Virus record (IMG/VR): IMGVR_UViG_3300018890_000001
Location: 124,001-188,000 of that record
Length of the DNA stretch: 64,000 nucleotides
Reading direction: 5' to 3' (one strand)
Source of the DNA: a virus
Both the position numbers and the translations under genes were made by a program. Positions 1 through 64,000 of the stretch are shown in pieces (position 1 is the stretch's first letter; each line of letters starts with the position of its first letter). The notes beneath the pieces were generated by a model. That model worked only from the letters and a program-made list of their open reading frames with translations, was not told where the DNA came from and made no database searches.

Positions 1-1
1 A

Positions 2-151
2 TCACCAGACGATGCGGTTCTTGTTGCGGACGCTGGTTGGAATGATGGTGGTTACTCAGGTTTTGTTGATTGTTCAGGCGATCGCCCACTAATCCAAAAC
101 GCTTCTCGCCCACAAAAAAACCGTACTCTCAGGAAAGCGCGGTTGGACTAG
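2..151 (+). CDS. C-terminal end of an unrecognised protein (cut by window edge)
   Basis: An open frame enters from the left edge and stops at TAG 149-151, giving the last 49 residues of a protein that starts outside the window. The tail is acidic and glycine-rich at first (ADAGWNDGGYSGF) and basic at the end. I do not recognise it. The frame is consistent with a real gene because a strong hairpin terminator lies about 60 bases downstream and no other gene fills the space. It could also be a chance open frame. Confidence 0.4.
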   Translation, partial: SPDDAVLVADAGWNDGGYSGFVDCSGDRPLIQNASRPQKNRTLRKARLD

Positions 152-212
152 ATAGAAACCTGTCTGTAAAAGAATAGCACAGACCGATCACCCGTTAGAA
201 AGTTCCCATAAG

Positions 213-245
213 AAAGCCCTCCTACAACATATAGGAGGGCTTTTT
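213..245. terminator. Intrinsic terminator, probably bidirectional
   Basis: Perfect 9-bp stem (AGCCCTCCT/AGGAGGGCT) followed by a T-run on the + strand. It sits 3 bases past the stop of the minus-strand pentapeptide gene and downstream of the partial gene at the left edge. Confidence 0.85.
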
Positions 246-248
246 GTT

Positions 249-1040
249 TTAACCAAATACCGAGAGTTTACCTGACGCAACGCTGCGTAAGGCGTCTAAT
301 GCGGTTCCAGTATCGCTCTGGAAGTATTTTGCCAGTGTCGGGTATAGCCTGGACGCTAGTGCGGCATCTTCTTCTGGATATGGTTCTTGTGGGAATGCCA
401 GTCCAACGATACAGTGTGACCAGTCCTTCATATTAAACCGGAAGTCACCTGTTTCTATTTCTCGAAGTGAGTTTCGCGCAAATTCAATTTCTTCAGCTTT
501 CGTACCTAGTCCAGTTGCGCCAGTTAGGATTGCGCCTGTCAAATCAGCCTCACTTAGATCGACCAAACTCAAATTAGCATTAGTTAAGTTTGTGCCAACT
601 AGCGTTGCCTTAGTTAGGTCAGCTTCTTTTAGATTAGCGAAGCTCAAGTTAGCGTTAGTTAAATCGACTTGAACCAGATCTGAACATTCAAGATGTGCGC
701 CGGATAAATTAGCATTTATCAAGATGGCGCGATCGAATCGTGCATACGTTATCTTTGCAATTTGCGCATTTGCGTTCGTTAGATTTGCGCCTCGAAAGTC
801 CGCATTATGTAAAGTCGCTGAAGAAAGATCCGCATCGGTTAAATTCGCATCTTCAAAACAAGCTTCCGTCAGCAACGCGCCATTCAAACGACAACCGATC
901 AGATCCGCCTTAGTAAAACTTGCTCGTGACAATTGGGCATAAGATAATCTTGTGCCGATTAAGTTGCATTCACTGAAATCCTGAGCGCCTAGTTTTTCTG
1001 CACTTAGGTCAACTCCAGCGTAATCTGCTTTGTATGTCAT
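249..1040 (-). CDS. Pentapeptide repeat protein, 263 aa
   Basis: Residues about 8-175 are A(D/N)Lxx pentapeptide repeats (ANLTDADLSSATLHNADF type), which fold as a right-handed beta-helix. The C-terminal about 85 residues are not repeats and match the C-terminus of the second pentapeptide protein at 14561-15241 (LYPTLAKYF...ALRSVASGKLSVF versus LYPTLAKFF...ALRKIATGELSVF), so the two are paralogues with a shared non-repeat domain. Some pentapeptide proteins mimic DNA and inhibit gyrase, but many in cyanobacteria have no known role, so no function is assigned. The start is supported by TATAAT-N6-GTAGTT just upstream. It is a single-gene transcription unit. Confidence 0.9.
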   Translation of the reverse strand: MTYKADYAGVDLSAEKLGAQDFSECNLIGTRLSYAQLSRASFTKADLIGCRLNGALLTEACFEDANLTDADLSSATLHNADFRGANLTNANAQIAKITYARFDRAILINANLSGAHLECSDLVQVDLTNANLSFANLKEADLTKATLVGTNLTNANLSLVDLSEADLTGAILTGATGLGTKAEEIEFARNSLREIETGDFRFNMKDWSHCIVGLAFPQEPYPEEDAALASRLYPTLAKYFQSDTGTALDALRSVASGKLSVFG

Positions 1041-1054
1041 AGAGTTGAGATATA

Positions 1055-1072
1055 AACTACTTCTTTATTATA
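1055..1072 (-). promoter_or_regulatory. GTAGT-class promoter for the pentapeptide gene
   Basis: TATAAT, six bases (aaagaa), then GTAGTT, 14 bases before the ATG at 1040. One of 17 exact instances of this spacing in the window. Confidence 0.75.
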
Positions 1073-1133
1073 TTATTTGGTATTGAATATGTAAAGAAAA
1101 TATAACTTTCTTGAGGTACTGTTGATGTTAAAA

Positions 1134-1175
1134 TAAAAAACAAACCAACCGCGTTACGGGCGATCGGTTTGTAAA
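1134..1175. promoter_or_regulatory. Leader hairpin before the antirepressor-like gene
   Basis: Inverted repeat ACAAACC...GGTTTGT with an A-run on its left, so on the minus strand it reads as a hairpin plus T-run. On the + strand it lies between a possible -10 (TTAAAAT near 1128) and the ATG at 1199. It may be a minus-strand terminator or a structured 5' leader. Confidence 0.45.
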
Positions 1176-1198
1176 AGTCACATTAATTGGTTCACCAT

Positions 1199-1993
1199 AT
1201 GACAGACAACATTGTACACATCCCTGAAGAAATTCGCAACGAGTTCAGAATTGACGCTGGCGGTAAAGCCTTTGTCTCTATTCGAGGTGCAGCTCGCTTA
1301 GCCGATGTCAGTCACGTCGCCCTGATCAAGGCATTTGAGGGCGGTAACATGAGTCAAACAAAATTGGCTGAAATGCTTATTGCGTCTGGCTTTGACCCTG
1401 GTAACTTTACTGAAGTAGGTATCCCAGATATTGCTTTGTCAATAATCTTGAAATATTATGCATACAAGGCGAAGCGAACCACTGAACAGGCAGAGCGGTT
1501 TTACGATGCCATGAGTGCGATCGGTATCAGGACTTGGATACACCAGCAATTAGGCTGGCATTCAGCGCTAAGCCTAGCTCCGTTTTGGTATCAGCGACTG
1601 ACCTTATTCTTAAAACAAAACAAGGTTCCAGTGGGATACTTTTCAATCTTCCAAGAAACAATCATGCTAGTCAGTGAGTTAGAAACAGCCGGATACATCA
1701 TACCTGACAATGCAGTACCTGATATTTCAATTGGACTTTGTTGGGCAAAGCATTTACGCAGCGAAGGTGTTGAACCGAATGAAGTAGCTGTTGTGTATCC
1801 ACACAAATATCCAGACCATCGCAACATAGTAAACGCAAATGCGTATCCCGAAGAAATGTTGCCCAAGTTTCGGAAATGGTTCAGGGAAACATACAAGCCA
1901 GTGAAACTTCCAGCTTACTTAGCAGGTAAAGATTCCGCTGCGCTGCCAGCGCTCAGCAAAATGCTCGACATCCCGATCGCCCTTCTGAAATAA
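1199..1993 (+). CDS. Antirepressor-like protein of a cyanobacterial family, 264 aa
   Basis: The ATG at 1199 is preferred over an in-frame TTG at 1187. Residues about 20-60 read as a DNA-binding region (VSIRGAARLADVSHVALIKAF). The central part (KYYAYKAKRTTEQAERFYDAMSAIGIRTWI..LGW) resembles the matching part of the protein at 47675-48439 (KHYAFEG..EYSLEKFADLGMLTWIQGITGW) and phage antirepressor-type proteins. The C-terminal half (VPDISIG...PDHRNI...YPEEMLPKFRKWF) is a form I recall from cyanobacterial proteins of unknown function. It is probably a phage or mobile-element transcription regulator; the family relation is clear but the function is inferred. It ends at a convergent terminator shared with the LRR gene. 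Confidence 0.7.
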   Translation: MTDNIVHIPEEIRNEFRIDAGGKAFVSIRGAARLADVSHVALIKAFEGGNMSQTKLAEMLIASGFDPGNFTEVGIPDIALSIILKYYAYKAKRTTEQAERFYDAMSAIGIRTWIHQQLGWHSALSLAPFWYQRLTLFLKQNKVPVGYFSIFQETIMLVSELETAGYIIPDNAVPDISIGLCWAKHLRSEGVEPNEVAVVYPHKYPDHRNIVNANAYPEEMLPKFRKWFRETYKPVKLPAYLAGKDSAALPALSKMLDIPIALLK

Positions 1994-2000
1994 AACAAAC

Positions 2001-2039
2001 AAAAAGCTCGCAAGTAATTAATATTACTTGCGAGCTTTT
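2001..2039. terminator. Convergent intrinsic terminator
   Basis: AAAAAGCTCGCAAGTAAT / ATTACTTGCGAGCTTTT hairpin between the stop codons at 1993 (+) and 2047 (-), with a T-run in both directions. Confidence 0.9.
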
Positions 2040-2046
2040 CACTAGA

Positions 2047-2613
2047 TTAATCTAGGTTTTGAGGGTTTACGTTAATACGACAATTAGGTAATTTGTCGCG
2101 CAGCCAGACAATATTGTCGTCGCTAATTGGATTGTTACTAATGTCGAGCCAAGTCAGATTAGTCAAAGCAGCTAAAGGCTTAACCTCACTAATTTGATTA
2201 TTTTTGAGATCGAGTGTTTTTAGCCCATTCAATGACGTTAGTGGTTGAATATCGCAAATTTGATTGTTATTGAGGTATATATCTCTCGGTGAGGTCAAAG
2301 ATGCCAATGGTTCAACGTTTTTGATTTGATTGCCACTAAGATAGATCCACATCAGTCTAGTCAAAGATGCTAGCGGTTTGATGTCACTAATTTGGTTGTC
2401 GCCAAGATAAAGTGTCATCAGTTCAATTAAAGACGCGAGCGGTTTAATGTCGCAGATTTGATTTGCTGTGAGATCAAGGCAGTTCAAGCCAATTAAATAG
2501 GCTAGTGGCTCGACATCGCTGATCTGACTGTCCCGGAGGTAAAGTCTTGCAGGATGGTTTTTTCTTTGCGATCGATTCTGGTTCAAAACATTTTGGGTGT
2601 GTTGAATTGTCAT
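2047..2613 (-). CDS. Leucine-rich repeat protein (internalin-type repeats), 188 aa
   Basis: From about residue 20 onward the protein consists of six to seven 22-residue repeats with the pattern NQISDIKPLASLxxLxxLxL, the spacing of internalin-like bacterial LRRs, ending with a capping segment (NPISDDNIVWLRDKLPNC). There is no signal peptide, membrane anchor or sorting motif, so the protein is probably cytoplasmic and protein-binding. The N-terminus is short and basic. Its own GTAGTC-type promoter and terminators on both sides make it a single-gene unit. The binding partner cannot be predicted. LRR proteins in phages are uncommon. Confidence 0.85.
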   Translation of the reverse strand: MTIQHTQNVLNQNRSQRKNHPARLYLRDSQISDVEPLAYLIGLNCLDLTANQICDIKPLASLIELMTLYLGDNQISDIKPLASLTRLMWIYLSGNQIKNVEPLASLTSPRDIYLNNNQICDIQPLTSLNGLKTLDLKNNQISEVKPLAALTNLTWLDISNNPISDDNIVWLRDKLPNCRINVNPQNLD

Positions 2614-2633
2614 TGTTTTGCGATCTCTTGATT

Positions 2634-2651
2634 GACTACATTATTATTTTA
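2634..2651 (-). promoter_or_regulatory. GTAGT-class promoter for the LRR gene
   Basis: TAAAAT-N6-GTAGTC; a TTGACT hexamer lies 17 bases upstream of the -10, so this copy also has a good -35. Confidence 0.8.
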
Positions 2652-2687
2652 TCTGTTTACGCTTTATTAGTCAACGTGATTACATAT

Positions 2688-2729
2688 AAAAAGCCTCGCA
2701 AGATTAATTGATCTTGCGAGGCTTTTTTA
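2688..2729. terminator. Intrinsic terminator
   Basis: AAAAAGCCTCGCAAGAT / ATCTTGCGAGGCTTTTTT hairpin; the run of T on the minus strand ends the 2756-3001 gene. Confidence 0.85.
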
Positions 2730-2755
2730 TTCATAAAACAAAGACGGAAATATCG

Positions 2756-3001
2756 TTAGTTAAGGTCAGGAGTTTCTATCTTTCCTGCGTAATCGCCTGC
2801 ACGATCGAAGAGGCTTCCATCTTTGTGCATTGTTACTTCTTTACCGTAATCTCTGAGATTCCGAGCAAGGCATTCTTCGCTTGCTCTGTCGTAATAATTC
2901 GTTCCTTTTCCTTGTACTTTTCCTATTTTTTTGCTTTTTTTCGTTGCGGTGTTTAGGATATACCAAAAATTTGATGAAGTGTTTAGATTTACGATCCACA
3001 T
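2756..3001 (-). CDS. Small unrecognised protein, 81 aa
   Basis: Basic in its first half (TATKKSKKIGKVQGKG) and ending in a polar stretch (NLRDYGKEVTMHKDGSLFDRAGDYAGKI). No known motif. It is accepted as a gene because it lies alone between two terminators and has TATAAT about 35 bases upstream, with AAGG before the ATG. An overlapping longer frame at 2841-3143 lacks these signals. Confidence 0.6.
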   Translation of the reverse strand: MWIVNLNTSSNFWYILNTATKKSKKIGKVQGKGTNYYDRASEECLARNLRDYGKEVTMHKDGSLFDRAGDYAGKIETPDLN

Positions 3002-3130
3002 AATCTTTAGCCTTGTTTTTGAATTGTGCTTGTGTTTTATTATAATAAATTATAGTTTTTAAAGCAATTAAAATACTTCGCAAATTAATTAAATGATTTT
3101 CTGACTGATAAGTGATCGGATTTCGATAGT

Positions 3131-3171
3131 AAAAAGCCCGCAAGTGATTAATACTACTTGCGGGCTTTTAT
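3131..3171. terminator. Intrinsic terminator
   Basis: AAAAAGCCCGCAAGT / ACTTGCGGGCTTTT hairpin directly after the 3186-3389 gene on the minus strand. Confidence 0.85.
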
Positions 3172-3185
3172 TACTAATTTTCGTG

Positions 3186-3389
3186 TTAACTGTGCATTGC
3201 AATGTGCAAAGAAGATACGTCAGCATCGTAACTTGGAGAGGTGCTACTTAAAGTCAAGGGCGCTGACCTGTGTTTAAGGTAAACATAGGTGCTCCTCCAG
3301 CTTGTTACATTGTCTGTTTTTTGAACATTCCACTCAATGTATTGCACTTGAGTTAAATCAATTGTACAAGTCGATAATGCTAATTTCAT
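3186..3389 (-). CDS. Small unrecognised protein, 67 aa
   Basis: Begins MKLALSTCTIDLTQVQYIEWN and is threonine/serine rich. No motif is recognised. Support comes from position: it is followed by a strong terminator and preceded by an AT-rich stretch with a possible -10 (TATAAG). It could be a chance frame. Confidence 0.5.
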   Translation of the reverse strand: MKLALSTCTIDLTQVQYIEWNVQKTDNVTSWRSTYVYLKHRSAPLTLSSTSPSYDADVSSLHIAMHS

Positions 3390-3584
3390 TTTACAACACA
3401 GTAAAGATCATATGCTTATATTAAAGGAAAATTAGCTTCTCGTCAAGTTATCACCGATCGCCCGCAATAGATAATCTAATCAGGAAGTATTGAAATCTTA
3501 CATCAGCATTCGTGATTAATTGAGTGATGATGTAACTGGAGTTATATAATTGATCTAATCAATCGTAAGTAGTGGATCGATCTA
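3390..3584. promoter_or_regulatory. Divergent upstream region of the helicase gene
   Basis: 195 bases without a gene. Near the helicase start there is an ATTGAT-CTA-ATCAAT inverted repeat (about 3549-3563) followed by GTAAGTAGTGG, a weak form of the GTAGT signal, and the ATG at 3585. The dyad could be an operator. Confidence 0.45.
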
Positions 3585-5375
3585 ATGTACAAATTAAGAG
3601 ATTACCAACAGGAATTAGAGGATGAGATTTTTAAACTGTGGGCGATCGGTACTCGCTGTATCATGGTTCAATTGCCGACAGGTGGGGGCAAAACTAAGAC
3701 GTTCGGTAGTATTACACACAAACAATTAGACATTGGTTGGCGTGTTTTAGTAATTGCCCACAGAGAGGAATTGATATTCCAAGCCAAGAAAGAAATTGAA
3801 GAAGCGTCTGGTCATTCGGCAGGAATTATTAAAAGTGGGCACACACCTAGTCCGCTATTCGCGCTACAAGTGGCCTCGATTCAGACCTTGACCAAATACA
3901 AAACCATGCCGCCATTCGATCTGATAATTATCGACGAGGCACACCACGCCTGTAGTCGCAGTTACACGCGAGTGATGGAGCAGTACCCAAATGCAAAAAT
4001 CCTGGGCTTTACAGCAACACCGTGTCGCAACGACGGTCAGGGTTTTAAGTATTTGTTCGAGAAATTGATCTGCGGACCAACGACACGAGAGTTAATTGAG
4101 CGCGGACATCTATGCCCGTATACGCTGTTTGAAGCAGGAAAAACGGTCGATACAAGCAAGGTTAAGAAAAACGGTGAGGGTGACTTTAATACCAAGCAGT
4201 TAAGTGAAACCGTTGCAAATCAAATCGAACCCGACGACGTAGTTCGCGAATGGCTGGATAAGGCGAAGGATAAGCAAACAGTAGTGTTTGCGGTAGATGT
4301 TGAAAGAAGCAAGGAATACGCTGAAGCATTTTGCAGGGCGGGGATTCCTGCGGAACACTTAGATGGAGAAACAGAAAAAGACGATCGCCGAGAAATCTTA
4401 AAACGCTTTGCACTAGGTGAAACACTCATCCTTTGCAACTGTGGGATTATTTCGGAAGGTGTCGATATTCCTGGTATTGTCGCAGCCCTGATTGTACGTC
4501 CGACAGGAAGCTTGAGCCTATGGCGACAAATGGCGGGTCGCGTATTACGAAATGCCAAAGGTAAAACGACTGCGATTATTGTCGATTTCTCACAAGCGCG
4601 CGCCAGGAAAAGATTGGGTCTTCCCGATGACGACGTACCTTGGTCGTTAGAGCCGCAGAGCTTAGACGAACTTGGGAAAGCCTTTTTTGCGGTCACCTGT
4701 AAATGCAATCACGTCTTCAGACCGCTGCCGCACGAGATACCTAAATTGGTTTGCAAATGCCCAAACTGTTTGAAAGAAAATACCTTCAAAATGGGTAATG
4801 GTGACAGTGAAAAAGAGATGGAACCGAAAGAGGTTTTGGTTGCCGGTAGCGACAAAGATAAGGCGATCGACCTCACCGTCAATCCAGAACATCAAAAAAT
4901 TATCGACGAACTTTTTGAAGTCGCCGATCGCCAGGGGCATCCAAAACCAAAAGACTATGCGTACCACAAGCTCATGGAAAAAGCTAGAGCTGAAGACTGG
5001 CTGACTGAAATTTCGATGGGTACGTGGCGTTACCTGGCTAAGCAATTGGGGCACACTACGAAATGGGCAACCAAAAAATACGAAGAAATTGAAGAAGAAA
5101 ATCGGGAATTGACGCCAATTGAACTCGATCGCCTGTGGAAGAAAGCTTTGGAAGAAGTCAGACCTTACGGAACGCAAGCATTGCTCAAGCAGCACAGTCG
5201 TCTTGTACACTATCAAAAAAGCAGAGCGTGTGTAGAGATTACGTCAATGCCGTTGCTGAAAATGGTAAGTCAGAAAAAGGAAAACGTTAAACGCGCACTG
5301 CACGGTGTTGGTAGTTTCGCAGCAGTGGTGGAGCTGAAAGTTAAAGAAAGAACCGAGCAGGCGATCGAACCATGA
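3585..5375 (+). CDS. SF2 DEAH-box DNA helicase with C-terminal zinc ribbon, 596 aa
   Basis: Complete superfamily 2 helicase. Motif I is LPTGGGKTK (G33-T37), motif II DEAH (D117-H120), motif III TAT (T143-T145) within GFTATP, and motif VI QMAGRVLR (315-322). The order and the EGVDIPG motif V resemble type III restriction/UvsW/RadD-like helicases. After the two RecA folds there is a zinc-ribbon-like segment with C372, C374, C390, C392 and C395, then a charged C-terminal region of about 190 residues. The likely role is branch migration, replication restart or origin melting for the phage. Its stop overlaps the ATG of the next small frame (ATGA). It is the first replication gene of the left half, ahead of the polymerase at 8.5 kb. 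Confidence 0.92.
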   Translation: MYKLRDYQQELEDEIFKLWAIGTRCIMVQLPTGGGKTKTFGSITHKQLDIGWRVLVIAHREELIFQAKKEIEEASGHSAGIIKSGHTPSPLFALQVASIQTLTKYKTMPPFDLIIIDEAHHACSRSYTRVMEQYPNAKILGFTATPCRNDGQGFKYLFEKLICGPTTRELIERGHLCPYTLFEAGKTVDTSKVKKNGEGDFNTKQLSETVANQIEPDDVVREWLDKAKDKQTVVFAVDVERSKEYAEAFCRAGIPAEHLDGETEKDDRREILKRFALGETLILCNCGIISEGVDIPGIVAALIVRPTGSLSLWRQMAGRVLRNAKGKTTAIIVDFSQARARKRLGLPDDDVPWSLEPQSLDELGKAFFAVTCKCNHVFRPLPHEIPKLVCKCPNCLKENTFKMGNGDSEKEMEPKEVLVAGSDKDKAIDLTVNPEHQKIIDELFEVADRQGHPKPKDYAYHKLMEKARAEDWLTEISMGTWRYLAKQLGHTTKWATKKYEEIEEENRELTPIELDRLWKKALEEVRPYGTQALLKQHSRLVHYQKSRACVEITSMPLLKMVSQKKENVKRALHGVGSFAAVVELKVKERTEQAIEP

Positions 5376-5488
5376 AAAACGTATTAGCTTATCGAGAGCG
5401 GAAGGTTGGCACCAGACAGGTTAAAGTCGTTGAATTTTTTAGGGGCGATCGAATCCCACCCACACGTTGTAGCGACTGTACTTATTAG
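5372..5488 (+). CDS. 38-aa frame overlapping the helicase stop (ATGA)
   Basis: ATG at 5372 overlaps the helicase TGA by four bases, a typical translational coupling arrangement. The product, starting MKNVLAYRERKVG, is basic with a CSDC pair near the end. No family is recognised. The coupling and the CxxC are the only support. Confidence 0.45.
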   Translation: MKNVLAYRERKVGTRQVKVVEFFRGDRIPPTRCSDCTY

Positions 5489-5554
5489 ACTAAATTTCTT
5501 AGGGATAGAGCCAACCAACTTGTCTGTGTGGTAAATATACCGCGTCCCGATCAC

Positions 5555-5594
5555 AAAAGGACGCAGATCTATATATTAGATGTGCGTCCTTTCT
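5555..5594 (+). terminator. Intrinsic terminator after the helicase unit
   Basis: AAAGGACGCA / TGCGTCCTTT stem with a T-run; it also faces the convergent gene ending at 5639. Confidence 0.85.
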
Positions 5595-5638
5595 TATTGT
5601 ACGGTTTAGACTATTGCGCTTTGGTTAACAAAACTTAC

Positions 5639-5929
5639 TTAGTACCAATCAGCGCCGCTAAATTGATTTAGTCGAGATTGGGTCGGAATATAAAATGTAG
5701 ACCACTCCAGATCAAGGGAACCACTCTCTATCGAAGAAAAAGAAGGATGGGCGATCATAATGTTGATAAAATGATCGTCCTGATCAGTAAGCTGAATGTG
5801 ACAACCTGCCTTGAGCAACCCCCAGCAAATTGCAAGTTGTTGCTGTGCTTCCGGTGTATCACGGTTCTTCCATTTTGCAAATGATACAATGCTGTGCTCA
5901 CACAGTTCAATCAATTGTTGATGAATCAT
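5639..5929 (-). CDS. Unrecognised protein, 96 aa
   Basis: Acidic to neutral small protein with an N-terminal helix-rich part (QQLIELCEHSIVSFAKWKN) and a C-terminal part rich in aromatic residues. No known motif. A precise GTAGTC-type promoter and a terminator downstream make a real gene likely. The segment LLKAGCHIQLTDQDDHFINIMIAHP suggests a small alpha/beta domain. Confidence 0.7.
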   Translation of the reverse strand: MIHQQLIELCEHSIVSFAKWKNRDTPEAQQQLAICWGLLKAGCHIQLTDQDDHFINIMIAHPSFSSIESGSLDLEWSTFYIPTQSRLNQFSGADWY

Positions 5930-5945
5930 TTTATATAAAAAGAAA

Positions 5946-5963
5946 GACTACACTTACAGTATA
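5946..5963 (-). promoter_or_regulatory. GTAGT-class promoter
   Basis: TATACT-N6-GTAGTC upstream of the ATG at 5929. Confidence 0.75.
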
Positions 5964-6028
5964 GCTTACCGTAAACCTATTGAAAAGAAAATTGAACGTG
6001 CAACTTATGTTGATAACACGCTAAGAAA

Positions 6029-6322
6029 TCATAAAAGATTTTGCAAAAAATTTGCCATCTGTTTGTACTTAAAGTCTTGCATAACCTCTGTTATTTTTTC
6101 GGACAAGTCATACAAAACATTATCATCCTGGGGGGCGTCTCCATTTAAGTTGAATATTTCATTTTCGTATTCAATCAATGCTGCCAACTTTGAATCTAGT
6201 ATAACAATTTCAGAACAATCCAGATCAAATTGATTATGAGTCCCGTTTTTTATGATTTGTTTAGTCTGATTAGCAGGGTCTAACGGAAGATACACAAACT
6301 TACCTTTAAATTCATTGTCCAC
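6029..6322 (-). CDS. Unrecognised protein, 97 aa
   Basis: Starts at GTG (6322), preceded by GAGGA at good spacing and by TAAAAT further upstream. Acidic; the second half looks like a helical pair (ALIEYENEIFNL...YDLSEKITEVMQDFKYKQMANFL). No family is recognised. It lies alone between 5.9 kb and the gene-free stretch from 6.3 kb. Confidence 0.65.
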   Translation of the reverse strand: MDNEFKGKFVYLPLDPANQTKQIIKNGTHNQFDLDCSEIVILDSKLAALIEYENEIFNLNGDAPQDDNVLYDLSEKITEVMQDFKYKQMANFLQNLL

Positions 6323-6392
6323 GATAACATCCTCAACTAATTACTTAACTATAGATTTTATCTTAAAATACGATACGATCGCCCACCACCTA

Positions 6393-6428
6393 ATACTCCA
6401 GTCCGTTCCAATACTCCAGTCCGCTCCA
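6393..6428. repeat. Tandem 18-bp direct repeat, two copies
   Basis: ATACTCCAGTCCGTTCCA is followed at once by ATACTCCAGTCCGCTCCA, one mismatch. It sits 14 bases left of the 18-bp inverted-repeat element. Confidence 0.85.
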
Positions 6429-6441
6429 CACCCAAAAACAA

Positions 6442-6564
6442 CCGTCGTCACTAAATCGCTCGGTATATTAAAGACGTTTTTTGTCTTTCAAAAAAGATTT
6501 AAAATAAAAATTTTAACAAAGAAAAGAAAGGCTTTTTAGATTTAAGGCGATTTAGTGACGACGG
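6442..6564. repeat. 123-bp element with perfect 18-bp terminal inverted repeats
   Basis: CCGTCGTCACTAAATCGC at 6442-6459 recurs in exact inverse at 6547-6564. The 87-bp interior is AT-rich and has two small hairpins (AAAGAC/GTCTTT and AAAAG/CTTTT). No flanking target duplication is visible. It could be a MITE-like relic, a structured RNA or part of an origin. Confidence 0.7.
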
Positions 6565-6881
6565 GCGATCATCGCCTTCTTTGTTTCTAGGTAAGAAAAA
6601 ATCGCACTCGTAGCGTGGTGCGATTGGTTGGCTTGACGCAAGGTTTTATTCTAGCAAATTTTATTGCGGGCGATCGCCCGTTGCTCCGAAAAATCTCAAA
6701 AAATAGCTGCACTCTACTAAAGTACAGCTCGGTCTAATTCTAACACCTGTTGTTTGATAGTTATTTTACCAAAATTTAAGCAAGAAAAAGCGCACTTGTA
6801 GTGATGTGCGCTTGTTGGCATTTCATGGTGTACCCCAATTGTACTGAATTTTTGGAGTGATGGGCTTATTCCCGTGTACTA

Positions 6882-7091
6882 TCAGTCGTCATCGGTAGTG
6901 TGCGTGGAATTATCTTGATGTGGTGCTGTGCGAACTTCCGACAGGAAATCGAAGTGTACCCGTGAGATATGTTTTAACGCTTCGGTCTGTATTGGCGGTA
7001 TTGTGTCTGGGACTGGTAATTCTGTCATTCGTACTAGCAACGGATTTCCATCAGGATCAAACATCGGTGAGTATAGATTGCGTGGATTCAT
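6882..7091 (-). CDS. Unrecognised small acidic protein, 69 aa
   Basis: Proline-rich start (MNPRNLYSPMFDPDGNPLLV) and an acidic tail ending TTDDD. It has the clearest Shine-Dalgarno of the region (AAGGAG, 7 bases before ATG). A hairpin plus T-run lies in its leader between a possible -10 (GATACAAT near 7187) and the ribosome site, which looks like an attenuator. No family is recognised. Confidence 0.65.
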   Translation of the reverse strand: MNPRNLYSPMFDPDGNPLLVRMTELPVPDTIPPIQTEALKHISRVHFDFLSEVRTAPHQDNSTHTTDDD

Positions 7092-7117
7092 ATGAACTCC
7101 TTTTTCTGTAGTAGGTT

Positions 7118-7152
7118 TTTAAAAAAATCGCGCCCGGTCAACTAGGCGCAAT
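7118..7152 (-). promoter_or_regulatory. Leader hairpin with T-run (possible attenuator)
   Basis: Read on the minus strand, a GCGCC...GGGCGC hairpin followed by a run of seven T lies between the promoter region and the AAGGAG site of the 6882-7091 gene. Confidence 0.5.
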
Positions 7153-7227
7153 TGGATTGATTAGCTTGTTCCGATCTGATTGTATCAGAAATGAGTTAAG
7201 GGTGTCCCTCGCAACGCTCAAGTTTCA

Positions 7228-7277
7228 CAAAAAGACCGCCCACACATTTATATAGATGTGTGGGCGGTCTTTTTGTG
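7228..7277. terminator. Strong terminator isolated between divergent genes
   Basis: Perfect 18-bp stem (AAAAAGACCGCCCACACAT and its inverse). It is not downstream of any recognised gene, so either it insulates two promoters or it ends an unannotated short RNA. Confidence 0.85.
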
Positions 7278-7438
7278 TCCGATCACCCGTCCTCTGCATT
7301 CCGAAAACAATTCACCACTTTTGGCAACGTCGCGCTAGAATAAGTCCATCCCAGGTTCTTATGTGGATCTACGACAAAAAAAATTAGCCGAACCTGTTTC
7401 AGAGGTGCGGCTAAGTCGGAGTAAGTATTTTTATTAAC

Positions 7439-8473
7439 ATGATGCTAACACAGATTTACGTCGATCGCCTACTTTCCGAATTTAATTCCGAACTTTTGGA
7501 CCTGAACAACACTCAGATCCTTACGATACAAGGGATTCTGAACGGTTACTTATATTGTGCGGCGCTCAATGATGACAGGCTTTGGCGATCGCCCGACGGG
7601 AAGATACACTTCAAATCTTCCGATATCGCCCAGTTTTTCAGAACAGACCGCACGGTGATTGCTCCGGTGAAGTGGCTCAGCGACTACCTTCAAGCTTACT
7701 GGAAGGGGCTGGTATTCGATTCGCGAGATAGCGTCGCTAAATATAGAAAGCTTTTATCTACAAAATTCAAGCTATTCACGCTCGAAGAGCGGTCGCAGGC
7801 TTGGAAAGATGATCCACTGAATCGGCATAGACAGCCAAACCCTTGTGGCGAATTCAATATGCTGCGCGCGATTCTGCTGGCGCGAGCTTGCGAAGAACAT
7901 CTGCTTTGTTATGGGATGGAACTAGAGGCTTTGCAGTTAAATATGGATGTCGTGTGCGAGGGTCGCTACGAATTTGATCGCATCGAAGAGATCTCGTTCC
8001 CGAAACACAAAGCATACCTTCTGGCAATGATTGGTAAAGCTTGCGGACTCTGGACTGATAGCGAACAAACGCACCCAGACCTCGAAGCAATTATCGAACT
8101 TGAAGGATTGCGGATGCGGGCGGAAAAACAGTTTGATGATATAGACCCTGACGATCGCACAGAAGAACAAGTTTTAGAAGATGAGTGGTTGGTTGTTACC
8201 GAAGTCGAACCAGTCACCATCAGTGGAATCACAACGATTGTCGAGCGCGCGGTTGATGCAATTCCTTTGGGGATTCTTGTCAGGCGATCGATGTCAGTAC
8301 CGTTTGTTCCGCGACCACTATTTGATTCAGAAGGTGCAATAAAACTTCCAGTTTGGGCGATTGAGTCCGGTCGTCAGGCAGTTCGGTGGTGGCAGCGGGC
8401 GATCGATAGGGCAGGTGTGTGGTTGCAGAATCTCGCACCAGAATGGGTTCTCGACGAAATAATACCTTTTTAA
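7439..8473 (+). CDS. Unrecognised protein encoded upstream of the DNA polymerase, 344 aa
   Basis: Soluble, tryptophan-rich protein with no signal peptide or membrane segment. The N-terminal half is helical (LNNTQILTIQGILNGYLYCAA). A helix-turn-helix-like part (SSDIAQFFRTDRTVIAPVKWL) is visible around residue 62-82. The C-terminal part has an acidic stretch (DDIDPDDRTEEQVLEDE). Its stop lies four bases before the polymerase ATG, so the two are co-transcribed and a replication accessory role (loader, primase partner or initiator) is a reasonable guess. No family is recognised. The start may be either of the first two ATG codons. Confidence 0.8.
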   Translation: MMLTQIYVDRLLSEFNSELLDLNNTQILTIQGILNGYLYCAALNDDRLWRSPDGKIHFKSSDIAQFFRTDRTVIAPVKWLSDYLQAYWKGLVFDSRDSVAKYRKLLSTKFKLFTLEERSQAWKDDPLNRHRQPNPCGEFNMLRAILLARACEEHLLCYGMELEALQLNMDVVCEGRYEFDRIEEISFPKHKAYLLAMIGKACGLWTDSEQTHPDLEAIIELEGLRMRAEKQFDDIDPDDRTEEQVLEDEWLVVTEVEPVTISGITTIVERAVDAIPLGILVRRSMSVPFVPRPLFDSEGAIKLPVWAIESGRQAVRWWQRAIDRAGVWLQNLAPEWVLDEIIPF

Positions 8474-8477
8474 AAAT

Positions 8478-10835
8478 ATGACACTCGCGCAATTTGCTAA
8501 GAAACGCATCCAACAGAAAAACTGGAATAGTACCGATATCTTTGAGATGCCACTCGAAGACGGGAAAATAAGTCGCGTCAAATGGGTCGATCGCCCGCTC
8601 AAGAAACCGAAAGGTAATCTGTTTAAATTGCGCGCTCCTCTAGGCGATCGATTTTTTGAAGTGGTTGAAATAGTAGAGCGACGACGATCGCCCACGATGC
8701 CGGAATTCCAGTTACCGGATTTTGAGGCGATCGATTTCAACGTCCCGATTTTTATGCTTGAACCGGGACAGCCTGACTATCAAGATCACCTCCAACAGAT
8801 TTTAGTGGCAGATCTATTGGTGGTCGATCTTGAGACTTTTACTCCAGACCTTGCGCTCAATAAAAATAATGGGTTGCATCCCCGTGACGGGCGCATCCGA
8901 CTAATTCAATTATTTGACGGCAAGACTGTTTGGATTGCGGATCTCAGGGGTCGCGATATGAATGCGATGCCGCTGTTCTCGCACCTTCCTTCAGAACGCG
9001 ATGCTCAACACAAGCGGTTGCAAGAATTTTTTGAAGTGCTGGGCGATCGATTAGCGTCTGAAGATTGTCTTATCGTCGGACACAACTTACATTTCGATCT
9101 GCGGTTTTTGCAGTTTCAGTTGGGACTCAGGGCTAAGAATGTTAGCTGTACGCAACTCGGTTCTCAGGTCTACTTTGGCGATTACAGTGGTGACAGTTCT
9201 GTCAAAAAAAGTGGCGACCCCATTTTAAAAGGTGGTTACGGTCTGGCGAATTTGTGCCATCGTTTTTTTGGAACAGCTCTCGATAAGACTGAGCAGACTT
9301 CAGACTGGGGCTTGTCGGAACTGTCGAAGTCGCAGATCCACTACGCCGCCAAAGATGTTATCGCGACCTACCACCTGCATCAGGGGCTGATTGATTTATA
9401 TCAAGACTTACACTCTGCGCTTTATTCGCCACAATTGCTGGAATCCTGGGAGGTCGAAAACGGATGTTTGCCTGTTACCGTGGCGATCGAATATTGTGGG
9501 ATGCCTTTCGATAAAGCCCTGGCACAGCAACAGGTTGAACAGATATCGAAAATTCATAGTGATTTACTAACTGAGTGGAAAAAAATTTCACCAACGGTTA
9601 TGTATACCCAGGACGCCGAATTTGGAAGATTGCTAGCAAGCGAGTACGACATTGATCTTTCAAAAGAAGAGAATGGTAAAGTTGTTACCAAAGTAGATAA
9701 ATCGAGTCTTGCATCCTATTTGCATATACCGATCGTCCGATTGCGAGGTGAGCTTGTTGCTCTCGACGGACTGTTGAATAATTTGCAGGGGTTTTTACGG
9801 TCTGCGGAACAAGATGCGCGAGTGCATACGACGTACAGAACGCTTACTGGCTTTGGGCGTTTTAGTTCTGGTGAGTCTAAGTATTTCGATAATCTACCTA
9901 ATCTGCAATCGGTTTCCTCAAAGCAGAATCCGCTGATCAAAAAATACAATTTACCCAATCCGCGCAGCACGATCAAGCCCCCGCTCGGTTACACGATGGC
10001 GGTAATCGACTTGGCTGGTGCTCACGGACGAATTGCGGCAGACCAAGCTGAAGATGAAGCGGCGATCGCCGGAAACAACGATTCCAAAATTGACAACCAC
10101 AGCAAAGTTGCCGTGTTCGTTGCCAAATGCCAACAACAAGATTGGACTTGGGAAGATATAGCGAAACTCAGTAAGCAAAAAGACGAATATGGCAACCTTA
10201 CTGAGATTGGTGCCAGGGCAAAAGCGTTTCGTGACACCGCCAAAAACACGTATTATGGTTGGCTTAACGGTGCCGGTGCAAAGCGGGTACAGCTACAAAT
10301 TGCTGCAAACGAAGGATTTACCCCTGAACTTGAAACCTGCGAAGCTGCTATTGAAGGTTGTAAGCAACTTTATCCGGCGGTGCTCAAGCATCGGGAAGCG
10401 TTGCATAAGCGGCTTGTTCGGGATGCGGTATTGGTTGACGGGCGACCGATCGCCATTAATATTTCAAGCGACGGTTTTCGCGTATTGTTACCACTGGTCA
10501 AGAAGTTTAACAAATTTAAGAATACTGAGGAGTGGGAAGCACCATATACGCAGTCGCTGGCGGCACTCTGGACTAGGATCGAGGCGACGGCAATCAAGCG
10601 AGCTCTGATTAAAATTCAAGTCTTGATTGATGAAAATCCGCAGTGGGCTTTGCAGATCATCGGTATTGTCCACGATGAAGTCGATTTGTTAGTTAAAACC
10701 GAATTTGAGGAAATCGCGATTTCAACCGTGAATGATATTGTGGGCGATGAATTTAAAGCGCAGTTGAAGCGCGTAACTGATGGTCGTAAAGCTAGTTGGA
10801 CAGAATTAAAAGCAGGCTCGTGGGCTGAAAAATAA
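8478..10835 (+). CDS. Family A DNA polymerase with 3'-5' exonuclease, 785 aa
   Basis: The N-terminal proofreading domain is intact: Exo I D117/E119 (VVDLETF), Exo II N203..D207 (HNLHFD) and Exo III Y289..D293 (YAAKD). The polymerase domain has motif A at D511, motif B R585-x3-K589-x3-Y593-G594 and motif C H732-D733-E734. Motif A is odd: DYSQIELR of classical Pol I is replaced by DLAGAHGR, so the steric-gate glutamate (E710 in E. coli) becomes His516. In motif B the E. coli F762 position is Tyr593, as in T7 polymerase, and the Y766 position is Asn597. There is no 5' nuclease domain. It is presumably the replicative polymerase of the phage, working with the helicase at 3.6 kb and the clamps at 20-24 and 53 kb. 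Confidence 0.95.
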   Translation: MTLAQFAKKRIQQKNWNSTDIFEMPLEDGKISRVKWVDRPLKKPKGNLFKLRAPLGDRFFEVVEIVERRRSPTMPEFQLPDFEAIDFNVPIFMLEPGQPDYQDHLQQILVADLLVVDLETFTPDLALNKNNGLHPRDGRIRLIQLFDGKTVWIADLRGRDMNAMPLFSHLPSERDAQHKRLQEFFEVLGDRLASEDCLIVGHNLHFDLRFLQFQLGLRAKNVSCTQLGSQVYFGDYSGDSSVKKSGDPILKGGYGLANLCHRFFGTALDKTEQTSDWGLSELSKSQIHYAAKDVIATYHLHQGLIDLYQDLHSALYSPQLLESWEVENGCLPVTVAIEYCGMPFDKALAQQQVEQISKIHSDLLTEWKKISPTVMYTQDAEFGRLLASEYDIDLSKEENGKVVTKVDKSSLASYLHIPIVRLRGELVALDGLLNNLQGFLRSAEQDARVHTTYRTLTGFGRFSSGESKYFDNLPNLQSVSSKQNPLIKKYNLPNPRSTIKPPLGYTMAVIDLAGAHGRIAADQAEDEAAIAGNNDSKIDNHSKVAVFVAKCQQQDWTWEDIAKLSKQKDEYGNLTEIGARAKAFRDTAKNTYYGWLNGAGAKRVQLQIAANEGFTPELETCEAAIEGCKQLYPAVLKHREALHKRLVRDAVLVDGRPIAINISSDGFRVLLPLVKKFNKFKNTEEWEAPYTQSLAALWTRIEATAIKRALIKIQVLIDENPQWALQIIGIVHDEVDLLVKTEFEEIAISTVNDIVGDEFKAQLKRVTDGRKASWTELKAGSWAEK

Positions 10836-10865
10836 TAAATTTCTGCGCCTGCGAACCTGCTTTTA
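10808..10865 (+). terminator. Probable terminator overlapping the polymerase stop
   Basis: AAAAGCAGGCTCG inside the last codons can pair with CGAACCTGCTTTT downstream of the stop with one mismatch; followed by T-rich sequence. A long loop makes it weaker than the others. Confidence 0.5.
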
Positions 10866-10869
10866 ATTT

Positions 10870-11319
10870 CTATGTGTCTTCAGTCGTGAAACTAATGGAG
10901 CTGCCCCAAGACTTGAAGTCTGGGGCTGTCCTACCGAGCTTCTTTGATACTGAATCGGTAAGCCATAAAATTACAGGGAACGGAAAATCACTTGAAAATT
11001 GATCCCTTGTTTTATTTGCTCTCACTAATAAGTTGTCGATATCGACAACCGTTTCGAGTCCAACAACTATTAAAGCTTTTGGTGAATGACTTTTAAAGTT
11101 GTCGAGAATAGCCTGATGCAGCGATTGTCTTGTGGGTGCTATCAGCAGTACGCGATATTCATCAGGCGTTAAATCCTGTGCTAGTTGTAATAATACTGGG
11201 CTACTTAGCGCGTGGTCATTACAATTGATGAAACTGAGTGAGAATTTCCCATTATTGAATTTCATGATGATGCGTTTTAACGTATTTAAAGATTGTTGGT
11301 TTGGATTACACAAACTCAT
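10870..11319 (-). CDS. Stand-alone N-terminal domain of cyanobacterial STAND/TPR-type proteins, 149 aa
   Basis: The ATG at 11319 follows AGGTG at good spacing; an in-frame GTG nine bases upstream is less likely. The sequence (LKRIIMKFNNGKFSLSFINC..., then ALIVVGLETV, then FPFPVILWLTDSVSKKLGRTAPDFKSW) strongly resembles the N-terminal region that precedes the ATPase and repeat domains of many large cyanobacterial NTPase proteins with TPR or WD repeats. Here it ends directly after that region, with no ATPase and no repeats. It may be a captured host fragment kept as a decoy or inhibitor of a host signalling or defence NTPase, or simply a remnant. The similarity is from memory; the role is inference. 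Confidence 0.7.
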   Translation of the reverse strand: MSLCNPNQQSLNTLKRIIMKFNNGKFSLSFINCNDHALSSPVLLQLAQDLTPDEYRVLLIAPTRQSLHQAILDNFKSHSPKALIVVGLETVVDIDNLLVRANKTRDQFSSDFPFPVILWLTDSVSKKLGRTAPDFKSWGSSISFTTEDT

Positions 11320-11420
11320 TTGAGTCACCTATATTGTAATTAATATATTTATTTTAATCGATCGCCTGGACTTTAGACAAGTTAAACTAAACTAACCGTA
11401 AGTAGTCGCCACTATAAAAT

Positions 11421-11951
11421 ATGTCGTCCGAAAAACAACAATACCATTGCCTGCACCAAGGTTTCGATCGCCACGAAACAATGCTGCTTGCTCGCGTCAC
11501 TTCGTCTCGACTCGCGTATCTCGATCGCCAGAAGGTAATTGTCCCGCAAAAATCTGGTAGCACCAAAAAACCGCACATTCTTTATTCGTGGGAGCAGGTA
11601 TTGCAACTTCGAGTAATTACAGATTTCAAACAAAAAATTCCACTGGCATTGACACGGAAGATTATCCACTATTTCAACGAGGTCGGTCTTATTGAAAATT
11701 GGGGCAATCGGCACCTGGTGATTGTCGACGATCAAATTTATTCGGTTGCACCAGATTGGTCAGATATGCCAGAGATTATGCGCTCAGGTTTTCTCGCTAA
11801 CGATGGAAATGAATTCACCGTCATTGTGGCTCCCAATATTGAGGGGATTATTAACGACGTATGGCAGCGGGCGATCGAATCTGATTCGATTGATAACGAT
11901 AGTTTTGCGGAACGAGCCAAAGTAGATCCGCCAGTGTTGTTGAATTGCTAA
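11421..11951 (+). CDS. MerR-like DNA-binding protein, 176 aa
   Basis: Residues about 24-90 have the MerR arrangement: a helix-turn-helix followed by a wing (VTSSRLAYLDRQKVIVPQKSGSTKKPHILYSWEQVLQLRVI). The rest is a short alpha/beta domain without the cysteines of metal-sensing MerR proteins. It is probably a transcription regulator of phage or host genes. Upstream is a GTAGTC with TAAACT eight bases before it, a looser form of the common promoter. It is followed by a convergent terminator. Confidence 0.75.
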   Translation: MSSEKQQYHCLHQGFDRHETMLLARVTSSRLAYLDRQKVIVPQKSGSTKKPHILYSWEQVLQLRVITDFKQKIPLALTRKIIHYFNEVGLIENWGNRHLVIVDDQIYSVAPDWSDMPEIMRSGFLANDGNEFTVIVAPNIEGIINDVWQRAIESDSIDNDSFAERAKVDPPVLLNC

Positions 11952-11966
11952 GCGGGTGATCGGACA

Positions 11967-12004
11967 CAAAAAAGCCCAAGAGCAAAAGTTCTTGGGCTTT
12001 TTTA
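11967..12004. terminator. Convergent intrinsic terminator
   Basis: AAAAAAGCCCAAGA...TCTTGGGCTTTTTTT hairpin between the stops at 11951 (+) and 12013 (-). Confidence 0.9.
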
Positions 12005-12012
12005 TTGGTAGT

Positions 12013-12420
12013 TTACAGTGGATCTGAACCGCTAGCGACAATGGTGTGTCGCTCGACGCCTAATTCTTGGGCGATCGATTCCATCATTGGTTTTATTTGT
12101 TTGAACCTCATTTTAGGATCTGGACTCCATTGGATGATAGGCTCAAAAGATATTTGTGCTTTTTCAAACGCAGTCACAATCGCTTCGGCACGTATAAAAC
12201 TTCGACTGGTTGTTGCTAGTTTGATGTTGTACTTTGCGTCTATTATCACAAGCCAGCATAAGTAACTATTGTCATTCCTGTTTTTACATACTTCCATCTG
12301 AATGACTTGATTGCCGTCACTTAAATCAATAAGTACGTTAAAAGATGTTTGCACGTCATCAACATAGAATTCATGTCGATTCACGTTGTTGAATTCGCGT
12401 TCTTTGAATTTAACGTTCAT
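12013..12420 (-). CDS. Tandem paralogue 1 of an unrecognised family, 135 aa
   Basis: Most diverged of four neighbouring homologues (12013-13974). The shared pattern is a beta-rich first half (VIQMEVCKNRNDNSYLCWLVIID here, IRLDLYKKGxxYYCCIWI in the others), a linker, then a helix with AxxxAFEKAQISFE and a C-terminal helical part ending near GVERHTIVASG. The layout (strands, then a GI/SFE helix) recalls small phage proteins with a GYxKxSAAxxxAxxxAGI motif, but the match is weak. It has its own promoter. Function unknown. Confidence 0.75.
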   Translation of the reverse strand: MNVKFKEREFNNVNRHEFYVDDVQTSFNVLIDLSDGNQVIQMEVCKNRNDNSYLCWLVIIDAKYNIKLATTSRSFIRAEAIVTAFEKAQISFEPIIQWSPDPKMRFKQIKPMMESIAQELGVERHTIVASGSDPL

Positions 12421-12439
12421 GTGATTGTGGAGCTATTTA

Positions 12440-12457
12440 AACTACATCTAAATTTTA
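12440..12457 (-). promoter_or_regulatory. GTAGT-class promoter, paralogue 1
   Basis: TAAAAT-N6-GTAGTT, with TTGTAT at the -35 position (17-base spacer). Confidence 0.75.
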
Positions 12458-12463
12458 TCATAA

Positions 12464-12506
12464 AAACACCCCTTATACAAATGAATAGTCTGTATAAGGG
12501 GTGTTG
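12464..12506 (-). terminator. Terminator of paralogue 2
   Basis: AACACCCCTTATACA / TGTATAAGGGGTGTT hairpin with a T-run on the minus strand. Confidence 0.85.
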
Positions 12507-12515
12507 ATTTAATTG

Positions 12516-12941
12516 CTAAATACGATAAATGGGGTGCGCGCCAGCTTGGATAAGTCTGGGACGTTTCACGCCAATCTCGTTACCGATCGCCTCTAAGATA
12601 TTTTCGATATCAGTAGAAGCCAGCGGATGTTTAATCGATTCGCCTTTCTGGTATTCCCATGAAATCCCCATATTTGCAAACGCAGCACGCACTGCTTCAC
12701 CAACCGAGGCACTGGCTGTATTACCACCTCTGGCATTGCTTTGCAAATATACATCACTTAATTCAATCTTTACGGTTATGGCACAGTAATAATCTGTTCG
12801 ACCTTGAAATACTTCTAGTCTAATCGCTTCAATTTCTTGAGAGCAGTCAAACCAGATTATCGTGGTCAACAATTTGTCACTAACTCTACCGTTTTTTGAA
12901 TTTGTGAACAAACCTTGACGGTGTTGTAACGAAGCTTTCAT
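12516..12941 (-). CDS. Tandem paralogue 2, 141 aa
   Basis: Same family as its neighbours: a strand-rich core (IEAIRLEVFQGRTDYYCAITVKI), a glycine/alanine-rich linker (NARGGNTASASVGEAVRAAF) and a conserved end (IGNEIGVKRPRLIQAG). Promoter, leader and terminator resemble those of paralogues 3 and 4, so the whole transcription unit was duplicated. Function unknown. Confidence 0.78.
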   Translation of the reverse strand: MKASLQHRQGLFTNSKNGRVSDKLLTTIIWFDCSQEIEAIRLEVFQGRTDYYCAITVKIELSDVYLQSNARGGNTASASVGEAVRAAFANMGISWEYQKGESIKHPLASTDIENILEAIGNEIGVKRPRLIQAGAHPIYRI

Positions 12942-12957
12942 GTAATTGATTTATCGA

Positions 12958-12975
12958 AACTACATATTTAGTTTA
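12958..12975 (-). promoter_or_regulatory. GTAGT-class promoter, paralogue 2
   Basis: TAAACT-N6-GTAGTT with GTGACT 17 bases upstream of the -10; the leader GATAAATCAAT is shared with paralogues 3 and 4. Confidence 0.8.
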
Positions 12976-13016
12976 TCATTAATGTATTTGTAAGTCACGT
13001 AATTTAACACAAAAAA

Positions 13017-13059
13017 TAACCCCACACGAGAATAGTTTATGCGTGTGGGGTTCTTTTTA
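13017..13059 (-). terminator. Terminator of paralogue 3
   Basis: AACCCCACACG / CGTGTGGGGTT hairpin with T-run on the minus strand (TTATTTTTT). Confidence 0.85.
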
Positions 13060-13446
13060 GCGGTTCGCGTCTACGCTATGTATGTACCACCTTTCTACTT
13101 CTGTGGCGCTTGCCATTGCGTTAATAGCGGGTTTGATTGATTCAAGCATTCGATAATCATAATCTGGTTCTGGAGGTAAACTGTCAAAACGTATATTCGC
13201 GTTAGCCAATGCTTGGCAAAAAGCGTCAAAGCGGCTATCTCCCTTACCACTGGTAGTCAAATCCATTACACCATCCTCAATCCAGATACAGCAGTAATAC
13301 ACAGCTCCTTTTTTGTAAAGGTCTAGACGTATTAACTGCTCTTGTTTGTCGCAATCAATGACAACGCATTGTCCGATCAGACTATTGTCCGGTCTGTGTG
13401 CAGATTTAAGTGAACGTGCAAACTTGTTGACGTACTCGACTTTCAT
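13057..13446 (-). CDS. Tandem paralogue 3, 129 aa
   Basis: Closest relative of paralogue 4 (VVIDCDKQEQLIRLDLYKKGAVYYCCIWIEDG versus VAIDCDRKKEPVRVDLYKKGEKSYYCCIWIRG). Then TSGKGDSRFDAFCQALANANIRFDS matches GSGKANSRFGAVYAALDSADISFEH. The two cysteines of YYCC are kept in paralogues 3 and 4 but only one in paralogue 2. Function unknown. Confidence 0.78.
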   Translation of the reverse strand: MKVEYVNKFARSLKSAHRPDNSLIGQCVVIDCDKQEQLIRLDLYKKGAVYYCCIWIEDGVMDLTTSGKGDSRFDAFCQALANANIRFDSLPPEPDYDYRMLESIKPAINAMASATEVERWYIHSVDANR

Positions 13447-13463
13447 GAGATTGATTTATCTGA

Positions 13464-13481
13464 GACTACACATTTATTTTA
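13464..13481 (-). promoter_or_regulatory. GTAGT-class promoter, paralogue 3
   Basis: TAAAAT-N6-GTAGTC, with GTGACT 17 bases upstream of the -10. Confidence 0.8.
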
Positions 13482-13516
13482 TCATTGATGTATTCGTAAG
13501 TCACGCAATTTAACAC

Positions 13517-13557
13517 AAAAAAAAGAACCTACATAAACTAATGTGGGTTCTTTTTTA
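13517..13557 (-). terminator. Terminator of paralogue 4
   Basis: AAAAAGAACC(T)ACAT / ATGTGGGTTCTTTTTT hairpin immediately after the paralogue 4 stop. Confidence 0.85.
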
Positions 13558-13563
13558 CTTATT

Positions 13564-13974
13564 TTAATTGGAGCGCATACAGTGATGTATGTAAGGTCTT
13601 TCTGCTCCCGCAGCTTCAGCAATTGCCGTGAAGACGTATTCTAGTTTATCCCAAACCTGAATGTCGAAATTACTTCCGAGTTCGGGCAACGGGTGCTCGA
13701 AAGAGATGTCTGCGCTGTCTAGTGCAGCATAAACAGCACCAAAACGACTGTTAGCTTTGCCACTACCAGTTATATCGACTTCCTGTTTGTCTGCCCAGCC
13801 TCTGATCCAAATACAGCAGTAATAACTTTTTTCCCCTTTCTTGTAAAGATCTACACGAACAGGTTCTTTTTTACGATCACAGTCGATCGCCACTAATTGT
13901 CCTGCTAAGTGCGCATGGTGGATATGGCTGGAATTGATTTCTCTGTGAATACAACTTGCAAAAGATGCTTTCAT
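13564..13974 (-). CDS. Tandem paralogue 4, 136 aa
   Basis: Fourth member of the array, with the same core and C-terminal pattern (FTAIAEAAGAERPYIHH) as paralogues 1-3. Its promoter lies at the very end of the upstream gene (14005-14454), which has no terminator of its own, so read-through from that gene into this one is likely. Function unknown. Confidence 0.78.
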   Translation of the reverse strand: MKASFASCIHREINSSHIHHAHLAGQLVAIDCDRKKEPVRVDLYKKGEKSYYCCIWIRGWADKQEVDITGSGKANSRFGAVYAALDSADISFEHPLPELGSNFDIQVWDKLEYVFTAIAEAAGAERPYIHHCMRSN

Positions 13975-13991
13975 ACAATTGATTTGTCTGA

Positions 13992-14009
13992 GACTACTTC
14001 TTTATTATA
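13992..14009 (-). promoter_or_regulatory. GTAGT-class promoter, paralogue 4
   Basis: TATAAT-N6-GTAGTC; the -10 overlaps the last codons of the 14005-14454 gene. Confidence 0.8.
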
Positions 14010-14454
14010 CTATTAAAGCAATCTCTTGTCTCTCATTTCGATCGCCCGTCAGCTTAAATTTTCCACCTATTCGAGGAGTGAGCCAAGGTACATTAAGTCT
14101 GTAAGTTGAATAACTCCCTTTTACTACACCAGTATGCGCGGATGGGATACCTTCATCTTTGGCCTCCGACTCAATATCTCGTGTACTAGAGCCGTAAGAT
14201 TGCAGCAGTGTTTGTACTAATTGACCATAGCAAAAGCAAAAGTGCGGATCCATTTCAGTTAGGTACGTCGCGATTGCTTCGCAGTCGAGACAGGTGTAGT
14301 GGCGATCGAAATACCCTTCAATTAACGTTGTTACGCGGTGCATCATCGTACCTTTAGGCATCAGCTCTTTGCACTCCACACATTTGTGGGGTGATCTTAT
14401 TTTTACCAGCTTTTTAATATGGATATCAGTCGATACAAAGTCACAGTCACACAT
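14005..14454 (-). CDS. Zinc-finger-like unrecognised protein, 149 aa
   Basis: Contains two CxxC pairs separated by about 26 residues (HKCVECKELMPKG and HYTCLDCEAIATYL), a pattern expected for a treble-clef or zinc-ribbon fold, plus CDC near the start and CFC at about residue 73. The C-terminal half has no recognised motif. It could be nucleic-acid or protein binding. It is followed without a terminator by the four-paralogue array on the same strand. Confidence 0.72.
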   Translation of the reverse strand: MCDCDFVSTDIHIKKLVKIRSPHKCVECKELMPKGTMMHRVTTLIEGYFDRHYTCLDCEAIATYLTEMDPHFCFCYGQLVQTLLQSYGSSTRDIESEAKDEGIPSAHTGVVKGSYSTYRLNVPWLTPRIGGKFKLTGDRNERQEIALIV

Positions 14455-14528
14455 TTTAGTTGTCCTTGAGGTGGTAGATTTTTATTGTATACCCTAACGT
14501 TTATGTTTACATTACACCGCTTATGTTT

Positions 14529-14546
14529 TATTATATAAGTGTAGTT
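14529..14546 (+). promoter_or_regulatory. GTAGT-class promoter for second pentapeptide gene
   Basis: TATTAT-N6-GTAGTT, 14 bases before the ATG at 14561. Confidence 0.75.
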
Positions 14547-14560
14547 TATTTGCTCAGAAT

Positions 14561-15241
14561 ATGAAACGCGAATTATTTCAAGTCCCTGTTAATCGTCAAG
14601 ATGCAGAACGTCAAGACAAAACTTATTTCTCATATGTTGATATCGTCGGTGCGGATCTTTCTTGGTTGAAATTAGCCGGAAAGGAATTCCGTGGTTCAGA
14701 CCTCAGACAAGTTTCATTTGTTGGGACTTGGTTGCAAGAATGTTCGTTTGCTGGTGCTAATTTAAGTGGTGCCGATTTGCACTGTTCCTGCCTGCGAAAA
14801 GCTTCTTTCATGAAAGCTAACTTGCAAGGTGCTAATTTACGAGCAACAGATCTGCGAGATGTTGATTTTTATCTTGCAGATATGCGAGGTGCTGATCTAA
14901 CTAATGCCGACCTAAGAGGTGCTGACCTCGGTTGCGCGGACTTGACTGGCGCGAACTTGAAAGGGGCGATCGGATTGGGAACCAAGCAAGGTGAAATGGA
15001 ATTTGCTGCTAACTTGGTTGCTCAACTAGACGCAGAACAGGATTCCCGAATCAAACAAGAATGGCGAAACAATCCAAGTTACGTGATGTGTGTTTACCCC
15101 AAAGAGTTTGATTACAATCCTGGGAGAGAGCGTTCTCTCCTGTATCCGACACTTGCCAAGTTTTTCCACGGTCGTGGTGATGAAGCGTTAATTGCGCTTC
15201 GTAAAATTGCGACTGGTGAACTTTCGGTATTCAACGACTAA
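14561..15241 (+). CDS. Pentapeptide repeat protein, 226 aa
   Basis: Pentapeptide repeats span about residues 28-140 (ANLSGADLHCSCLRKASF, LRGADLGCADLTGANL), flanked by a charged N-terminus and a non-repeat C-terminal domain of about 80 residues. That domain matches the one of the pentapeptide protein at 249-1040 (both LYPTLAK and end in SVF). Shorter repeat block than the first paralogue. Role unknown; a beta-helix scaffold or DNA mimic is possible. Confidence 0.9.
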   Translation: MKRELFQVPVNRQDAERQDKTYFSYVDIVGADLSWLKLAGKEFRGSDLRQVSFVGTWLQECSFAGANLSGADLHCSCLRKASFMKANLQGANLRATDLRDVDFYLADMRGADLTNADLRGADLGCADLTGANLKGAIGLGTKQGEMEFAANLVAQLDAEQDSRIKQEWRNNPSYVMCVYPKEFDYNPGRERSLLYPTLAKFFHGRGDEALIALRKIATGELSVFND

Positions 15242-15252
15242 ACTTTTAATAC

Positions 15253-15289
15253 AAAGCAGTTTCCTAGAATTTAGGAAGCTGCTTTTTTA
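15253..15289. terminator. Convergent intrinsic terminator
   Basis: AAGCAG(T)TTCCTA / TAGGAAGCTGCTTTTTT hairpin between stops at 15241 (+) and 15290 (-). Confidence 0.85.
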
Positions 15290-15790
15290 TTAAAAATTAA
15301 AATCAGGTTGCGTCACTGGCGTCTGAATATTTTGTAAAATAGTCGGCTGTACTGGCGGAATATATTCTAAATTCTCATCTGGTTGTGCAACAGTGTCCCC
15401 ACTAGCTGTTGAAGCGTTTATTAGTTTCAATTCGTGGTAAATACTGACGCCTCGGTGTGTATATTCGTTTTTGTGTTCAACTTGATAAAGTTCTCCGCTA
15501 TAGGAAATTCGCACGTTTGGACCCAAGTCCGCAATTTTAAAATCTTTACTGGAAACACGGGCAACTTGATTTGTGGCGATCGCCCGAATAATTCCAGTCT
15601 CCGTTGGGATTGCGCTTTTTTGTTCGATAACGTGTCCGCGCAATTTTTTCTTGGTGTAGCTGATTCCTTTAGGAAACCCTAATTCAAGAACCGCAGATTG
15701 AGTTTGTGTTGGCGTACACAGTTCAATGTTATGACCTAGTTCTTCAGAAAGAAACAAGAAGTCGTCAGGAGTGATAGCGTAATTGACCAT
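15290..15790 (-). CDS. Unrecognised protein, 166 aa
   Basis: The ATG at 15790 is chosen. A longer frame to 15859 would need a TTG start and would run through the hairpin leader of the divergent gene; its apparent hydrophobic N-terminus is therefore probably not real. The protein has an N-terminal alpha/beta part (ITPDDFLFLSEELGHNIELCTP), a strand-rich middle with two KDFKIADLGPNVRISYSGELYQV-like stretches and a proline-rich tail. No family is recognised. Confidence 0.65.
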   Translation of the reverse strand: MVNYAITPDDFLFLSEELGHNIELCTPTQTQSAVLELGFPKGISYTKKKLRGHVIEQKSAIPTETGIIRAIATNQVARVSSKDFKIADLGPNVRISYSGELYQVEHKNEYTHRGVSIYHELKLINASTASGDTVAQPDENLEYIPPVQPTILQNIQTPVTQPDFNF

Positions 15791-15856
15791 TATTCTATAA
15801 ATAAGGTATAATAGTAGCAGGCAGTAAAAGACTGCTGTTCTTACAATAACCTTTTT

Positions 15857-15883
15857 CAACCGCCTCTAAACGGGGCGGTTTTA
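15857..15883 (+). promoter_or_regulatory. Hairpin plus T-run directly before a start codon
   Basis: AACCGCC...GGGCGGTTTT ends three bases before the ATG at 15886; TATAAT lies about 55 bases upstream. One of four such leader hairpins in the window. Confidence 0.65.
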
Positions 15884-15885
15884 CT

Positions 15886-16329
15886 ATGTTTAAAAAATTA
15901 GATTTTGACAAGTATGTCGGACAGAGAGTTCACGTTTATCGAAACTTGCACCACAAAGAAGATGGTAAATTTTCTGTGCAAGTACATGGAAAAGTTGTTG
16001 GGTATACCGATCGCCTGCTAATTCGCGACGTTCAATTTTACGTCTCGCAAAGCACGAGAGCGCGGGCTCTTAGTAGTGGGAAGAATGGTCGTAGAACTGT
16101 CCATGCGTGGGCGATTGGGTATCTCATCGCCCAGGACTTCGATTTAGATTCTATTCCTGGCGCTATCGAAATCCGTTATAACTACAAAGAGCATTCCTCT
16201 TTTGTGGTTGTAGCGACAAATGAATCTGTGTACGATAGTGAGTTCTTTGCTGTACATGATGGCAAAGCTTTTATTACGCGGGCGATCGATTCGACACAAC
16301 ACCCACGACAACTATCATTGTTTGGATAG
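15886..16329 (+). CDS. Conserved phage/plasmid hypothetical protein, 147 aa
   Basis: The pattern VGQRVHVYRNLHHKEDGKFSV, then KVVGYTDRLLIRDVQFYVSQSTRARAL, then NGRRTVHAWAIGYL fits a small conserved family I recall from many bacteria and phages (VYxNLHKxxxSV...VVxHxxxxxLxxVxFxVxxxGRxRVLxxxxKxVHAFxxG). Its function is not known. Here it is longer than usual, with a C-terminal alpha/beta extension ending LSLFG. The start is just after a leader hairpin. Confidence 0.75.
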   Translation: MFKKLDFDKYVGQRVHVYRNLHHKEDGKFSVQVHGKVVGYTDRLLIRDVQFYVSQSTRARALSSGKNGRRTVHAWAIGYLIAQDFDLDSIPGAIEIRYNYKEHSSFVVVATNESVYDSEFFAVHDGKAFITRAIDSTQHPRQLSLFG

Positions 16330-16333
16330 TATT

Positions 16334-16364
16334 AAAACCTCTAGAGTTTTCTGGAGGTTTTTTT
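16334..16364 (+). terminator. Intrinsic terminator
   Basis: AAAACCTC(T)AGA / TCTGGAGGTTTTTTT hairpin after the stop at 16329. Confidence 0.85.
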
Positions 16365-16428
16365 GTGTTTGACTTGTTTGTATAGAAATATTATGCGATA
16401 ATAATTACATCCAATCAATAGAAATATC

Positions 16429-16833
16429 ATGTCATTAACAGACAAAGAATTAGCATTTTGTCGCGATGTATTGGGAATTGACGCAGACTTGCTCTTTTTC
16501 CCTAGATTTATGTTTAACGTACATCGTTATGGTGAACGCTTTGCGGTGTATGTCCAGAGTCATTATCATGGTCGCACAGTTTCAGAAATTCGTGGTGATT
16601 TTTCTGGAGTTGTAGAAGACTTCAAGAAAGAGTTCAAAGGGGAATATGGATCTTGCGAAGAACTCGTAAAAGACAAGCTTAGTCAACAAGGTTTTGAGGG
16701 TTATCTAAAGGCTAGTCACTTAGATTGGGGTTGTCTCAACTTTGAACGTATAGTTGATGACTGGTGTACCGTCGGTGGCTTGTATAGTCGCATTACATTA
16801 AACGGACGTATTTACCTGTTTGAACAGATTTGA
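16429..16833 (+). CDS. Unrecognised protein, 134 aa
   Basis: Acidic protein with three tryptophans near the end and a helical middle (GVVEDFKKEFKGEYGSCEELVKDKLSQQGFEGYL). No motif is recognised. Upstream is GATAAT without the GTAGT signal. It is followed by a convergent terminator. Confidence 0.7.
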   Translation: MSLTDKELAFCRDVLGIDADLLFFPRFMFNVHRYGERFAVYVQSHYHGRTVSEIRGDFSGVVEDFKKEFKGEYGSCEELVKDKLSQQGFEGYLKASHLDWGCLNFERIVDDWCTVGGLYSRITLNGRIYLFEQI

Positions 16834-16835
16834 TA

Positions 16836-16885
16836 AAAACAAAAGCCACGGTAATCAGTAATTGATTACCGTGGCTTTTGTTTTG
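16836..16885. terminator. Convergent intrinsic terminator
   Basis: Perfect stem AAAAGCCACGGTAATCA / TGATTACCGTGGCTTTT between stops at 16833 (+) and 16892 (-). Confidence 0.9.
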
Positions 16886-16891
16886 CTTAGG

Positions 16892-17302
16892 TTATTTACC
16901 TAATTTCACGCTTCTAGTTTGGACATGAACTGGTTGCGTGAATTGAGAAATTTCTTCCCCAAGGTCTTGAACTTCGCCATTTTCATTGTAGTATTGTGAC
17001 GCATCTGAGGCATATTGACGAATATAATATGTCGTCAATTTCTGGTATACCGTCGTGGAATCACGAAAGACAAAGAAATGTCCTTTGGTTAGTTCTTTGA
17101 AATTTATTAACTCAGGTAATTGGTAGTCTGCGCCCAAGTCTTCGACTTTTTCATTTTTGAGGTATTTGTGTACGCCCAGACCGCGCGCGTATCTAATCTC
17201 ACATTCTGCAACTTTTTGGTAGATTACACCGTTATCACTACCGTCAGTATGTTTCCAAAGAAATCTAAAATAATTACCAACAGCGATGTTTTTGAATTTC
17301 AT
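16892..17302 (-). CDS. Protein with internal duplication, 136 aa
   Basis: Two copies of a roughly 60-residue unit: FKNIAVGNYFRFLWKH...VIYQKVAECEIRYA...NEKVEDLGADYQ and FKELTKGHFFVFRDSTTVYQKLTTYYIRQYA...NGEVQDLGEEIS. The unit reads as a small beta-barrel (GxxFxF...VYQK...). Such two-barrel proteins often bind nucleic acid or protein, but no family is recognised. Confidence 0.78.
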   Translation of the reverse strand: MKFKNIAVGNYFRFLWKHTDGSDNGVIYQKVAECEIRYARGLGVHKYLKNEKVEDLGADYQLPELINFKELTKGHFFVFRDSTTVYQKLTTYYIRQYASDASQYYNENGEVQDLGEEISQFTQPVHVQTRSVKLGK

Positions 17303-17316
17303 AAAGTTTGATTTGT

Positions 17317-17335
17317 GACTACATCGTCAATAGTA
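17317..17335 (-). promoter_or_regulatory. GTAGT-class promoter (7-base spacing)
   Basis: TACTAT-N7-GTAGTC before the ATG at 17302. Confidence 0.65.
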
Positions 17336-17401
17336 TATTTTAGTGTGACTAAAGTCAAGCATTATGATACAATTTGTGTGTTGTGTTCTTTGAGGTTATA
17401 T

Positions 17402-17962
17402 ATGTCGGGTGAAATCAAGAATGAAGTATTGTTGTCAGACTTGATGAATTTGTTCAATCCGTTGAAAGTTGAGCAAACACCAAACCAACCGATCGCCAAT
17501 GCGAACGATCGCCTGAATGAACCACTTATCCGCCAGATTGCGGACGACATTCAACAGCAGATAGCTGCGTTGTCAGGCACAACACAAGTATTCGCGGATG
17601 ATGCTCAGTTGTTGCGACTGATAACGAGTACGGGTGGTCACAAGAAGACTCTGTACATACTGCTCCACGATACGTTTTTGCACTCGCAAGGGGGATTTCC
17701 TGTTTCGCTACGGGCGATCGGTATAGCTCGGGGAAACTTGAAGGATACTATGAATCGCTCTGTAGACGCGAACAAGTGGTCGTTGCTTGCTAAAGTACAC
17801 CGCTATCCATACGGTAATTATTTTGAGTTACCTGAACACAAGGTGCTACCGATATGGAGTATTTTAAGGTATGAAGATCCTGATGCTGAATGGTATCGTG
17901 TTCATCCGCTGTTAGTCGAGACATCTAATTTTAAGGAGGCGCTTGAAGTCTTTGTAAAATAG
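17402..17962 (+). CDS. Unrecognised protein, 186 aa
   Basis: The ATG at 17402 is chosen because TACAAT lies about 35 bases upstream at 17363-17370; the frame is open further upstream to 17315, but that part overlaps the divergent promoter. The N-terminal 40 residues are low-complexity and helical, followed by DDIQQQIAALSGTTQVFADDAQLLRLI and a compact C-terminal domain with WSLLAKVHRYPYGNYFELPEHKV. No family is recognised. Confidence 0.68.
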   Translation: MSGEIKNEVLLSDLMNLFNPLKVEQTPNQPIANANDRLNEPLIRQIADDIQQQIAALSGTTQVFADDAQLLRLITSTGGHKKTLYILLHDTFLHSQGGFPVSLRAIGIARGNLKDTMNRSVDANKWSLLAKVHRYPYGNYFELPEHKVLPIWSILRYEDPDAEWYRVHPLLVETSNFKEALEVFVK

Positions 17963-17971
17963 GTAAACAAC

Positions 17972-18012
17972 AAAAACCCGGACAATCTATAACAGGTTGT
18001 CCGGGTTTTTCT
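17972..18012 (+). terminator. Intrinsic terminator
   Basis: AAAAACCCGGACAA / TTGTCCGGGTTTTT hairpin after the stop at 17962. Confidence 0.9.
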
Positions 18013-18132
18013 ATGACTACCCGACTTTCGAGCGTTTGAAATGCGACGCTGTTTTGTTAGGATTGGTGTTAATGGCGATCGACGGAACCGATCACCCTTA
18101 ACTAAACACACAGCTCTGAAGAGGAGAGTCAT

Positions 18133-18609
18133 ATGTCTACAGCAATGGTATCATTTTTCGATCAGTTCCCAGAATTTGACGGGCGGGTGATCGAAATTCG
18201 CAAGAAGGATGGGTATTTTTCGGCAAGCGACATGAGTGTAGTTTTGAAGAAACGACTTACTGATTGGCGCAAGACTGATTTTGCAAAGAGATTACTTGCG
18301 AGATTGAGTGAGAAGTCTGGAATGCCTATAGAGCAACGGTTTAATGGCACTCTGGGGGAAAAGTCCCAGAGTGCATCTGCCTTAATTCAATATGATTTGA
18401 AGGGAGATCAGAAAGTGTGGCTTCATCCTTACGTCGCAATGTCTTATGCGATGTCTAATCCTGAGTTTCAAGCTGAAATGAATATTTGGATAGTTGATCT
18501 CATGACGTTGGGTACTGTGAACCCACACTATCTTAAGTGGACTCAAGCAGAAATTGAGCGCGGGCGACAGTTCAACCAGGATGATATCAAAGAACTTTAT
18601 GGAGAGTAG
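18133..18609 (+). CDS. KilA-N domain protein, 158 aa
   Basis: Matches the KilA-N fold: DGYFSASDMSVVLKKRLTDWRKTDFAKRLLARLSEKSG, a central QYDLKGDQKVWLHPYVAMSYAMSNPEFQAEMNIWI, and then a short helix. KilA-N proteins are DNA-binding regulators or antirepressors of large DNA phages. This one lacks the longer C-terminal partner domain. A strong GAGGAG ribosome site lies seven bases before the ATG, unusual here because most genes have none. Likely an early regulator. Confidence 0.85.
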   Translation: MSTAMVSFFDQFPEFDGRVIEIRKKDGYFSASDMSVVLKKRLTDWRKTDFAKRLLARLSEKSGMPIEQRFNGTLGEKSQSASALIQYDLKGDQKVWLHPYVAMSYAMSNPEFQAEMNIWIVDLMTLGTVNPHYLKWTQAEIERGRQFNQDDIKELYGE

Positions 18610-18650
18610 AAGCGTGTATTGAAGATCGCCAGCTATAACTTCCTAAACTA

Positions 18651-18724
18651 AAAGAGCGATACCTCGAATCTGAGGCATCGCTCTAAAACAAAAAAAGCCC
18701 AGGCAATTAACGTCTGGGCTTTTG
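18651..18724 (+). terminator. Two successive hairpins, the second a terminator
   Basis: AGAGCGATACCTC / GAGGCATCGCTCT at 18652-18685, followed by AAAGCCCAG / CTGGGCTTTT at 18692-18724. The second faces the minus-strand gene ending at 18766 as well. Confidence 0.8.
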
Positions 18725-18765
18725 CTTGTTTTTGCTTGTGCTGTGAACGATCACCCGCTAATTTA

Positions 18766-19110
18766 TCAGTCCTTCAGGATTTCTTCAAGTGCTGAGTAGC
18801 ACCTTTTGAATTTGTATGAGGTGATGATACGTTCGTCAAGTAGGTCAACAAGTCTCTCTTTGTAGCTAAAATGATCTTTTTGGATCTGCAATGTTTTCGG
18901 ACAAAACAAATATCGGTAGGTGCGTTTTTTAGAAACTTGTTTTCCGGTCTGGCGATCGAATTTCAAGCTTGGATATCGCTCTACTTGAATATACTTGGCT
19001 GTGACCGAAATAACTTTAGACAGGCTGTCATCTTCAGTAATGCAACCTTCGATGACAGCGACTTGATCACCAAGTTTTAAGGATTGAATAAATTCTAAAT
19101 GTTCGCTCAT
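18766..19110 (-). CDS. Unrecognised protein with SH3-like start, 114 aa
   Basis: The first 60 residues (LKLGDQVAVIEGCITEDDSLSKVISVTAKYIQVERYPSLKFDRQTGKQV) have the strand spacing of small SH3/KOW-type domains found in many phage and cyanobacterial hypothetical proteins. The rest is basic and helical. No specific family. Confidence 0.72.
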   Translation of the reverse strand: MSEHLEFIQSLKLGDQVAVIEGCITEDDSLSKVISVTAKYIQVERYPSLKFDRQTGKQVSKKRTYRYLFCPKTLQIQKDHFSYKERLVDLLDERIITSYKFKRCYSALEEILKD

Positions 19111-19127
19111 TGGATTCGATGTATCTA

Positions 19128-19145
19128 AACTACATATTTATAATA
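19128..19145 (-). promoter_or_regulatory. GTAGT-class promoter
   Basis: TATTAT-N6-GTAGTT, with TTGCAC 17 bases upstream of the -10. Confidence 0.78.
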
Positions 19146-19239
19146 CCAAAAATTATCAAACAGTGCAATTGATTTACGTATTAATATAAAGCAATGCTAG
19201 TTAGCTACATTAATGCTTGTCTTATTTATACAAATTGCA

Positions 19240-19257
19240 TACAATAAAGAAGTAGTC
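19240..19257 (+). promoter_or_regulatory. GTAGT-class promoter
   Basis: TACAAT-N6-GTAGTC, 17 bases before the ATG at 19275. Confidence 0.75.
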
Positions 19258-19274
19258 GCAACCAAGATGCTGTT

Positions 19275-19703
19275 ATGGTTCCCAAAGAAAGACGTTCTAC
19301 TCTAAAAACAAGAATTGATAGAAGAGACTTGACGATGGAATATTTAGTTCCTTTGTTTGAGAATCCTTGGCGAGAAAACATTCCGTATTGGGTAGCTAGA
19401 TCGCACAGTGATCATAGTCCGACAATTTCTATTACTGGCTCCTTCGATCCGAAAGAAGTTTGGCAACGTCAAATTCTTGAAAACTCTCGAATGTTCAAGT
19501 TTGTCGTGGTTGGAATTGATGGTAAATTCTGGTATGACAAGGGTGATCCAGTTAGAATAATTTTGCTGTGTGCCGACGGTTACGATCGCCAAGTTGTAGA
19601 GAGATTTGAAAGTTACACAGGTACACCAGAAGAGTGTGCCGACAAAATGCAGAAGTGGTTGAAACAATGTATCAACAACCCGCAGCAGCCAAATTTTAAC
19701 TAG
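19275..19703 (+). CDS. Unrecognised protein, 142 aa
   Basis: Basic N-terminus (MVPKERRSTLKTRIDRRD) and a mixed alpha/beta body with FKFVVVGIDGKFWYDKGDPVRIILLCADGYDRQVVERF, ending in a helical tail and an asparagine-rich end. No family is recognised. It ends at a convergent terminator shared with the first clamp-like gene. Confidence 0.7.
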   Translation: MVPKERRSTLKTRIDRRDLTMEYLVPLFENPWRENIPYWVARSHSDHSPTISITGSFDPKEVWQRQILENSRMFKFVVVGIDGKFWYDKGDPVRIILLCADGYDRQVVERFESYTGTPEECADKMQKWLKQCINNPQQPNFN

Positions 19704-19716
19704 AGACTGATTGTCT

Positions 19717-19760
19717 ACAAAAAAGCCCCGTTACTGAATTCAGTAACGGGGCTTTTTATT
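19717..19760. terminator. Convergent intrinsic terminator
   Basis: AAAAGCCCCGTTACTG / CAGTAACGGGGCTTTTT hairpin between stops at 19703 (+) and 19759 (-). Confidence 0.9.
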
Positions 19761-21921
19761 ATTGTGGTCTAAACTCGATTTGAGTTATAGGCGCTAACTT
19801 TTTCTCCTCAAGGATCGATCGCCCGATCCAAATCCGCAACCGCTCTGCGATCTTAGATAGATCATCAGGTAGGTCACTGCGGAGCTTGTCTGTAATTGCT
19901 TTGATTTCGATGCCTTGAAGCTTTGCTTCTTTTTCGACATCGACTAGCGCGGCGTTGTAACCGCGATAGTATTCGCGATTGAGACTTGCTTGCCAGAGAA
20001 TCCGTAACATCGGGATTTCGTGAAATAGCAAGTCCTCGGACAATATGTCCACGATGCTTTCGTTTGCTTCGGCTAATTCGTCAGCCAAATCAGCCAACAT
20101 GAAAACGTATTCATTGAAATCAGTACGTGATTTCGATTTAGCGTGTTCGAGCTTCGCTTTTGCGAATCCATCTGGCGTTGCCAGACGGTAGATGTCTCGA
20201 ATCGTGTCCGCGACCGGACACTTGTCTTCAGGGAAAACCCTGAAATCTTGATAATCTCTCACGAAGCTTGCGACTTCGGAGATGATATCGACTTCCTCGA
20301 CTTCCTCCCCTGGTTCGGGGATTGGTTCTGCTTGGGCGATCGGATTGATTTCGATCGCCCGACACTCGAAAGTGCCATTGGTGTCAAGCACTTCTTGGAC
20401 GAGTGCGTCCGGCAGTGCTTGCTGTTCTTTTTTGAAGCTAATGAAATGCGGCTCGTGTAGCACGCCGATACCAGCTTCTGTTTTGTCGTCGCTGAGGCGA
20501 CACATCTCTGTGTCGCTGGTTGGCAGCGCTAACCTGAATCTCGAATCGAGATTTTCGATAATCTCTGCAAGTGCAACAGCACTCACGTAGATTTTGTACG
20601 GCGTGGTGTCGTACCCTTTGTTTTTTGGGCGTAACCTTACCTCACCGTCTTTGCCTTGAAAGATCAAAGCATCTTCTCCCCACCAAATCCGACAGTAGCT
20701 GTCGGTTGGATTTCTCCAATTCAACCACCGTGTAACCTGTGACAAAGCTTGTAAAAACTCGTCCCGGTTAAATTCTGCGGGTACTTCCCGGCTAATTGGC
20801 AATTCATGCCAATCGCTTGGGTATTCGTTGACATCCATTAGTTCACCGCGCAGTGCGGCGCTTTCTGATGTCAGTACGAATTCGTTGTTTTCCTTGAAGT
20901 ACAAGGAAATCATTTTGTCGTCATCCGATTGGATTCGACAGAACTCGTCGATTCCACTTTGTGGAACCAAAAATCTTCCTGGGTTGTCCGATCGCCCAAG
21001 CTCAGCGCTATAAACACTGATACCTGAGAATCCTTTGATTCGGGTAGCTCCGGTATGGATTTCTACCCCAGCTAAGGCGTGATCAGATTGTGACCTGCGT
21101 GGCAGGCTTGCAACAACCTTGGTTGCGAACTTCATTTTTTTCCACTCTTCGGGAGTGAAGTTAATTCTGGCGATCGTCGGAATGAGGGTTTGTACCTCTT
21201 TATCGAATGCGACTAGATCACCGTTGTGATGAACGATTCGTAGGCGATCGTCAGGCATCAAGCAAACTGAGATTTCCCAGTCTTTTTCTAGACAAACTTC
21301 AATATCTTGTTGAGGGATATTGATAGTCTTGACTGTACCGTTTTTCTTTGTGACTTTGGTCGTCACTTCAGCGACTTTTTTTGTCGCTTTTAAAAGGTAG
21401 TTATCTTTCTCTAGAATGTCTTTCTGCGCCAACCTTTTTAGGTCCGGGCGATCGAGATAGAACACTTTGAACTGCTCTATTCTTTCTATGATACCCTCAA
21501 CTTCGACGTATTCGTGGGCATAGCCCATCGCTACAAGTTCGCCATCGTCGTCGTAGCAAACGTCGTCATCTTCGTTGTCGGATTCAAGTTGTATTTGTAG
21601 CACTTGAATTTTTTTTGGTGCTTCCGGGAGTAATGGCGTTTCTTTTGTTTCAGCCATTTTGTCTACTACTTGGAGAGTCACTTCCGCACAAGGGTATTCA
21701 GCGGGATTTAGCGCTGTTAGCGCTGCTAGTAATTCTTCCTGACATACAGTGATTCTGAAAACCTGCGTTTTGGTTGTCCCGATTGCAGGTAAGGCGATTG
21801 TGTATTCACCTTTTGCTGTAAGCTTTTTTCCGCTAAGAATAACAGAGTTATATGCCCAATCAATGGTGACTGTTTTTGCGTTTAACTTGGTTATCGCGTT
21901 GACTAGCTTTTGAATTTTCAT
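19759..21921 (-). CDS. Divergent beta-sliding-clamp-like protein with extensions, 720 aa
   Basis: Reads as a DnaN-type clamp with long insertions. A first domain-like part (MKIQKLVNAITKLNAKTVTID...) covers about residues 1-245 with an acidic insert. Residues about 250-375 match DnaN domain II: FTPEEWKKMKFATKVVAS, then LAGVEIHTGATRIKGFSG, then FLVPQSGIDEFCRI, then VNEYPSDWHELP at the position of the FPDYRRVLP turn of E. coli DnaN. Residues about 385-500 match domain III (FNRDEFLQALSQVTRWL... VSAVALAEIIENL). A further helical C-terminal region of about 220 residues has no match. The classical ATDGHRL motif is replaced by KGFSGIS. It is transcribed divergently from a second clamp-like gene through a shared dyad. 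Clamp assignment is by pattern, not by search. Confidence 0.7.
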   Translation of the reverse strand: MKIQKLVNAITKLNAKTVTIDWAYNSVILSGKKLTAKGEYTIALPAIGTTKTQVFRITVCQEELLAALTALNPAEYPCAEVTLQVVDKMAETKETPLLPEAPKKIQVLQIQLESDNEDDDVCYDDDGELVAMGYAHEYVEVEGIIERIEQFKVFYLDRPDLKRLAQKDILEKDNYLLKATKKVAEVTTKVTKKNGTVKTINIPQQDIEVCLEKDWEISVCLMPDDRLRIVHHNGDLVAFDKEVQTLIPTIARINFTPEEWKKMKFATKVVASLPRRSQSDHALAGVEIHTGATRIKGFSGISVYSAELGRSDNPGRFLVPQSGIDEFCRIQSDDDKMISLYFKENNEFVLTSESAALRGELMDVNEYPSDWHELPISREVPAEFNRDEFLQALSQVTRWLNWRNPTDSYCRIWWGEDALIFQGKDGEVRLRPKNKGYDTTPYKIYVSAVALAEIIENLDSRFRLALPTSDTEMCRLSDDKTEAGIGVLHEPHFISFKKEQQALPDALVQEVLDTNGTFECRAIEINPIAQAEPIPEPGEEVEEVDIISEVASFVRDYQDFRVFPEDKCPVADTIRDIYRLATPDGFAKAKLEHAKSKSRTDFNEYVFMLADLADELAEANESIVDILSEDLLFHEIPMLRILWQASLNREYYRGYNAALVDVEKEAKLQGIEIKAITDKLRSDLPDDLSKIAERLRIWIGRSILEEKKLAPITQIEFRPQ

Positions 21922-21933
21922 GTTCGTATTAAG

Positions 21934-21996
21934 AAAGACTACTCTATTATTATACTATATATAATGTATCTGTAGTATAATAATAGAGTAGTCTTT
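21934..21996. promoter_or_regulatory. Divergent promoter with 24-bp perfect dyad
   Basis: The arms at 21934-21957 and 21973-21996 are perfect inverse copies. Each arm contains a complete TATAAT-N6-GTAGTC promoter (21937-21954 minus, 21976-21993 plus), so the two clamp-like genes have identical core promoters and are presumably co-regulated. Confidence 0.85.
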
Positions 21997-22008
21997 TAAG
22001 GATCGATC

Positions 22009-23967
22009 ATGACATTTATCAATGTGAAAACCTTCAAAACCGCAATCTCGCTGATTGCCAAAATAAGTGATCAATATACAGCACTTCACTTGTCGAAAGA
22101 TAGTGAGCTGTCATTCAGGACATGGTTTGGAAGCAATGGTTGGGTTAGTCTCCCAGTCGAGTCAAGTACGATTAAAGAAAGATCGAAAACAGCAAGTAAG
22201 TCAGTTACTGTTTCAACAGCATTGCTTGCTAAAATAGTGCGACAACTTCCAATCTTATTAGAAGAAATTGAAATTGAATTCGCACCGCCAGGATTAATAA
22301 TTTCTGGCGAGTACGGTACGAAAGGGAAAGATCAACCGTTGTACTCGTACAGATACGAATTGGGGAATTGTTCATATTTCCCCGATGGTGAATGCGATAT
22401 GACTGAAGAAAAGGTCATCGAATTTCAGGTAGGTGCAGAAATTGCTATCGTCCTGAGCAATGCAGCTACGCTTGCACAAAAATCTTCATATTCGATGTGG
22501 GACAATGTGTTTCTAGCTTGCAAAGAAGATGAAATTCTCATCACAGGAACAGACGGGCATCAACTGATGCAAAAATACGTCTATACCAAAGAGATGTTGA
22601 CTCAAAATATAGATTTTGTAGTCAGTTCGGAATTAGGGCTGGCGATCGGAAAGTTCGCTTTCGAGATCGCCCACTTTGATATTTACCAAAACTTTGTCAA
22701 GGTAACACTTGATGATTCCATCGAAATATTCGCGGTTCGCCCATTAACGCCAGAAAAATTCCCTGACTTTGAGAAATGGGACGATAAGGCGCATCACACT
22801 ACGCTTGTAGTTGATATTAATGAACTGAAGTCCCGGTTAAACAAGCTTGGGAAGGATGTTTGGATATGGCTATACGTAGAAAATGATGGAAGGCTGGCGA
22901 TCGAATGCTTTGAAGGTGATAGCGTTGGAGTCTCATGGATAAAAAATACCTTAAAGACACCACCAGCGCTAATAGTCCTCAACAGCAAACGGTTGTTGCA
23001 GACATTGAAAACAGCCAAAAAAACAACAACTCAAATACGATTAATGCTACCTAAATTAGTAGCAGAATCCGAGTTTGACGATTTCCTTAACGGAATTAAT
23101 GACGACCGACGCAATGTAGCGTTCCTTGAGTTCGACAAGAATTCTCACCTCATTGCCGGACACAAAAAAGAAAAATTGCGGACACCTCCAGGTATTCGTA
23201 ATTGGCTGATCGCTCAAGGGTGGTCAATCTTGCCAGAGAGTAAACCCGTATCGACTGCTGCGAAATCAGTAGTTAAGATCCTTAGCGATCGCTGGACGGG
23301 TAAGGGTTGGGAAAAACCCGAACTCGTAGCCTGTGGTTGCGGGACGATTCATGACGAATCCGACCTAAAACCGCAACTCAAAAAAGTAAAAGGTTATTGC
23401 GACCACTGCGAAGATTATCGCGAAATCGCACTATATCAAATCGACTATCGCTGCATAAATCCAACGTGTAATACATTGAATCGCGCAATGGTCGATCGCC
23501 CACTACCTGTTCCGATCTGCATGAACTGCGGAAAGGATGAGTTCACAACGCAGCATCATTTTGAGTGCTGTGACTGTGAAAGACCTGTAACGGTCAATAA
23601 TTGCAAGGTCTGTCCTTGTGACACGATCTTAGAAGAAGACGCGGCAATGTGGCAATGTAGTGTTTGTGAATCTACTTTCTTCGTGGACGATATCTGTGAC
23701 GAAGAAGATTTGCAGTACATTCAAGAAACCGAAGCTGATGACGCTATTTTTGTCGGATGCCCGTGCTGTGAACGATTTGATGTTGAGCTGACTAGCTCAC
23801 AAATGCACTCGTGTCACGAGTGCGGTTCTATAACGCACGATTCTTTTTACGTTCCGGCGATCGAAGCGCCTTCGCTTCCCTGTCCGGACTGTAATGAAGA
23901 CCTAAGTGACGTACCACCACAAAAGATTAACGATCCATTTGTGGTTGGTAGCGTGACACGGTTCTAA
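22009..23967 (+). CDS. Sliding-clamp-like protein fused to a cysteine-rich zinc domain, 652 aa
   Basis: The N-terminal about 380 residues follow DnaN order. Domain I ends with VSTALLAKIVRQLP and a YFPDGE turn. Domain II contains the hallmark TDGHQL (T181-L186; ATDGHRL in DnaN) and ends in TPEKFPDFEKW, the counterpart of GRFPDYRRV. Domain III has LIVLNSKRLLQTLKTAKKTTTQIRLML. Then, after a linker, residues about 442-628 hold roughly ten CxxC-type pairs (CDHC, CINPTC, CMNC, CCDC, CKVCPC, CSVC, CPCC, CHEC, CPDC), a tandem zinc-ribbon array. I know of no clamp with such a tail. Possible role: a clamp that recruits or modifies transcription or replication, or a decoy for host clamp-binding proteins. 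It is followed by a terminator. Confidence 0.78.
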   Translation: MTFINVKTFKTAISLIAKISDQYTALHLSKDSELSFRTWFGSNGWVSLPVESSTIKERSKTASKSVTVSTALLAKIVRQLPILLEEIEIEFAPPGLIISGEYGTKGKDQPLYSYRYELGNCSYFPDGECDMTEEKVIEFQVGAEIAIVLSNAATLAQKSSYSMWDNVFLACKEDEILITGTDGHQLMQKYVYTKEMLTQNIDFVVSSELGLAIGKFAFEIAHFDIYQNFVKVTLDDSIEIFAVRPLTPEKFPDFEKWDDKAHHTTLVVDINELKSRLNKLGKDVWIWLYVENDGRLAIECFEGDSVGVSWIKNTLKTPPALIVLNSKRLLQTLKTAKKTTTQIRLMLPKLVAESEFDDFLNGINDDRRNVAFLEFDKNSHLIAGHKKEKLRTPPGIRNWLIAQGWSILPESKPVSTAAKSVVKILSDRWTGKGWEKPELVACGCGTIHDESDLKPQLKKVKGYCDHCEDYREIALYQIDYRCINPTCNTLNRAMVDRPLPVPICMNCGKDEFTTQHHFECCDCERPVTVNNCKVCPCDTILEEDAAMWQCSVCESTFFVDDICDEEDLQYIQETEADDAIFVGCPCCERFDVELTSSQMHSCHECGSITHDSFYVPAIEAPSLPCPDCNEDLSDVPPQKINDPFVVGSVTRF

Positions 23968-23968
23968 A

Positions 23969-24006
23969 ACAAAAACCCAGAGATCGTCTTATCTCTGGGT
24001 TTTTTG
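23969..24006 (+). terminator. Intrinsic terminator
   Basis: AAAAACCCAGAGA / TCTCTGGGTTTTTT hairpin after the clamp-zinc gene. Confidence 0.9.
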
Positions 24007-24065
24007 ATGTTAAATATATTTGATTTTCTGGTATAATAATAGAGTAAAGTTATAGAAACAAATTC

Positions 24066-24344
24066 ATGACAACTACAACTAAGAAAACCACCTTTCAATT
24101 GCTTGAAAGCTTGAATTGGTGTTCGCGGACTGAGTTCGCGATCACCGCGATCGTTTGGATAGTTAAGTACGGTATGTCGCTCAATGAGCCAGATATTCAG
24201 TCACAGAATTTTGTCTTAGTAATGTTCGGATGCTTCGCTTGGAGTGTTCCGTTTCTGATACTTCAAAGATGGGTCAAGAAAATTCCGAAAGGAATTGCAT
24301 GGCTCTGGATCAAATTGATTCAGAAACTTAAACTTGACACGTAA
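24066..24344 (+). CDS. Small membrane protein, 92 aa
   Basis: Two hydrophobic segments (AITAIVWIVKYGM about residues 25-37 and NFVLVMFGCFAWSVPFLIL about 48-66) followed by a basic amphipathic tail. No family is recognised; its size and topology would fit a holin-like or inner-membrane accessory protein, but nothing confirms that. TATAAT-N6-GTAAAG upstream is a near match to the common promoter. Confidence 0.68.
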   Translation: MTTTTKKTTFQLLESLNWCSRTEFAITAIVWIVKYGMSLNEPDIQSQNFVLVMFGCFAWSVPFLILQRWVKKIPKGIAWLWIKLIQKLKLDT

Positions 24345-24353
24345 ACAATTAAA

Positions 24354-24394
24354 CAAAAAGCCCCGCAGGGTATTAATCCTGCGGGGCTTCTTTG
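24354..24394. terminator. Intrinsic terminator
   Basis: AAAAAGCCCCGCAGG / CCTGCGGGGCTT hairpin between the stop at 24344 (+) and the end of the minus gene at 24430. Nearly identical to the one at 24833. Confidence 0.88.
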
Positions 24395-24429
24395 TGTTTT
24401 CAATCAATTACTCAGTATCTTACAAATAG

Positions 24430-24777
24430 TTAGCGGTTTACGTTTTCTTGCCAATTTTGCCAAAAGAGAAAACGACTTATATTGTCATTCCCACATAGCC
24501 AACAAGTTTCTTTAGATATATTTCTTGATGGAATTGAGAGAAGCCAACCGTCTTCTTCTAATTCGTTCAATACTGACTCTGTTGCGACGTGCGTATCCCC
24601 TATTTTCTTAGCAATCGTCAGCATTGTGCTGTCGTCATCTTCGATAAAAGCTTTTAAGACTTTTCGCTTTATCTCGCTAAGCTCTCCGAACCGGATACTG
24701 AGTAGTATTACTTCGCTGTGTTTGTCTAGATATTTATTTGTAAGTTCTTTATCTATGTGTTTTAGTTTTTTGTTCAT
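24430..24777 (-). CDS. Winged-helix-like protein with CxxC, 115 aa
   Basis: Residues about 33-80 (LSEIKRKVLKAFIEDDDSTMLTIAKKIGDTHVATESVLNELEEDGWLLSI) have the order of a winged helix: helix, helix, recognition helix, wing. A CWLCGN motif follows near residue 93, perhaps half of a zinc site. Probably a small transcription regulator. No dimer partner domain is seen. Confidence 0.7.
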   Translation of the reverse strand: MNKKLKHIDKELTNKYLDKHSEVILLSIRFGELSEIKRKVLKAFIEDDDSTMLTIAKKIGDTHVATESVLNELEEDGWLLSIPSRNISKETCWLCGNDNISRFLFWQNWQENVNR

Positions 24778-24832
24778 GTTTTTGGGTTGTACCGTCTGTT
24801 TCTATCTTAGTGGGTGATCAGAGTCTTTAGTA

Positions 24833-24874
24833 TAAAAAGCCCCGCAGGATTAATACCCTGCGGGGCTTTTTATT
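24833..24874 (-). terminator. Intrinsic terminator
   Basis: AAAAAGCCCCGCAGG / CCTGCGGGGCTTTTT hairpin just after the stop of the DGQHR gene on the minus strand. Confidence 0.9.
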
Positions 24875-26117
24875 ATTTAACTTTAGGTTTGGTAACGGGT
24901 AGTTCTAGTTTTTCGACTAAGTAGTCAAAAATGCGCTCATCTGCACCAGAAGTTATTACCTTCCCCTGCGTGTTCAGTACGCCAATGCCACCAACTTCAA
25001 GCCAATCAGCATTGGCTTTAGTCCAGTCTATTAATGAAAGTTTTTGCAAAATGGCAAGTTTACCTTCACCTAAAGGTTCTGTGGTCGGCATAAACACACT
25101 TTCCAACTTACCGATCGCCTTGACAGTAATTGCGTGTGTGGCGATCGTCTCCCGTCTGACTATGACAGGATCTTGTTCCCAGTCTTTCATGACTTGAGAA
25201 ATAGCGCGCCAATACTGACGAACTACTCGTTTTTGTTCGTCTATGGGGCTGTGCTTAATGTGTTTGCGAGAGAACTCGATCGCCTCCTGCAATGTTTTGT
25301 ACGGGAAAATCTTTTCGCTTTTCCCAGTTATTGATGGTTTGCCGTATTCAATGCAATCTTGAGAAAATACGGAAATGCGATCGTCGTGATCTTGAGCGAT
25401 AATGTGGGACACGAGGTGCGTCCCCGGATTGCGGTGATCCATCGATTTCGATAGACCTGTTGAAACCCGCGTTTGCTCTTCATTGATATCGCGAAACGCT
25501 TGTCTGCGGGCAATCACGCCGTCAATCTTGTAAAGTGTAGCCGTGATATATTCATCAGCTAGCGTCGGGTCTTCTCGCAAAGCGAGATTTAGACCAAGCA
25601 GGCGATGTTGTCCATCTAGAGGAAACAGTTTTGTTCCCTCGTGTAAGCAAAGTTCACCGTATCGTCCACCAACTTCAAAGAAGTCAAATCCGCCTTGAAT
25701 CACAATTGTGACTGCGGGAAGAATATGCGATGTCCTGTTTGCTAACAAGTAAACAGAGAGTTTTTTGACTTTCGGTCCTTTAACCTCACGTTGAATACGC
25801 TCCGGTTGCGGAACATTTTTTTCTGCAAATGTCAGTAGTTCTGAAAGATCACCAATTTTTAGCTGAACTGCATAAAATTCGCGGTCTGCCTGGATGCCTT
25901 TTAGTGCATCAAACTTTATCCAACATGGTTGGCTGGCGATCGGTTCGATCTGCTCTTCACCTATTATGGGTTTAGCAAATTCGACTGGTGTTTCCTCTTG
26001 AGAGGCATCTAACTGCTTTTGAGCTTCTGCTAGAGACTTCAACACGCCTGGTTTGGAGGAGGGCGAAGCTTTACTCGCGGGAGTCACCGATTTACTAGAA
26101 CTTTTTTTGATTGACAT
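24873..26117 (-). CDS. DGQHR-domain (DndB-like) protein, 414 aa
   Basis: Contains the signature FPLDGQHRLLGL (D168-R172) and the downstream pattern AFRDINEEQTRVSTGLSKSMD typical of DndB and related DGQHR proteins. The first 45 residues are serine/proline/lysine rich and probably disordered. DndB regulates phosphorothioate DNA modification operons in bacteria, and DGQHR relatives occur in other DNA-modification and defence loci. No dnd modification or restriction genes are present here, so this is an orphan. It might be a phage protein that interferes with host modification, or an unrelated ParB/Srx-like DNA-binding protein. Confidence 0.85.
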   Translation of the reverse strand: MSIKKSSSKSVTPASKASPSSKPGVLKSLAEAQKQLDASQEETPVEFAKPIIGEEQIEPIASQPCWIKFDALKGIQADREFYAVQLKIGDLSELLTFAEKNVPQPERIQREVKGPKVKKLSVYLLANRTSHILPAVTIVIQGGFDFFEVGGRYGELCLHEGTKLFPLDGQHRLLGLNLALREDPTLADEYITATLYKIDGVIARRQAFRDINEEQTRVSTGLSKSMDHRNPGTHLVSHIIAQDHDDRISVFSQDCIEYGKPSITGKSEKIFPYKTLQEAIEFSRKHIKHSPIDEQKRVVRQYWRAISQVMKDWEQDPVIVRRETIATHAITVKAIGKLESVFMPTTEPLGEGKLAILQKLSLIDWTKANADWLEVGGIGVLNTQGKVITSGADERIFDYLVEKLELPVTKPKVK

Positions 26118-26135
26118 AAATGGAACTTATTGATC

Positions 26136-26154
26136 GACTACATTTATATTTATA
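26136..26154 (-). promoter_or_regulatory. GTAGT-class promoter (7-base spacing)
   Basis: TATAAA-N7-GTAGTC before the ATG at 26117. Confidence 0.65.
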
Positions 26155-26177
26155 TTATTAGGTGGATATATTCAAGC

Positions 26178-26232
26178 AAAAAGAAACCCACCAAACCAAT
26201 TAATTTAATTGGTTTGGTGGGTTTCTTTTTAC
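26178..26232 (-). terminator. Very strong terminator
   Basis: A perfect stem of about 23 bp (AAACCCACCAAACCAATTAA and inverse) flanked by A- and T-runs, just downstream of the minus-strand gene ending at 26229. Confidence 0.9.
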
Positions 26233-26561
26233 CATTCGTCTCTAGTTATTTTTAGGATTGACGTGGTGTAGTTGTTGTTTTCAAACAGCCAAGACTCAAT
26301 CTTATCCCAAGCGTGACTCGGTGACTCACATAGAACAGGTAATTTTTGTCCGTCAGATAACTCGACTAGATGTACCGCCAGATCTTCAGTCCAGTAGTCC
26401 TCGTATTCGTCGTTATCTTCGACTTCTGTTTGTATAAACCAAGGGCTTTGTCTTTCTTGAGACATCAAATGTTCGACAATTGATACCGCTGTAGTGATTG
26501 CGTTACGTAGTGTAGCAGCAAAAGAAGCGATAGCTGTCAGTTGATTGATGAAGTAAATCAT
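26229..26561 (-). CDS. Unrecognised protein with hydrophobic N-terminus, 110 aa
   Basis: The ATG at 26561 is chosen: CAGGAG lies seven bases upstream and TATAAT about 70 bases upstream, while the longer frame to 26660 would cover that promoter. Residues 1-32 form an amphipathic or weak membrane helix (MIYFINQLTAIASFAATLRN). The rest is acidic with tryptophans (VEDNDEYEDYWTEDLAVHLVEL). No family is recognised. Confidence 0.65.
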   Translation of the reverse strand: MIYFINQLTAIASFAATLRNAITTAVSIVEHLMSQERQSPWFIQTEVEDNDEYEDYWTEDLAVHLVELSDGQKLPVLCESPSHAWDKIESWLFENNNYTTSILKITRDEW

Positions 26562-26669
26562 TTGCTTGACTCCTGGTTTTGTGTATTGAGAAGGTTCTCT
26601 TCTCTTGTATGTACTAATTATACTATGTATAAAGAATAAAAGCAATAGTTGCGTTCTCATAAGCTATAT

Positions 26670-26712
26670 AAAGCGGGCGATCGACCAACTTAATTCAATC
26701 ACCCGTTTGTTT
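26670..26712. terminator. HIP1-based imperfect terminator hairpin
   Basis: AAAGCGGGCGATCGA pairs with TCAATCACCCGTTT through G-T pairs. It lies upstream of the divergent promoters, so it may terminate in either direction or only insulate. Confidence 0.5.
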
Positions 26713-26770
26713 TACTTGTTTTGATAATATTGCTATCGTACAATTAAAATGTACATCAATAGGAGTTATC

Positions 26771-26994
26771 ATGACTAACTGGGAAACAGTGTCTGACGAA
26801 ATATTCTTGCAAGCACTAAGAAATCACTGTGTCAAAACTTGGGTAGCGTTCCTGATGCACCAGAAACAGAATCCGAAAAACATACGGTAATCAGTAATGG
26901 TAAAAACTTCTACGACACATATTCTGATTGGGTAGAAGAACTAGAAGAAGAAATTGCCAAATTGCAAAGCAATCCACTAAGGGTGATCGTTTAA
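26771..26994 (+). pseudogene. Small gene split by a -1 frameshift
   Basis: ATG at 26771 has a good ribosome site (TAGGAG). The starting frame (MTNWETVSDEIFLQALRNHC...) stops at 26890. A second frame, one base earlier, is open across the same place and continues to TAA 26994 with a plausible acidic protein (NLGSVPDAPETESEKH, then NFYDTYSDWVEELEEEIAKL). The join would lie near 26829-26840 (GTGTCAAAAC), giving about 73 residues. This is either a frameshift mutation, an error in the sequence, or programmed -1 slippage on AAAAC. Confidence 0.55.
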
Positions 26995-27031
26995 GTCGAT
27001 CGTCAGTAATTTTAATTAAGAAGAAAACAAA

Positions 27032-27271
27032 GTGAACCAACCTGAGAGCAAGCGTATGATTAGTTTAAAGCGCGCAGTCCACTTGGAAATTGGTAACGTA
27101 GTCGCGTTACCTGAAGGCACAGGCATTGTTGAAGCTGTTCGTCAAGAGCCACCTTTCTTTGGTAATGACAATGTTATTCGTGTAGGCTGGGCTGATGGCA
27201 TGGGGTCGGTACTGCGTAATTATTTTTTACTTTCTGAAGCAGTACAAGTCGTAAACGCGGGCGATATCTAG
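27032..27271 (+). CDS. Unrecognised small protein, 79 aa
   Basis: A GTG start with AAGAAG ten bases upstream, or an ATG eight codons later. The body (LEIGNVVALPEGTGIVEAVRQEPPFF...VIRVGWADGMGSVLRNYFLL) looks like a single small beta-barrel (SH3/KOW type). No family is recognised. It may be co-transcribed with the frameshifted gene just upstream. Confidence 0.6.
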   Translation: MNQPESKRMISLKRAVHLEIGNVVALPEGTGIVEAVRQEPPFFGNDNVIRVGWADGMGSVLRNYFLLSEAVQVVNAGDI

Positions 27272-27312
27272 GTAGGGTGTTGTGATCACTCATTTGAAAT
27301 AAACCTCACAAT

Positions 27313-27361
27313 AAAAAACAGACCTCTTTCAAGAGTTAACTTGAAAGAGGTCTGTTTTTTA
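27313..27361. terminator. Convergent intrinsic terminator
   Basis: AAAAAACAGACCTCTTTCAA / TTGAAAGAGGTCTGTTTTTT perfect stem between 27271 (+) and 27379 (-). Confidence 0.92.
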
Positions 27362-27378
27362 TTGGCAGGCGATCGCCC

Positions 27379-28221
27379 TTAGTCTGTGAAGTGAATTCTT
27401 GCTGGGCGTATCCGAGCTATGGCGACGGCATCTTCGTGAGGTATTGCACCGTCGAAATCCATCGCTTCAATTACGCGATCTTCCGCTCGTTCAATTACTC
27501 TCAAGACGTTTTCCGACAGATAATCGCGTGTTGGTGGGATATTACCAGGTTTGAGGTTGAAGTGCTTGCGGATATCGACAGCGGTGACACCCCAAAGCGC
27601 TTGGTAAATTTGGTTGGTGCACTGGGCATAGACTAGGGAGAAGTCTAGCGGGCGATCGGTTTCATTTGTTTCTAGCCAGCCTTTGATGGCATCGGTCAAT
27701 CCGCGTCGAACAACTTTCCCGGCAAGTCTTGCTTTGGTGCGTGCTTCGGCTTCCCCTGTTTTATACACTCGACCAAACTTGTCATCAATGATGATGTCGA
27801 GTGTCGTTGACACCAGAGCGGTTACGATTCGACTCGCTAGTTCATTGTCTTGCTTGTCATGGTAGCGGTAATACTTGGCTGCGCTAATAGTGTCCCAGAG
27901 GTTGACTTTAGACCAAGCATTTTTAGAGTTCTTGTATCTCCCAGGACGATCAAAAACGATGTATTCTTTTTCTGATTTTACCTCCGCACGTAGAGAGCTT
28001 TGCAACGTGGTGGAACTGCTTTCTAGTAAGTCTTTTAGCTCTTTGGGTAGTCGATTTTGCAACGTGGTTTAGCGGTGTAATCCGATACTTTCGGCAAGCT
28101 GTCCTCCCGATAGGTAATTGATGAATTTGCCCGTAGTTGAGGAGACTTCGTTTGCTGTGTATGCGTCGATCGTGATTTTACCAATCGTAATTTCTGTTTT
28201 GAAAACAGTTAAAATTTCCAT
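27379..28221 (-). pseudogene. Antirepressor-like gene interrupted by an in-frame TAA
   Basis: From ATG 28221 the frame reads MEILTVFKTEITIGKITIDA...LAESIGLHR, stops at TAA 28071-28069, then continues in the same frame (TTLQNRLPKELKDLLES...) to the normal stop at 27379. The downstream part alone would need a TTG start (28062). The beginning matches the usual N-terminus of phage antirepressor-like proteins and the C-terminal half (RRGLTDAIKGWLE...QIYQALWGVTAVDIRKHF...) matches the protein at 47675-48439 (RRELTDAIKSYID...QVVLVVFGRKAKKLAEDL). A single AAA-to-TAA change would restore about 280 residues. The stop falls in the helix-turn-helix region. Confidence 0.75.
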
Positions 28222-28749
28222 AGTTGATCTGTGATAGAGGTTGGCTCATGCACCAGAAGTTTGCGCTTCGTGGTGCTATTTATATTTTACTAGAATTTGA
28301 CGCTGTTTGAGTCTTGACGGGACGAGTGGTGAAACGCGCTAACTACAAGACTTTCAGTATACATACAACGATTTTAAGACGGGTGGTTGCGTCTGATTTT
28401 TGCAAAGTGGTGGAAGTCTTGTCGGAGAAGGCTCTAGCGATTAAACTTATTGTTTTTGCAAAATTGTTCGATCACCTGTTATTACAACGCATTATGTATA
28501 GTGGTGGATTCTTTTCGAGGCAAAGGTTTTGGAGTTTTAGATGGTGTTTTATGTATAGTGGTTAGATCTCCCATAAAAACCATCAGGACGTGTCGCAAAA
28601 CCCTTATCCGATCGCCCATCACACCCTTCAATCCCACCTACTAGATCGCCCAAAAGGTACAGATTTGGGCAAGCTGAGCGAGAATGAAGGGGACAACTAA
28701 ATTTTCGCCCCACCTTCACCCAGGCAGCGCCATTACCGGCGCTTTTTTT
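28222..28749. other. Gene-free upstream region of the tape measure gene
   Basis: About 530 bases with no convincing gene. It contains two copies of TTATGTATAGTGGT (28492-28505 and 28549-28562), each with a TATAGT -10-like hexamer, and one copy of TTTGCAAAGTGGTGGAA (about 28396-28412) related to two sites inside the neighbouring pseudogene. HIP1 variants are frequent near 28600. This is the most likely place for the tape measure promoter. Confidence 0.5.
28727..28749 (+). promoter_or_regulatory. Hairpin plus T-run ending at the tape measure ATG
   Basis: AGCGCC-ATTA-CCGGCGCTTTTTTT; the T-run is directly followed by ATG 28750. It looks like an intrinsic terminator placed in the leader. Confidence 0.7.
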
Positions 28750-31700
28750 ATGTCCGACCAGTACGGCTTAGAGTCGAATTTTAAATTTGCTGCCTCCAGC
28801 AACTCGTTTTCACAGATGGATCGCGTGATCGCGCTGTTGGAAGGAATAGAGAAAGCGACCAAAGACACTGCCCAGACGATCGCCAACACGAGTCTGGGGA
28901 AAGACTTGATGAAGTCGCTCAATGCTGATGGAGTGAAGCGGGAAGGGAAAGAGATCCAGGGTGCTGTCAAGCAGATCGGTAACGCGCTAAGTCCTTTGAA
29001 AGCTGAGTTCCGCGCTTTGCGCGCTGAGTCTCGGAATATTGACTTTGGCGACATGACCGACACACATCAGTTTAAGCAAGCCGCCAGTGAAGTCGATCGT
29101 TACATCAAAAAACTGAAAGAGCTAGAAAACCAGATTAGTGGGGATTCTCCGGGCGATCGAGAATTCAAAGCTGGACTGCAATCGCAGCAGCGAGCGGCTG
29201 GCAACAAAGTGCAAATGGCGAAAGCGAACCGAGATGCGGCGCTGGCGACCGAACGATTAAGTTTTTCGCAAGCAGTTCAAGGTGCTGGACAAGGAGTGAT
29301 AGATACTTTCTCCGATCCCTTAGCGGCAGCAATGGAATTGCAACAAAGCCTGGGTGGTGTCAAAAAATTAGCAGATGATTTGAGCGCGGCTGGAGCACAA
29401 ACTTTACAAAATCAAGTATTTAACTTATCGGCCAGACTTGGCATCGAAGATACTAAAGTTGCTTCCATTTTTGAAGACTTGGCTGGTTCTGGTAAAAAGT
29501 TTGGGGATGAGATGGGTGGTGTTGGCTCTCGAATTGCCGAAGTTGAACAGATCTTAAAAAACCAACAAGCACTTGATATTAGTGAAGGTGCAGCTACGCA
29601 GTTAGATGTGACGTTGGGTTCAATTTATAAAAATTTAGTATCTAAAGATCCGAATGCAATTGTTGAACTGAACGCTAGAGTCGCCTCTAGTGTTAACGAG
29701 CTTGCTGATAAATTAAGCGATGTAAGGATTTCGGCAGAAGATGTTATCCCAGTGATGAACGTCGTCATGAATACTGTCGGTGACGCAGCCAACTTCCCTA
29801 TTGATCAAATCGCAGCTTATTCTGCGGCGATCGCCTCGCTAGGAACAATTGAGCCGGAAGCAGCGGGTTCGTTCTTTAACCGTTTGAGCGCCAAGATGTC
29901 TGAGAATACTGCGGCATTCGCTGGTGCCTTAAACATAAGCTCTGAGGAGTTTGAACGCAAACTAAATACCGATAAGTTAGGTGTAGTTACTGATTTAGCA
30001 GAAGCATATAAAAATGTTCAAGGTGGGGAACTAAAACAAGGCTCTTTCTTTGCGTCAATCGGTATTGGTTCGGTGCAAGATCAAAAGTTATTACAAGGTT
30101 TATCTAACAATCTAGATACCTTGAGATCGGCTGCTGTCGTGTCCAAGGCTGGATTCATGGGTAAAGAAGTACATGAAACAATTGACGCTACTGGCAAAAA
30201 GGTAATGAGTTTAGGTGAAAATCTTAAACAATTATCGATAGACAAAGAAGTCGCGAATAGATTGCAGCAGGCTGATTTCCAATCTAAGCGATTTGAAACA
30301 TCTCTGAAAGCGCTTAAAGACACATTGGGATCTGCGGTGGTGTCTGTACTCACGCCGTTAATGTCTATAGCTTCAGATATTATTGGTGCTTTTATATCGC
30401 TAACACAGATTGCTCCTGGGCTAACAAAGGTTGTTGCTTCACTTACTTTTGGTGCTGGTGCATTAGCTGTAGCAATAGGTGGTGCTGGTGTTGCACTGTT
30501 TACTTTCCAACAAGCACAGGCTGTCGCCACAACGGCCGCGATCACGATGCAAAGTAGCTTAATACCGCTGACTGGATTTTTTCAAACTTCGATGAACGCA
30601 TTCAAGGGTACATTCCCTTGGACGAACGCATTTAAACAGTCAACCGTAGTTGCGGAAGAGTTTGGGGTTGCTGCCAATGGTGCGAAAGGATTAATTGCAG
30701 GAGAACTGCAAACAGCATTTATCGGATTGCGCGCTCAAGTAATGATGACCAGTCAAGCTGCACTAGGGATGGGCAGAGCATTTATGCTGTCACCACTTGG
30801 TATCGCTGTTGGCTCATTCTTGCTGCTCGACCAACTGCTGCAAAGAGCAAACCCTCAAGTGCGACTGCTCGGTACTTTGTTTAGCGTGTTCAGTTCCGTC
30901 GCTGGTTTTGCATTCGGAATTTTGGAAGGCTTCGTCGGTGCGTTTCTTAAACTGCTGAAAGTACCTGCCGGAGTTGCCGGAGGATTGCTTGCGTCACCGT
31001 TCACAGCGATCGCCCAAGCTTTAGAGTTTGCGATGGAAAGCTTCAAAAACTGGGAGCGCTCCGGGAAACACATAGGTGAAAGCATTTTCAATATTTTGGC
31101 GAATCCGTTTATCTTTGCTGCCAGTGCGACCGCTGGCGCGTGGGATAAAACAATCAGCTTTATTGCAGGATTGTTGAAGCCGTTGGCTGACCTCGCAGCT
31201 TACATCGGTCACTTTATCCAAGGTTCTTTGTCTGAGGCGTCACCCGGACCTTCTTTGATGACGCGCAAGAATTGGGCGTTTACCGCAGCTTCAATGGTCG
31301 GTAGTTTCCTGTTAATGCAAGTCTCGTCAATAGTTACAGGTACAGCAATCCGAAAAGCTATGGGTGCAGCAGCAGCTTGGGTTGTAACAAACTGGCAAAC
31401 AGCGGTTACAAACGTTAACAGTTTCTTCTCAGGATTGACGCTGCCCGACACACTCACCAACTTCGCTACCGAGATCGGTAACGCCTGGAACAATACTTTC
31501 GGGATGATGGCAAGTGGCTGGACTAATTTTGTCAATGTTTTCACATCCACAACGCCTGACTTTGGTGGTCTGGCATTCGCTGGTATGGCAGCGATGAAAC
31601 CATTACTTGCCTGGGGTTTGCCCGACATCGTTTCAGAGAATTTCGACAAAATAACCCAACCTCGATCGCCCGCAGTATCGCCCGCAACCGCACCGCAAAT

Positions 31701-34700
31701 ACAACAGCCCCCAACAGTAACGCAACCAGAACCTATACTTCAGATCTCAGAACAAGTTCAGGAAACGCAAACAATCTGGCAGCAGATGTGGACTAGGATT
31801 GGTGACTTGACTCAGCAAGGGATCGATCGAGTTCGTCGGGCGATCGAAACGAATCTCGGTGCCGGAGTGCTTGCTTTTGTCGATAAACTTGGGGTAATCG
31901 TCACTACCTTTGTTCAACATTACATCACGATTGCAGACGCTTTTAAGGGACAAGGCGGAAATAACTTTGCTGCACCTTTTGTTGGAGCCGCTTTAATTAT
32001 ATGGGAAACCGCTAAAGCTGCTGGTGCGCTTAGTAAAGAGTTTATGCACTTTGAAGAAGGCTTTCTTCACAAGGTGATTGATAACTTTAACCTTCTGGGA
32101 TTTACTGCATTAATGCTGTCATCAATGTTGATGAATTTAGTGACAGTACCTTTTGAATCTTTGAGAGCGTTACCAGGACTTCTTGGTCTAATTACTGGTG
32201 GAGTCTTGTCATTTTTTGGGCTAGGTAGTCAAAAGCTTTTAGAAGAAGGTGCGAGTAAATATGTTAGTTTCCTCAAGGTGTTCGATCGCCCAGGGATTGG
32301 AACGGCAATCGCTAAAGGCTTGCCAGGTATTGTGGCAATACTGATGGGAATGAACGTATTTGAGGATTTAACCCAGCAATGGACAGCAACTTTAATTGGA
32401 TGGTCTAATACCTTACCTCAGATAGTAGAGGGTGCCGTAGTCGGTCTTGAAAGCGTTTTCAATCTTGTCGAGCCGTTACTTCGCTCTGTTTACCCAGAAG
32501 GTATCAATATATTTCCAGCAGAAGAAGTGCGCGGTCAAATCTATGCAACTCTTGGCGAAGTAGGTGCTATTTTTGCAACTTTTTGGCAAAACATTGCAAC
32601 TTCGGCAGGTAAGGTCGGTGACGCTATTAAGCCAATCTTTGAGGCGATCGCCACAGTCAAACTAATGACCGTCCCGCAGTTATTCGCAAACTACATGGGT
32701 TTTGGCGATGCAGTACAACCAGTCACCAACTTCATTCACAGTCTACCGCTGTTGGGAATGCCGATTGCTGAACTTACGGTAATCGAAGCGGCGATCGGCG
32801 CTATTTTTGATTTGCTCAGGAGTCCTACGCTTAAAGGGTTTGTTGGGTTTTTGACTGGTCCGCTGTTTAATTCGCTAGTGGTGATCGGAAAAACTTTCTT
32901 CACGCTTGGCAGCACTATCGCTATTGCATTTTTGGGAATTCCTATTTTTATAGCCAAGAATGCCTTAGAGAAAGCAAGGATTGCTGGAGAGGCAACCAAA
33001 AAGGGATTGTTAGCTCCGCTAGTAAAAGGTGCTACGGTCGCAAAGCAAGCCGTAATAGATCAACTTAGACTTCTGCCTGGAATGATTTCTGGGTTGTTGC
33101 GGAAGATTCCAATCATAGGAACTTTCGTTGCAAGTGCTTTTGATATTGCGATGCGCGGAATTGGAAAAGTATTCGTACTTGCGCAAGAAGCGCTTCCCGG
33201 ATATTTAGATGCAATGCGTAGTCAGTTGGGTGTACTGAAAACTGCTTTCGTAGGCTTAGGAGTTGCGCTTCAGGCTGTTGGTATGAGTTTGGTGGGGGCC
33301 GCTAAATACATCATCAACGAAGCTTTGATACCTCTCGCTGAGGCGATCGGATTTTTGAATCCGTTCAAACTTATAGCGTTGTACGCCCAAACAAAAGGTT
33401 TGCAAGGCGTGACTAAAGGTGTTAACCCGATCGACTTGGCTGTAACCGGAATTGATGATGCGTTCGTTGCTATAAGCACAAAACTTGGTGCGTTTGGAAA
33501 ACTAGAAGGGGAAGCACTGAAAACAGCTCAGGGTGCTTTTAGACCGTTGAGTAATCTTTTGTCAGCCTCAGTGTCAACAACAGCCAAAAACATTGCCGAT
33601 CAAGCTAAGAATGTGGCAGGTGCGGTGGCTGGAGGCACAGGTGAAGCAATAGATAGAGCGTTCCCGATTCGAGTGTTGAGTGCGAAGTTGCTGGCGGTTC
33701 GCAAGACTTATTTAAGCACTAAAGCAGCGCTAGCCTACGACAAAGCTTATGTTATGGGATTTAACTTAGGTCCGGTAACAGAAGGCTTTGTTTTGATGCG
33801 GGCCGTATTTGTTCCGATGCTGCAAATAGTTGCTCGTGCAGCGTTTTCTTGGATGACCTATTACACGGTACTAGAAGCGATTACTCCTGCGTTGTTAAAT
33901 ACCGTTGATGCTTTTGCAAGAGCGCATACTGAATTGGGATTTTTCTCGAAAATCATACTTGGCACTACCTTCATCCTCCGAGTGCTGCGTTTTGCGGTAG
34001 TAGATACGACTAATGCAGTAATAAAATTTAGTACAACCTTCTTTAAGACATTTCAAGTCCTTGCACCCATCGTCGGAAAAACTGCTGGAATTATTGCTTA
34101 CGGAATCGGATTAATTATCAAAGGTGCAACTCTAGGTGTTCAAACTCTGATGACGGTCATGTTACTACCTGTGGTGGCTGTCAGTAAAGTCATGCAGGGA
34201 ATTCTGATTGCCGTTAAATATGTTACGCAGCAAATAGCAGCAGAAGTTGCTTCATTCGGACAACTGTTTGGAAACTTGTTATCAGCAATTACTAGAGGTG
34301 ATGTTGTTGGTAGTATAGTCGCACTTGGCCGCTTGATTCCTACACTTATTCAGTTCGGAATGGCGATCGGCTTTTTTAAACTGAGTCGTTTTGTGACTGC
34401 GGGGGTAATTTTTCTTGCTGGTGCGGCTGTGCGGACAGCTAAAGATGGTATTACATTATTTGTAACTTCTATTGTTCCTTATACGTTTAATCTTGCTAGA
34501 CGTGTGGGAATGGCGATTACGCACGGAATTGTCGTTGGAGCAAAGCAGGGTGCTTCTACTTTGTTTTTCATTTTTGCAGCGTTAGATCGTGCGATTACTA
34601 GAACTGGAAATTACGTTGCTAACGCCGTAGGTATTGTAGGTGAAAACTTAGCGCAAATGCGGGCTTGGGCGGCGGTTGGTTTAGCTACATTAGGTGCGAT

Positions 34701-37700
34701 TGGTGCTGCGATATATATTGTTGGAAGTCATTTTAATGTCGTTGCGCGCTCAATCCAATTTTTTGGGTTACTGGGTGGGTCGATGAGTCTACCGATGATT
34801 GCTGGCTTAAGTGCGATCATCTTTTTGTTTTTGCAAACCCAGGATGGTTTCAGAGAACTCAACGCCATGATTGATGCGCTCAACCATCCTGTGAAATGGT
34901 TGCAAGACAGCATGGCAAACATCGCGAAAACGTTTTCAGGTGGAATTAATACCGACTGGATCGCCTTCTTTGTCGAAAAACTAATCCGCGTCATCCCGAT
35001 CGTGCTTGGTGGTATCTTCTTACTCGGCTTCGCAGTCAAAAAGCACATCTTCGGTGGTTTCATGCTGGTTTGGGATGTTGTCAAAGGAATTGCCAATAGC
35101 TTGATTAATGTCGTGCGATCTGCGAAGGCGATTCCAGGTGCAGTTATGGGGATTGGTACGGAAGGACGGATCTTAGAAGGTGTCCACAAAACCAGGTCTA
35201 CCCTGGGACTGTACAAAAATCCGCAATCCAAAGACGCGCGTGGAAATGAATTTAAACTCGCCAAAGAATCCGCAATGCTCAGGGAAAAAGTAATTGGAAA
35301 TTCCCAAGCACAGATTGTTACATTGGCGCAGCAGCAAAAAACAGATTACGGTCATCTCGCTCGCGAAGTTGAAGTTACAAAAGGTGGCTTTCTTGGCGTC
35401 GGTGCGCGCAAGCAAAAAGAATGGCAATTGACTGGCGCAGGTGAAGAATTTCAACAGAAGCGGTTGGCTGAAACTCTTGAGGCTAAGACTGGTGTTTTTG
35501 GGAATAACGCTTTAAGAGATGTCGCTAAAGAAATCTCTCCTGCGCGTTTGGGAATGATGCAAGGTGATGAACTGCGGGCGATCTTCATTAAAGATCGACC
35601 GGATTTAGCAGCATTAGGTCGTGCTCTCGAAACAATCAAGACGCAGAACGTTTCAGTGATGAACGTTGCCAGAATGAACAGTGGTAGTGGTAATGGCACA
35701 GGTAATCAAAGTATTGAAAATATTAAATACGGTAGAGCGGAATTAGAGCGGTTAAATGTCAGAGGGCTAGAAGGTGGTCAAGACAGTTTCGCGTCAACTG
35801 AACTCGGTGCTGCTCAAATAACGAAAGCGCTTAAGAATCTGAATGTTCCAGCAGAACAACTAACGGACAACTATACAAACCTCAGTTCTACAACCCAAAA
35901 CACGAGAAAGTTCATTGAGCGATTACTGCAATATCAACTCGCAGCAGCAAGCGGAAAAATAGACAACAAAGCTGCCCAAGGTGTCGCAAGTGCCACGCAC
36001 TTACAAAATCAATTCAAGCTCGATACTGTGGACAGGAGCAAGATTGGAGATCCTGCGCAATTCCATGAGTTGATGAAGGATAAGGTTGCTGTATTGCAAG
36101 CCGCAATACGTAACGGGAGTCATGCCGCGCTAAAGGATTTCAATTTTGATGATGTTGCAAATCAGTTGAAAGGTGCAACTAGCGAGGAAGATTATCAGTT
36201 GCGATTAAAAGGTGCGATCCAAAACATGATGGGGCATCAGCTAAAAACTGTAGAGAACACGTTTAACCAGACACCTACTATTTTTGAGACAGAAGCTTCT
36301 AAATTGAGAAGCATTGCAGGGGAAACGCCAGACAAGATTTCACACGGATTGAAGGGGATCTTTTCGGATGTTATGGGCGGCATTGGTCAAGCATTTACCA
36401 ATGCAGCAAAAAAACTTCCCGGTCGCAGAGAGGGATTGTCGAATGAGGCTTTGCGGGCGATCGATCGCCAGATTGCGGGCGTTGCACCGTTACCAGATCA
36501 AAGAGCGCAGGATTCGCGACGCTCAAAGCTCGAAGCAGCTCAGCGTCAGTTACGCGAAGGTCAGTTGAATTCCGAGAAGCAACAGCAAGTCTTGCAGAAT
36601 ATTGCAAATTTGATCCAGCGCGACGTTTACGAGCTAACACATCCGACAATGAATCCGGAACAACTTCGAGCGCGCGTAGATCGGGCAAAAACCGAGCGCG
36701 AAAGACTGTTTAACGGAATGCGCGGAGGCAACAAAGCTCTGGAACAATGGATTACTCAATTTACGGCAGAAGAACAGCGGGCGATTTCTCAACAGATTAA
36801 GGAAGGTCGATTCCGAGGTGGTGCTTTAACCACTAGAGGAGAAGACCGAACAATAACGGAAGGAACACAACGGAGAATTGTCGCTACTTATAACAATAAC
36901 GAGGCGAGCTTAGCTCGCGCGCTAGGCTACGAAAATATCAAACAAGTAGAACAGGCTTTTTCTACTGATGAGGTACTGAAGAATGCTAAGCAAGGTTGGG
37001 GTGCACAACTGAGAAGTCTCATCGGTATTAACGAAGATGCGAACGCATACAACAAGCAAATTGATGCTCTTCGGACTCAAATAGACCAGCGCGTAGCAAG
37101 ACAGACATCTGGATTTGCAGAACGCGAAGCTCGACGGAATGCTGCGATGGCAAACCGTGAATCGGGTTTCCTTGCACAACTAAATCAAGTTGGTAGAAGT
37201 CGTGCAGATTTTACCGCACGACTTAATGCCACGCAGCAAAAGGCATTTGATGATTTCCTGAAAACCGGAAAACTACAATCGACAAGACCCGACGAGCAGT
37301 TTAAGGGAATGGCTAAACAGTTGGGGTTTGGAGAAGATGACGTATCAGTACAAGCGTTCAAAGATTTTCAGGCTGCATTGGGCAAGTCAGAAAATAAAAA
37401 TATTGCTGAATATTTTAAAAATGCCTTGAACAACGATCCAGAGAAGCTCAGGGGTACAGGATCTCCTTTTGTTGCCGCAGATGGCACTCAAATAGACAAT
37501 CCAAACGAACGAATAAAAGAATTGATCCGAAATGCTGTTCCGCCAGAACGACGCGCTGCGGCATGGGATCAGTTAGAACGAATGAGTGCTAATCGACGAC
37601 GGAGTAGTCAAAATCCTGATGCACTACAAGCTTGGGAACACGCAATTGATTATCTTGCAACAGGTCGAGATACTACTGATTTGACTGTTGATCAAATTGC

Positions 37701-40700
37701 AGAAATTGGTCGTGCAATGGAATTGCAAGGTGATAACGAATCTGTTGCAATGCAGTTGCGCTCGATCGCCAACCAAAGAAATACGGGATTTGGATCTATC
37801 ACTGACAGCATCAAGAGTTTCTTGAAGAATATTGAAACTGATGCGGAAAGCGTAGAAGAATACATCCACAACCGATTGACGGACATGAGTTCGTTTAGCG
37901 TATTCGGCGTTCATCCGTTTGCTACGCTCAGTGATGTTTTGCGAAACGTACTGTTCGAGCCGATAGTATCCCTAGTAAAAGGAACTTGGAAATGGCTAGC
38001 AAATGCGATCGGCAATATTGGTACAAATGCTGCTGCGCTAAAGGCAAGAGCTACTGGAATGTTGGCTTCCCTGCCTGGTGTTCGGACTTTTGCACAAGCC
38101 CGCCAGCGACGCGAAACAGATCGCCAAAGCAGCTTGCAGAGTTTGAGTGCAAAAATGGGTTACGAGAACCAAGAGAAATTTGCAGAAGAATTTAAAAAAG
38201 CCTTGGCTTCTAGAGGAATTACCGAAGGTCGTCTACAGAACAAAGCTTTGCAGGCAATTCTCAACAGCAGGCGATCGAAAGGTGTGGCAGAAACACTGAA
38301 CACCAGTCGCTTTCAGGAAATTCAAGACAATAGTGGCAAAATTGGTGAAGCTTTGGCTGCAACTCTTGGACTTAACGGCAGTCCCGAAGAAATCGCGAAG
38401 CTTTTGGCACCGGGTGGATTTACAACTAGAGCTGTATCACCGCTGAGAAACTATTTCCTTAAAGCTGTAGTTCCGGCGATTGTTGATGTGGGTTTAGCTC
38501 CGCTGAAATTAATGTGGAAGATTGTCAGGAATCCAGGTTTGTCGTTGACAGCAATAAAAACTAAAACAGGTCAGATTGCAGATGCTGTTGCTGACTTCAT
38601 GGTTTCGTCCTACACGACGATCCGCAGAACGTTTTCGTATGCAGCGACGCAGCTTGGTAAGGTTCCGCTGTTCGGTAAGATATGGGGCGCGGTTTCTGGC
38701 TTCTTCGGTAAGATTGCGTCGAGAATTCAAGGGATGGCAGCACCAGCAACTACGCAGCGACTACGAGAAGAACAAGCTCGTAGACGATCGCCCGAAGTTA
38801 ACTTGTCTCGCGCTCGTGGAGGTACATTCCCAGTAGAAAATCTACCGGATGCACCGCAAGCTGAAATCCAAAGATTGAACAATACGATCGCCAGCTTGTC
38901 TCAGTTCCGCGCTCAAGAAATTTCGCGTTTGAATCCGTTCAAGCGACTGCTTGTTTTTGCAACAACAGCCGCTAGGGGGGCGAAAGAGGCTTGGAGGCAA
39001 ACAGCAGAAGAAATTTCAGCAGGTGGCTGGCGCGGATTGGTCGCAAGATTCAAGCGCATCGGGTACTTACTGAAACGCAATATCTCAGAAGGATCTCCCG
39101 GACCTTCTGCCGACACTCGCGCTAACTGGGAACACACCCAGCAATCTGTTAGTGCAAACATGGGTGAGATGGCTGCGAGTGCACAAGTCGCGGGTCAACA
39201 AATTCAAGGTGATATGCAGCGGACGGCTCGACGCTCTGCCGGATTCCTGGGAGCATTACATGGTGCGGTTGCTGGTGCCGGGAAAGCAGGTATGGCGGTC
39301 GGTGGTGCAATTACGGCGATCGGTTTTGCCGCGCAAACTGCCAGCTACTCGCTTGTTAATATGGGGCTTTTAGATGAAGCTAGTGCAGCGAACCTCAATA
39401 AATTCCTCGAAATCTTCACTCTCGTTGGCGCGGTCGGTGGATTGATGGCTCCTGTGATGGGTGCGATCGTCTCCAGCGTCATGGCGATCGGATCTGCGTT
39501 TGCTTTAATCTTCAATCCCGTCACGCTGACAATGGCTGCGATCACTGGTGGCATTCTTCTAGCTAACGAAGGATTGAAGCGGTTTGCCGGCATCGACTTG
39601 CTCGGTCCACTATTTACCAATGTGCAGGAACCGATTCAGGGGACGATCGCCTTCATTCAAGGAAAAATTGACGAAGTGTTTCTGTGGATGACCGACAAAT
39701 TCGGTACGCAACTTAGTCCAATCCTCGAACCAATGGGCGCTGCTGTCGCGACAATTCAGGGCGCGTGGCAGGGATTTGTTGATTGGTTTACTGCGATGCC
39801 TTTGGTGCAGACGGCGATCGACATCGGTATGGGACTCATTAACGCTCTCAACCATAACCCGACGGTTCAGATTCCGCTGGCGTGGGAAGGGGCGATCGAA
39901 AACATCAAGGGAATGCTGTTCAATTTGCCATTTGTCGGTGACTTGATCGCTGGCTTAATGAAGGATTCGCTTGACCCTACAAAAATCCTTGGTAATTTAT
40001 TCCAAGGATTCCACAATATGCTGGATCAACTAGAGAGCAGCGGTCTTGCCAGATTTGGTGGCGGTAAAATGCTCGATGGTTTGCGCGGATTCCTGGGTGG
40101 CTTTGGCAAGAAGAAAGCTGAAGTGGCAACCGAAATCCCAGTCGAAGCCGGTGTCAAATTGAATTACAAAGAATCGCTGGAAGCCGCTATCCGACAAGCT
40201 GATTTCGACGCACGTTCTGGTTCCGCGACTGCCCAGGCAGCATCAGCAAACTTGCAGTATCAAATGCAAACTACAGGTGGGCAAATGGACGCCAACCAAC
40301 TTGGCGCTGCCTATCAAGGTGCGGGTGGAGAATTCTTACAAAAGGCAATTTCCAAAGAAAATAATCGTCTTTTCTTAGATCAAGGTGCAGCAGCTAAAGA
40401 AAAGCGCGCATCAATTGAGCAAGAATTGCAGACTATCAACCAAAAAGAAGTTGCGCTGCAAGCGAGTTATGTACAGGCTATCGAAAAAGTCCAGGTAGCC
40501 GCAGCAGCTCCGGCACCAACTAATTTCATTCAAAAGTTACTGGGGGGTGGCGACCAGGTAGCTAAGTTTACGGCTCAAGCTGAAGCGGTTTCTCAGACGA
40601 TGGTTGCTTTGAAGGAACAGAAGGTGGCGATCGAAAAACAAGTTGCTGCTAGCAGTGTCGTATTTGACGCCGGCACGGATCGGATGCTCAAAAATATGGG

Positions 40701-43281
40701 TATCGATCCAGATGGTTTGATTGTTGCCGTAGCCGAAGCCAAAACTGCAATCTCGACAGGTATAAAAGAAGTTGGTTACGCGGTATCCGATCGCTGGCGT
40801 TACTTAGAAAGAAGCAATGGTGGAAATCTCAGTGCAATGATGACGACTGATCTTAAGAAAGCTGGTGGCGCGTTCCGTATTCTCAAGGGAGATGTCGCTG
40901 ATTTTGCCAAGCGCGCCGGAACTTCTCTCAGTCAGATGGATTGGGTGGGTTTCAAAGCCGCTGCTGGAGATTTTTGGACTAACCTTAAATTCGGATTAGG
41001 TCAAATTACTTCTGGATTTGGCGGTGCTGGATTGAGCGCGTTGCTGTTCTACGTCCACCTATCACCGCTGGCATTTGTTTTAGGTGGGATCGCTTTAGCA
41101 GGTTTGGCAATCGCCACCAACTTCTTGGGATTGAGATCTATTCTCATGGGATTGATTCGCTCCTTTACCGGATTCACGCAAGTCGCTGTATCGAGCGTGA
41201 TGATGATAATCAACGTTGTTCGCGGTTTGGTGAAGATTTTTGGTGGTATCCCCGACGCCTTGCGCGGTGACTTTACCAGATTAGGAGAAGGAGTTGAAAT
41301 CGTTTGGACTGGTATTAAAGACGGTGCTCGCGGTTTGCTCCGAGGACTCGGGAACATCTTTGGTGGTGGGATTGAAGTTTTAGGGGGAATATTTGAAGGG
41401 CTGCGCCAAACAATTAACGTCGTATTCGGACCTGCGCTAATTAATTCAGCGCGTGAAGCTGTAACCGCGATCAAGCAATTGTTTGAGTCTGCTGGCGAGA
41501 CGATTACCTCAGCGCTTAAAAAGCCAGGTCAACTTCTAGACGGCATCGCCAACCGCTTCCGCAAAGGAAAAGAGCAAGTTACGGATTCACCAATTGGTAG
41601 AACGGTGGGGGCGATCGCTGAGGTTGCCAGCGGTAATGCACCAAATATGGATGCTGCCAGAGTCGCCCACGACTTCGATATGCGAATGCGTGGGAAAGAT
41701 CCGGATGCAGAACTAACTGCTGGCGATCGGGCGCGCCTCGCTCAAAGTCAGATGGAAAACGTACTATCTACTGGATTTGACACTTCGCGACATTTAGGGG
41801 TTGATGTTATTCGTCCGACAAGCAATCAAAACGTCTTGAGCGATATCGACGATGAATTGCGGAGAGCCGAAGCTGGATTGGGAAGTATGAGAGATCGCAG
41901 CGTGTCCGCGGCCGGCGCAGCAAACGACGCTTTATCTTCGCTGGGTGTTGCACTCAGTTCGTTTGCACCGGCACTGGCAGCGCCACTATTTATGGTGGGC
42001 GATCTATTGAGTGGATTTACCGGGATGTCGTTGGCTCTACCGCAACTGAGTGCGATGTTCCCAGGCGTATCCGCAGCAATTGGCGGATTTACTACTGCTT
42101 TGTCGGCCGGTGGCTTAACGGCGACTGGCATTATTGCCGGATTGGGTACAGTATTTACCGGCACGATGGCGGCAATTAGTTCCGCAGCTTCGATCGCCTG
42201 GGTAGCAATTAGTGGACCGATGCTACCGCTGTTTATATTGGTTGCTGGATTAGTTGCTGCGTTCGTGTTATTCAAAACCAACTTCCTTGGCTTTGGTGAC
42301 ATCGTTTCTGGAGTCTTCACAGGTATCCAAGATGCTTTCGGTGGAATTTGGCAGGTGATCGTCGACGGTATCCGCGACATTGGATCGACGATCGGTAAAA
42401 TAGCGGGTTATTTAATCAAGCCACTCGAACCGCTGCTGCAACTATTTGGCATCAGTCCCGGAAACCTTGGTAGTCAACTACAAACCGCGTTTGTGTCCAA
42501 TGCGATCGCCACAATACTTCGACCAATTCAGACGATCGGCTTCGTCATCAAAACAACGCTCCAAATTGTATTTGCTGTTATCAAAGCGGTTCTGTGGCTC
42601 GGTGGATTGATTGTCAGAATTATTTTGACGCCGATCGCGCTTGTCACGAATGCTGTTGCCGGAATTCTTCGCGGATTCCAAGCACTCGGCTCAATCCTTG
42701 GCTCTGTAATAATGACACCGTTCCAATTCTTGCAAGGTGTGGTGTCTTGGATTTGGAATAAGTTAATGCAATTGCCTGCACTTCTCGGACAGGCGATCGC
42801 CAACGTTCCGTTAATCGGACCTTTGCTTCAGAATTTAGGCAACACTATTTTCCAAGGTGGCGCGCAAACACCTGTACAGCAGTTCGCATCCGGTGGTGCG
42901 GTCGTCGGTCCTGGCTCCGGTACTGCTGACAGGATTCCAGCGTTACTGTCTAATGGTGAATTTGTAGTATCTGCAAAACCAGCCCAGGAAAATATGGGCT
43001 TGTTGACCGCACTCAATGAAGGTCGCAGCGTTGAAGTGATGCCAATGCCTGCACCGACGCGAATTCCGCTGGCGATCGCCAGCAAAGGTGAAGCTGTGCA
43101 AGCGGATGCCGTACCAAAACAGATGCCACCTGTTGAAATTAATATCAATTTACAAGGTGACATAGTATTGGCTGGTACTAATTCAGCAGCAGATGCACAA
43201 GAATTTCTCACAAAAATAGAACCTTATCTACAACAAGCTGTATGGGGAATGTTCCGAAATTGGGTTGATTTTAACCGCTAA
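28750..43281 (+). CDS. Giant tail tape measure protein, 4,843 aa
   Basis: The ATG at 28750 is chosen; an in-frame ATG at 28684 would translate through the leader hairpin. The N-terminal 500 residues have the TP901-type tape measure order (FSDPLAAAMELQQSLGGVKKLADDL, IGVSIGSVQDQ-like stretch, then ADFQSKRFETSLKALKDTLGSAVV before a hydrophobic block). Many alanine/glycine-rich hydrophobic helices alternate with coiled-coil stretches (for example about residues 2,590-2,720). SPGPS-x3-TR-x-NW occurs twice (near 31240 and 39100). The C-terminus has ASGGAVVGPGSGTAD...LSNGEFVVSA, a common tape measure end motif. By the usual 0.15 nm per residue the tail would be about 0.7 micrometre long. It fills the tail lumen and sets tail length. 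Confidence 0.95.
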   Translation: MSDQYGLESNFKFAASSNSFSQMDRVIALLEGIEKATKDTAQTIANTSLGKDLMKSLNADGVKREGKEIQGAVKQIGNALSPLKAEFRALRAESRNIDFGDMTDTHQFKQAASEVDRYIKKLKELENQISGDSPGDREFKAGLQSQQRAAGNKVQMAKANRDAALATERLSFSQAVQGAGQGVIDTFSDPLAAAMELQQSLGGVKKLADDLSAAGAQTLQNQVFNLSARLGIEDTKVASIFEDLAGSGKKFGDEMGGVGSRIAEVEQILKNQQALDISEGAATQLDVTLGSIYKNLVSKDPNAIVELNARVASSVNELADKLSDVRISAEDVIPVMNVVMNTVGDAANFPIDQIAAYSAAIASLGTIEPEAAGSFFNRLSAKMSENTAAFAGALNISSEEFERKLNTDKLGVVTDLAEAYKNVQGGELKQGSFFASIGIGSVQDQKLLQGLSNNLDTLRSAAVVSKAGFMGKEVHETIDATGKKVMSLGENLKQLSIDKEVANRLQQADFQSKRFETSLKALKDTLGSAVVSVLTPLMSIASDIIGAFISLTQIAPGLTKVVASLTFGAGALAVAIGGAGVALFTFQQAQAVATTAAITMQSSLIPLTGFFQTSMNAFKGTFPWTNAFKQSTVVAEEFGVAANGAKGLIAGELQTAFIGLRAQVMMTSQAALGMGRAFMLSPLGIAVGSFLLLDQLLQRANPQVRLLGTLFSVFSSVAGFAFGILEGFVGAFLKLLKVPAGVAGGLLASPFTAIAQALEFAMESFKNWERSGKHIGESIFNILANPFIFAASATAGAWDKTISFIAGLLKPLADLAAYIGHFIQGSLSEASPGPSLMTRKNWAFTAASMVGSFLLMQVSSIVTGTAIRKAMGAAAAWVVTNWQTAVTNVNSFFSGLTLPDTLTNFATEIGNAWNNTFGMMASGWTNFVNVFTSTTPDFGGLAFAGMAAMKPLLAWGLPDIVSENFDKITQPRSPAVSPATAPQIQQPPTVTQPEPILQISEQVQETQTIWQQMWTRIGDLTQQGIDRVRRAIETNLGAGVLAFVDKLGVIVTTFVQHYITIADAFKGQGGNNFAAPFVGAALIIWETAKAAGALSKEFMHFEEGFLHKVIDNFNLLGFTALMLSSMLMNLVTVPFESLRALPGLLGLITGGVLSFFGLGSQKLLEEGASKYVSFLKVFDRPGIGTAIAKGLPGIVAILMGMNVFEDLTQQWTATLIGWSNTLPQIVEGAVVGLESVFNLVEPLLRSVYPEGINIFPAEEVRGQIYATLGEVGAIFATFWQNIATSAGKVGDAIKPIFEAIATVKLMTVPQLFANYMGFGDAVQPVTNFIHSLPLLGMPIAELTVIEAAIGAIFDLLRSPTLKGFVGFLTGPLFNSLVVIGKTFFTLGSTIAIAFLGIPIFIAKNALEKARIAGEATKKGLLAPLVKGATVAKQAVIDQLRLLPGMISGLLRKIPIIGTFVASAFDIAMRGIGKVFVLAQEALPGYLDAMRSQLGVLKTAFVGLGVALQAVGMSLVGAAKYIINEALIPLAEAIGFLNPFKLIALYAQTKGLQGVTKGVNPIDLAVTGIDDAFVAISTKLGAFGKLEGEALKTAQGAFRPLSNLLSASVSTTAKNIADQAKNVAGAVAGGTGEAIDRAFPIRVLSAKLLAVRKTYLSTKAALAYDKAYVMGFNLGPVTEGFVLMRAVFVPMLQIVARAAFSWMTYYTVLEAITPALLNTVDAFARAHTELGFFSKIILGTTFILRVLRFAVVDTTNAVIKFSTTFFKTFQVLAPIVGKTAGIIAYGIGLIIKGATLGVQTLMTVMLLPVVAVSKVMQGILIAVKYVTQQIAAEVASFGQLFGNLLSAITRGDVVGSIVALGRLIPTLIQFGMAIGFFKLSRFVTAGVIFLAGAAVRTAKDGITLFVTSIVPYTFNLARRVGMAITHGIVVGAKQGASTLFFIFAALDRAITRTGNYVANAVGIVGENLAQMRAWAAVGLATLGAIGAAIYIVGSHFNVVARSIQFFGLLGGSMSLPMIAGLSAIIFLFLQTQDGFRELNAMIDALNHPVKWLQDSMANIAKTFSGGINTDWIAFFVEKLIRVIPIVLGGIFLLGFAVKKHIFGGFMLVWDVVKGIANSLINVVRSAKAIPGAVMGIGTEGRILEGVHKTRSTLGLYKNPQSKDARGNEFKLAKESAMLREKVIGNSQAQIVTLAQQQKTDYGHLAREVEVTKGGFLGVGARKQKEWQLTGAGEEFQQKRLAETLEAKTGVFGNNALRDVAKEISPARLGMMQGDELRAIFIKDRPDLAALGRALETIKTQNVSVMNVARMNSGSGNGTGNQSIENIKYGRAELERLNVRGLEGGQDSFASTELGAAQITKALKNLNVPAEQLTDNYTNLSSTTQNTRKFIERLLQYQLAAASGKIDNKAAQGVASATHLQNQFKLDTVDRSKIGDPAQFHELMKDKVAVLQAAIRNGSHAALKDFNFDDVANQLKGATSEEDYQLRLKGAIQNMMGHQLKTVENTFNQTPTIFETEASKLRSIAGETPDKISHGLKGIFSDVMGGIGQAFTNAAKKLPGRREGLSNEALRAIDRQIAGVAPLPDQRAQDSRRSKLEAAQRQLREGQLNSEKQQQVLQNIANLIQRDVYELTHPTMNPEQLRARVDRAKTERERLFNGMRGGNKALEQWITQFTAEEQRAISQQIKEGRFRGGALTTRGEDRTITEGTQRRIVATYNNNEASLARALGYENIKQVEQAFSTDEVLKNAKQGWGAQLRSLIGINEDANAYNKQIDALRTQIDQRVARQTSGFAEREARRNAAMANRESGFLAQLNQVGRSRADFTARLNATQQKAFDDFLKTGKLQSTRPDEQFKGMAKQLGFGEDDVSVQAFKDFQAALGKSENKNIAEYFKNALNNDPEKLRGTGSPFVAADGTQIDNPNERIKELIRNAVPPERRAAAWDQLERMSANRRRSSQNPDALQAWEHAIDYLATGRDTTDLTVDQIAEIGRAMELQGDNESVAMQLRSIANQRNTGFGSITDSIKSFLKNIETDAESVEEYIHNRLTDMSSFSVFGVHPFATLSDVLRNVLFEPIVSLVKGTWKWLANAIGNIGTNAAALKARATGMLASLPGVRTFAQARQRRETDRQSSLQSLSAKMGYENQEKFAEEFKKALASRGITEGRLQNKALQAILNSRRSKGVAETLNTSRFQEIQDNSGKIGEALAATLGLNGSPEEIAKLLAPGGFTTRAVSPLRNYFLKAVVPAIVDVGLAPLKLMWKIVRNPGLSLTAIKTKTGQIADAVADFMVSSYTTIRRTFSYAATQLGKVPLFGKIWGAVSGFFGKIASRIQGMAAPATTQRLREEQARRRSPEVNLSRARGGTFPVENLPDAPQAEIQRLNNTIASLSQFRAQEISRLNPFKRLLVFATTAARGAKEAWRQTAEEISAGGWRGLVARFKRIGYLLKRNISEGSPGPSADTRANWEHTQQSVSANMGEMAASAQVAGQQIQGDMQRTARRSAGFLGALHGAVAGAGKAGMAVGGAITAIGFAAQTASYSLVNMGLLDEASAANLNKFLEIFTLVGAVGGLMAPVMGAIVSSVMAIGSAFALIFNPVTLTMAAITGGILLANEGLKRFAGIDLLGPLFTNVQEPIQGTIAFIQGKIDEVFLWMTDKFGTQLSPILEPMGAAVATIQGAWQGFVDWFTAMPLVQTAIDIGMGLINALNHNPTVQIPLAWEGAIENIKGMLFNLPFVGDLIAGLMKDSLDPTKILGNLFQGFHNMLDQLESSGLARFGGGKMLDGLRGFLGGFGKKKAEVATEIPVEAGVKLNYKESLEAAIRQADFDARSGSATAQAASANLQYQMQTTGGQMDANQLGAAYQGAGGEFLQKAISKENNRLFLDQGAAAKEKRASIEQELQTINQKEVALQASYVQAIEKVQVAAAAPAPTNFIQKLLGGGDQVAKFTAQAEAVSQTMVALKEQKVAIEKQVAASSVVFDAGTDRMLKNMGIDPDGLIVAVAEAKTAISTGIKEVGYAVSDRWRYLERSNGGNLSAMMTTDLKKAGGAFRILKGDVADFAKRAGTSLSQMDWVGFKAAAGDFWTNLKFGLGQITSGFGGAGLSALLFYVHLSPLAFVLGGIALAGLAIATNFLGLRSILMGLIRSFTGFTQVAVSSVMMIINVVRGLVKIFGGIPDALRGDFTRLGEGVEIVWTGIKDGARGLLRGLGNIFGGGIEVLGGIFEGLRQTINVVFGPALINSAREAVTAIKQLFESAGETITSALKKPGQLLDGIANRFRKGKEQVTDSPIGRTVGAIAEVASGNAPNMDAARVAHDFDMRMRGKDPDAELTAGDRARLAQSQMENVLSTGFDTSRHLGVDVIRPTSNQNVLSDIDDELRRAEAGLGSMRDRSVSAAGAANDALSSLGVALSSFAPALAAPLFMVGDLLSGFTGMSLALPQLSAMFPGVSAAIGGFTTALSAGGLTATGIIAGLGTVFTGTMAAISSAASIAWVAISGPMLPLFILVAGLVAAFVLFKTNFLGFGDIVSGVFTGIQDAFGGIWQVIVDGIRDIGSTIGKIAGYLIKPLEPLLQLFGISPGNLGSQLQTAFVSNAIATILRPIQTIGFVIKTTLQIVFAVIKAVLWLGGLIVRIILTPIALVTNAVAGILRGFQALGSILGSVIMTPFQFLQGVVSWIWNKLMQLPALLGQAIANVPLIGPLLQNLGNTIFQGGAQTPVQQFASGGAVVGPGSGTADRIPALLSNGEFVVSAKPAQENMGLLTALNEGRSVEVMPMPAPTRIPLAIASKGEAVQADAVPKQMPPVEININLQGDIVLAGTNSAADAQEFLTKIEPYLQQAVWGMFRNWVDFNR

Positions 43282-43283
43282 CC

Positions 43284-43324
43284 GTAGTATAAAACTTGAC
43301 TTTATACTACAATTGTAGTATTAT
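43284..43324 (+). promoter_or_regulatory. Consensus promoter with triple operator-like half sites
   Basis: TTGACT (43296-43301), 17-base spacer, TATTAT (43319-43324). GTAGTATAA occurs at 43284, in inverse (TTATACTAC) at 43302 and again as GTAGTATTA at 43315, giving two overlapping inverted repeats that cover both promoter elements. A repressor dimer could bind here. Confidence 0.8.
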
Positions 43325-43329
43325 TTTTA

Positions 43330-43363
43330 TATGCCCAAATTCTATACATAAAACGGGCATATA
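43330..43363 (+). promoter_or_regulatory. Leader hairpin
   Basis: TATGCCC...GGGCATA, a 7-bp stem with an 18-base loop, seven bases before the ATG at 43370. Confidence 0.5.
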
Positions 43364-43369
43364 AAAATC

Positions 43370-44233
43370 ATGCAATTAACAATGAATAACGACCAAGCCA
43401 CAGTTTCTGCTGCAAAGGTGAACCGTTTCGGAAATTGGATAAGCGCAGTTACAAAGAAAGTAACAAGCTTGTTCAAAAAAACCAAAAAAGAAACACCCAA
43501 GTTCACATTTTCTACGGTTACTGAAGGCATTAGTTTCATTGAATGGCGTACTTGGTACGACCAGCAAAGAATTGTAAAAACAGTTGAGACAATAGCAGCT
43601 ACCAAAACTTATCCAGAGCTTTGTAAAGCATTAGGTATTCATTACCAAGCCTTACCCAAAGTAGCAACTAAGGTCGTCTTAACCGATAATAATTTCGATC
43701 GCCGGATGATAAAGCTTTTTAATTTTGAGGGGTTAAACCCACAGACCCAAGCTTTATTGCTTGGTGGTGAAACAAAAGCACAGAAACTGCCACGAACTCC
43801 TGAGTTCGAGAAAATGTTTCTACAAAATATCAGCACAAGGTCACAAGTAGTCAACAACTACGAAGGCTGGTGGTTGCGAGAGTTCGCTCTCGAACTGAAC
43901 GCCATACAAGTGGCGATCGATGTGCCTGAAATTGAACAACCTGCTTTACTTGCATTACCAGCAACCGAAGAGGTTATTGAAGTGTCATCTGTTACTGAAT
44001 CTCAAAAAATAACTGAGCAACATATCAATGTTGAACCAGTCGAGACAGAAATAGTTACATTGAGTGAAGCTGAAAAGCTCGAAAAAACGATTAAAGGGTT
44101 ACGAAAATTAAGCCTATCTGATTTAAAAACGTTTGCCAAAGCAAACGACATCCACATCAGAGGCAAAATGACCCAAATCACAAGCATAAGAGAAAAGATT
44201 ATCCGAGAGTTACGCAAAAAAGCAGCTTCTTAG
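43370..44233 (+). CDS. Protein with C-terminal SAP/Rho_N-like domain, 287 aa
   Basis: Basic N-terminus (VTKKVTSLFKKTKKETPKF), a helical middle of unknown type, a glutamate-rich linker (about 185-235) and a C-terminal helix-loop-helix (LRKLSLSDLKTFAKANDIHIRGKMTQITSIREKIIRELRK) that fits SAP or Rho N-terminal domains, which bind nucleic acid. It follows the tape measure but has its own strong promoter. It may be a DNA-binding regulator or a packaging-related protein. Confidence 0.7.
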   Translation: MQLTMNNDQATVSAAKVNRFGNWISAVTKKVTSLFKKTKKETPKFTFSTVTEGISFIEWRTWYDQQRIVKTVETIAATKTYPELCKALGIHYQALPKVATKVVLTDNNFDRRMIKLFNFEGLNPQTQALLLGGETKAQKLPRTPEFEKMFLQNISTRSQVVNNYEGWWLREFALELNAIQVAIDVPEIEQPALLALPATEEVIEVSSVTESQKITEQHINVEPVETEIVTLSEAEKLEKTIKGLRKLSLSDLKTFAKANDIHIRGKMTQITSIREKIIRELRKKAAS

Positions 44234-44249
44234 TCTTAGTATCAAACCC

Positions 44250-44286
44250 GTCCGCAACTCGTAAAACAAACGGAGTAATGAGGGTT
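44250..44286 (+). repeat. 37-bp inverted repeat, left copy
   Basis: Matches the inverse of 49982-50018 at 36 of 37 positions. Begins GTCCGCAACTCGTAAAACAA. It lies 16 bases after the stop of the 43370-44233 gene. CTCG/TGAG and ACTC/GAGT pairings are possible, so the RNA could fold. Confidence 0.85.
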
Positions 44287-44330
44287 GTATATTTCGCTGT
44301 AAACAGCACATATATAATTAGAGGATAGCA

Positions 44331-44376
44331 AAAACGCCTAACTAACTAATAAATATATTATTTAGTTAGGCGTTTT
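44331..44376 (+). terminator. Intrinsic terminator
   Basis: AAAACGCCTAACTAA / TTAGTTAGGCGTTTT hairpin; ends the transcript of the SAP-like gene after the repeat. Confidence 0.85.
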
Positions 44377-44401
44377 CGTTGTATACGCGTATTGCTTGCG
44401 G

Positions 44402-44419
44402 TATATTGATTGTGTAGTT
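44402..44419 (+). promoter_or_regulatory. GTAGT-class promoter of a decayed gene
   Basis: TATATT-N6-GTAGTT upstream of the broken duplicate at 44427. Confidence 0.7.
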
Positions 44420-44426
44420 ATTGAAC

Positions 44427-44802
44427 ATAGATTTGGCATTCACAACAAAAATCGAAGAACCCACAGAGTTTGGAGAGTTTTTAGCTTTGAAACGAGAAGC
44501 TATTATTTCCGATCTAATCGATCTTTAATCAGACATGAAGGAAATATCCACACGTGATGAGTTGTGATTGCGAACACAATGGGATGGATGTTCGGCTTAT
44601 AGTTACTGATGGTAACTGGGAGTTACACACAGGTGATGTGCAATACGGAACACCACAACACAGTTTCTGGGGAAGTGGTCAGTTAGACTACGACCTTAAG
44701 GAATCTGAATTACAGGAACCTATGGAAAGTCTTGCTGATGACTTGATATCGCAAGTCTTAGATGATGATACAGCGCAAGACCTAGATAGTTATTGGCAAT
44801 AA
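44427..44802 (+). pseudogene. Decayed duplicate of the 45406-45759 gene
   Basis: Aligned with its intact paralogue, this copy starts at a likely former ATG that is now ATA (44427), has TAA at 44526-44528, and needs a one-base shift near 44562 (STRDEL then CDCEHNGMDVRL). The remaining frame from about 44554 (82 aa) keeps the C-terminal domain: GMDVRLIVTDGNWELHTGD...FWGSGQLDYDL versus GLDVRLRFHEGYLEILTGD...FWGYGSLDYDI. The fragment could still be translated from GTG 44554 or ATG 44557. The promoter and terminator are intact. Confidence 0.75.
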
Positions 44803-44811
44803 CAAGCATAC

Positions 44812-44853
44812 AAAGCGGGCGATCGCATTAGATTAATGCGATCGCCCGCTTTG
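44812..44853 (+). terminator. HIP1-built terminator
   Basis: AAAGCGGGCGATCGCATTA and its inverse, perfect 19-bp stem made largely of the HIP1 octamer, followed by TTTGTATTT. Confidence 0.85.
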
Positions 44854-44924
44854 TATTTAAATGATCTATTTGTATGTGGCATACAATTCATGATATAATA
44901 AGCATAACTATTTAGCGAAACAAA

Positions 44925-45305
44925 ATGCAAGTAACAGTAAGATCAGCATCATTTTACGAATCTATTCTTGGTAAAATAGAAATTGACGATCGACTTTACA
45001 GTATCGTCGGAACCTCTGAAGGCGAAGAATGCTTTAGAGATAATGACGCTGGTGGTCAAGAATCATACAACCCTCGATCCTTCCATAAGAATAGATTGTG
45101 TAAAAGCGACGGGCAGCTCTATTGGGTTTATCGTCGAAGTAGCGGTAATTTGTACCGAGAGGCAACTACCAACACAGCAGGTGTTGGAAAGTGGGTAAGC
45201 AAACCTGAGACGGGAGAGTTTTACTTGGACGAAAGGTGCAGTCGTATTATCTGGAAAAGAGAAATTAAAAAAGACGCACAAGGAGGTCTTTACATATTAG
45301 ATTAA
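44925..45305 (+). CDS. Unrecognised protein, 126 aa
   Basis: Strand-rich small protein (QVTVRSASFYESILGKIEIDDRLYSIVGT, KSDGQLYWVYRRSSGNLYREA, SRIIWKREIKKDAQGGLYIL). No family is recognised. TATAAT lies 30 bases upstream but without the GTAGT box. It ends in a HIP1-type terminator. Confidence 0.7.
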   Translation: MQVTVRSASFYESILGKIEIDDRLYSIVGTSEGEECFRDNDAGGQESYNPRSFHKNRLCKSDGQLYWVYRRSSGNLYREATTNTAGVGKWVSKPETGEFYLDERCSRIIWKREIKKDAQGGLYILD

Positions 45306-45309
45306 CAAA

Positions 45310-45350
45310 TAAAGCAGGCGATTGAATCAATATTCGATCGCCAGTTTTTA
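45310..45350 (+). terminator. HIP1-type terminator
   Basis: AAAGCAGGCGATTGAAT / ATTCGATCGCCAGTTTTT hairpin with few mismatches. Confidence 0.75.
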
Positions 45351-45373
45351 TTGTATACCTGTATCAATTGTGG

Positions 45374-45391
45374 TATATTAATCATGTAGTC
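45374..45391 (+). promoter_or_regulatory. GTAGT-class promoter
   Basis: TATATT-N6-GTAGTC, 14 bases before the ATG at 45406. Confidence 0.78.
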
Positions 45392-45405
45392 GTTCTAAGG
45401 ATTTT

Positions 45406-45759
45406 ATGCTATACAACGAAGCGGGTATCAATATCGAAGAATTTCTGAATTCAGAGAAAGAATCGATAGTTACCGATCTAGAAAATGAGTGGCTCCAAAT
45501 GAAAAAAGTCCTTACCCGCGACGATCTTATTTGTGAAGATTCAGAAGATTTTAGTGGGCTGGATGTCCGACTTAGGTTTCACGAGGGTTATCTAGAAATT
45601 TTGACTGGTGACAGCTCAATGGATACAGATTATCGTGGATTCTGGGGCTACGGTAGTCTCGACTACGACATTGAACCAGAGGAGCTGACCGAGGCGATGA
45701 CAACCTTGGCGACTGAACTCATTGAAGGCGTCTTAGAACAGGAAGCTATCTCTCGGTAG
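45406..45759 (+). CDS. Unrecognised acidic protein, intact member of a duplicated pair, 117 aa
   Basis: Strongly acidic. A helical N-terminus (INIEEFLNSEKESIVTDLENEWLQMKKVL) is followed by a compact domain (GLDVRLRFHEGYLEILTGDSSMDTDYRGFWGYGSLDYDIEPEEL) and a helical end. A decayed copy lies just upstream at 44427-44802. Its size, charge and aromatic content would fit a DNA-mimic type inhibitor, but nothing in the sequence proves that. Confidence 0.75.
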   Translation: MLYNEAGINIEEFLNSEKESIVTDLENEWLQMKKVLTRDDLICEDSEDFSGLDVRLRFHEGYLEILTGDSSMDTDYRGFWGYGSLDYDIEPEELTEAMTTLATELIEGVLEQEAISR

Positions 45760-45769
45760 TGATAAATAA

Positions 45770-45816
45770 TAAAGCGGGCGATCGAATTAAATTAATTCGA
45801 TCGCCCGCTTTTTTGA
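45770..45816 (+). terminator. HIP1-built terminator
   Basis: AAAGCGGGCGATCGAATTAA and its inverse, with a T-run; the stem is perfect. Confidence 0.88.
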
Positions 45817-45974
45817 TGATTTCCCCGAAATTTTGGTAATCCGGAGTCAAAAGTTATCAAAAACCTGGGTTGAAAACCCCGTCCTTTTAGGATGACTTTA
45901 ATTAATTGTAAATTTTTGTTGCAATCCTACCTAATTTGTGCTGACTACGTTAGCACAAATGTGGAGGTAACGCA

Positions 45975-47165
45975 ATGCTAGTTTTTGAGTTTAAATCTTA
46001 CGGAAAATCAAACCAGTTTGAGGCAGTGGCTGAAGCAATTCGTACCGCTCAGTTTGTCCGCAATAGTTGTTTACGCTATTGGATGGACAATCCTAAGAAA
46101 AACAAATACGACCTGAATAAATACTGTGCTGTGCTGGCAGCGACGTTTCCGTTTGCTGACGAACTCAATTCAACCGCACGACAAGCCAGTGCCGAACGTG
46201 CGTGGGCTGCTATCTCCCGATTCTACGAAAACTGCAAGAAAAAACTTCCCGGTAAAAAAGGATATCCTCAATTCCAGAAAGACTGTCGTTCGGTTGAGTA
46301 TAAGACTAGCGGTTGGAAGCTTGCTGATGACAGGAAGTCGATAACTTTCAAAGACAAGAAAGGAATTGGGCGATTAAAACTGAAAGGTACACGCGACCTA
46401 CACTTTTATCAAATCAACCAAATAAAACGGGTTCGCTTGGTAAAACGTGCAGATGGCGTATACGTTCAATTCTGTATTGACGTTGACCGGAAAGAGAACA
46501 GAGCCCCGACAGGCAATACCATTGGGTTAGACGTTGGGCTAAAAGAATACTATACCGATTCAAACGGAGTCACCGTTGAAAATCCTAGATTCTTGAGAAA
46601 AGGTGGACGTGTTCTGAAGCTTAGTCAGCGGCGAGTGTCGCGGAAAGTTAAAGGTTCAAACAATAGAGGCAAAGCTCGACAGATTCTTGGCAAGCGCCAT
46701 CTCAAAATAAGCAGGCAACGTAAAGACCATGCCGTGAAATTGGCAAGGTGCGTGGTTCAGTCAAACGACTTGATAGCCTACGAAGATTTGAGAATTAAAA
46801 ACATGGCGCAGAATCACTGTCTTGCTAAGTCTATCAACGACGCATCTTGGTATCAGTTCCGTGTTTGGCTTGAATATTTTGGAAAAGTATTTGAGCGTGT
46901 AACGGTTGCGGTAAATCCGCAGTATACCAGTCAAGAATGCTCTAGTTGCGGTGAAAACGTAAAAAAATCCCTGTCTACTAGAACTCACGCTTGTAAATGT
47001 GGATGTGTATTAGATAGGGATGAAAATGCAGCTAGAAATATCCTAAGTCGGGGATTGGGTACGGTAGGGCATACCGGAACTTTTGCACTAGATGCAAGCA
47101 ACGCTTCGGGAGAATTGTCCTCTACTTTGGTTGGAGAAATCCAATTAGAGCAAGTCAGCTCGTAG
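45975..47165 (+). CDS. tnpB: TnpB, RNA-guided nuclease of an IS605-type element, 396 aa
   Basis: Complete TnpB/OrfB: helical N-terminal OrfB_IS605 region, RuvC motifs with D in IGLDVGLKEYYTDSNG, E in AYEDLRIKNMAQNH, and D in DRDENAARNIL, and the zinc finger CSSCG...CKCGC between the last two. All three catalytic acids are present and the length is normal, so the nuclease is probably active. GGAGGT lies nine bases before the ATG. TnpB cuts DNA next to a transposon-associated motif when guided by omega RNA from the element's right end, and so helps the element persist. It sits between the duplicated acidic gene and the methyltransferase remnant. Confidence 0.95.
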   Translation: MLVFEFKSYGKSNQFEAVAEAIRTAQFVRNSCLRYWMDNPKKNKYDLNKYCAVLAATFPFADELNSTARQASAERAWAAISRFYENCKKKLPGKKGYPQFQKDCRSVEYKTSGWKLADDRKSITFKDKKGIGRLKLKGTRDLHFYQINQIKRVRLVKRADGVYVQFCIDVDRKENRAPTGNTIGLDVGLKEYYTDSNGVTVENPRFLRKGGRVLKLSQRRVSRKVKGSNNRGKARQILGKRHLKISRQRKDHAVKLARCVVQSNDLIAYEDLRIKNMAQNHCLAKSINDASWYQFRVWLEYFGKVFERVTVAVNPQYTSQECSSCGENVKKSLSTRTHACKCGCVLDRDENAARNILSRGLGTVGHTGTFALDASNASGELSSTLVGEIQLEQVSS

Positions 47166-47172
47166 ATCGAAG

Positions 47173-47206
47173 AATCCCCGTGCGTTTACGCCGGGGAGTG
47201 TCAATA
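47173..47206 (+). ncRNA. Right end of the IS element, putative omega RNA 3' part
   Basis: CCCCG/CGGGG hairpin right after the tnpB stop, in the place where IS605-family right ends encode the guide scaffold. The guide would come from the bases after about 47206. Extent not determinable by eye. Confidence 0.5.
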
Positions 47207-47326
47207 CACGTATGTCGTTACTCAAAATTTTTGTGTAGTGGGAAAACCTAAAAACTTGTGTAATGGGTCACAAGACCGATCCGCATCAGATGAACACTGT
47301 GTAAGTGATTCAAGAATTTTGATCGG

Positions 47327-47584
47327 ATGCGATCTGTGTGTAACGCGAAAAGTCTAAGAATCGCGATTACCGAAACCAGAGATACAATCCAAAAACGTAT
47401 CAACTCAACCGTGATACGAAATATACGGATTGATACGAAAATACTTCACGGAAAATCTGCGATTTTAGGATTTTTGCATGAAATCGTTTCACTGCCTGGG
47501 ATTAAGAGTTTACACGATACCAATCCCGCGATACTTCGATACGTATGTGAATACCTAAAAAATAGCAGTTTTGACAAAAATTAG
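47327..47584 (+). pseudogene. Degenerate C-terminal fragment of the methyltransferase-like gene
   Basis: The region encoding IDTKILHGKSAILGFLHEIVSLPGI aligns with the end of the protein at 49221-49901 (IGCESIHGRSALLGFPHEIFKPIGI), then both end in a helix. The upstream part of the frame does not match the methyltransferase domain. It lies just right of the IS element, so the insertion or a linked rearrangement may have removed the rest. Confidence 0.6.
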
Positions 47585-47616
47585 TGCCTTTGATACTTTT
47601 TTGATACGTGTCAAAA

Positions 47617-47657
47617 TAAAAGTGGGCGATCGATAATTCCGATCGCCCCCTTTTATT
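47617..47657. terminator. HIP1-type convergent terminator
   Basis: AAAAGTGGGCGATCG / CGATCGCCCCCTTTT hairpin, serving the minus-strand gene ending at 47675. Confidence 0.8.
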
Positions 47658-47674
47658 TTATTTCAACCTACTTT

Positions 47675-48439
47675 TCAACCACCGCGCAACACACGATTTT
47701 GAACTTGAATCAGTAACCGTTCACTTGTTTGAGCGACGGCATCGTCGGGATGTACATCTTGAAGATCAATTAACCGCACTGCCGTATCTTCAACCTCCCG
47801 GAGCAGCAACAATTCTTTGGAGGTGAGCGCGTCGCGCAAGCTGTCCGGATCTACTGACAAGTCTTCAGCAAGCTTTTTAGCTTTGCGACCAAACACGACT
47901 AACACTACTTGCTGGCTGGCATTGACGTACAACCATTTTTTGCTGTTTTCAGAAAGTTCGGGGTGGCGATCGATGTAACTTTTGATAGCATCGGTCAGTT
48001 CGCGACGCGCTTCCTTACCTTCAAGTCGAGCGGTTTGCCACGCGCTCAACGCTTTTGTCTCTGGTGGCTTCCAGCCTGTAATTCCTTGAATCCAGGTAAG
48101 CATACCCAAATCAGCAAATTTTTCAAGACTGTATTCTGCGACTTCGTTTCCTTCAAAAGCGTAGTGTTTAACTGTCGCAGTACAGAAATCAGAGCGAAGG
48201 ATTTTTACTTTACCGCCACGTTTTACGAAATCTTCCATGAGGTGTAAATCCTTACCTATCCAGGGTTTCAGGCGTTTTGGTGCCTTACCCTTTATGAGGT
48301 CACGAACCAGTGTAGATATCGCTGGTTGGGTAACTCCTGACAACCTTGCTAATCCGGAATAACTCATTCCAGACTCACCAGTTTCAACAACGGTAAAAAA
48401 TTCCACACCATCTTCTTCGACACGTATGATTTGAGACAT
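47675..48439 (-). CDS. Antirepressor-like DNA-binding protein, 254 aa
   Basis: The ATG at 48439 is chosen (MSQIIRVEEDGVEFFTVV); the longer frame to 48496 looks like untranslated leader. A helix-turn-helix is clear at about residues 22-50 (SYSGLARLSGVTQPAISTLVRDLI). The middle (KHYAFEGNEVAEYSLEKFADLGMLTWIQGITGW) and the C-terminal domain (ARRELTDAIKSYIDRHPELSENSKKWLYVNAS...) match the protein at 1199-1993 and the pseudogene at 27379-28221, respectively. It links both forms of this family. Probably a phage regulator acting on lysogeny or on a competing element. Confidence 0.78.
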   Translation of the reverse strand: MSQIIRVEEDGVEFFTVVETGESGMSYSGLARLSGVTQPAISTLVRDLIKGKAPKRLKPWIGKDLHLMEDFVKRGGKVKILRSDFCTATVKHYAFEGNEVAEYSLEKFADLGMLTWIQGITGWKPPETKALSAWQTARLEGKEARRELTDAIKSYIDRHPELSENSKKWLYVNASQQVVLVVFGRKAKKLAEDLSVDPDSLRDALTSKELLLLREVEDTAVRLIDLQDVHPDDAVAQTSERLLIQVQNRVLRGG

Positions 48440-48611
48440 AATGGTAGTGCTCCATTTGAATGTATGGGACGAATGCCTGAGACACCGCTTCCGCAAGAAT
48501 TAGTGTCTCCGGTATTTTATTGTGTTGGTTTGTGTCTATTATAGTATTTTATGCCATACTTATTAGATGTTGCTTAGTAAACATTGAAAAGCTAAGGCTT
48601 AAACAAAAAAA

Positions 48612-48794
48612 ATGCGAATAAAAGGTAAGCCCAATACGGTGTACGACGAACTCAAGGCGCGGATTACAGTCTCGATTACGCCTACCGCAGTCAACGGTAT
48701 CGATGCGATCGCCACTCAGTTAGGGGTAGCGCGCTCTGAGGTTATTGAGCAGATCGGTCGCGGGATTCTGCAAGTGGTTTTTCCCGGACAGTAG
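48612..48794 (+). CDS. Ribbon-helix-helix (CopG/Arc-like) protein, 60 aa
   Basis: RITVSITPTAVNGIDAIATQLGVARSEVIEQIGRGIL fits the RHH pattern: one strand, two helices, G between. Such proteins are dimeric DNA-binding repressors or antitoxins; no toxin gene adjoins it on the same strand. The start is preceded by an A-run and no clear ribosome site. Its neighbour on the opposite strand is the antirepressor-like gene. Confidence 0.75.
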   Translation: MRIKGKPNTVYDELKARITVSITPTAVNGIDAIATQLGVARSEVIEQIGRGILQVVFPGQ

Positions 48795-48816
48795 CGTTTG
48801 CAGATTGCTGTCACAA

Positions 48817-48860
48817 TAAAAAGGGGGCGATCGGATTAATGTCCGATCGCCCCCTTTTTA
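48817..48860. terminator. HIP1-built convergent terminator
   Basis: AAAAAGGGGGCGATCGGA / TCCGATCGCCCCCTTTTT hairpin between 48794 (+) and 48870 (-). Confidence 0.9.
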
Positions 48861-48869
48861 TTTTTATTA

Positions 48870-49199
48870 CTACTCTCCTGGTATCCAGGGAATTCCAAAT
48901 ACTTGAGCCGTATAACAAGCTCTAGCTACTTCTGGATACCCAGAATCTTGAAAAAGCTGTGCTATTTTGTGTATATAAGGTCGATTACCAGGAGAACCGA
49001 CTATCGTTAGTTTTAACACAGCATACACTTGGTTCGTTATCTCAACTTGTTTCTCGCCTAGTAGCGACTTGAATTTTTCGATTAAATCTAAATCTTGGTT
49101 GTTTAGCGTAAAGAATGATATGAGCCACCTTAGATAGCTACGTAATATAGTATACCATATAACGACAGCAGTGTTATTGTTATTACAAATGTTAAGCAC
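48870..49199 (-). CDS. Unrecognised protein, up to 109 aa
   Basis: The frame is open from a GTG at 49199, but a promoter-like TATACT-N7-GTAGCT lies inside the first codons (about 49138-49156), so translation probably begins further down. The AAGGTGG ribosome site is followed by ATA at 49121 where an ATG would be expected, which may be a lost or unusual start. The rest is helical (DLDLIEKFKSLLGEKQVEITNQVYAVLKLTI) and ends FGIPWIPGE. No family is recognised. Confidence 0.5.
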   Translation of the reverse strand: MLNICNNNNTAVVIWYTILRSYLRWLISFFTLNNQDLDLIEKFKSLLGEKQVEITNQVYAVLKLTIVGSPGNRPYIHKIAQLFQDSGYPEVARACYTAQVFGIPWIPGE

Positions 49200-49220
49200 T
49201 ACAATTATCGGTGACTATCT

Positions 49221-49901
49221 ATGTATTACGCACCATGCCCATCATACACGCTCACGCACAACAGTGAATTGTTTAATTTGTTGCTTCGTTTAGACGCATT
49301 GTTGCTCGATCGCCCAACCAACCGCATCAAGTTACAACCAGCATCCGCGTATTCAGAAATTGCGCGTCAGGAACTCCAAACCTGGATGCAATACCGCAAT
49401 CGGTACGTCTTACCAACAGTTGAACTTGTGGACTGGTTGAAAACGAAGCTTGACGGGCGTCGGGCGATCGAGATTGGCGCAGACCACAGCGATTTAGCTT
49501 ATCATCTGGGGATTCGGGCGATCGGTAGCCATGCTATGTCGTACACAAGCGGACACGCAGTACCTTTGTTTCCCGGTCAAATACCGACGCTCGTTGTATC
49601 TTCTGACGTACATCAGATAGATGTTATGCAAGCGATCGTTGAACTCCGACCAGAAGTGGCGATCGGTGCTTGGATTCCAAATAAGTTTGCCGATAAATTT
49701 GGAGGTAGACCTAAGTACGCACCTAACGAAGATCAAATTATTCAGAATGTCGAGTACATACATATTGGTTGCGAAAGTATTCACGGGCGATCGGCGCTTC
49801 TAGGATTTCCGCATGAAATCTTTAAACCTATAGGCATAATGTCACGGACAAACGCAAATCCGCCAGATGACGTTATTCATGTTTGGAAAAAATTACAATA
49901 A
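49221..49901 (+). CDS. SAM-methyltransferase-like protein, 226 aa
   Basis: A helical N-terminal region, then a Rossmann methyltransferase-like core: LPTVELVDWLKTKLDGRRAIEIGADHSDLAYHLGI gives motif I (EIGADHS in place of the usual EIGAGNG), followed by VVSSDVHQIDVMQAIVELRPEVAIGAWIP as the motif IV region. I recall a phage and bacterial family with this order (RNxxxLPTxEL...IEIGAGxGxL...LGI). No target can be given. A degenerate copy of its C-terminus lies at 47327-47584. The protein may modify phage DNA or a small metabolite, or be catalytically altered. Confidence 0.75.
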   Translation: MYYAPCPSYTLTHNSELFNLLLRLDALLLDRPTNRIKLQPASAYSEIARQELQTWMQYRNRYVLPTVELVDWLKTKLDGRRAIEIGADHSDLAYHLGIRAIGSHAMSYTSGHAVPLFPGQIPTLVVSSDVHQIDVMQAIVELRPEVAIGAWIPNKFADKFGGRPKYAPNEDQIIQNVEYIHIGCESIHGRSALLGFPHEIFKPIGIMSRTNANPPDDVIHVWKKLQ

Positions 49902-49940
49902 AAAAGACCCATCGATCAACTTGATCGATGGGTCTTTTTA
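49900..49940 (+). terminator. Intrinsic terminator
   Basis: AAAAAGACCCATCGATCAA / TTGATCGATGGGTCTTTTT, perfect stem right after the stop at 49901. Confidence 0.92.
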
Positions 49941-49981
49941 TGCCCTCTAGTTAAATAAGTGGTCTTTAAACCAAAATATTT

Positions 49982-50018
49982 AACCCTCGTTACTCCGTTT
50001 GTTTTACGAGTTGCGGAC
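49982..50018 (-). repeat. 37-bp inverted repeat, right copy
   Basis: Inverse of 44250-44286 with one mismatch. Relative to the minus-strand gene 50047-50580 it lies in the 3' region at the same place and orientation as the left copy relative to its own upstream gene. Confidence 0.85.
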
Positions 50019-50046
50019 TGTTGTGTTTCGTTCAGGATGATATGGT

Positions 50047-50580
50047 TTACAAACCACCCAAACGTTGTATAAATCCAATAGCGAATGCTACAGCGAAATA
50101 TATTGTGTATGTGAACATTACATACAAAAAGTAGTAACTGTGTCTTTGATTACGTGTTAAGCTTGCGTAAGCTTGTACGAGTTTATCGAAGATGCAGCAA
50201 AGTATTTCAAATATTGCTTTGAACAATACGAGATACTCGAAGGTGGTGACACCACTCTCAGGTAACGTCATAAACCCGATCGCTATAAAATTCACAATCA
50301 CTGCTACTTCTAGCAGCCACCGTGGAACGGTGCGCAGCGCGAATATTACGGCATAGAGCATAACAAAACTGATGTATACTAGATTGACTCCTACCGCGTA
50401 AGCGGAAGCGCTAATCAAAGCTAGACTTACCAGTTTGTTAGGTACACTCCCTGGCAGGATAGCTTGTTTTTTAATATTAAGTACAGCAGTTTCGATTGCG
50501 GTTACTACCTTCGTAGCACCTGTAATCAGTGTCGAAGTGATAGAAACGGCGATAGATGCTGTGCTATTAATTAAGTTCAT
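50047..50580 (-). CDS. Integral membrane protein, about four helices, 177 aa
   Basis: The ATG at 50580 is chosen because a consensus promoter lies upstream of it; the longer frame to 50769 would run over that promoter and a terminator. Hydrophobic segments are near residues 45-65 (KLVSLALISASAYAVGVNLVYISFVMLYAVIFA), 80-100, and at the C-terminus (YYFLYVMFTYTIYFAVAFAIGFI). A basic region (RTVPRW, LTRNQRH) separates them. No family is recognised; superinfection exclusion or transport is possible. Confidence 0.7.
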   Translation of the reverse strand: MNLINSTASIAVSITSTLITGATKVVTAIETAVLNIKKQAILPGSVPNKLVSLALISASAYAVGVNLVYISFVMLYAVIFALRTVPRWLLEVAVIVNFIAIGFMTLPESGVTTFEYLVLFKAIFEILCCIFDKLVQAYASLTRNQRHSYYFLYVMFTYTIYFAVAFAIGFIQRLGGL

Positions 50581-50638
50581 TTGTTTGTTAAACACCTTGG
50601 TTGTTATTTGAATTTTGGGTGTTTTTCTCCTTACATAT

Positions 50639-50667
50639 AATATACCAGTATTTATACTTAAAGTCAA
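50639..50667 (-). promoter_or_regulatory. Consensus sigma70-type promoter
   Basis: TTGACT (50667-50662), 17-base spacer, TATATT (50644-50639), followed by AAGGAG-like TAAGGAG and a leader hairpin (AAACACC/GGTGTTT) before the ATG at 50580. Confidence 0.8.
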
Positions 50668-50710
50668 GTAAATATAGGTGTACAAAGGATTTAAAGTATA
50701 AATAGACAAT

Positions 50711-50750
50711 AAAAAACGAGGTGTTTGAACAAACACCTCGTTTTTTTTAG
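50711..50750 (-). terminator. Intrinsic terminator
   Basis: AAAAAACGAGGTGTTTG / CAAACACCTCGTTTTTTTT hairpin after the stop at 50753. Confidence 0.92.
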
Positions 50751-50752
50751 AT

Positions 50753-51205
50753 TTAAGCTTGTGCTTCAAACCATTGTTTCATCACTGTGATAAATTGAGG
50801 TCGCAACTTACGGTACTCTAGTTGTATTTCAGCTAGTGCTTTTGCAGTTGCTAAATCTAGATTATCTTCTTGCTTGTCTTTCAACAACCAACGCGATTGC
50901 TCGATCACCCGCTCGACTGTATAAATGACTCGAATCGCTTCAACGTTGTCAATCGTTGTGACGGCAGTACGAAACAAATCTTGTAGCACAGACATTGTTA
51001 TTTGTGCGTAATCACTGAAATACCAGTGCCCAAACCCTTCCGCATCAAACATATAGTCTAGTGTGTCAATGGCTACCGCATATTGCTGTGTTTGTGATAG
51101 CTGATCATAAATTTCAGTCAGCGTACAGAGATAATTGGTGCATTTACGCACATGATTCATTTGTTGGTACGCATTTGCTTTGCATTCAATGTATTTTAGG
51201 TGCAT
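50753..51205 (-). CDS. Unrecognised helical protein, 150 aa
   Basis: Almost entirely helical in appearance, beginning MHLKYIECKANAYQQMNHV and rich in Q, Y and charged residues (TVERVIEQSRWLLKDKQEDNLDLATAKALAEIQLEY). No family is recognised. It has a full GTAGTC promoter and its own terminator. Confidence 0.72.
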   Translation of the reverse strand: MHLKYIECKANAYQQMNHVRKCTNYLCTLTEIYDQLSQTQQYAVAIDTLDYMFDAEGFGHWYFSDYAQITMSVLQDLFRTAVTTIDNVEAIRVIYTVERVIEQSRWLLKDKQEDNLDLATAKALAEIQLEYRKLRPQFITVMKQWFEAQA

Positions 51206-51219
51206 TTGAATCCGAAATT

Positions 51220-51237
51220 GACTACACGCCTATTTTA
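51220..51237 (-). promoter_or_regulatory. GTAGT-class promoter
   Basis: TAAAAT-N6-GTAGTC before the ATG at 51205. Confidence 0.78.
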
Positions 51238-51275
51238 CTAACAATTTTGTTGAAAAGCAACCATAGTTATATCTA

Positions 51276-51319
51276 AAACAGAACCCTTAGAATTTACAAA
51301 TTCTAAGGGTTCTGTTTTT
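51276..51319 (-). terminator. Intrinsic terminator
   Basis: AAAACAGAACCCTTAGAATT and its inverse, perfect stem, at the stop of the 51319-51753 gene. Confidence 0.9.
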
Positions 51320-51753
51320 CATTCGATTATTATTCCAAGCTCTATCACAAATGCTAAGATCGATCGACGCACGTCAGAACTTAATCCGTATTTGTCGTAA
51401 TATGCAAATTTTCGCTGATCTACTAATCTAGTCGCGATGCGGTACAATGGGTCGTCACCATACATTTGCACCAAATTAGCTTGTTGCCAACAGTAATCAA
51501 GCGTTGTGTCAGATTGTGGCAAAGCCTTTAATTTTTGAAGGGCTTTTAATTTGTGTTTTGCCCAACATCTTTCGTTTTCTTCAAACACGAGCATTTTGTT
51601 CCGCACAAGTAACGGCAATAAGCTGTAAGCCTCATCAACAATACTCCAGTTAGCTGAAAAAAGTGAGGTTTCGTATGTTGACCCAAATGGAAGGTGAAGA
51701 AGTTTGAAGATTTTTGTGTTGGTTGCATTGTTTCGACAAGCTATAATTTTCAT
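51319..51753 (-). CDS. Unrecognised protein, 144 aa
   Basis: Basic and aromatic, with a helical central part (MLVFEENERCWAKHKLKALQKLKAL) and LYRIATRLVDQRKFAYYDKYGLSSDVRRSILAFV. No family is recognised. Transcribed divergently from the 51830 gene through a short dyad. Confidence 0.7.
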   Translation of the reverse strand: MKIIACRNNATNTKIFKLLHLPFGSTYETSLFSANWSIVDEAYSLLPLLVRNKMLVFEENERCWAKHKLKALQKLKALPQSDTTLDYCWQQANLVQMYGDDPLYRIATRLVDQRKFAYYDKYGLSSDVRRSILAFVIELGIIIE

Positions 51754-51764
51754 ATTTCGCGATG

Positions 51765-51788
51765 TATGATACGACTTGTTGTATCATA
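51765..51788. promoter_or_regulatory. Divergent operator-like dyad
   Basis: TATGATAC-N8-GTATCATA between divergent starts at 51753 (-) and 51830 (+). Each arm resembles a -10, so a regulator or two facing promoters may use it. Confidence 0.55.
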
Positions 51789-51829
51789 ACATACGTGTTA
51801 AATTATATTATTGCACTTTATGTATACAT

Positions 51830-52912
51830 ATGAATTCACAAATAACGCTATATAACGATCGATCGCCAGCAACGATTCCGACTCGATCGCCAGCTTCAAT
51901 CAAATTCAAAGCGAAACCGATCGAGTATCGCGAAGGGTTTTTAAATGGTGGGATTGTCAAACGCCGACAATGTGAACGTTACGGTATAGTTCGGTTTCGA
52001 TCGGACAAGATACTCGTGTCTTGGGATGATGGTGAGAAAACAACACATCCGTCGCTAGAAGTTGCAAAAAACTGGGATTTAATAGAATCGGTTCCTTGGT
52101 TTATACCAGGACAGACGGTTGTTATACTTCCGTTAGCTGATGGATCGATCGCACCCGAATGCGAATACCGAGTCATATCGGTAAACGATGACTGGGTTGA
52201 AGTCCGGCAATTGATGGGCGATCGGATCGAGAAGTATCCGATTGGTGCGTTACCTGGATTTCCTTTTCGGAACGATGTGGTCATCAAAGAACGACCACTT
52301 CTGCCAATTCCTCCGCGGCATCAACTGATGTTTGCTGCTGGAAAGTATATTTGGGGCAAACCGCTCGTAGAATTGATTGGTAAAAAAAATGAGCTGTATC
52401 TGATTTTTAGACAGGAGCAGTCTCACTGGAGTGAGTCTGAAGAGGATTTTGTTTGGGCGTGGGAAAAAGAGTGGGATCAGTTTGTGAACCGACAAGCTCA
52501 CGACTTCGGTCACAGAGGCAAAAAAATCGGCACAAGCCTTTATATACAGGCGTCGATTGAACGACTTGCTGACTTTGATACCAAGAGCTTCGAGTTTATC
52601 ACTGATCGCGATCGACGCATTCCGCTATTACAGCTTTATTTGTATCCGGAGCTGGCGATCGACATAGTTGCCCCTAATTTTTACATCTTGAGTGCGGGTG
52701 ATTTCATGGAAGCGCGCATTGGGTTTAACAACAAACAGAAAGCCAAAAAACATGAAATCTTGATTAAGCGCGTCTCTGGTTGTAAAGAGCCAAAATTAGT
52801 TACAGGTGCTTACACAAACTGCAATTATGAATGGGTTGTTGTAAATCCATTCAAAAAGGTGGCGACGTTTCTGACGCATCTAACACAATTAGCAAAAACC
52901 CTTCCCAGATAA
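51830..52912 (+). CDS. Unrecognised protein with N-terminal barrel repeats, 360 aa
   Basis: The ATG at 51830 is chosen over an upstream frame that overlaps the dyad. The first 150 residues contain two SH3/KOW-like stretches (GIVRFRSDKILVSWDDGEKTTHPSLEVAKNWDLIESV and FIPGQTVVILPLADGSIAPECEYRVISVNDDWVEVRQL), each typical of DNA- or protein-binding barrels. The remainder, with a tryptophan-rich EEDFVWAWEKEWDQFV, is unfamiliar. It lies just upstream of dnaN but a terminator separates them. Confidence 0.7.
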   Translation: MNSQITLYNDRSPATIPTRSPASIKFKAKPIEYREGFLNGGIVKRRQCERYGIVRFRSDKILVSWDDGEKTTHPSLEVAKNWDLIESVPWFIPGQTVVILPLADGSIAPECEYRVISVNDDWVEVRQLMGDRIEKYPIGALPGFPFRNDVVIKERPLLPIPPRHQLMFAAGKYIWGKPLVELIGKKNELYLIFRQEQSHWSESEEDFVWAWEKEWDQFVNRQAHDFGHRGKKIGTSLYIQASIERLADFDTKSFEFITDRDRRIPLLQLYLYPELAIDIVAPNFYILSAGDFMEARIGFNNKQKAKKHEILIKRVSGCKEPKLVTGAYTNCNYEWVVVNPFKKVATFLTHLTQLAKTLPR

Positions 52913-52951
52913 ACAAAACCCGTAGTGTGATTGTATACTACGGGTTTTGTT
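52911..52951 (+). terminator. Intrinsic terminator
   Basis: AAACAAAACCCGTAGT / ACTACGGGTTTTGTTT hairpin overlapping the stop at 52912. Confidence 0.9.
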
Positions 52952-52973
52952 TGTTTAGTGCAACGTTACGTGT

Positions 52974-52991
52974 TACACTCTTTGTGTAGTG
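52974..52991 (+). promoter_or_regulatory. GTAGT-class promoter of dnaN
   Basis: TACACT-N6-GTAGTG, 15 bases before the ATG at 53007. Confidence 0.75.
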
Positions 52992-53006
52992 GTTGACGCA
53001 AATATC

Positions 53007-54170
53007 ATGAAATTTACAATCAATCAATCAGTATTGAGTGAAGTATTGGTTCAAGTAAGCAAAGCCGTTCCCGTCAAAGCAACACATCCCGTGCTGACCT
53101 GCTTTCGGATTGAAGCCGAAGCTAGTCAAGGTGCGTTAGCTGTAACGGGATTTGATTTGGCTATGGGCGTAAAAACCGAGCTTAGTGCAAACGTTATTCG
53201 CGGTGGAACTGCGGCAATTCCGGCAAAACTACTGTTGGACATCGTTTCTCGCTTGCCACAGGGTGAGTTAACACTTGAAACCGACAGCGAGTTCCTTAGC
53301 GTGCTAACCAGTTCGTCTGGTAGCTATGAAGTGCGCGGGATGAATCCTAAAGAGTATCCTGATCTTCCTGAAATTTCTGCGACTCAACAAATAAAGTTTG
53401 ATCCACAAACGCTTGTTGACGGGATTAAAAATACGTTATTTGCCGTATCGCCTGACGAGGCGAAGCAAGTGCTCCACGGAGTGCATTTCAAGATTCAAGG
53501 TAAGATTTTAGATCTTGCAGCGACTGACGGACACAGGTTGAGCGTGGTTTCGATCGCCTCCGAAGATTTAACTGAAGATAGCGTATTTTCAGCGACAATA
53601 CCGCTGCGCGTGATGCGGGAATTGGAAAAGCTACTTCAGCGACGCACCGAGCCAGTAGCAATCCACTTTTCAAGCGAACAGGTATTTGTTGAAATCAAAA
53701 ACGAAGATCGCAAGACGCGGTTAACGGGTCGTACATTGTCAGGTGAATACCCCAGATACCGAGAGCTGATTCCCCCAGTGTTTAAGTTAAAGCTTATAGT
53801 CGATCGCAAATCTTTATTGGGCAGTATCGAACGCATCAGTGTTTTTGCTGCGGACAAAAAAGATTTTGCCTGTGTATTTGCAGTGTCCGAGGCAGATCAG
53901 CGTATCGCCCTCTCTACCGAAACTCAAGAAATTGGGCACGGACGTGAGGCAATCGACGTACAAGTCGTCGGTACTGACACGACTTTTGCCTTTAATATCC
54001 GATATCTACTTGATATTTTGCGGACGGCGCAATCTAACGAGATAGTGTTACACGCCAACAATCCGCTTTCTCCTGTAGTATTCAGACCAGTGGGGGCGGA
54101 TGGTACTATTTTCTTGATGATGCCAAAACAATTAAGCGGCGGAAATAACGAATCCACTAAAGCAAACTAA
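53007..54170 (+). CDS. dnaN: DNA polymerase III beta sliding clamp, 387 aa
   Basis: Canonical three-domain DnaN. The ATG at 53007 (MKFTINQSVLSEVLVQVSKAV) is preferred over GTG 52989. Domain I has VLTCFRIEA and the RGMNPKEYPDLPE turn, domain II has AATDGHRLSVVS and GEYPRYRELIPP, and domain III ends VVFRPVG...FLMMPKQL, a good match to the conserved C-terminus (YVVMPMRL in E. coli). It encircles DNA and tethers polymerase. It has the same promoter class as the accessory genes, so it belongs to the phage set rather than being a passive host gene. The final residues are a short polar extension. It may load onto the family A polymerase or compete with the host clamp. Confidence 0.95.
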   Translation: MKFTINQSVLSEVLVQVSKAVPVKATHPVLTCFRIEAEASQGALAVTGFDLAMGVKTELSANVIRGGTAAIPAKLLLDIVSRLPQGELTLETDSEFLSVLTSSSGSYEVRGMNPKEYPDLPEISATQQIKFDPQTLVDGIKNTLFAVSPDEAKQVLHGVHFKIQGKILDLAATDGHRLSVVSIASEDLTEDSVFSATIPLRVMRELEKLLQRRTEPVAIHFSSEQVFVEIKNEDRKTRLTGRTLSGEYPRYRELIPPVFKLKLIVDRKSLLGSIERISVFAADKKDFACVFAVSEADQRIALSTETQEIGHGREAIDVQVVGTDTTFAFNIRYLLDILRTAQSNEIVLHANNPLSPVVFRPVGADGTIFLMMPKQLSGGNNESTKAN

Positions 54171-54186
54171 ATCGATCGCCCGCTAA

Positions 54187-54223
54187 AACAAAAACCGCTA
54201 GGACCCCACCTGGTGGTTTTTTA
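54187..54223. terminator. Convergent terminator
   Basis: AAACCGC(T)AGG / CCTGGTGGTTTTTT hairpin with two G-T pairs, between 54170 (+) and 54198 (-). Confidence 0.75.
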
Positions 54224-54881
54224 TTGTACCTAAGTCACGCTGCGTTTTTAATCCGGCAAATTCATCTTCTATCCAAGGCAGGGTATTCTTGAAAATTTGA
54301 ACAAGTTGATCGCCCATTGCAAATCGATCTCGATTCCGTTTTAAGCTTTGTTGGATATCACCGTCAGCGTGGCGTTTTGTTGCAGCAACCCAGTCGATCA
54401 GCATTTCCACCACATCGAACAAATTCATTTCGTTAATCGAGCTGGTGTATTCTAACTGCTGCCGTTTCAGATAGTCTATCAGCCTGTGACAGCCAGTTAT
54501 CGTTTTTTCGTCCAAGTCTGGCGATCGCATAAGTCGCGCGATTGTTGCGATGCTGTCGTTGATTTCTTCTTTTTCTTGGCGTTGCGTTTCAAAAAATTCG
54601 GGATGGTGGCGGTTGTGGTGGTAGTGATGTCCTAGCGCTTGTGAGAGCATCTCTTTTCTACAAGCTTCATACGCAGGCGAACCGTAAGTCAAGTCTTTTA
54701 ACTTGTGGGTGACTTCTGCAAACATTTCGACTTCAGGTGATACCAGTTTCGAGCGATCGTGGGTCGCTGCGCGTCGCATCAGCTCGATCGTCGCGCTCAT
54801 CAGATACCTAGAAACCAAGTCTATATGCTTTGTGGTGTCGATATAGGCTTCAAAAGCTCTGTCAGGTTCGTTAGCTGCCAT
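54198..54881 (-). CDS. DUF5662-family protein, 227 aa
   Basis: The ATG at 54881 is chosen. The residues HIDLVSRYLMSATIELMRRAATHDRSKLVSPEVEMF...YGSPAYEACRKEML...HHYHHNRHHPEFF match DUF5662, a family common in phages that has an HD-like set of histidines and aspartates (HD..K.....H..N.HHPE). A metal-dependent hydrolase role is often supposed but unproven. The C-terminal half continues with helices typical of the family (FDVVEMLIDWVAATKRH). Divergent from the small gene at 54949. Confidence 0.85.
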   Translation of the reverse strand: MAANEPDRAFEAYIDTTKHIDLVSRYLMSATIELMRRAATHDRSKLVSPEVEMFAEVTHKLKDLTYGSPAYEACRKEMLSQALGHHYHHNRHHPEFFETQRQEKEEINDSIATIARLMRSPDLDEKTITGCHRLIDYLKRQQLEYTSSINEMNLFDVVEMLIDWVAATKRHADGDIQQSLKRNRDRFAMGDQLVQIFKNTLPWIEDEFAGLKTQRDLGTIKNHQVGS

Positions 54882-54948
54882 AATTAAAAAACTGGTATTT
54901 ACAAAAAGCGAAACACTGTTTATTATAGGCGTAACAACTAATAACTTT

Positions 54949-55179
54949 ATGGGTCTACAAGAACTGTCAAATCGCGCGTCTGCTTTCGCAGTCTCCCAAT
55001 GGGGAGTCTCCTTGCCTAGAGAGAGTATCCGCCGTTTACCGTACAAACCACCATTAACTAAGTTTTTAGAAGATAATGGCGCTAAAGATCCCTTGGATAT
55101 TCAAGGCTTCTTGTGGTTAAATAAAACTACGGCGTTTACACTAGAAACAGGAACCCTAGTTAAAATCATTACAGATTAA
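54949..55179 (+). CDS. Unrecognised small protein upstream of the head genes, 76 aa
   Basis: MGLQELSNRASAFAVSQWGVSL, then a basic part (RESIRRLPYKPPLTKFL) and a strand-rich end. No family is recognised. TATTATAGG lies about 30 bases upstream and overlaps the -10 of the divergent DUF5662 gene. It may belong to the head module, which follows after a leader hairpin. Confidence 0.6.
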   Translation: MGLQELSNRASAFAVSQWGVSLPRESIRRLPYKPPLTKFLEDNGAKDPLDIQGFLWLNKTTAFTLETGTLVKIITD

Positions 55180-55223
55180 ACAGCTTAAATAATAACAATT
55201 ACCGTCCAAGACCAACCCTAGCC

Positions 55224-55258
55224 AAGAGGTCGAGCCAAAAGCTCGGCCTCTTTTTTTG
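55224..55258 (+). promoter_or_regulatory. Strong hairpin plus T-run before the head operon
   Basis: AGAGGTCGAGC-CAAAA-GCTCGGCCTCTTTTTTT with one G-T pair, ending ten bases before the ATG at 55268. An intrinsic-terminator shape directly in front of the first head gene. Confidence 0.75.
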
Positions 55259-55267
55259 TGGATTTTT

Positions 55268-57010
55268 ATGGATACTTCAATCGAAGCAGTAGGCGCAGTC
55301 CTCTCTCAGAAAAATACATCGACCGTTAAAAATGCGTGGCAAGCGCTCACTGAGCTGTTGCTAGCATCTGGGAATTTGTCTTTTTCAGACATCCCCAAAG
55401 AACTAATTAGCGCTCAAAGCGTTTACGACGCTCAGAAAAAAGACATCAGTGCGGCCGGAACGCTTTCTGAAATGGTGACGGTACAAACCTGGCACCAAAG
55501 CTTACGCACGGTCATGGAATATTTTCAGTCCATGTTCTACGACGTTGTGTGCAGTGAGAACCCGGAAAAAGACGCTCGAATCACAGAGTTGACTTCTGAT
55601 TTTTTGGCAATTGTTCGTGATTTAGCGAAAAATCCGCCAAGGATGACTCAAGGCGGGCAAAAAATTTATGCGGGCGATCGCCAAAAGGAAGCTACCAGTT
55701 CCGAAGTTCCGGCAGTTGAACAACCAACACCGGACAACTCCGAACTAGCGTCAGCGCCTGAAGTTGAACCCGCACCAGAAGCACCGCCAAAACCTGAAAG
55801 TGAAGTAGTCAGCGATTTGGAGCGCTTGCTTCAAGCGTCCTTAGCTTTAGAAGAACCAACCGCAGTGCAGGCGGCCAGTCAAGATTTGTCATTTTCAGCA
55901 CTTGAAGAAGACAATCCTTTGGTACTCCAAATCGAAGCAAAAGCACGTATTGAGCTTTCTGCTACGAACGAGAGATCTGTCGAAGGAATCCTCTTCAAAA
56001 TCGATCACCCAAGCGAAGCAATTCCAAGCGTCGGACCTGGACTACCCTTATATATTCCTCGTAGCGTAGCATCTGAGGCTTTAGCTTGCTTGGACTTTAG
56101 TAGACCGAAACCGATTGACGCACACGACTCACTCTCGAAACACGCTTCGACTGAAATTGTTGGAGCAATGACGAGCGCGCGAATCGACGGTGACGACTTC
56201 TGGGTAACAGGCGTTCTGTGGGATTACAACCAACCACACAAAGTTGAAGCAATTTCTGCGTCCCAAGACCACTTGGGTATGAGCGTGAACGCGACAGCGG
56301 AGGGTCATCCCGCAGAGGTGCACGGGCGATCGGTGTGGCAGATCGATCGCCTGCGGATTTTGGGAGCTAATATCCTTTTCTCCGAAAAGGCAACTTTCAA
56401 AAAGACCCGAACCAATGTATTAGCCAGTTCCGCGTCCGGAGATTTAATTCCGGTACTGGCATCTGCCGACGATTTTGAACTAGAAAACAACACTCCTGAC
56501 ATTTCCGAAACTGAAATTACTGAAACTATGGACACCTCTAATATTTCCACTCAAATCCGTGAACTCAGTGAAGGCGTCGCGGCAATGCACGCTGAAGTCA
56601 AAAACCGATTGAACGCGCTTGAGCCGACCGTGAAAGAGCTGACCTCGCAGATGGGCGAGATTCAGGCTGCCGCACGAGAAGCCAAGAATCAAGAAGTGCA
56701 AGCGGCTGCAATGCAAGCTGAGCAAGAAAAGCAAGCGCAACTACTCCAGTCTATGACTCAAGTATTTGAAGAAAAATTGGCATCCCTCGCTCCTAGAACA
56801 GGTCCGAAGTATCCCAGCCGTGTTCTGCCTTTAGCTGCGTCCGGAGCGGCACCCGCGTCAGGAGCTACCGCCGTTCAACTAGAGCTTGCGTCGCTCAATG
56901 GTCAAATCATGGCAATGGAGCAAAACCCCTACTCAGACTCAGCCAAAATATTTGAGCTAATGGATCGCAAGAAAACCCTGGAAGGTCAAATCGGTCAAGC
57001 CCGCGAATAA
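55268..57010 (+). CDS. Prohead protease-scaffold fusion, 580 aa
   Basis: The ATG at 55268 is chosen over GTG 55256. Residues about 1-130 are a helical N-terminal domain, followed by a proline/glutamate linker (about 140-200). The protease domain (about 235-390) has VEGILFKIDHPSEA, then the putative catalytic His286 in IDAHDSLSKH and Ser339 in LGMSVNA, and a FSEKATFKKTRTNV end. This resembles the HK97/herpes assemblin-type prohead proteases in motif order. From about 421 there is a long coiled coil (NISTQIRELSEGVAAMHAEV...), the scaffold part, and a C-terminal GRAS/alanine-rich section. Cleavage of scaffold and capsid during head maturation is expected. It is directly upstream of the capsid gene. 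Confidence 0.88.
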   Translation: MDTSIEAVGAVLSQKNTSTVKNAWQALTELLLASGNLSFSDIPKELISAQSVYDAQKKDISAAGTLSEMVTVQTWHQSLRTVMEYFQSMFYDVVCSENPEKDARITELTSDFLAIVRDLAKNPPRMTQGGQKIYAGDRQKEATSSEVPAVEQPTPDNSELASAPEVEPAPEAPPKPESEVVSDLERLLQASLALEEPTAVQAASQDLSFSALEEDNPLVLQIEAKARIELSATNERSVEGILFKIDHPSEAIPSVGPGLPLYIPRSVASEALACLDFSRPKPIDAHDSLSKHASTEIVGAMTSARIDGDDFWVTGVLWDYNQPHKVEAISASQDHLGMSVNATAEGHPAEVHGRSVWQIDRLRILGANILFSEKATFKKTRTNVLASSASGDLIPVLASADDFELENNTPDISETEITETMDTSNISTQIRELSEGVAAMHAEVKNRLNALEPTVKELTSQMGEIQAAAREAKNQEVQAAAMQAEQEKQAQLLQSMTQVFEEKLASLAPRTGPKYPSRVLPLAASGAAPASGATAVQLELASLNGQIMAMEQNPYSDSAKIFELMDRKKTLEGQIGQARE

Positions 57011-57046
57011 TTGCTTCTGCTCCCATTAGTAAATACAGAAAAGTCA

Positions 57047-58129
57047 ATGTCAACAGCCCCTCCAAATACTACTGTTTTCGGATTTCAGTCCGAACAAATT
57101 CAAGCAGAAGCGGTCGCCTACGACGGTTTTTACGTTCGCCAGGATTTCGATCCCGTTATCGGCAAATATCTCCGAAGCGCGGATGACATCATGCTGTGGC
57201 CGTTGCTCCGCAAACTACCAGCAGAATCCGACATAATCCGAGAAATGGTCGAGAATGACGATCCGGCTGTCGGGTTTATGCAGAAAAACACGTTGGTCGC
57301 GGTCGAAAACCCGACAACATATAACGCGCTTAAACCACTCGACGGTGGGCAGCAAATTAAAAGTTTGGGTGGTGTAATCAATATTGGTTACTATTCTCAA
57401 TCACTTTGGGAACAGCAAGGTCGCCCTTTCGGTCCCCAGCTAGCGATGAAGACGGAAAAAGGCATGAGCGCAACACTGAAGGCGCTGGAAAGATGCTTGT
57501 TTCGGGGGAACGCGACAACAAACCCCTTAGAATTCAACGGTCTCGAATCTTTGATCGCCCAAGCACATTCGTTTACTATCGATATCGCTGACGGCAAAAA
57601 AATCGCGTCTCTACTGCGGGCGGTTGTTCGTTTGGCAATTACCGACGAACAGATTTTGCGTGGGGTGACGCACATCTTTACTTCTGCGCTGGGTATCGAA
57701 CTAATCGAAGAACAGACTGATTCGCAAATGCAATATATGAACTTGGAGCGCGTTACTCCGGGATTGCGAGTGCCGTCGATCATCACTCAACGCGGTCAAA
57801 CACCGTTATTGAGTTCACCTTTTATTCGAGACACTCCGGCAAATCCCGCAGAAGGTCGTGATTACGACCTCGTTCACTACTGGTTGTTAGATCTGAATCA
57901 GTTGTCGTGGAGGGGTGTAATTCCGAAGGGTGGTACAGCCGATAACTTCAACCCTCAGATTTTTGATGTATCGAAGTACGCATATCACGCCGGACTAGAG
58001 CATTACATGGTTGACAAGCGGTTTATCTTGCAGTTCGGTACGTTATTCGCAGGAAATGGCGGCGAATCGATCTGGAAGCTTTCGCTTAAGGTTCCTGCCG
58101 GTACGATTGGCTCTATCGGAACTCTGTAA
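57047..58129 (+). CDS. Major capsid protein, HK97 fold, 360 aa
   Basis: Position directly after the protease-scaffold, the length, and features such as an N-terminal arm (YVRQDFDPVIGKYLRSADDIMLW), a P-domain-like stretch (KTEKGMSATLKALERCLFRGN), and a C-terminal A-domain (PQIFDVSKYAYHAGLEHYMVDKRFILQF...AGNGGESIWKLSLKV) fit an HK97-type capsid protein. The ATG at 57047 is chosen. It lacks an obvious protease-cleaved delta domain; scaffold is encoded separately in the upstream gene. Confidence 0.85.
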   Translation: MSTAPPNTTVFGFQSEQIQAEAVAYDGFYVRQDFDPVIGKYLRSADDIMLWPLLRKLPAESDIIREMVENDDPAVGFMQKNTLVAVENPTTYNALKPLDGGQQIKSLGGVINIGYYSQSLWEQQGRPFGPQLAMKTEKGMSATLKALERCLFRGNATTNPLEFNGLESLIAQAHSFTIDIADGKKIASLLRAVVRLAITDEQILRGVTHIFTSALGIELIEEQTDSQMQYMNLERVTPGLRVPSIITQRGQTPLLSSPFIRDTPANPAEGRDYDLVHYWLLDLNQLSWRGVIPKGGTADNFNPQIFDVSKYAYHAGLEHYMVDKRFILQFGTLFAGNGGESIWKLSLKVPAGTIGSIGTL

Positions 58130-58130
58130 T

Positions 58131-58403
58131 ATGATCGTTCAACCTACAGATAAATGGATCAACTCGATCGCCGTTCCGAACTGTGGAATTATTCGCAAAC
58201 CGTTTAATTCCGACGTTGCCGATGTTTCAGATGCTGTCGGCAACTGGTTGATCGAAGCTGGTTTTGCGGTAGCGAAAAAAGAAACTGTGGCGATCGAACT
58301 GCCACACCTACAGATTGCGGAACCTTTGACACTACCCGAAAAACCAATCGAGTCTTTCAAATCAAAGAAAGCTTCCAAGTTATTCGTAAATCCCGAAAGC
58401 TAA
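58131..58403 (+). CDS. Small head-region protein, 90 aa
   Basis: Starts one base after the capsid stop (TAATATG). Product starts MIVQPTDKWINSIAVPNCG and contains DVSDAVGNWLIEAGFAVAKKETVAIELPHLQ. Lysine-rich end. Likely a minor structural or assembly protein; no family is recognised. Confidence 0.7.
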   Translation: MIVQPTDKWINSIAVPNCGIIRKPFNSDVADVSDAVGNWLIEAGFAVAKKETVAIELPHLQIAEPLTLPEKPIESFKSKKASKLFVNPES

Positions 58404-58473
58404 TTGAACGGGGCTTTATTGCCCCATTTGACACGCCATTCCGATCGCCCACCCTCGCAGAAGAATTTGTGAA

Positions 58474-59040
58474 ATGGTTAATCCTTTACCAGTAGGTCTT
58501 GCTTTAAGCAAGATGGCGGATGAAATGAAGAATCACGCACCGATATCGGTCGTGAGTTCGTTTATCAGACCCGCAAACACGACAGCTTACGCTATTGGTG
58601 ATTTCGTCTATCCGGCAGTTCCTGCCGGTCCGCTGGTTCAAGTAAAAGCGCTGAAATTTGAAAACGCACTACCTTTCGGTAGTTCCGGTTTTATCGTAGA
58701 AGCGCAATTGAAGATGCTCTCGACTCAAGGAACAAAGCTCAATGCAGACCTGTATTTGTTTACAGCCCCCTTGGCGACCACACCCGTCGATAACGAACCG
58801 TTCGCGATCGGCGCGACTGACATGACAAACCATGTCAACACAATCTCGTTCCCGGATACAGCGGGGGAATCTTTAGGTGGTTTTACACGGTACGCGGTCG
58901 CACCGAGCAAAGTCGTGAGCGCAGCCAGCGGCTCCACGAGTTTGTACGGTATTTTGATTGCTAGAAATGCTTACGTGCCGATCGCCAGCGAAAGAATCGT
59001 CATCCAATTGGGCATCGTTCCCCGCATCGCCATTCCTTAA
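58474..59040 (+). CDS. Capsid decoration or head-fibre-like protein, 188 aa
   Basis: Strand-rich, with FIRPANTTAYAIGDFVYPA and GGFTRYAVAPSKVVSAASGS. Proteins of this shape next to capsid genes in other phages are head decoration or fibre proteins; I recall RPANTTAYAxGD as a recurring opening in such phage proteins. The role is inferred from order and composition. A hairpin (GGGGC/GCCCC) lies in the 70-base gap before it. Confidence 0.65.
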   Translation: MVNPLPVGLALSKMADEMKNHAPISVVSSFIRPANTTAYAIGDFVYPAVPAGPLVQVKALKFENALPFGSSGFIVEAQLKMLSTQGTKLNADLYLFTAPLATTPVDNEPFAIGATDMTNHVNTISFPDTAGESLGGFTRYAVAPSKVVSAASGSTSLYGILIARNAYVPIASERIVIQLGIVPRIAIP

Positions 59041-59044
59041 GCGT

Positions 59045-59686
59045 ATGTACATAACACCCCTCGAAGTGCGTAACCAACTAATCTCGATCGGAACTTACAC
59101 GAGCGAGACGGCTCCTTCTTTGGAACAGTTGGCTTACGTACTCGAAGGAATAGAGGAACGTCTCGATATTTGGCTCGGTTATCATCCAGGCAAAAAAACT
59201 TACATCGAAGACTACCGAAGTTCGCGAACTGGTACGGTAACTCTCGTGCAATATCCGGTAATCCTGGTACGGCGGGTCGAGGTTTATAACCACAGCGATC
59301 CCTCTTGGCCTACCTTGTATGAAACTGAAAACATTATGTCGAGTTGGTTGCAAGGTTCTGTTTTAAAAGTAGGGTATCCCGAATGCGCTGTAAAAGTTGT
59401 TTATGATGCTGGCTACGATCCATTGCCGAAGCGGTTCCAGCGAGCCGCTTTTTCCTTGTTGCGAAAAAGCTTGGAGACAAGTGGACTTACTGGAGACTTG
59501 AGTTTTCTCGAAGAACCAATCCGCGATGTCAGTTCGATTTCGATACCAGGGATCTCCAAGTCGTTCCGGCTTGGGGATAGCAAAAAAGGCGCTGGCGGAA
59601 ACGGTGCCGGGTCTGCGCTCGATCGCGAGCTGGCATCTCTACAGGAAGCGGGCGACCGTCGTATGCACCTTTTTCCTAGAACTTAA
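59045..59686 (+). CDS. Head-tail connector/adaptor protein, 213 aa
   Basis: The ATG at 59045 is chosen; the longer frame overlaps the upstream gene. MYITPLEVRNQLISIGTYTSETAPSLEQLAYVLEGIEERLDIWLGYHPGKKTY has the N-terminal helix pattern of gp6/gp15-type head-tail connectors, followed by strand-rich ITLVQYPVILVRRVEVY-like part and FQRAAFSLLRKSLETSG. Glycine-rich segment near residue 180. Expected to form the ring between portal and tail. Confidence 0.75.
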   Translation: MYITPLEVRNQLISIGTYTSETAPSLEQLAYVLEGIEERLDIWLGYHPGKKTYIEDYRSSRTGTVTLVQYPVILVRRVEVYNHSDPSWPTLYETENIMSSWLQGSVLKVGYPECAVKVVYDAGYDPLPKRFQRAAFSLLRKSLETSGLTGDLSFLEEPIRDVSSISIPGISKSFRLGDSKKGAGGNGAGSALDRELASLQEAGDRRMHLFPRT

Positions 59687-59706
59687 CGCTTGATTGCAGG
59701 ATTACC

Positions 59707-59916
59707 ATGCCTTACGCCAGCGCTTACGACGTTTTGAAAAGCGCTACCGCAACAGTTGCCGAGTGCGCTAACGCGATTGAGGAATTGGGGATTCAATACG
59801 GATATATAACGGCTGTTGTAGCTTTAGGAGTTAGAGAAAATGCTGATATTGATTTGGTTCGCATAAAAGTGCTTATCAAGGCGCTAAAGTTTAAGATCGT
59901 CAAATTATCCAAATAA
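59707..59916 (+). CDS. Small helical protein, 69 aa
   Basis: MPYASAYDVLKSATATVAECANAIEELGIQYGY followed by a hydrophobic stretch and a lysine-rich tail (IKALKFKIVKLSK). Perhaps an amphipathic minor virion protein. No family is recognised. Five bases separate it from the next gene. Confidence 0.65.
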   Translation: MPYASAYDVLKSATATVAECANAIEELGIQYGYITAVVALGVRENADIDLVRIKVLIKALKFKIVKLSK

Positions 59917-59920
59917 CTAT

Positions 59921-61318
59921 ATGTCATTAGAAGACCGTTACATAGAAACACAATTTAGTCTTTTGGGAATAACGCTTGCTCTTGCAGGTGAGGCACCCAA
60001 GCGTTCTGGTGACTTTGAAACAACCTATAAAAGCGAAAGTGGTAAAGAAGTTGCAGTTAAGCGATCGCCCGACGGTAAGTTTGCTAATAAAAATGGGGGT
60101 GCTTCTGCGCAAAAGTCTACGGTAGCTACCGCTAGTGCTGGGGAAAGTTTTGGAAAAGCTATTGGTGGATTTGCAGACGAAATCGCAAAAATGCCAGCAA
60201 AAGTACAAGAGGTTGTGCGTAAGGCGATATTCGATAGTGAACTTAGTCGGGCGATCGACAAAGGTGCGGAGAAAATTATCAAAAGCGCTTACGATCCGAG
60301 TTTAGCGATTGGTTTTGAATTAGGTCAAAGCATTAAGGATGAACTCGCTAAAAAACCATTTTCTAAGTTCGCAGAAACAATCACCTCCAAATTTGAGGAA
60401 TTTAGAAAAAGTTTGCCACAAAAAAGCGAGGACCTCAAAAAAGAAATTATCCGAATCGCAAAAGATCCAAATACATCATCGACAATTGCTGCTGGCGCTG
60501 TAATGGGACTTGCTGCATATTTTCACATTACTGGATTATTTAAGTTGCTTAGAGCTGGGGGAATTGCATACGGATTGTTAAAAATACCTAAAAATGCTGC
60601 TGTAGAAATTGAAAAAGAATTTGCACAAAAAGCAGCAGCACTTCTTCCTGAGCTTAGCGAACAAGATGCTTTAAAATCAGTTGCAGGAATGGGGCAACAA
60701 GCAGTCAAGGCACTGAAACTAGCTGGCGCAATTGATATAGGATTGCATTTTATCGGTGCTAGTTTTAACAATATTGTTAGCAGTGTACTCACTTCCCAAG
60801 CTGGGCGCATCATTATGGATCGTGCAAAAACGAACGAACAAGTCGAGAACGATCGCCTGAAGCAAGAAATCTCTACCAAGAAGAAAGAAGATTCCGATGC
60901 TTTGTATCAGCAGCAATTAGATCGGCAAGCTAAAGATGCGAAGGCGCAACAGAGCTTAATCAAAGAACTTCAGAAAGATGCTCCAAAAACCCCAGAAGAG
61001 ATAATTACGCCTGACGGAACACTAGCAGCACCAGTTTTTACGGTAAACCTGTCGGATGAAGACGAGGCTTATGTCGCAGATCCCAAAAACTATGAAGCGG
61101 TCATGACCGAAGCCTATAAAGACGAGGAATTTCTTAAGTTAGGCTTTACATATACTGAAGCACAAGCTCTAGAAGTGCTTGCTGTATTTACTGGATCACA
61201 ATCTGAAGCAGATAAATTTCACGAAATAGGAGAGCAAGCGACGGAAGCAATGAAAAATCGTTTGACTGTAGTAATCAAAGAAGAAATCAAACGGCAGCGC
61301 GCGATTGCGCGACCTTGA
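59921..61318 (+). CDS. Virion-region protein A with shared N-terminal module, 465 aa
   Basis: Residues about 16-60 hold a module shared with the next two genes: LALAGEAPKRSGDFETTYKS.., GKEVAVKRSPDGKFANKNG. After it comes a long helical region, a hydrophobic hairpin around 187-223 (TIAAGAVMGLAAYFHITGLFKLL), then charged coiled-coil stretches and a C-terminal domain (ETDEDE-type acidic segment near 375). No catalytic motif is seen. It may be an ejected internal virion protein or an effector. The module probably marks all three proteins for the same route or processing. Confidence 0.75.
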   Translation: MSLEDRYIETQFSLLGITLALAGEAPKRSGDFETTYKSESGKEVAVKRSPDGKFANKNGGASAQKSTVATASAGESFGKAIGGFADEIAKMPAKVQEVVRKAIFDSELSRAIDKGAEKIIKSAYDPSLAIGFELGQSIKDELAKKPFSKFAETITSKFEEFRKSLPQKSEDLKKEIIRIAKDPNTSSTIAAGAVMGLAAYFHITGLFKLLRAGGIAYGLLKIPKNAAVEIEKEFAQKAAALLPELSEQDALKSVAGMGQQAVKALKLAGAIDIGLHFIGASFNNIVSSVLTSQAGRIIMDRAKTNEQVENDRLKQEISTKKKEDSDALYQQQLDRQAKDAKAQQSLIKELQKDAPKTPEEIITPDGTLAAPVFTVNLSDEDEAYVADPKNYEAVMTEAYKDEEFLKLGFTYTEAQALEVLAVFTGSQSEADKFHEIGEQATEAMKNRLTVVIKEEIKRQRAIARP

Positions 61319-61357
61319 TCTATTAGTAGATTCACAACCCATCTTGATTTTATTAAC

Positions 61358-62434
61358 ATGAACACCAACACCACGATCGATGATTTTCACATTTTTCAAA
61401 TACAATCAAGTTTATTAGCATTACACTTGCAACTTGCAGAAGATTCCGCAAAAAGAAGTGGTGACTTTAAAACTACTTATAAGAACGAATCCGGCAAAGA
61501 AATTGAGGTTTCGCGTTCACCCGACGGAAAGTTCGCAAGTAAAGGCGGTGGGAGTGGAGCTGTCCGAACTTCAGAGTCGAAAAAACAAGAGACTCCAGAA
61601 GAAGACAAACCTGCGCCTGGAAGCGGGGCAGAAATGATGAAAAACTTATTAAACGGAGATATCGGTAAACAGCTTAAGCAAAGCATCATATCTGCTATCG
61701 ACAAGAATAGTACGGTTAAAAATGTAGGTGCGAAAATCGGAGAAGCAATAAACGAAGCAAATATCAAGATTGGTGTGCAGCAAGCACAGTTTTCTGAAAT
61801 ACTCGGCAATGGTAGTGATGTGATCGGAAATGCTCAAAAGTATATAAAGAGTCAATTTGACGACATCGCTAGAGGAGCGTCTGATAGTGAGACGTGCCAA
61901 AATATTGGGAAAACATTGGTTGCTGGTATAGTGGCTGGCGCTTGTGCTGGGGCGATTATCGCAGCTACCGGAGGCACTGCAGGAGCTATTACCACGGCTG
62001 CTGTAAGCGCATATGGGATAACACTCGTTCTTGGGGCCGTACAGGACAGTGTGCGAATAGGCAAAAGGAATGCCTATAACTTTGAACATCGATTTGAAAT
62101 TGCAGCAAAAAAGGATGCCGATGCTAAGTTTGCGGCAATGATCAAAAAGTTTGATGATGAACGCGCACAAAAACAGCTATTTGAAGATATCAAAACAGTT
62201 GCTGAAGTAAAACGCGCAGAAGTCAAACCGTCCAAACCTGGTGAAAAACCTAAACCTATATTTGAGTCAACAAAAGACCTCGACGCGAGGGTGAAAGATT
62301 TAGAAAAAAGAGCGGAGGCTGCTAACAAAGCAATGGAAGAATTTGATAAATTAGACGTAAATAAACTAAAACGAGGAGAGAAACACACCTTATATGACGA
62401 TGGAAATAGGAAGTATTCTGTGACCGCTCAATAA
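61358..62434 (+). CDS. Virion-region protein B with shared N-terminal module, 358 aa
   Basis: Module at about residues 20-66: LHLQLAEDSAKRSGDFKTTY, GKEIEVSRSPDGKFASKGG. A glycine/alanine-rich hydrophobic pair (TLVAGIVAGACAGAIIAATG..ITTAAVSAYGITLVLGAV) spans about 185-230, a form seen in pore-type or membrane-inserting hairpins. The C-terminal part is a lysine-rich coiled coil. Encoded 39 bases after protein A on the same strand. Confidence 0.75.
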   Translation: MNTNTTIDDFHIFQIQSSLLALHLQLAEDSAKRSGDFKTTYKNESGKEIEVSRSPDGKFASKGGGSGAVRTSESKKQETPEEDKPAPGSGAEMMKNLLNGDIGKQLKQSIISAIDKNSTVKNVGAKIGEAINEANIKIGVQQAQFSEILGNGSDVIGNAQKYIKSQFDDIARGASDSETCQNIGKTLVAGIVAGACAGAIIAATGGTAGAITTAAVSAYGITLVLGAVQDSVRIGKRNAYNFEHRFEIAAKKDADAKFAAMIKKFDDERAQKQLFEDIKTVAEVKRAEVKPSKPGEKPKPIFESTKDLDARVKDLEKRAEAANKAMEEFDKLDVNKLKRGEKHTLYDDGNRKYSVTAQ

Positions 62435-62525
62435 AGTTAATGCGTCCAGACTGGTTTTCATGAGTGGTTGACCCAAAGAATATCGCATAGTTACCATAGA
62501 AGTTTATATGAATCGGTAGAAATAA

Positions 62526-63326
62526 ATGCAAAACTCGAATTTTCTCTTCTTTAAAATGCAGGCTCAAATGGTTGGATTGAATTTGCAATTGGCAGAAGTC
62601 GAAGAGAAACCGAAACGTTCTGGCGATTTTGAAACAGCTTACAAAAAAGAAAACGGCAAAGAAATCGTAGTTAAACGATCACCCGACGGAAAATTTACCA
62701 ACAAAAACGGTAACTCGACTACAAGTATTACAAACAATCAAGATACTGATGAAAAATCACAAAAAACCTCGACTCCGCCGTTAATAGAACCCGAAGCAGA
62801 TAAAGCAATCCGGCAAGTGCTTACAGGGATTGGGAATGCCACGTTGCAAAAAAGTTTAATTAATGACGCATCACAGCCCCCAGGGGTTATTGAAGGTATT
62901 AAGAATACAAAAATTGAAGCCGTTATAAAAGGGAGTAGTGATGCGTTTTCTAATGCCGTAGCGTTCATGCGCAGTAAGATAGACGAGGCTGCGACCGTTG
63001 TTTCTGAAAACAAAAAAGAAATTGCAATAGGTGCTGCGGTCGTCGCGTTCGCTGTCGCGTTCGCTGTCGCTTCCGCAGGCGCGACCGCAGTGCTTAACGC
63101 CGTCGCGATTCGTGCCGGACTTACAACTGTATTAGGCTTGCTTAGAGGGTCTAGTTTTCCCGACGCGCTGATACTTGGCTTGAAGAGTGCTACGCCAGAA
63201 AAAATAAAAGCGCTAGTGTCACAGAAAATATATGCTTTAGCTATTGGATACCGACTAGGTATCATAGCATATCAAGAAATCAACAAACAAGTAGAAGCTG
63301 TTAAACTTGCCAAAAGCGGTGGTTGA
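62526..63326 (+). CDS. Virion-region protein C with shared N-terminal module, 266 aa
   Basis: Module at about residues 17-60: LNLQLAEVEEKPKRSGDFET, GKEIVVKRSPDGKFTNKNG. Then a helical part and a long alanine/valine-rich hydrophobic stretch at about 163-207 (EIAIGAAVVAFAVAFAVASA followed by AVLNAVAIRAGLTTVLGLL). Shortest of the three. A HIP1-built terminator follows, so proteins A-C form the end of the head operon. Confidence 0.75.
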   Translation: MQNSNFLFFKMQAQMVGLNLQLAEVEEKPKRSGDFETAYKKENGKEIVVKRSPDGKFTNKNGNSTTSITNNQDTDEKSQKTSTPPLIEPEADKAIRQVLTGIGNATLQKSLINDASQPPGVIEGIKNTKIEAVIKGSSDAFSNAVAFMRSKIDEAATVVSENKKEIAIGAAVVAFAVAFAVASAGATAVLNAVAIRAGLTTVLGLLRGSSFPDALILGLKSATPEKIKALVSQKIYALAIGYRLGIIAYQEINKQVEAVKLAKSGG

Positions 63327-63370
63327 AGTTAAACCCACTTTCCGCGACCGACAGATTACTCAACAAAAAA

Positions 63371-63408
63371 TAAAGCGGGCGATCGGAATTAATCGATCGC
63401 CCGCTTTG
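63371..63408. terminator. HIP1-built convergent terminator
   Basis: AAAGCGGGCGATCG...CGATCGCCCGCTTT, perfect stem, between 63326 (+) and 63418 (-). Confidence 0.88.
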
Positions 63409-63417
63409 GTTGTAAGT

Positions 63418-63792
63418 CTATTGAAATTTCAGCACGTAAAGCTGCAAAACATCTTCCCATTCCTTAAGCGAGATTGTCCAGTTTATAAAACTGTCAAACT
63501 TAAAATCCTCCCAAAAGTAAAATTTCGCAGCTATCTCTGTACATTCGGGAATCTGCGCACTTAGTTCTTGAGCTTTTCCGATTCCAAACCCTTGATAATT
63601 GGTACACAACCAAACGGACACTCCAATATTATTCACAAGGCAGCGAACCTCAAGAGCAGGTATTACTAAATTGTCGTTTTTGATATAGTCAATCCCTTTT
63701 ATTTCATTGTGTGTCGCGATTCCACAAGGATCGGGTGTACCATAAGTATCAATCATTCGCCAAAATAATTTTTCATCACGAGTGTGTGGCAT
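63418..63792 (-). CDS. Unrecognised protein, 124 aa
   Basis: Mixed alpha/beta, tryptophan-rich (SVWLCTNYQGFGIGKAQELSAQI, AKFYFWEDFKFDSFINWTISLKEWEDVLQ). The layout recalls proteins such as the one at 5639-5929 but no real similarity is seen. It has a GTAGTT promoter. Confidence 0.68.
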   Translation of the reverse strand: MPHTRDEKLFWRMIDTYGTPDPCGIATHNEIKGIDYIKNDNLVIPALEVRCLVNNIGVSVWLCTNYQGFGIGKAQELSAQIPECTEIAAKFYFWEDFKFDSFINWTISLKEWEDVLQLYVLKFQ

Positions 63793-63806
63793 TGATTTTT
63801 AAGATA

Positions 63807-63824
63807 AACTACATTTTCATAGTA
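63807..63824 (-). promoter_or_regulatory. GTAGT-class promoter
   Basis: TACTAT-N6-GTAGTT before the ATG at 63792. Confidence 0.75.
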
Positions 63825-63854
63825 ACATATTGTAAGCCGTAAAATATCAAAAAA

Positions 63855-64000
63855 ATGCAATACAGCCCGGTGTGTAAACCAAATCAACTGATTTGTGGAG
63901 AAGGTCGAATTGTGATCGTAAGTGGTTGGACACAAGCTAAATTTATAGAACAACAACTCGATCGCACGGACTACGCCGCAATCGGTCAATTATATTCACC
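63855..64000 (+). CDS. N-terminus of a DUF4346/thymidylate-synthase-like protein (cut by window edge)
   Basis: The first 48 residues, with KPNQLICGEGRIVIVSGWT and DRTDYAAIGQLYSP, resemble the start of the cyanobacterial thymidylate-synthase-like proteins with DUF4346 (PNQIVYGEG..V.TGWT....L....YA.IGQLYSPTRG). If so, the phage encodes a nucleotide-synthesis enzyme. Only the N-terminus is in the window. Confidence 0.6.
   Translation, partial: MQYSPVCKPNQLICGEGRIVIVSGWTQAKFIEQQLDRTDYAAIGQLYS

Follow-up and report, generated by a model that had tools for sequence, protein, structure and literature searches.

Two divergent clamp-type proteins encoded back to back in a tailed phage that also has a canonical sliding clamp

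The stretch of DNA analyzed here (the window; 64,000 nucleotides, bases 124001–188000 of a 199,763-base IMG/VR virus record) encodes three clamp-type proteins, two of which, called A and B below, are divergent and co-regulated. The same set recurs in two further phages. Bacterial and phage sliding clamps are normally homodimers encoded by a single gene. We tentatively read A and B, at somewhat less than an even chance, as paralogous and heavily modified DnaN-type clamps that are made together early and form an accessory clamp apart from the replicative one. The three proteins had been singled out in an earlier note made by reading this DNA; its coordinates and quoted motifs (TDGHQL and KFPDFEKW in B, VNEYPSDWHELP in A) are correct, and comparison with a DnaN profile, which it had called for, gave matches above shuffled controls for both B (HHalign E = 8e-11) and residues 251–500 of A (E = 6e-7).

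The window belongs to a tailed phage of approximately 200 kb. PHROG matches identify a tape-measure protein (28684–43281) and a major head protein (57011–58129), and portal and terminase genes are present elsewhere in the record. The second phage record (188 kb) is collinear with the first yet circularly permuted, and both large records are therefore probably close to complete; the third, a fragment, spans 44.6 kb. This phage has a family-A polymerase, which the second lacks. The host is probably a cyanobacterium, because the nearest named relatives of the canonical DnaN are found in Nodularia and Synechococcus phages and because the phage thymidylate synthase carries a DUF4346 domain, which we take to be mostly cyanobacterial.

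The earlier note had called the protein at 53007–54170 (plus strand) a normal clamp, and it is indeed a textbook DnaN. The open reading frame opens with a GTG at 52989, and the likely start is the ATG at 53007. All three Pfam domains (PF00712, PF02767, and PF02768) are matched, and the TIGR00663 score (E = 3e-82, 276.5 bits) lies well above the equivalog cut-off, which is 137.65 bits for the whole protein. The docking-pocket motifs are intact (ATDGHRL, and LMMPKQL at the C terminus). Its closest named relatives are the single DnaNs of the cyanophages vB_NspS-kac68v161 (Nodularia) and S-H1 (Synechococcus), with 32–34% identity.

In comparisons between profiles, the kinship with this family emerged only with a deep DnaN profile. 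A profile built from 18 diverse phage DnaNs was run against every open reading frame of the window and picked out three of them: the E value was 5e-141 for the canonical DnaN, 9e-7 for A, and 1e-5 for B, and no other reading frame did better than 0.57. A three-sequence profile of A did not match the three phage DnaNs, and three-sequence profiles of A and B compared directly did not match each other. Aligned identity between DnaN and A or B is about 15%, and the scores of both are far under the DnaN family cut-off. Domain assignments are based on HHalign profile–profile alignments to DnaN, with reversed or column-shuffled profiles as controls. AlphaFold models of A and B, built from three-row alignments, had a mean pLDDT of 35; their poor quality reflects the availability of just three close sequences to align.

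On the evidence of profile comparison, B (22009–23967, plus strand; 652 residues) is a real, very divergent three-domain DnaN-type clamp to which a cysteine-rich C-terminal tail is attached. The clamp body (residues 1–412; 22009–23244), which shows strand–helix–strand alternation in the model, comprises D1 (approximately residues 1–130), D2 (approximately 131–262, containing TDGHQL at 181–186 and the FPDF motif), and D3 (approximately 263–412); KFPDFEKW occupies residues 250–257. When this body was aligned to DnaN with HHalign, residues 4–346 fell in register with DnaN residues 5–351 over 318 columns (97%, E = 7.9e-11), which shows three clamp domains following one another as they do in DnaN. 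The score was 82, compared with at most 16 in 32 comparisons with shuffled or reversed controls. Single-family searches gave fainter signals: 2e-4 for PF00712, just under the Pfam cut-off; 3e-5 and 23.1 bits for TIGR00663, far below the equivalog cut-off; and 1e-5 for PHROG 947, annotated as “DNA polymerase processivity factor.” Foldseek searches with the low-confidence model returned PCNA and DnaN as best PDB matches (E = 1e-4), which lends weak support, and the first domain of this model superposes on the N-terminal domain of a phage Pol III beta with an rmsd of 4.5 Å over 130 columns.

In the clamp body, the TDGHQL motif (TDGHQL/TNGHQI/TDGNRI) and FPDF are retained and the C-terminal MPxRL motif is not evident; the docking pocket thus appears to be kept in part only. 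The predicted inner helices are net basic (+10 over six), as would be expected for a DNA-facing surface. The tail (residues 413–652; 23245–23964), delimited by alignment of the three phages, has approximately 240 residues, ends in a conserved PFVVGxVTRF, and is likely to be a zinc-ribbon array, given its 22 cysteines, invariant in the three phages and mostly arranged as CxxC pairs. A family search with this tail gave no convincing match and only a weak resemblance to eL43/L37ae zinc ribbons.

A (19759–21921, minus strand; 720 residues) is the second clamp-derived protein. It matches PF00712 above the Pfam cut-off (9e-10) and gives no hit to TIGR00663. HHalign places two clamp-type domains in residues 251–500 (20422–21171), one D2-like (251–378) and one D3/D1-like (379–500). 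This region aligns with the latter half of D2 in DnaN and on into D3 (92%, E = 5.6e-7) with a score of 52, the controls reaching at most 21, and the VNEYPSDWHELP turn lies at residues 364–375. It is the best-conserved part of A, being 81–90% identical between phages, compared with 50–70% for the canonical DnaN. A thus carries two domains of the clamp type and, after them, a tail of its own. Residues 1–250 (21172–21921), delimited from predicted secondary structure, gave no signal above the shuffled control in the comparison with DnaN, so that the DnaN domain order ascribed to both proteins by the earlier note holds for all three domains of B and, in A, for D2–D3 alone. Judging from the predictions, this N-terminal region may hold degenerate clamp domains, one or two in number, set around an acidic linker (residues 114–148); two would leave a plain ring of six domains, formed with B, unable to close. 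A four-domain reading of A, prompted by alternating basic and acidic helices and predicted strands, was considered and is unsupported by profile comparison.

Among the pocket-region motifs, A keeps the EYPxxW linker alone, and its docking pocket is apparently lost. The predicted helices carry no net positive charge. The top four Foldseek hits of the low-confidence model are all DnaN (E = 0.03 or worse), again weak support. The tail of A (residues 501–720; 19762–20421) has 220 residues, is helical in the low-confidence model, and aligns among the phages to an invariant APITQxEFRPQ at its end; a family search with it gave no match. The tails of A and B are unlike anything in DnaN.

Between the two genes lies a perfect inverted repeat (21934–21996, on neither strand in particular), made up of 24-bp arms (21934–21957 and 21973–21996) and a 15-bp loop. 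Each arm contains one copy of a promoter core, TAGTATAATA-N5-GTAGTC (21937–21957 on the minus strand and 21973–21993 on the plus strand), which bears out the “identical divergent promoters” of the earlier note. The arms are perfect in all three phages (24 bp here, 29 and 27 bp in the relatives), and substitutions between phages are mirrored in both arms. Scanning for the motif with three mismatches allowed, and with the reversed sequence as control, gave 20 copies versus 1 in this phage and 13 versus 0 in the second. Most copies lie 14–22 bases upstream of the start of a reading frame, and most have a TTGAC-like box, resembling the sigma-70 −35 element, approximately 17 bases further upstream. 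From this position and consensus, we infer that the motif copies are promoters. The A and B copies have no −35 box; the mirrored copy sits in its place. The other genes behind promoters of this class are small and non-structural.

Since the arms co-vary across phages, A and B are likely to be expressed in a balanced, coupled manner and in equal amounts. The two cores seem too close for polymerases to occupy both simultaneously, so the two promoters are likely to fire alternately and in balance. Divergent transcription by itself is no proof of a complex between A and B.

All three phages, this one and the two relatives (64–74% identity), carry the A/B pair with its genes arranged divergently as here, together with a separate DnaN. 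Searches of viral contigs and of phage and plasmid collections with short exact patterns, which remote relatives may escape, returned only the same two extra phages, and a scan of bacterial genomes for A by the same kind of pattern returned nothing. The proteins of Nodularia phage kac68v161 include a single DnaN and no homologue of A or B, and no description of multiple DnaN-type clamps in one phage turned up in the open-access literature. Wherever synonymous changes are unsaturated, dN/dS for A and B is between 0.03 and 0.3, which indicates strong purifying selection at the sequence level. This, together with their conservation, argues that A and B are functional proteins rather than decaying copies. 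A protein with a DndB/DGQHR domain (24873–26117, minus strand; PF14072, 3e-51) adjoins B in all three phages, and its orthologues are 79–80% identical.

A candidate client for a clamp is encoded nearby. The 147-residue protein at 15886–16329 (plus strand) belongs to the mycobacteriophage L5 gp82 family (PF25735, 1.9e-18) and ends in QLSLFG (16309–16326) in all three phages; approximately 0.001 such C termini would be expected by chance. QLxLF is an established consensus for beta-clamp binding (PMC4549789), and the sequence of this protein makes it a probable client of a clamp. Searches of the three phage records revealed no clamp loader (queries PF13177 and the clamp loader of the Nodularia phage), no DnaE, no RNA polymerase beta or large subunit (PF00562), and no sigma factor above cut-off (PF04542), divergent analogues of gp55 or gp33 being able to escape the latter search. 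Because no phage clamp loader was found, we infer that any clamp here would be loaded by the host loader.

Taken as an accessory clamp, the pair could work as follows. A and B would be expressed together early in infection, and A would bind B, probably by the usual edge-to-edge contacts of clamps; the resulting heterotypic ring or arc would be put onto DNA by the host clamp loader. The zinc-ribbon-like and helical tails would act as built-in recruiting modules that replace or join the DnaN-style peptide pocket, and might bring in RNA polymerase, a nuclease, or enzymes of repair or modification. Replication, and clients like the protein with the QLSLFG tail, would fall to the canonical phage DnaN. 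The division of labor suggested by the earlier note is reasonable in view of the tails, which resemble nothing in DnaN, and the strong purifying selection, and the mirrored promoter favors heterotypic assembly among the three mechanisms that it proposed. In a more specific form, which we regard as doubtful, A and B would pair into a DNA-encircling ring that displays a different effector tail on each side (zinc-ribbon array and helical domain), making a second, dedicated clamp with 9-1-1-like logic but of the bacterial type.

The main rival to an accessory clamp is sabotage of host replication, akin to the decoys of the earlier note. Here, A and B would be early takeover proteins, altered clamp subunits that pair with the DnaN of the host or tie up its clamp loader or clamp clients, with the result that these are freed for use by the phage. 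Most of the proteins known to sabotage hosts in this way are small, whereas A and B have 650–720 residues with elaborate conserved tails and are kept as a pair; moreover, similarity searches tied neither protein to any inhibitor. We therefore consider this reading unlikely, even though a degenerate pocket would suit a non-productive clamp and the A/B promoter class otherwise serves small, non-structural genes that look early. It does have precedents: Twort gp168 and G1 gp240 bind the DnaN of S. aureus and N4 gp8 binds the delta subunit of the clamp loader (PMC3594737), and Adephagia gp35, which is called a sliding clamp, is toxic on overexpression (PMC11373665).

Alternatively, the clamp fold may have been reused as a scaffold that never encircles DNA, with A and B acting as arc-shaped or monomeric platforms for binding DNA or proteins. 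The presence of just two detectable clamp domains in A, the lack of a net basic inner surface in this protein, and the large domains appended to both proteins are consistent with this idea, which we nevertheless judge improbable, since B keeps three domains in register and basic helices that fit a DNA-encircling role.

Transcription machinery often contains zinc ribbons. A T4 gp45-like clamp that slides on phage DNA and activates RNA polymerase at later promoters, its zinc-ribbon-like tail contacting the polymerase, would have precedents in gp45 as a transcription-activating clamp (PMC2988020; PMC7892883) and in vaccinia G8R, a late transcription factor with a predicted PCNA fold (PMC2674943), but it is less supported than sabotage and has a slim chance: searches of the three phages detected no sigma factor above cut-off, no RNA polymerase large subunit, and no clamp loader, and most promoters of the A/B class have a sigma-70-like −35 box. 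This class otherwise precedes small non-structural genes, which also tells against the late-transcription clamp of the earlier note, although gp45 of T4 is made early as well.

Compared with bacterial DnaN (the Pol III beta clamp; TIGR00663, PF00712/PF02767/PF02768, PHROG 947), the three domains recur in B in their usual order and two of them in A; B appears to keep part of the pocket, and the motif that links D2 to D3 persists in both (FPDF in B, EYPxxW in A). Unlike DnaN, they have C-terminal tails of 220–240 residues and an altered pocket, and the N-terminal 250 residues of A are unrecognizable. Several divergent paralogous clamps also occur in archaeal heterotrimeric PCNA (Sulfolobus PCNA1-2-3) and in the eukaryotic 9-1-1 complex, and the assembly may likewise be heterotypic here; however, the subunits of those rings have two domains and form trimers, whereas A and B would be clamps of the three-domain bacterial type with fused tails. 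T4 gp45 and vaccinia G8R are also virus proteins with a clamp fold, and A and B may similarly serve functions other than replication. Nevertheless, gp45 doubles as the replicative clamp and depends on gp55/gp33 and on a clamp loader encoded by the phage; searches of the A/B phages turned up none of these. Nodularia phage vB_NspS-kac68v161, unlike the A/B phages, has its own clamp loader and lacks A and B.

The accessory-clamp interpretation, if true, would mean that the bacterial clamp, like PCNA, could be split into specialized forms. A promoter whose two mirrored halves change in concert is a natural design for equal output of two partners, and these phages would then offer a small, tractable system for the roles that a second clamp may play in transcription, repair, or host takeover.

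Throughout the genome of this phage (G000, 199,763 bases), we find a sigma-70-like element, TTGAC-N17-TATAAT, followed at a fixed distance, 5 to 6 bases on, by GTAGTC, with 20 matches in G000 compared with one in the control. The GTAGTC lies close to the presumed transcription start, and the elements are mostly located 14 to 22 bases ahead of an ORF start, as exemplified in the window by 13992–14012 (−), 51220–51240 (−), and 45371–45391 (+). Judged by sequence, these elements constitute a putative class of phage promoters.

The family-A DNA polymerase that this phage encodes at 8478–10835 is missing from the collinear relative, which has an AAA ATPase in the matching stretch. Four small paralogous genes without assigned function (products of 129–141 residues) lie in tandem at 12013–13974, and the second phage has two such paralogues. 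The ribonucleotide reductase gene of G000 (29717–32356, in stretch L044) is present as two ORFs of 389 and 409 residues, whereas that of the relative is a single ORF of 785 residues.

A conserved gene (51776–52912) lies directly upstream of canonical dnaN; near its N terminus, the product carries the clamp-motif-like MNSQITLY in two of the three phages and QIARY in the remaining one. C termini reading QLSLF or QLSLFG also occur on a candidate DNA methylase, which weakly matches Eco57I (G000 37209–38378, L044:17709–18878), and on a TnpB-like transposase fragment in a relative's record (G001 19483–19923). The product of 15886–16329, which belongs to the L5 gp82 family, has QLSLFG, a clamp-binding motif, at its C terminus in each of the three phages, and this conserved end suggests that L5 gp82-family proteins may work on the sliding clamp.
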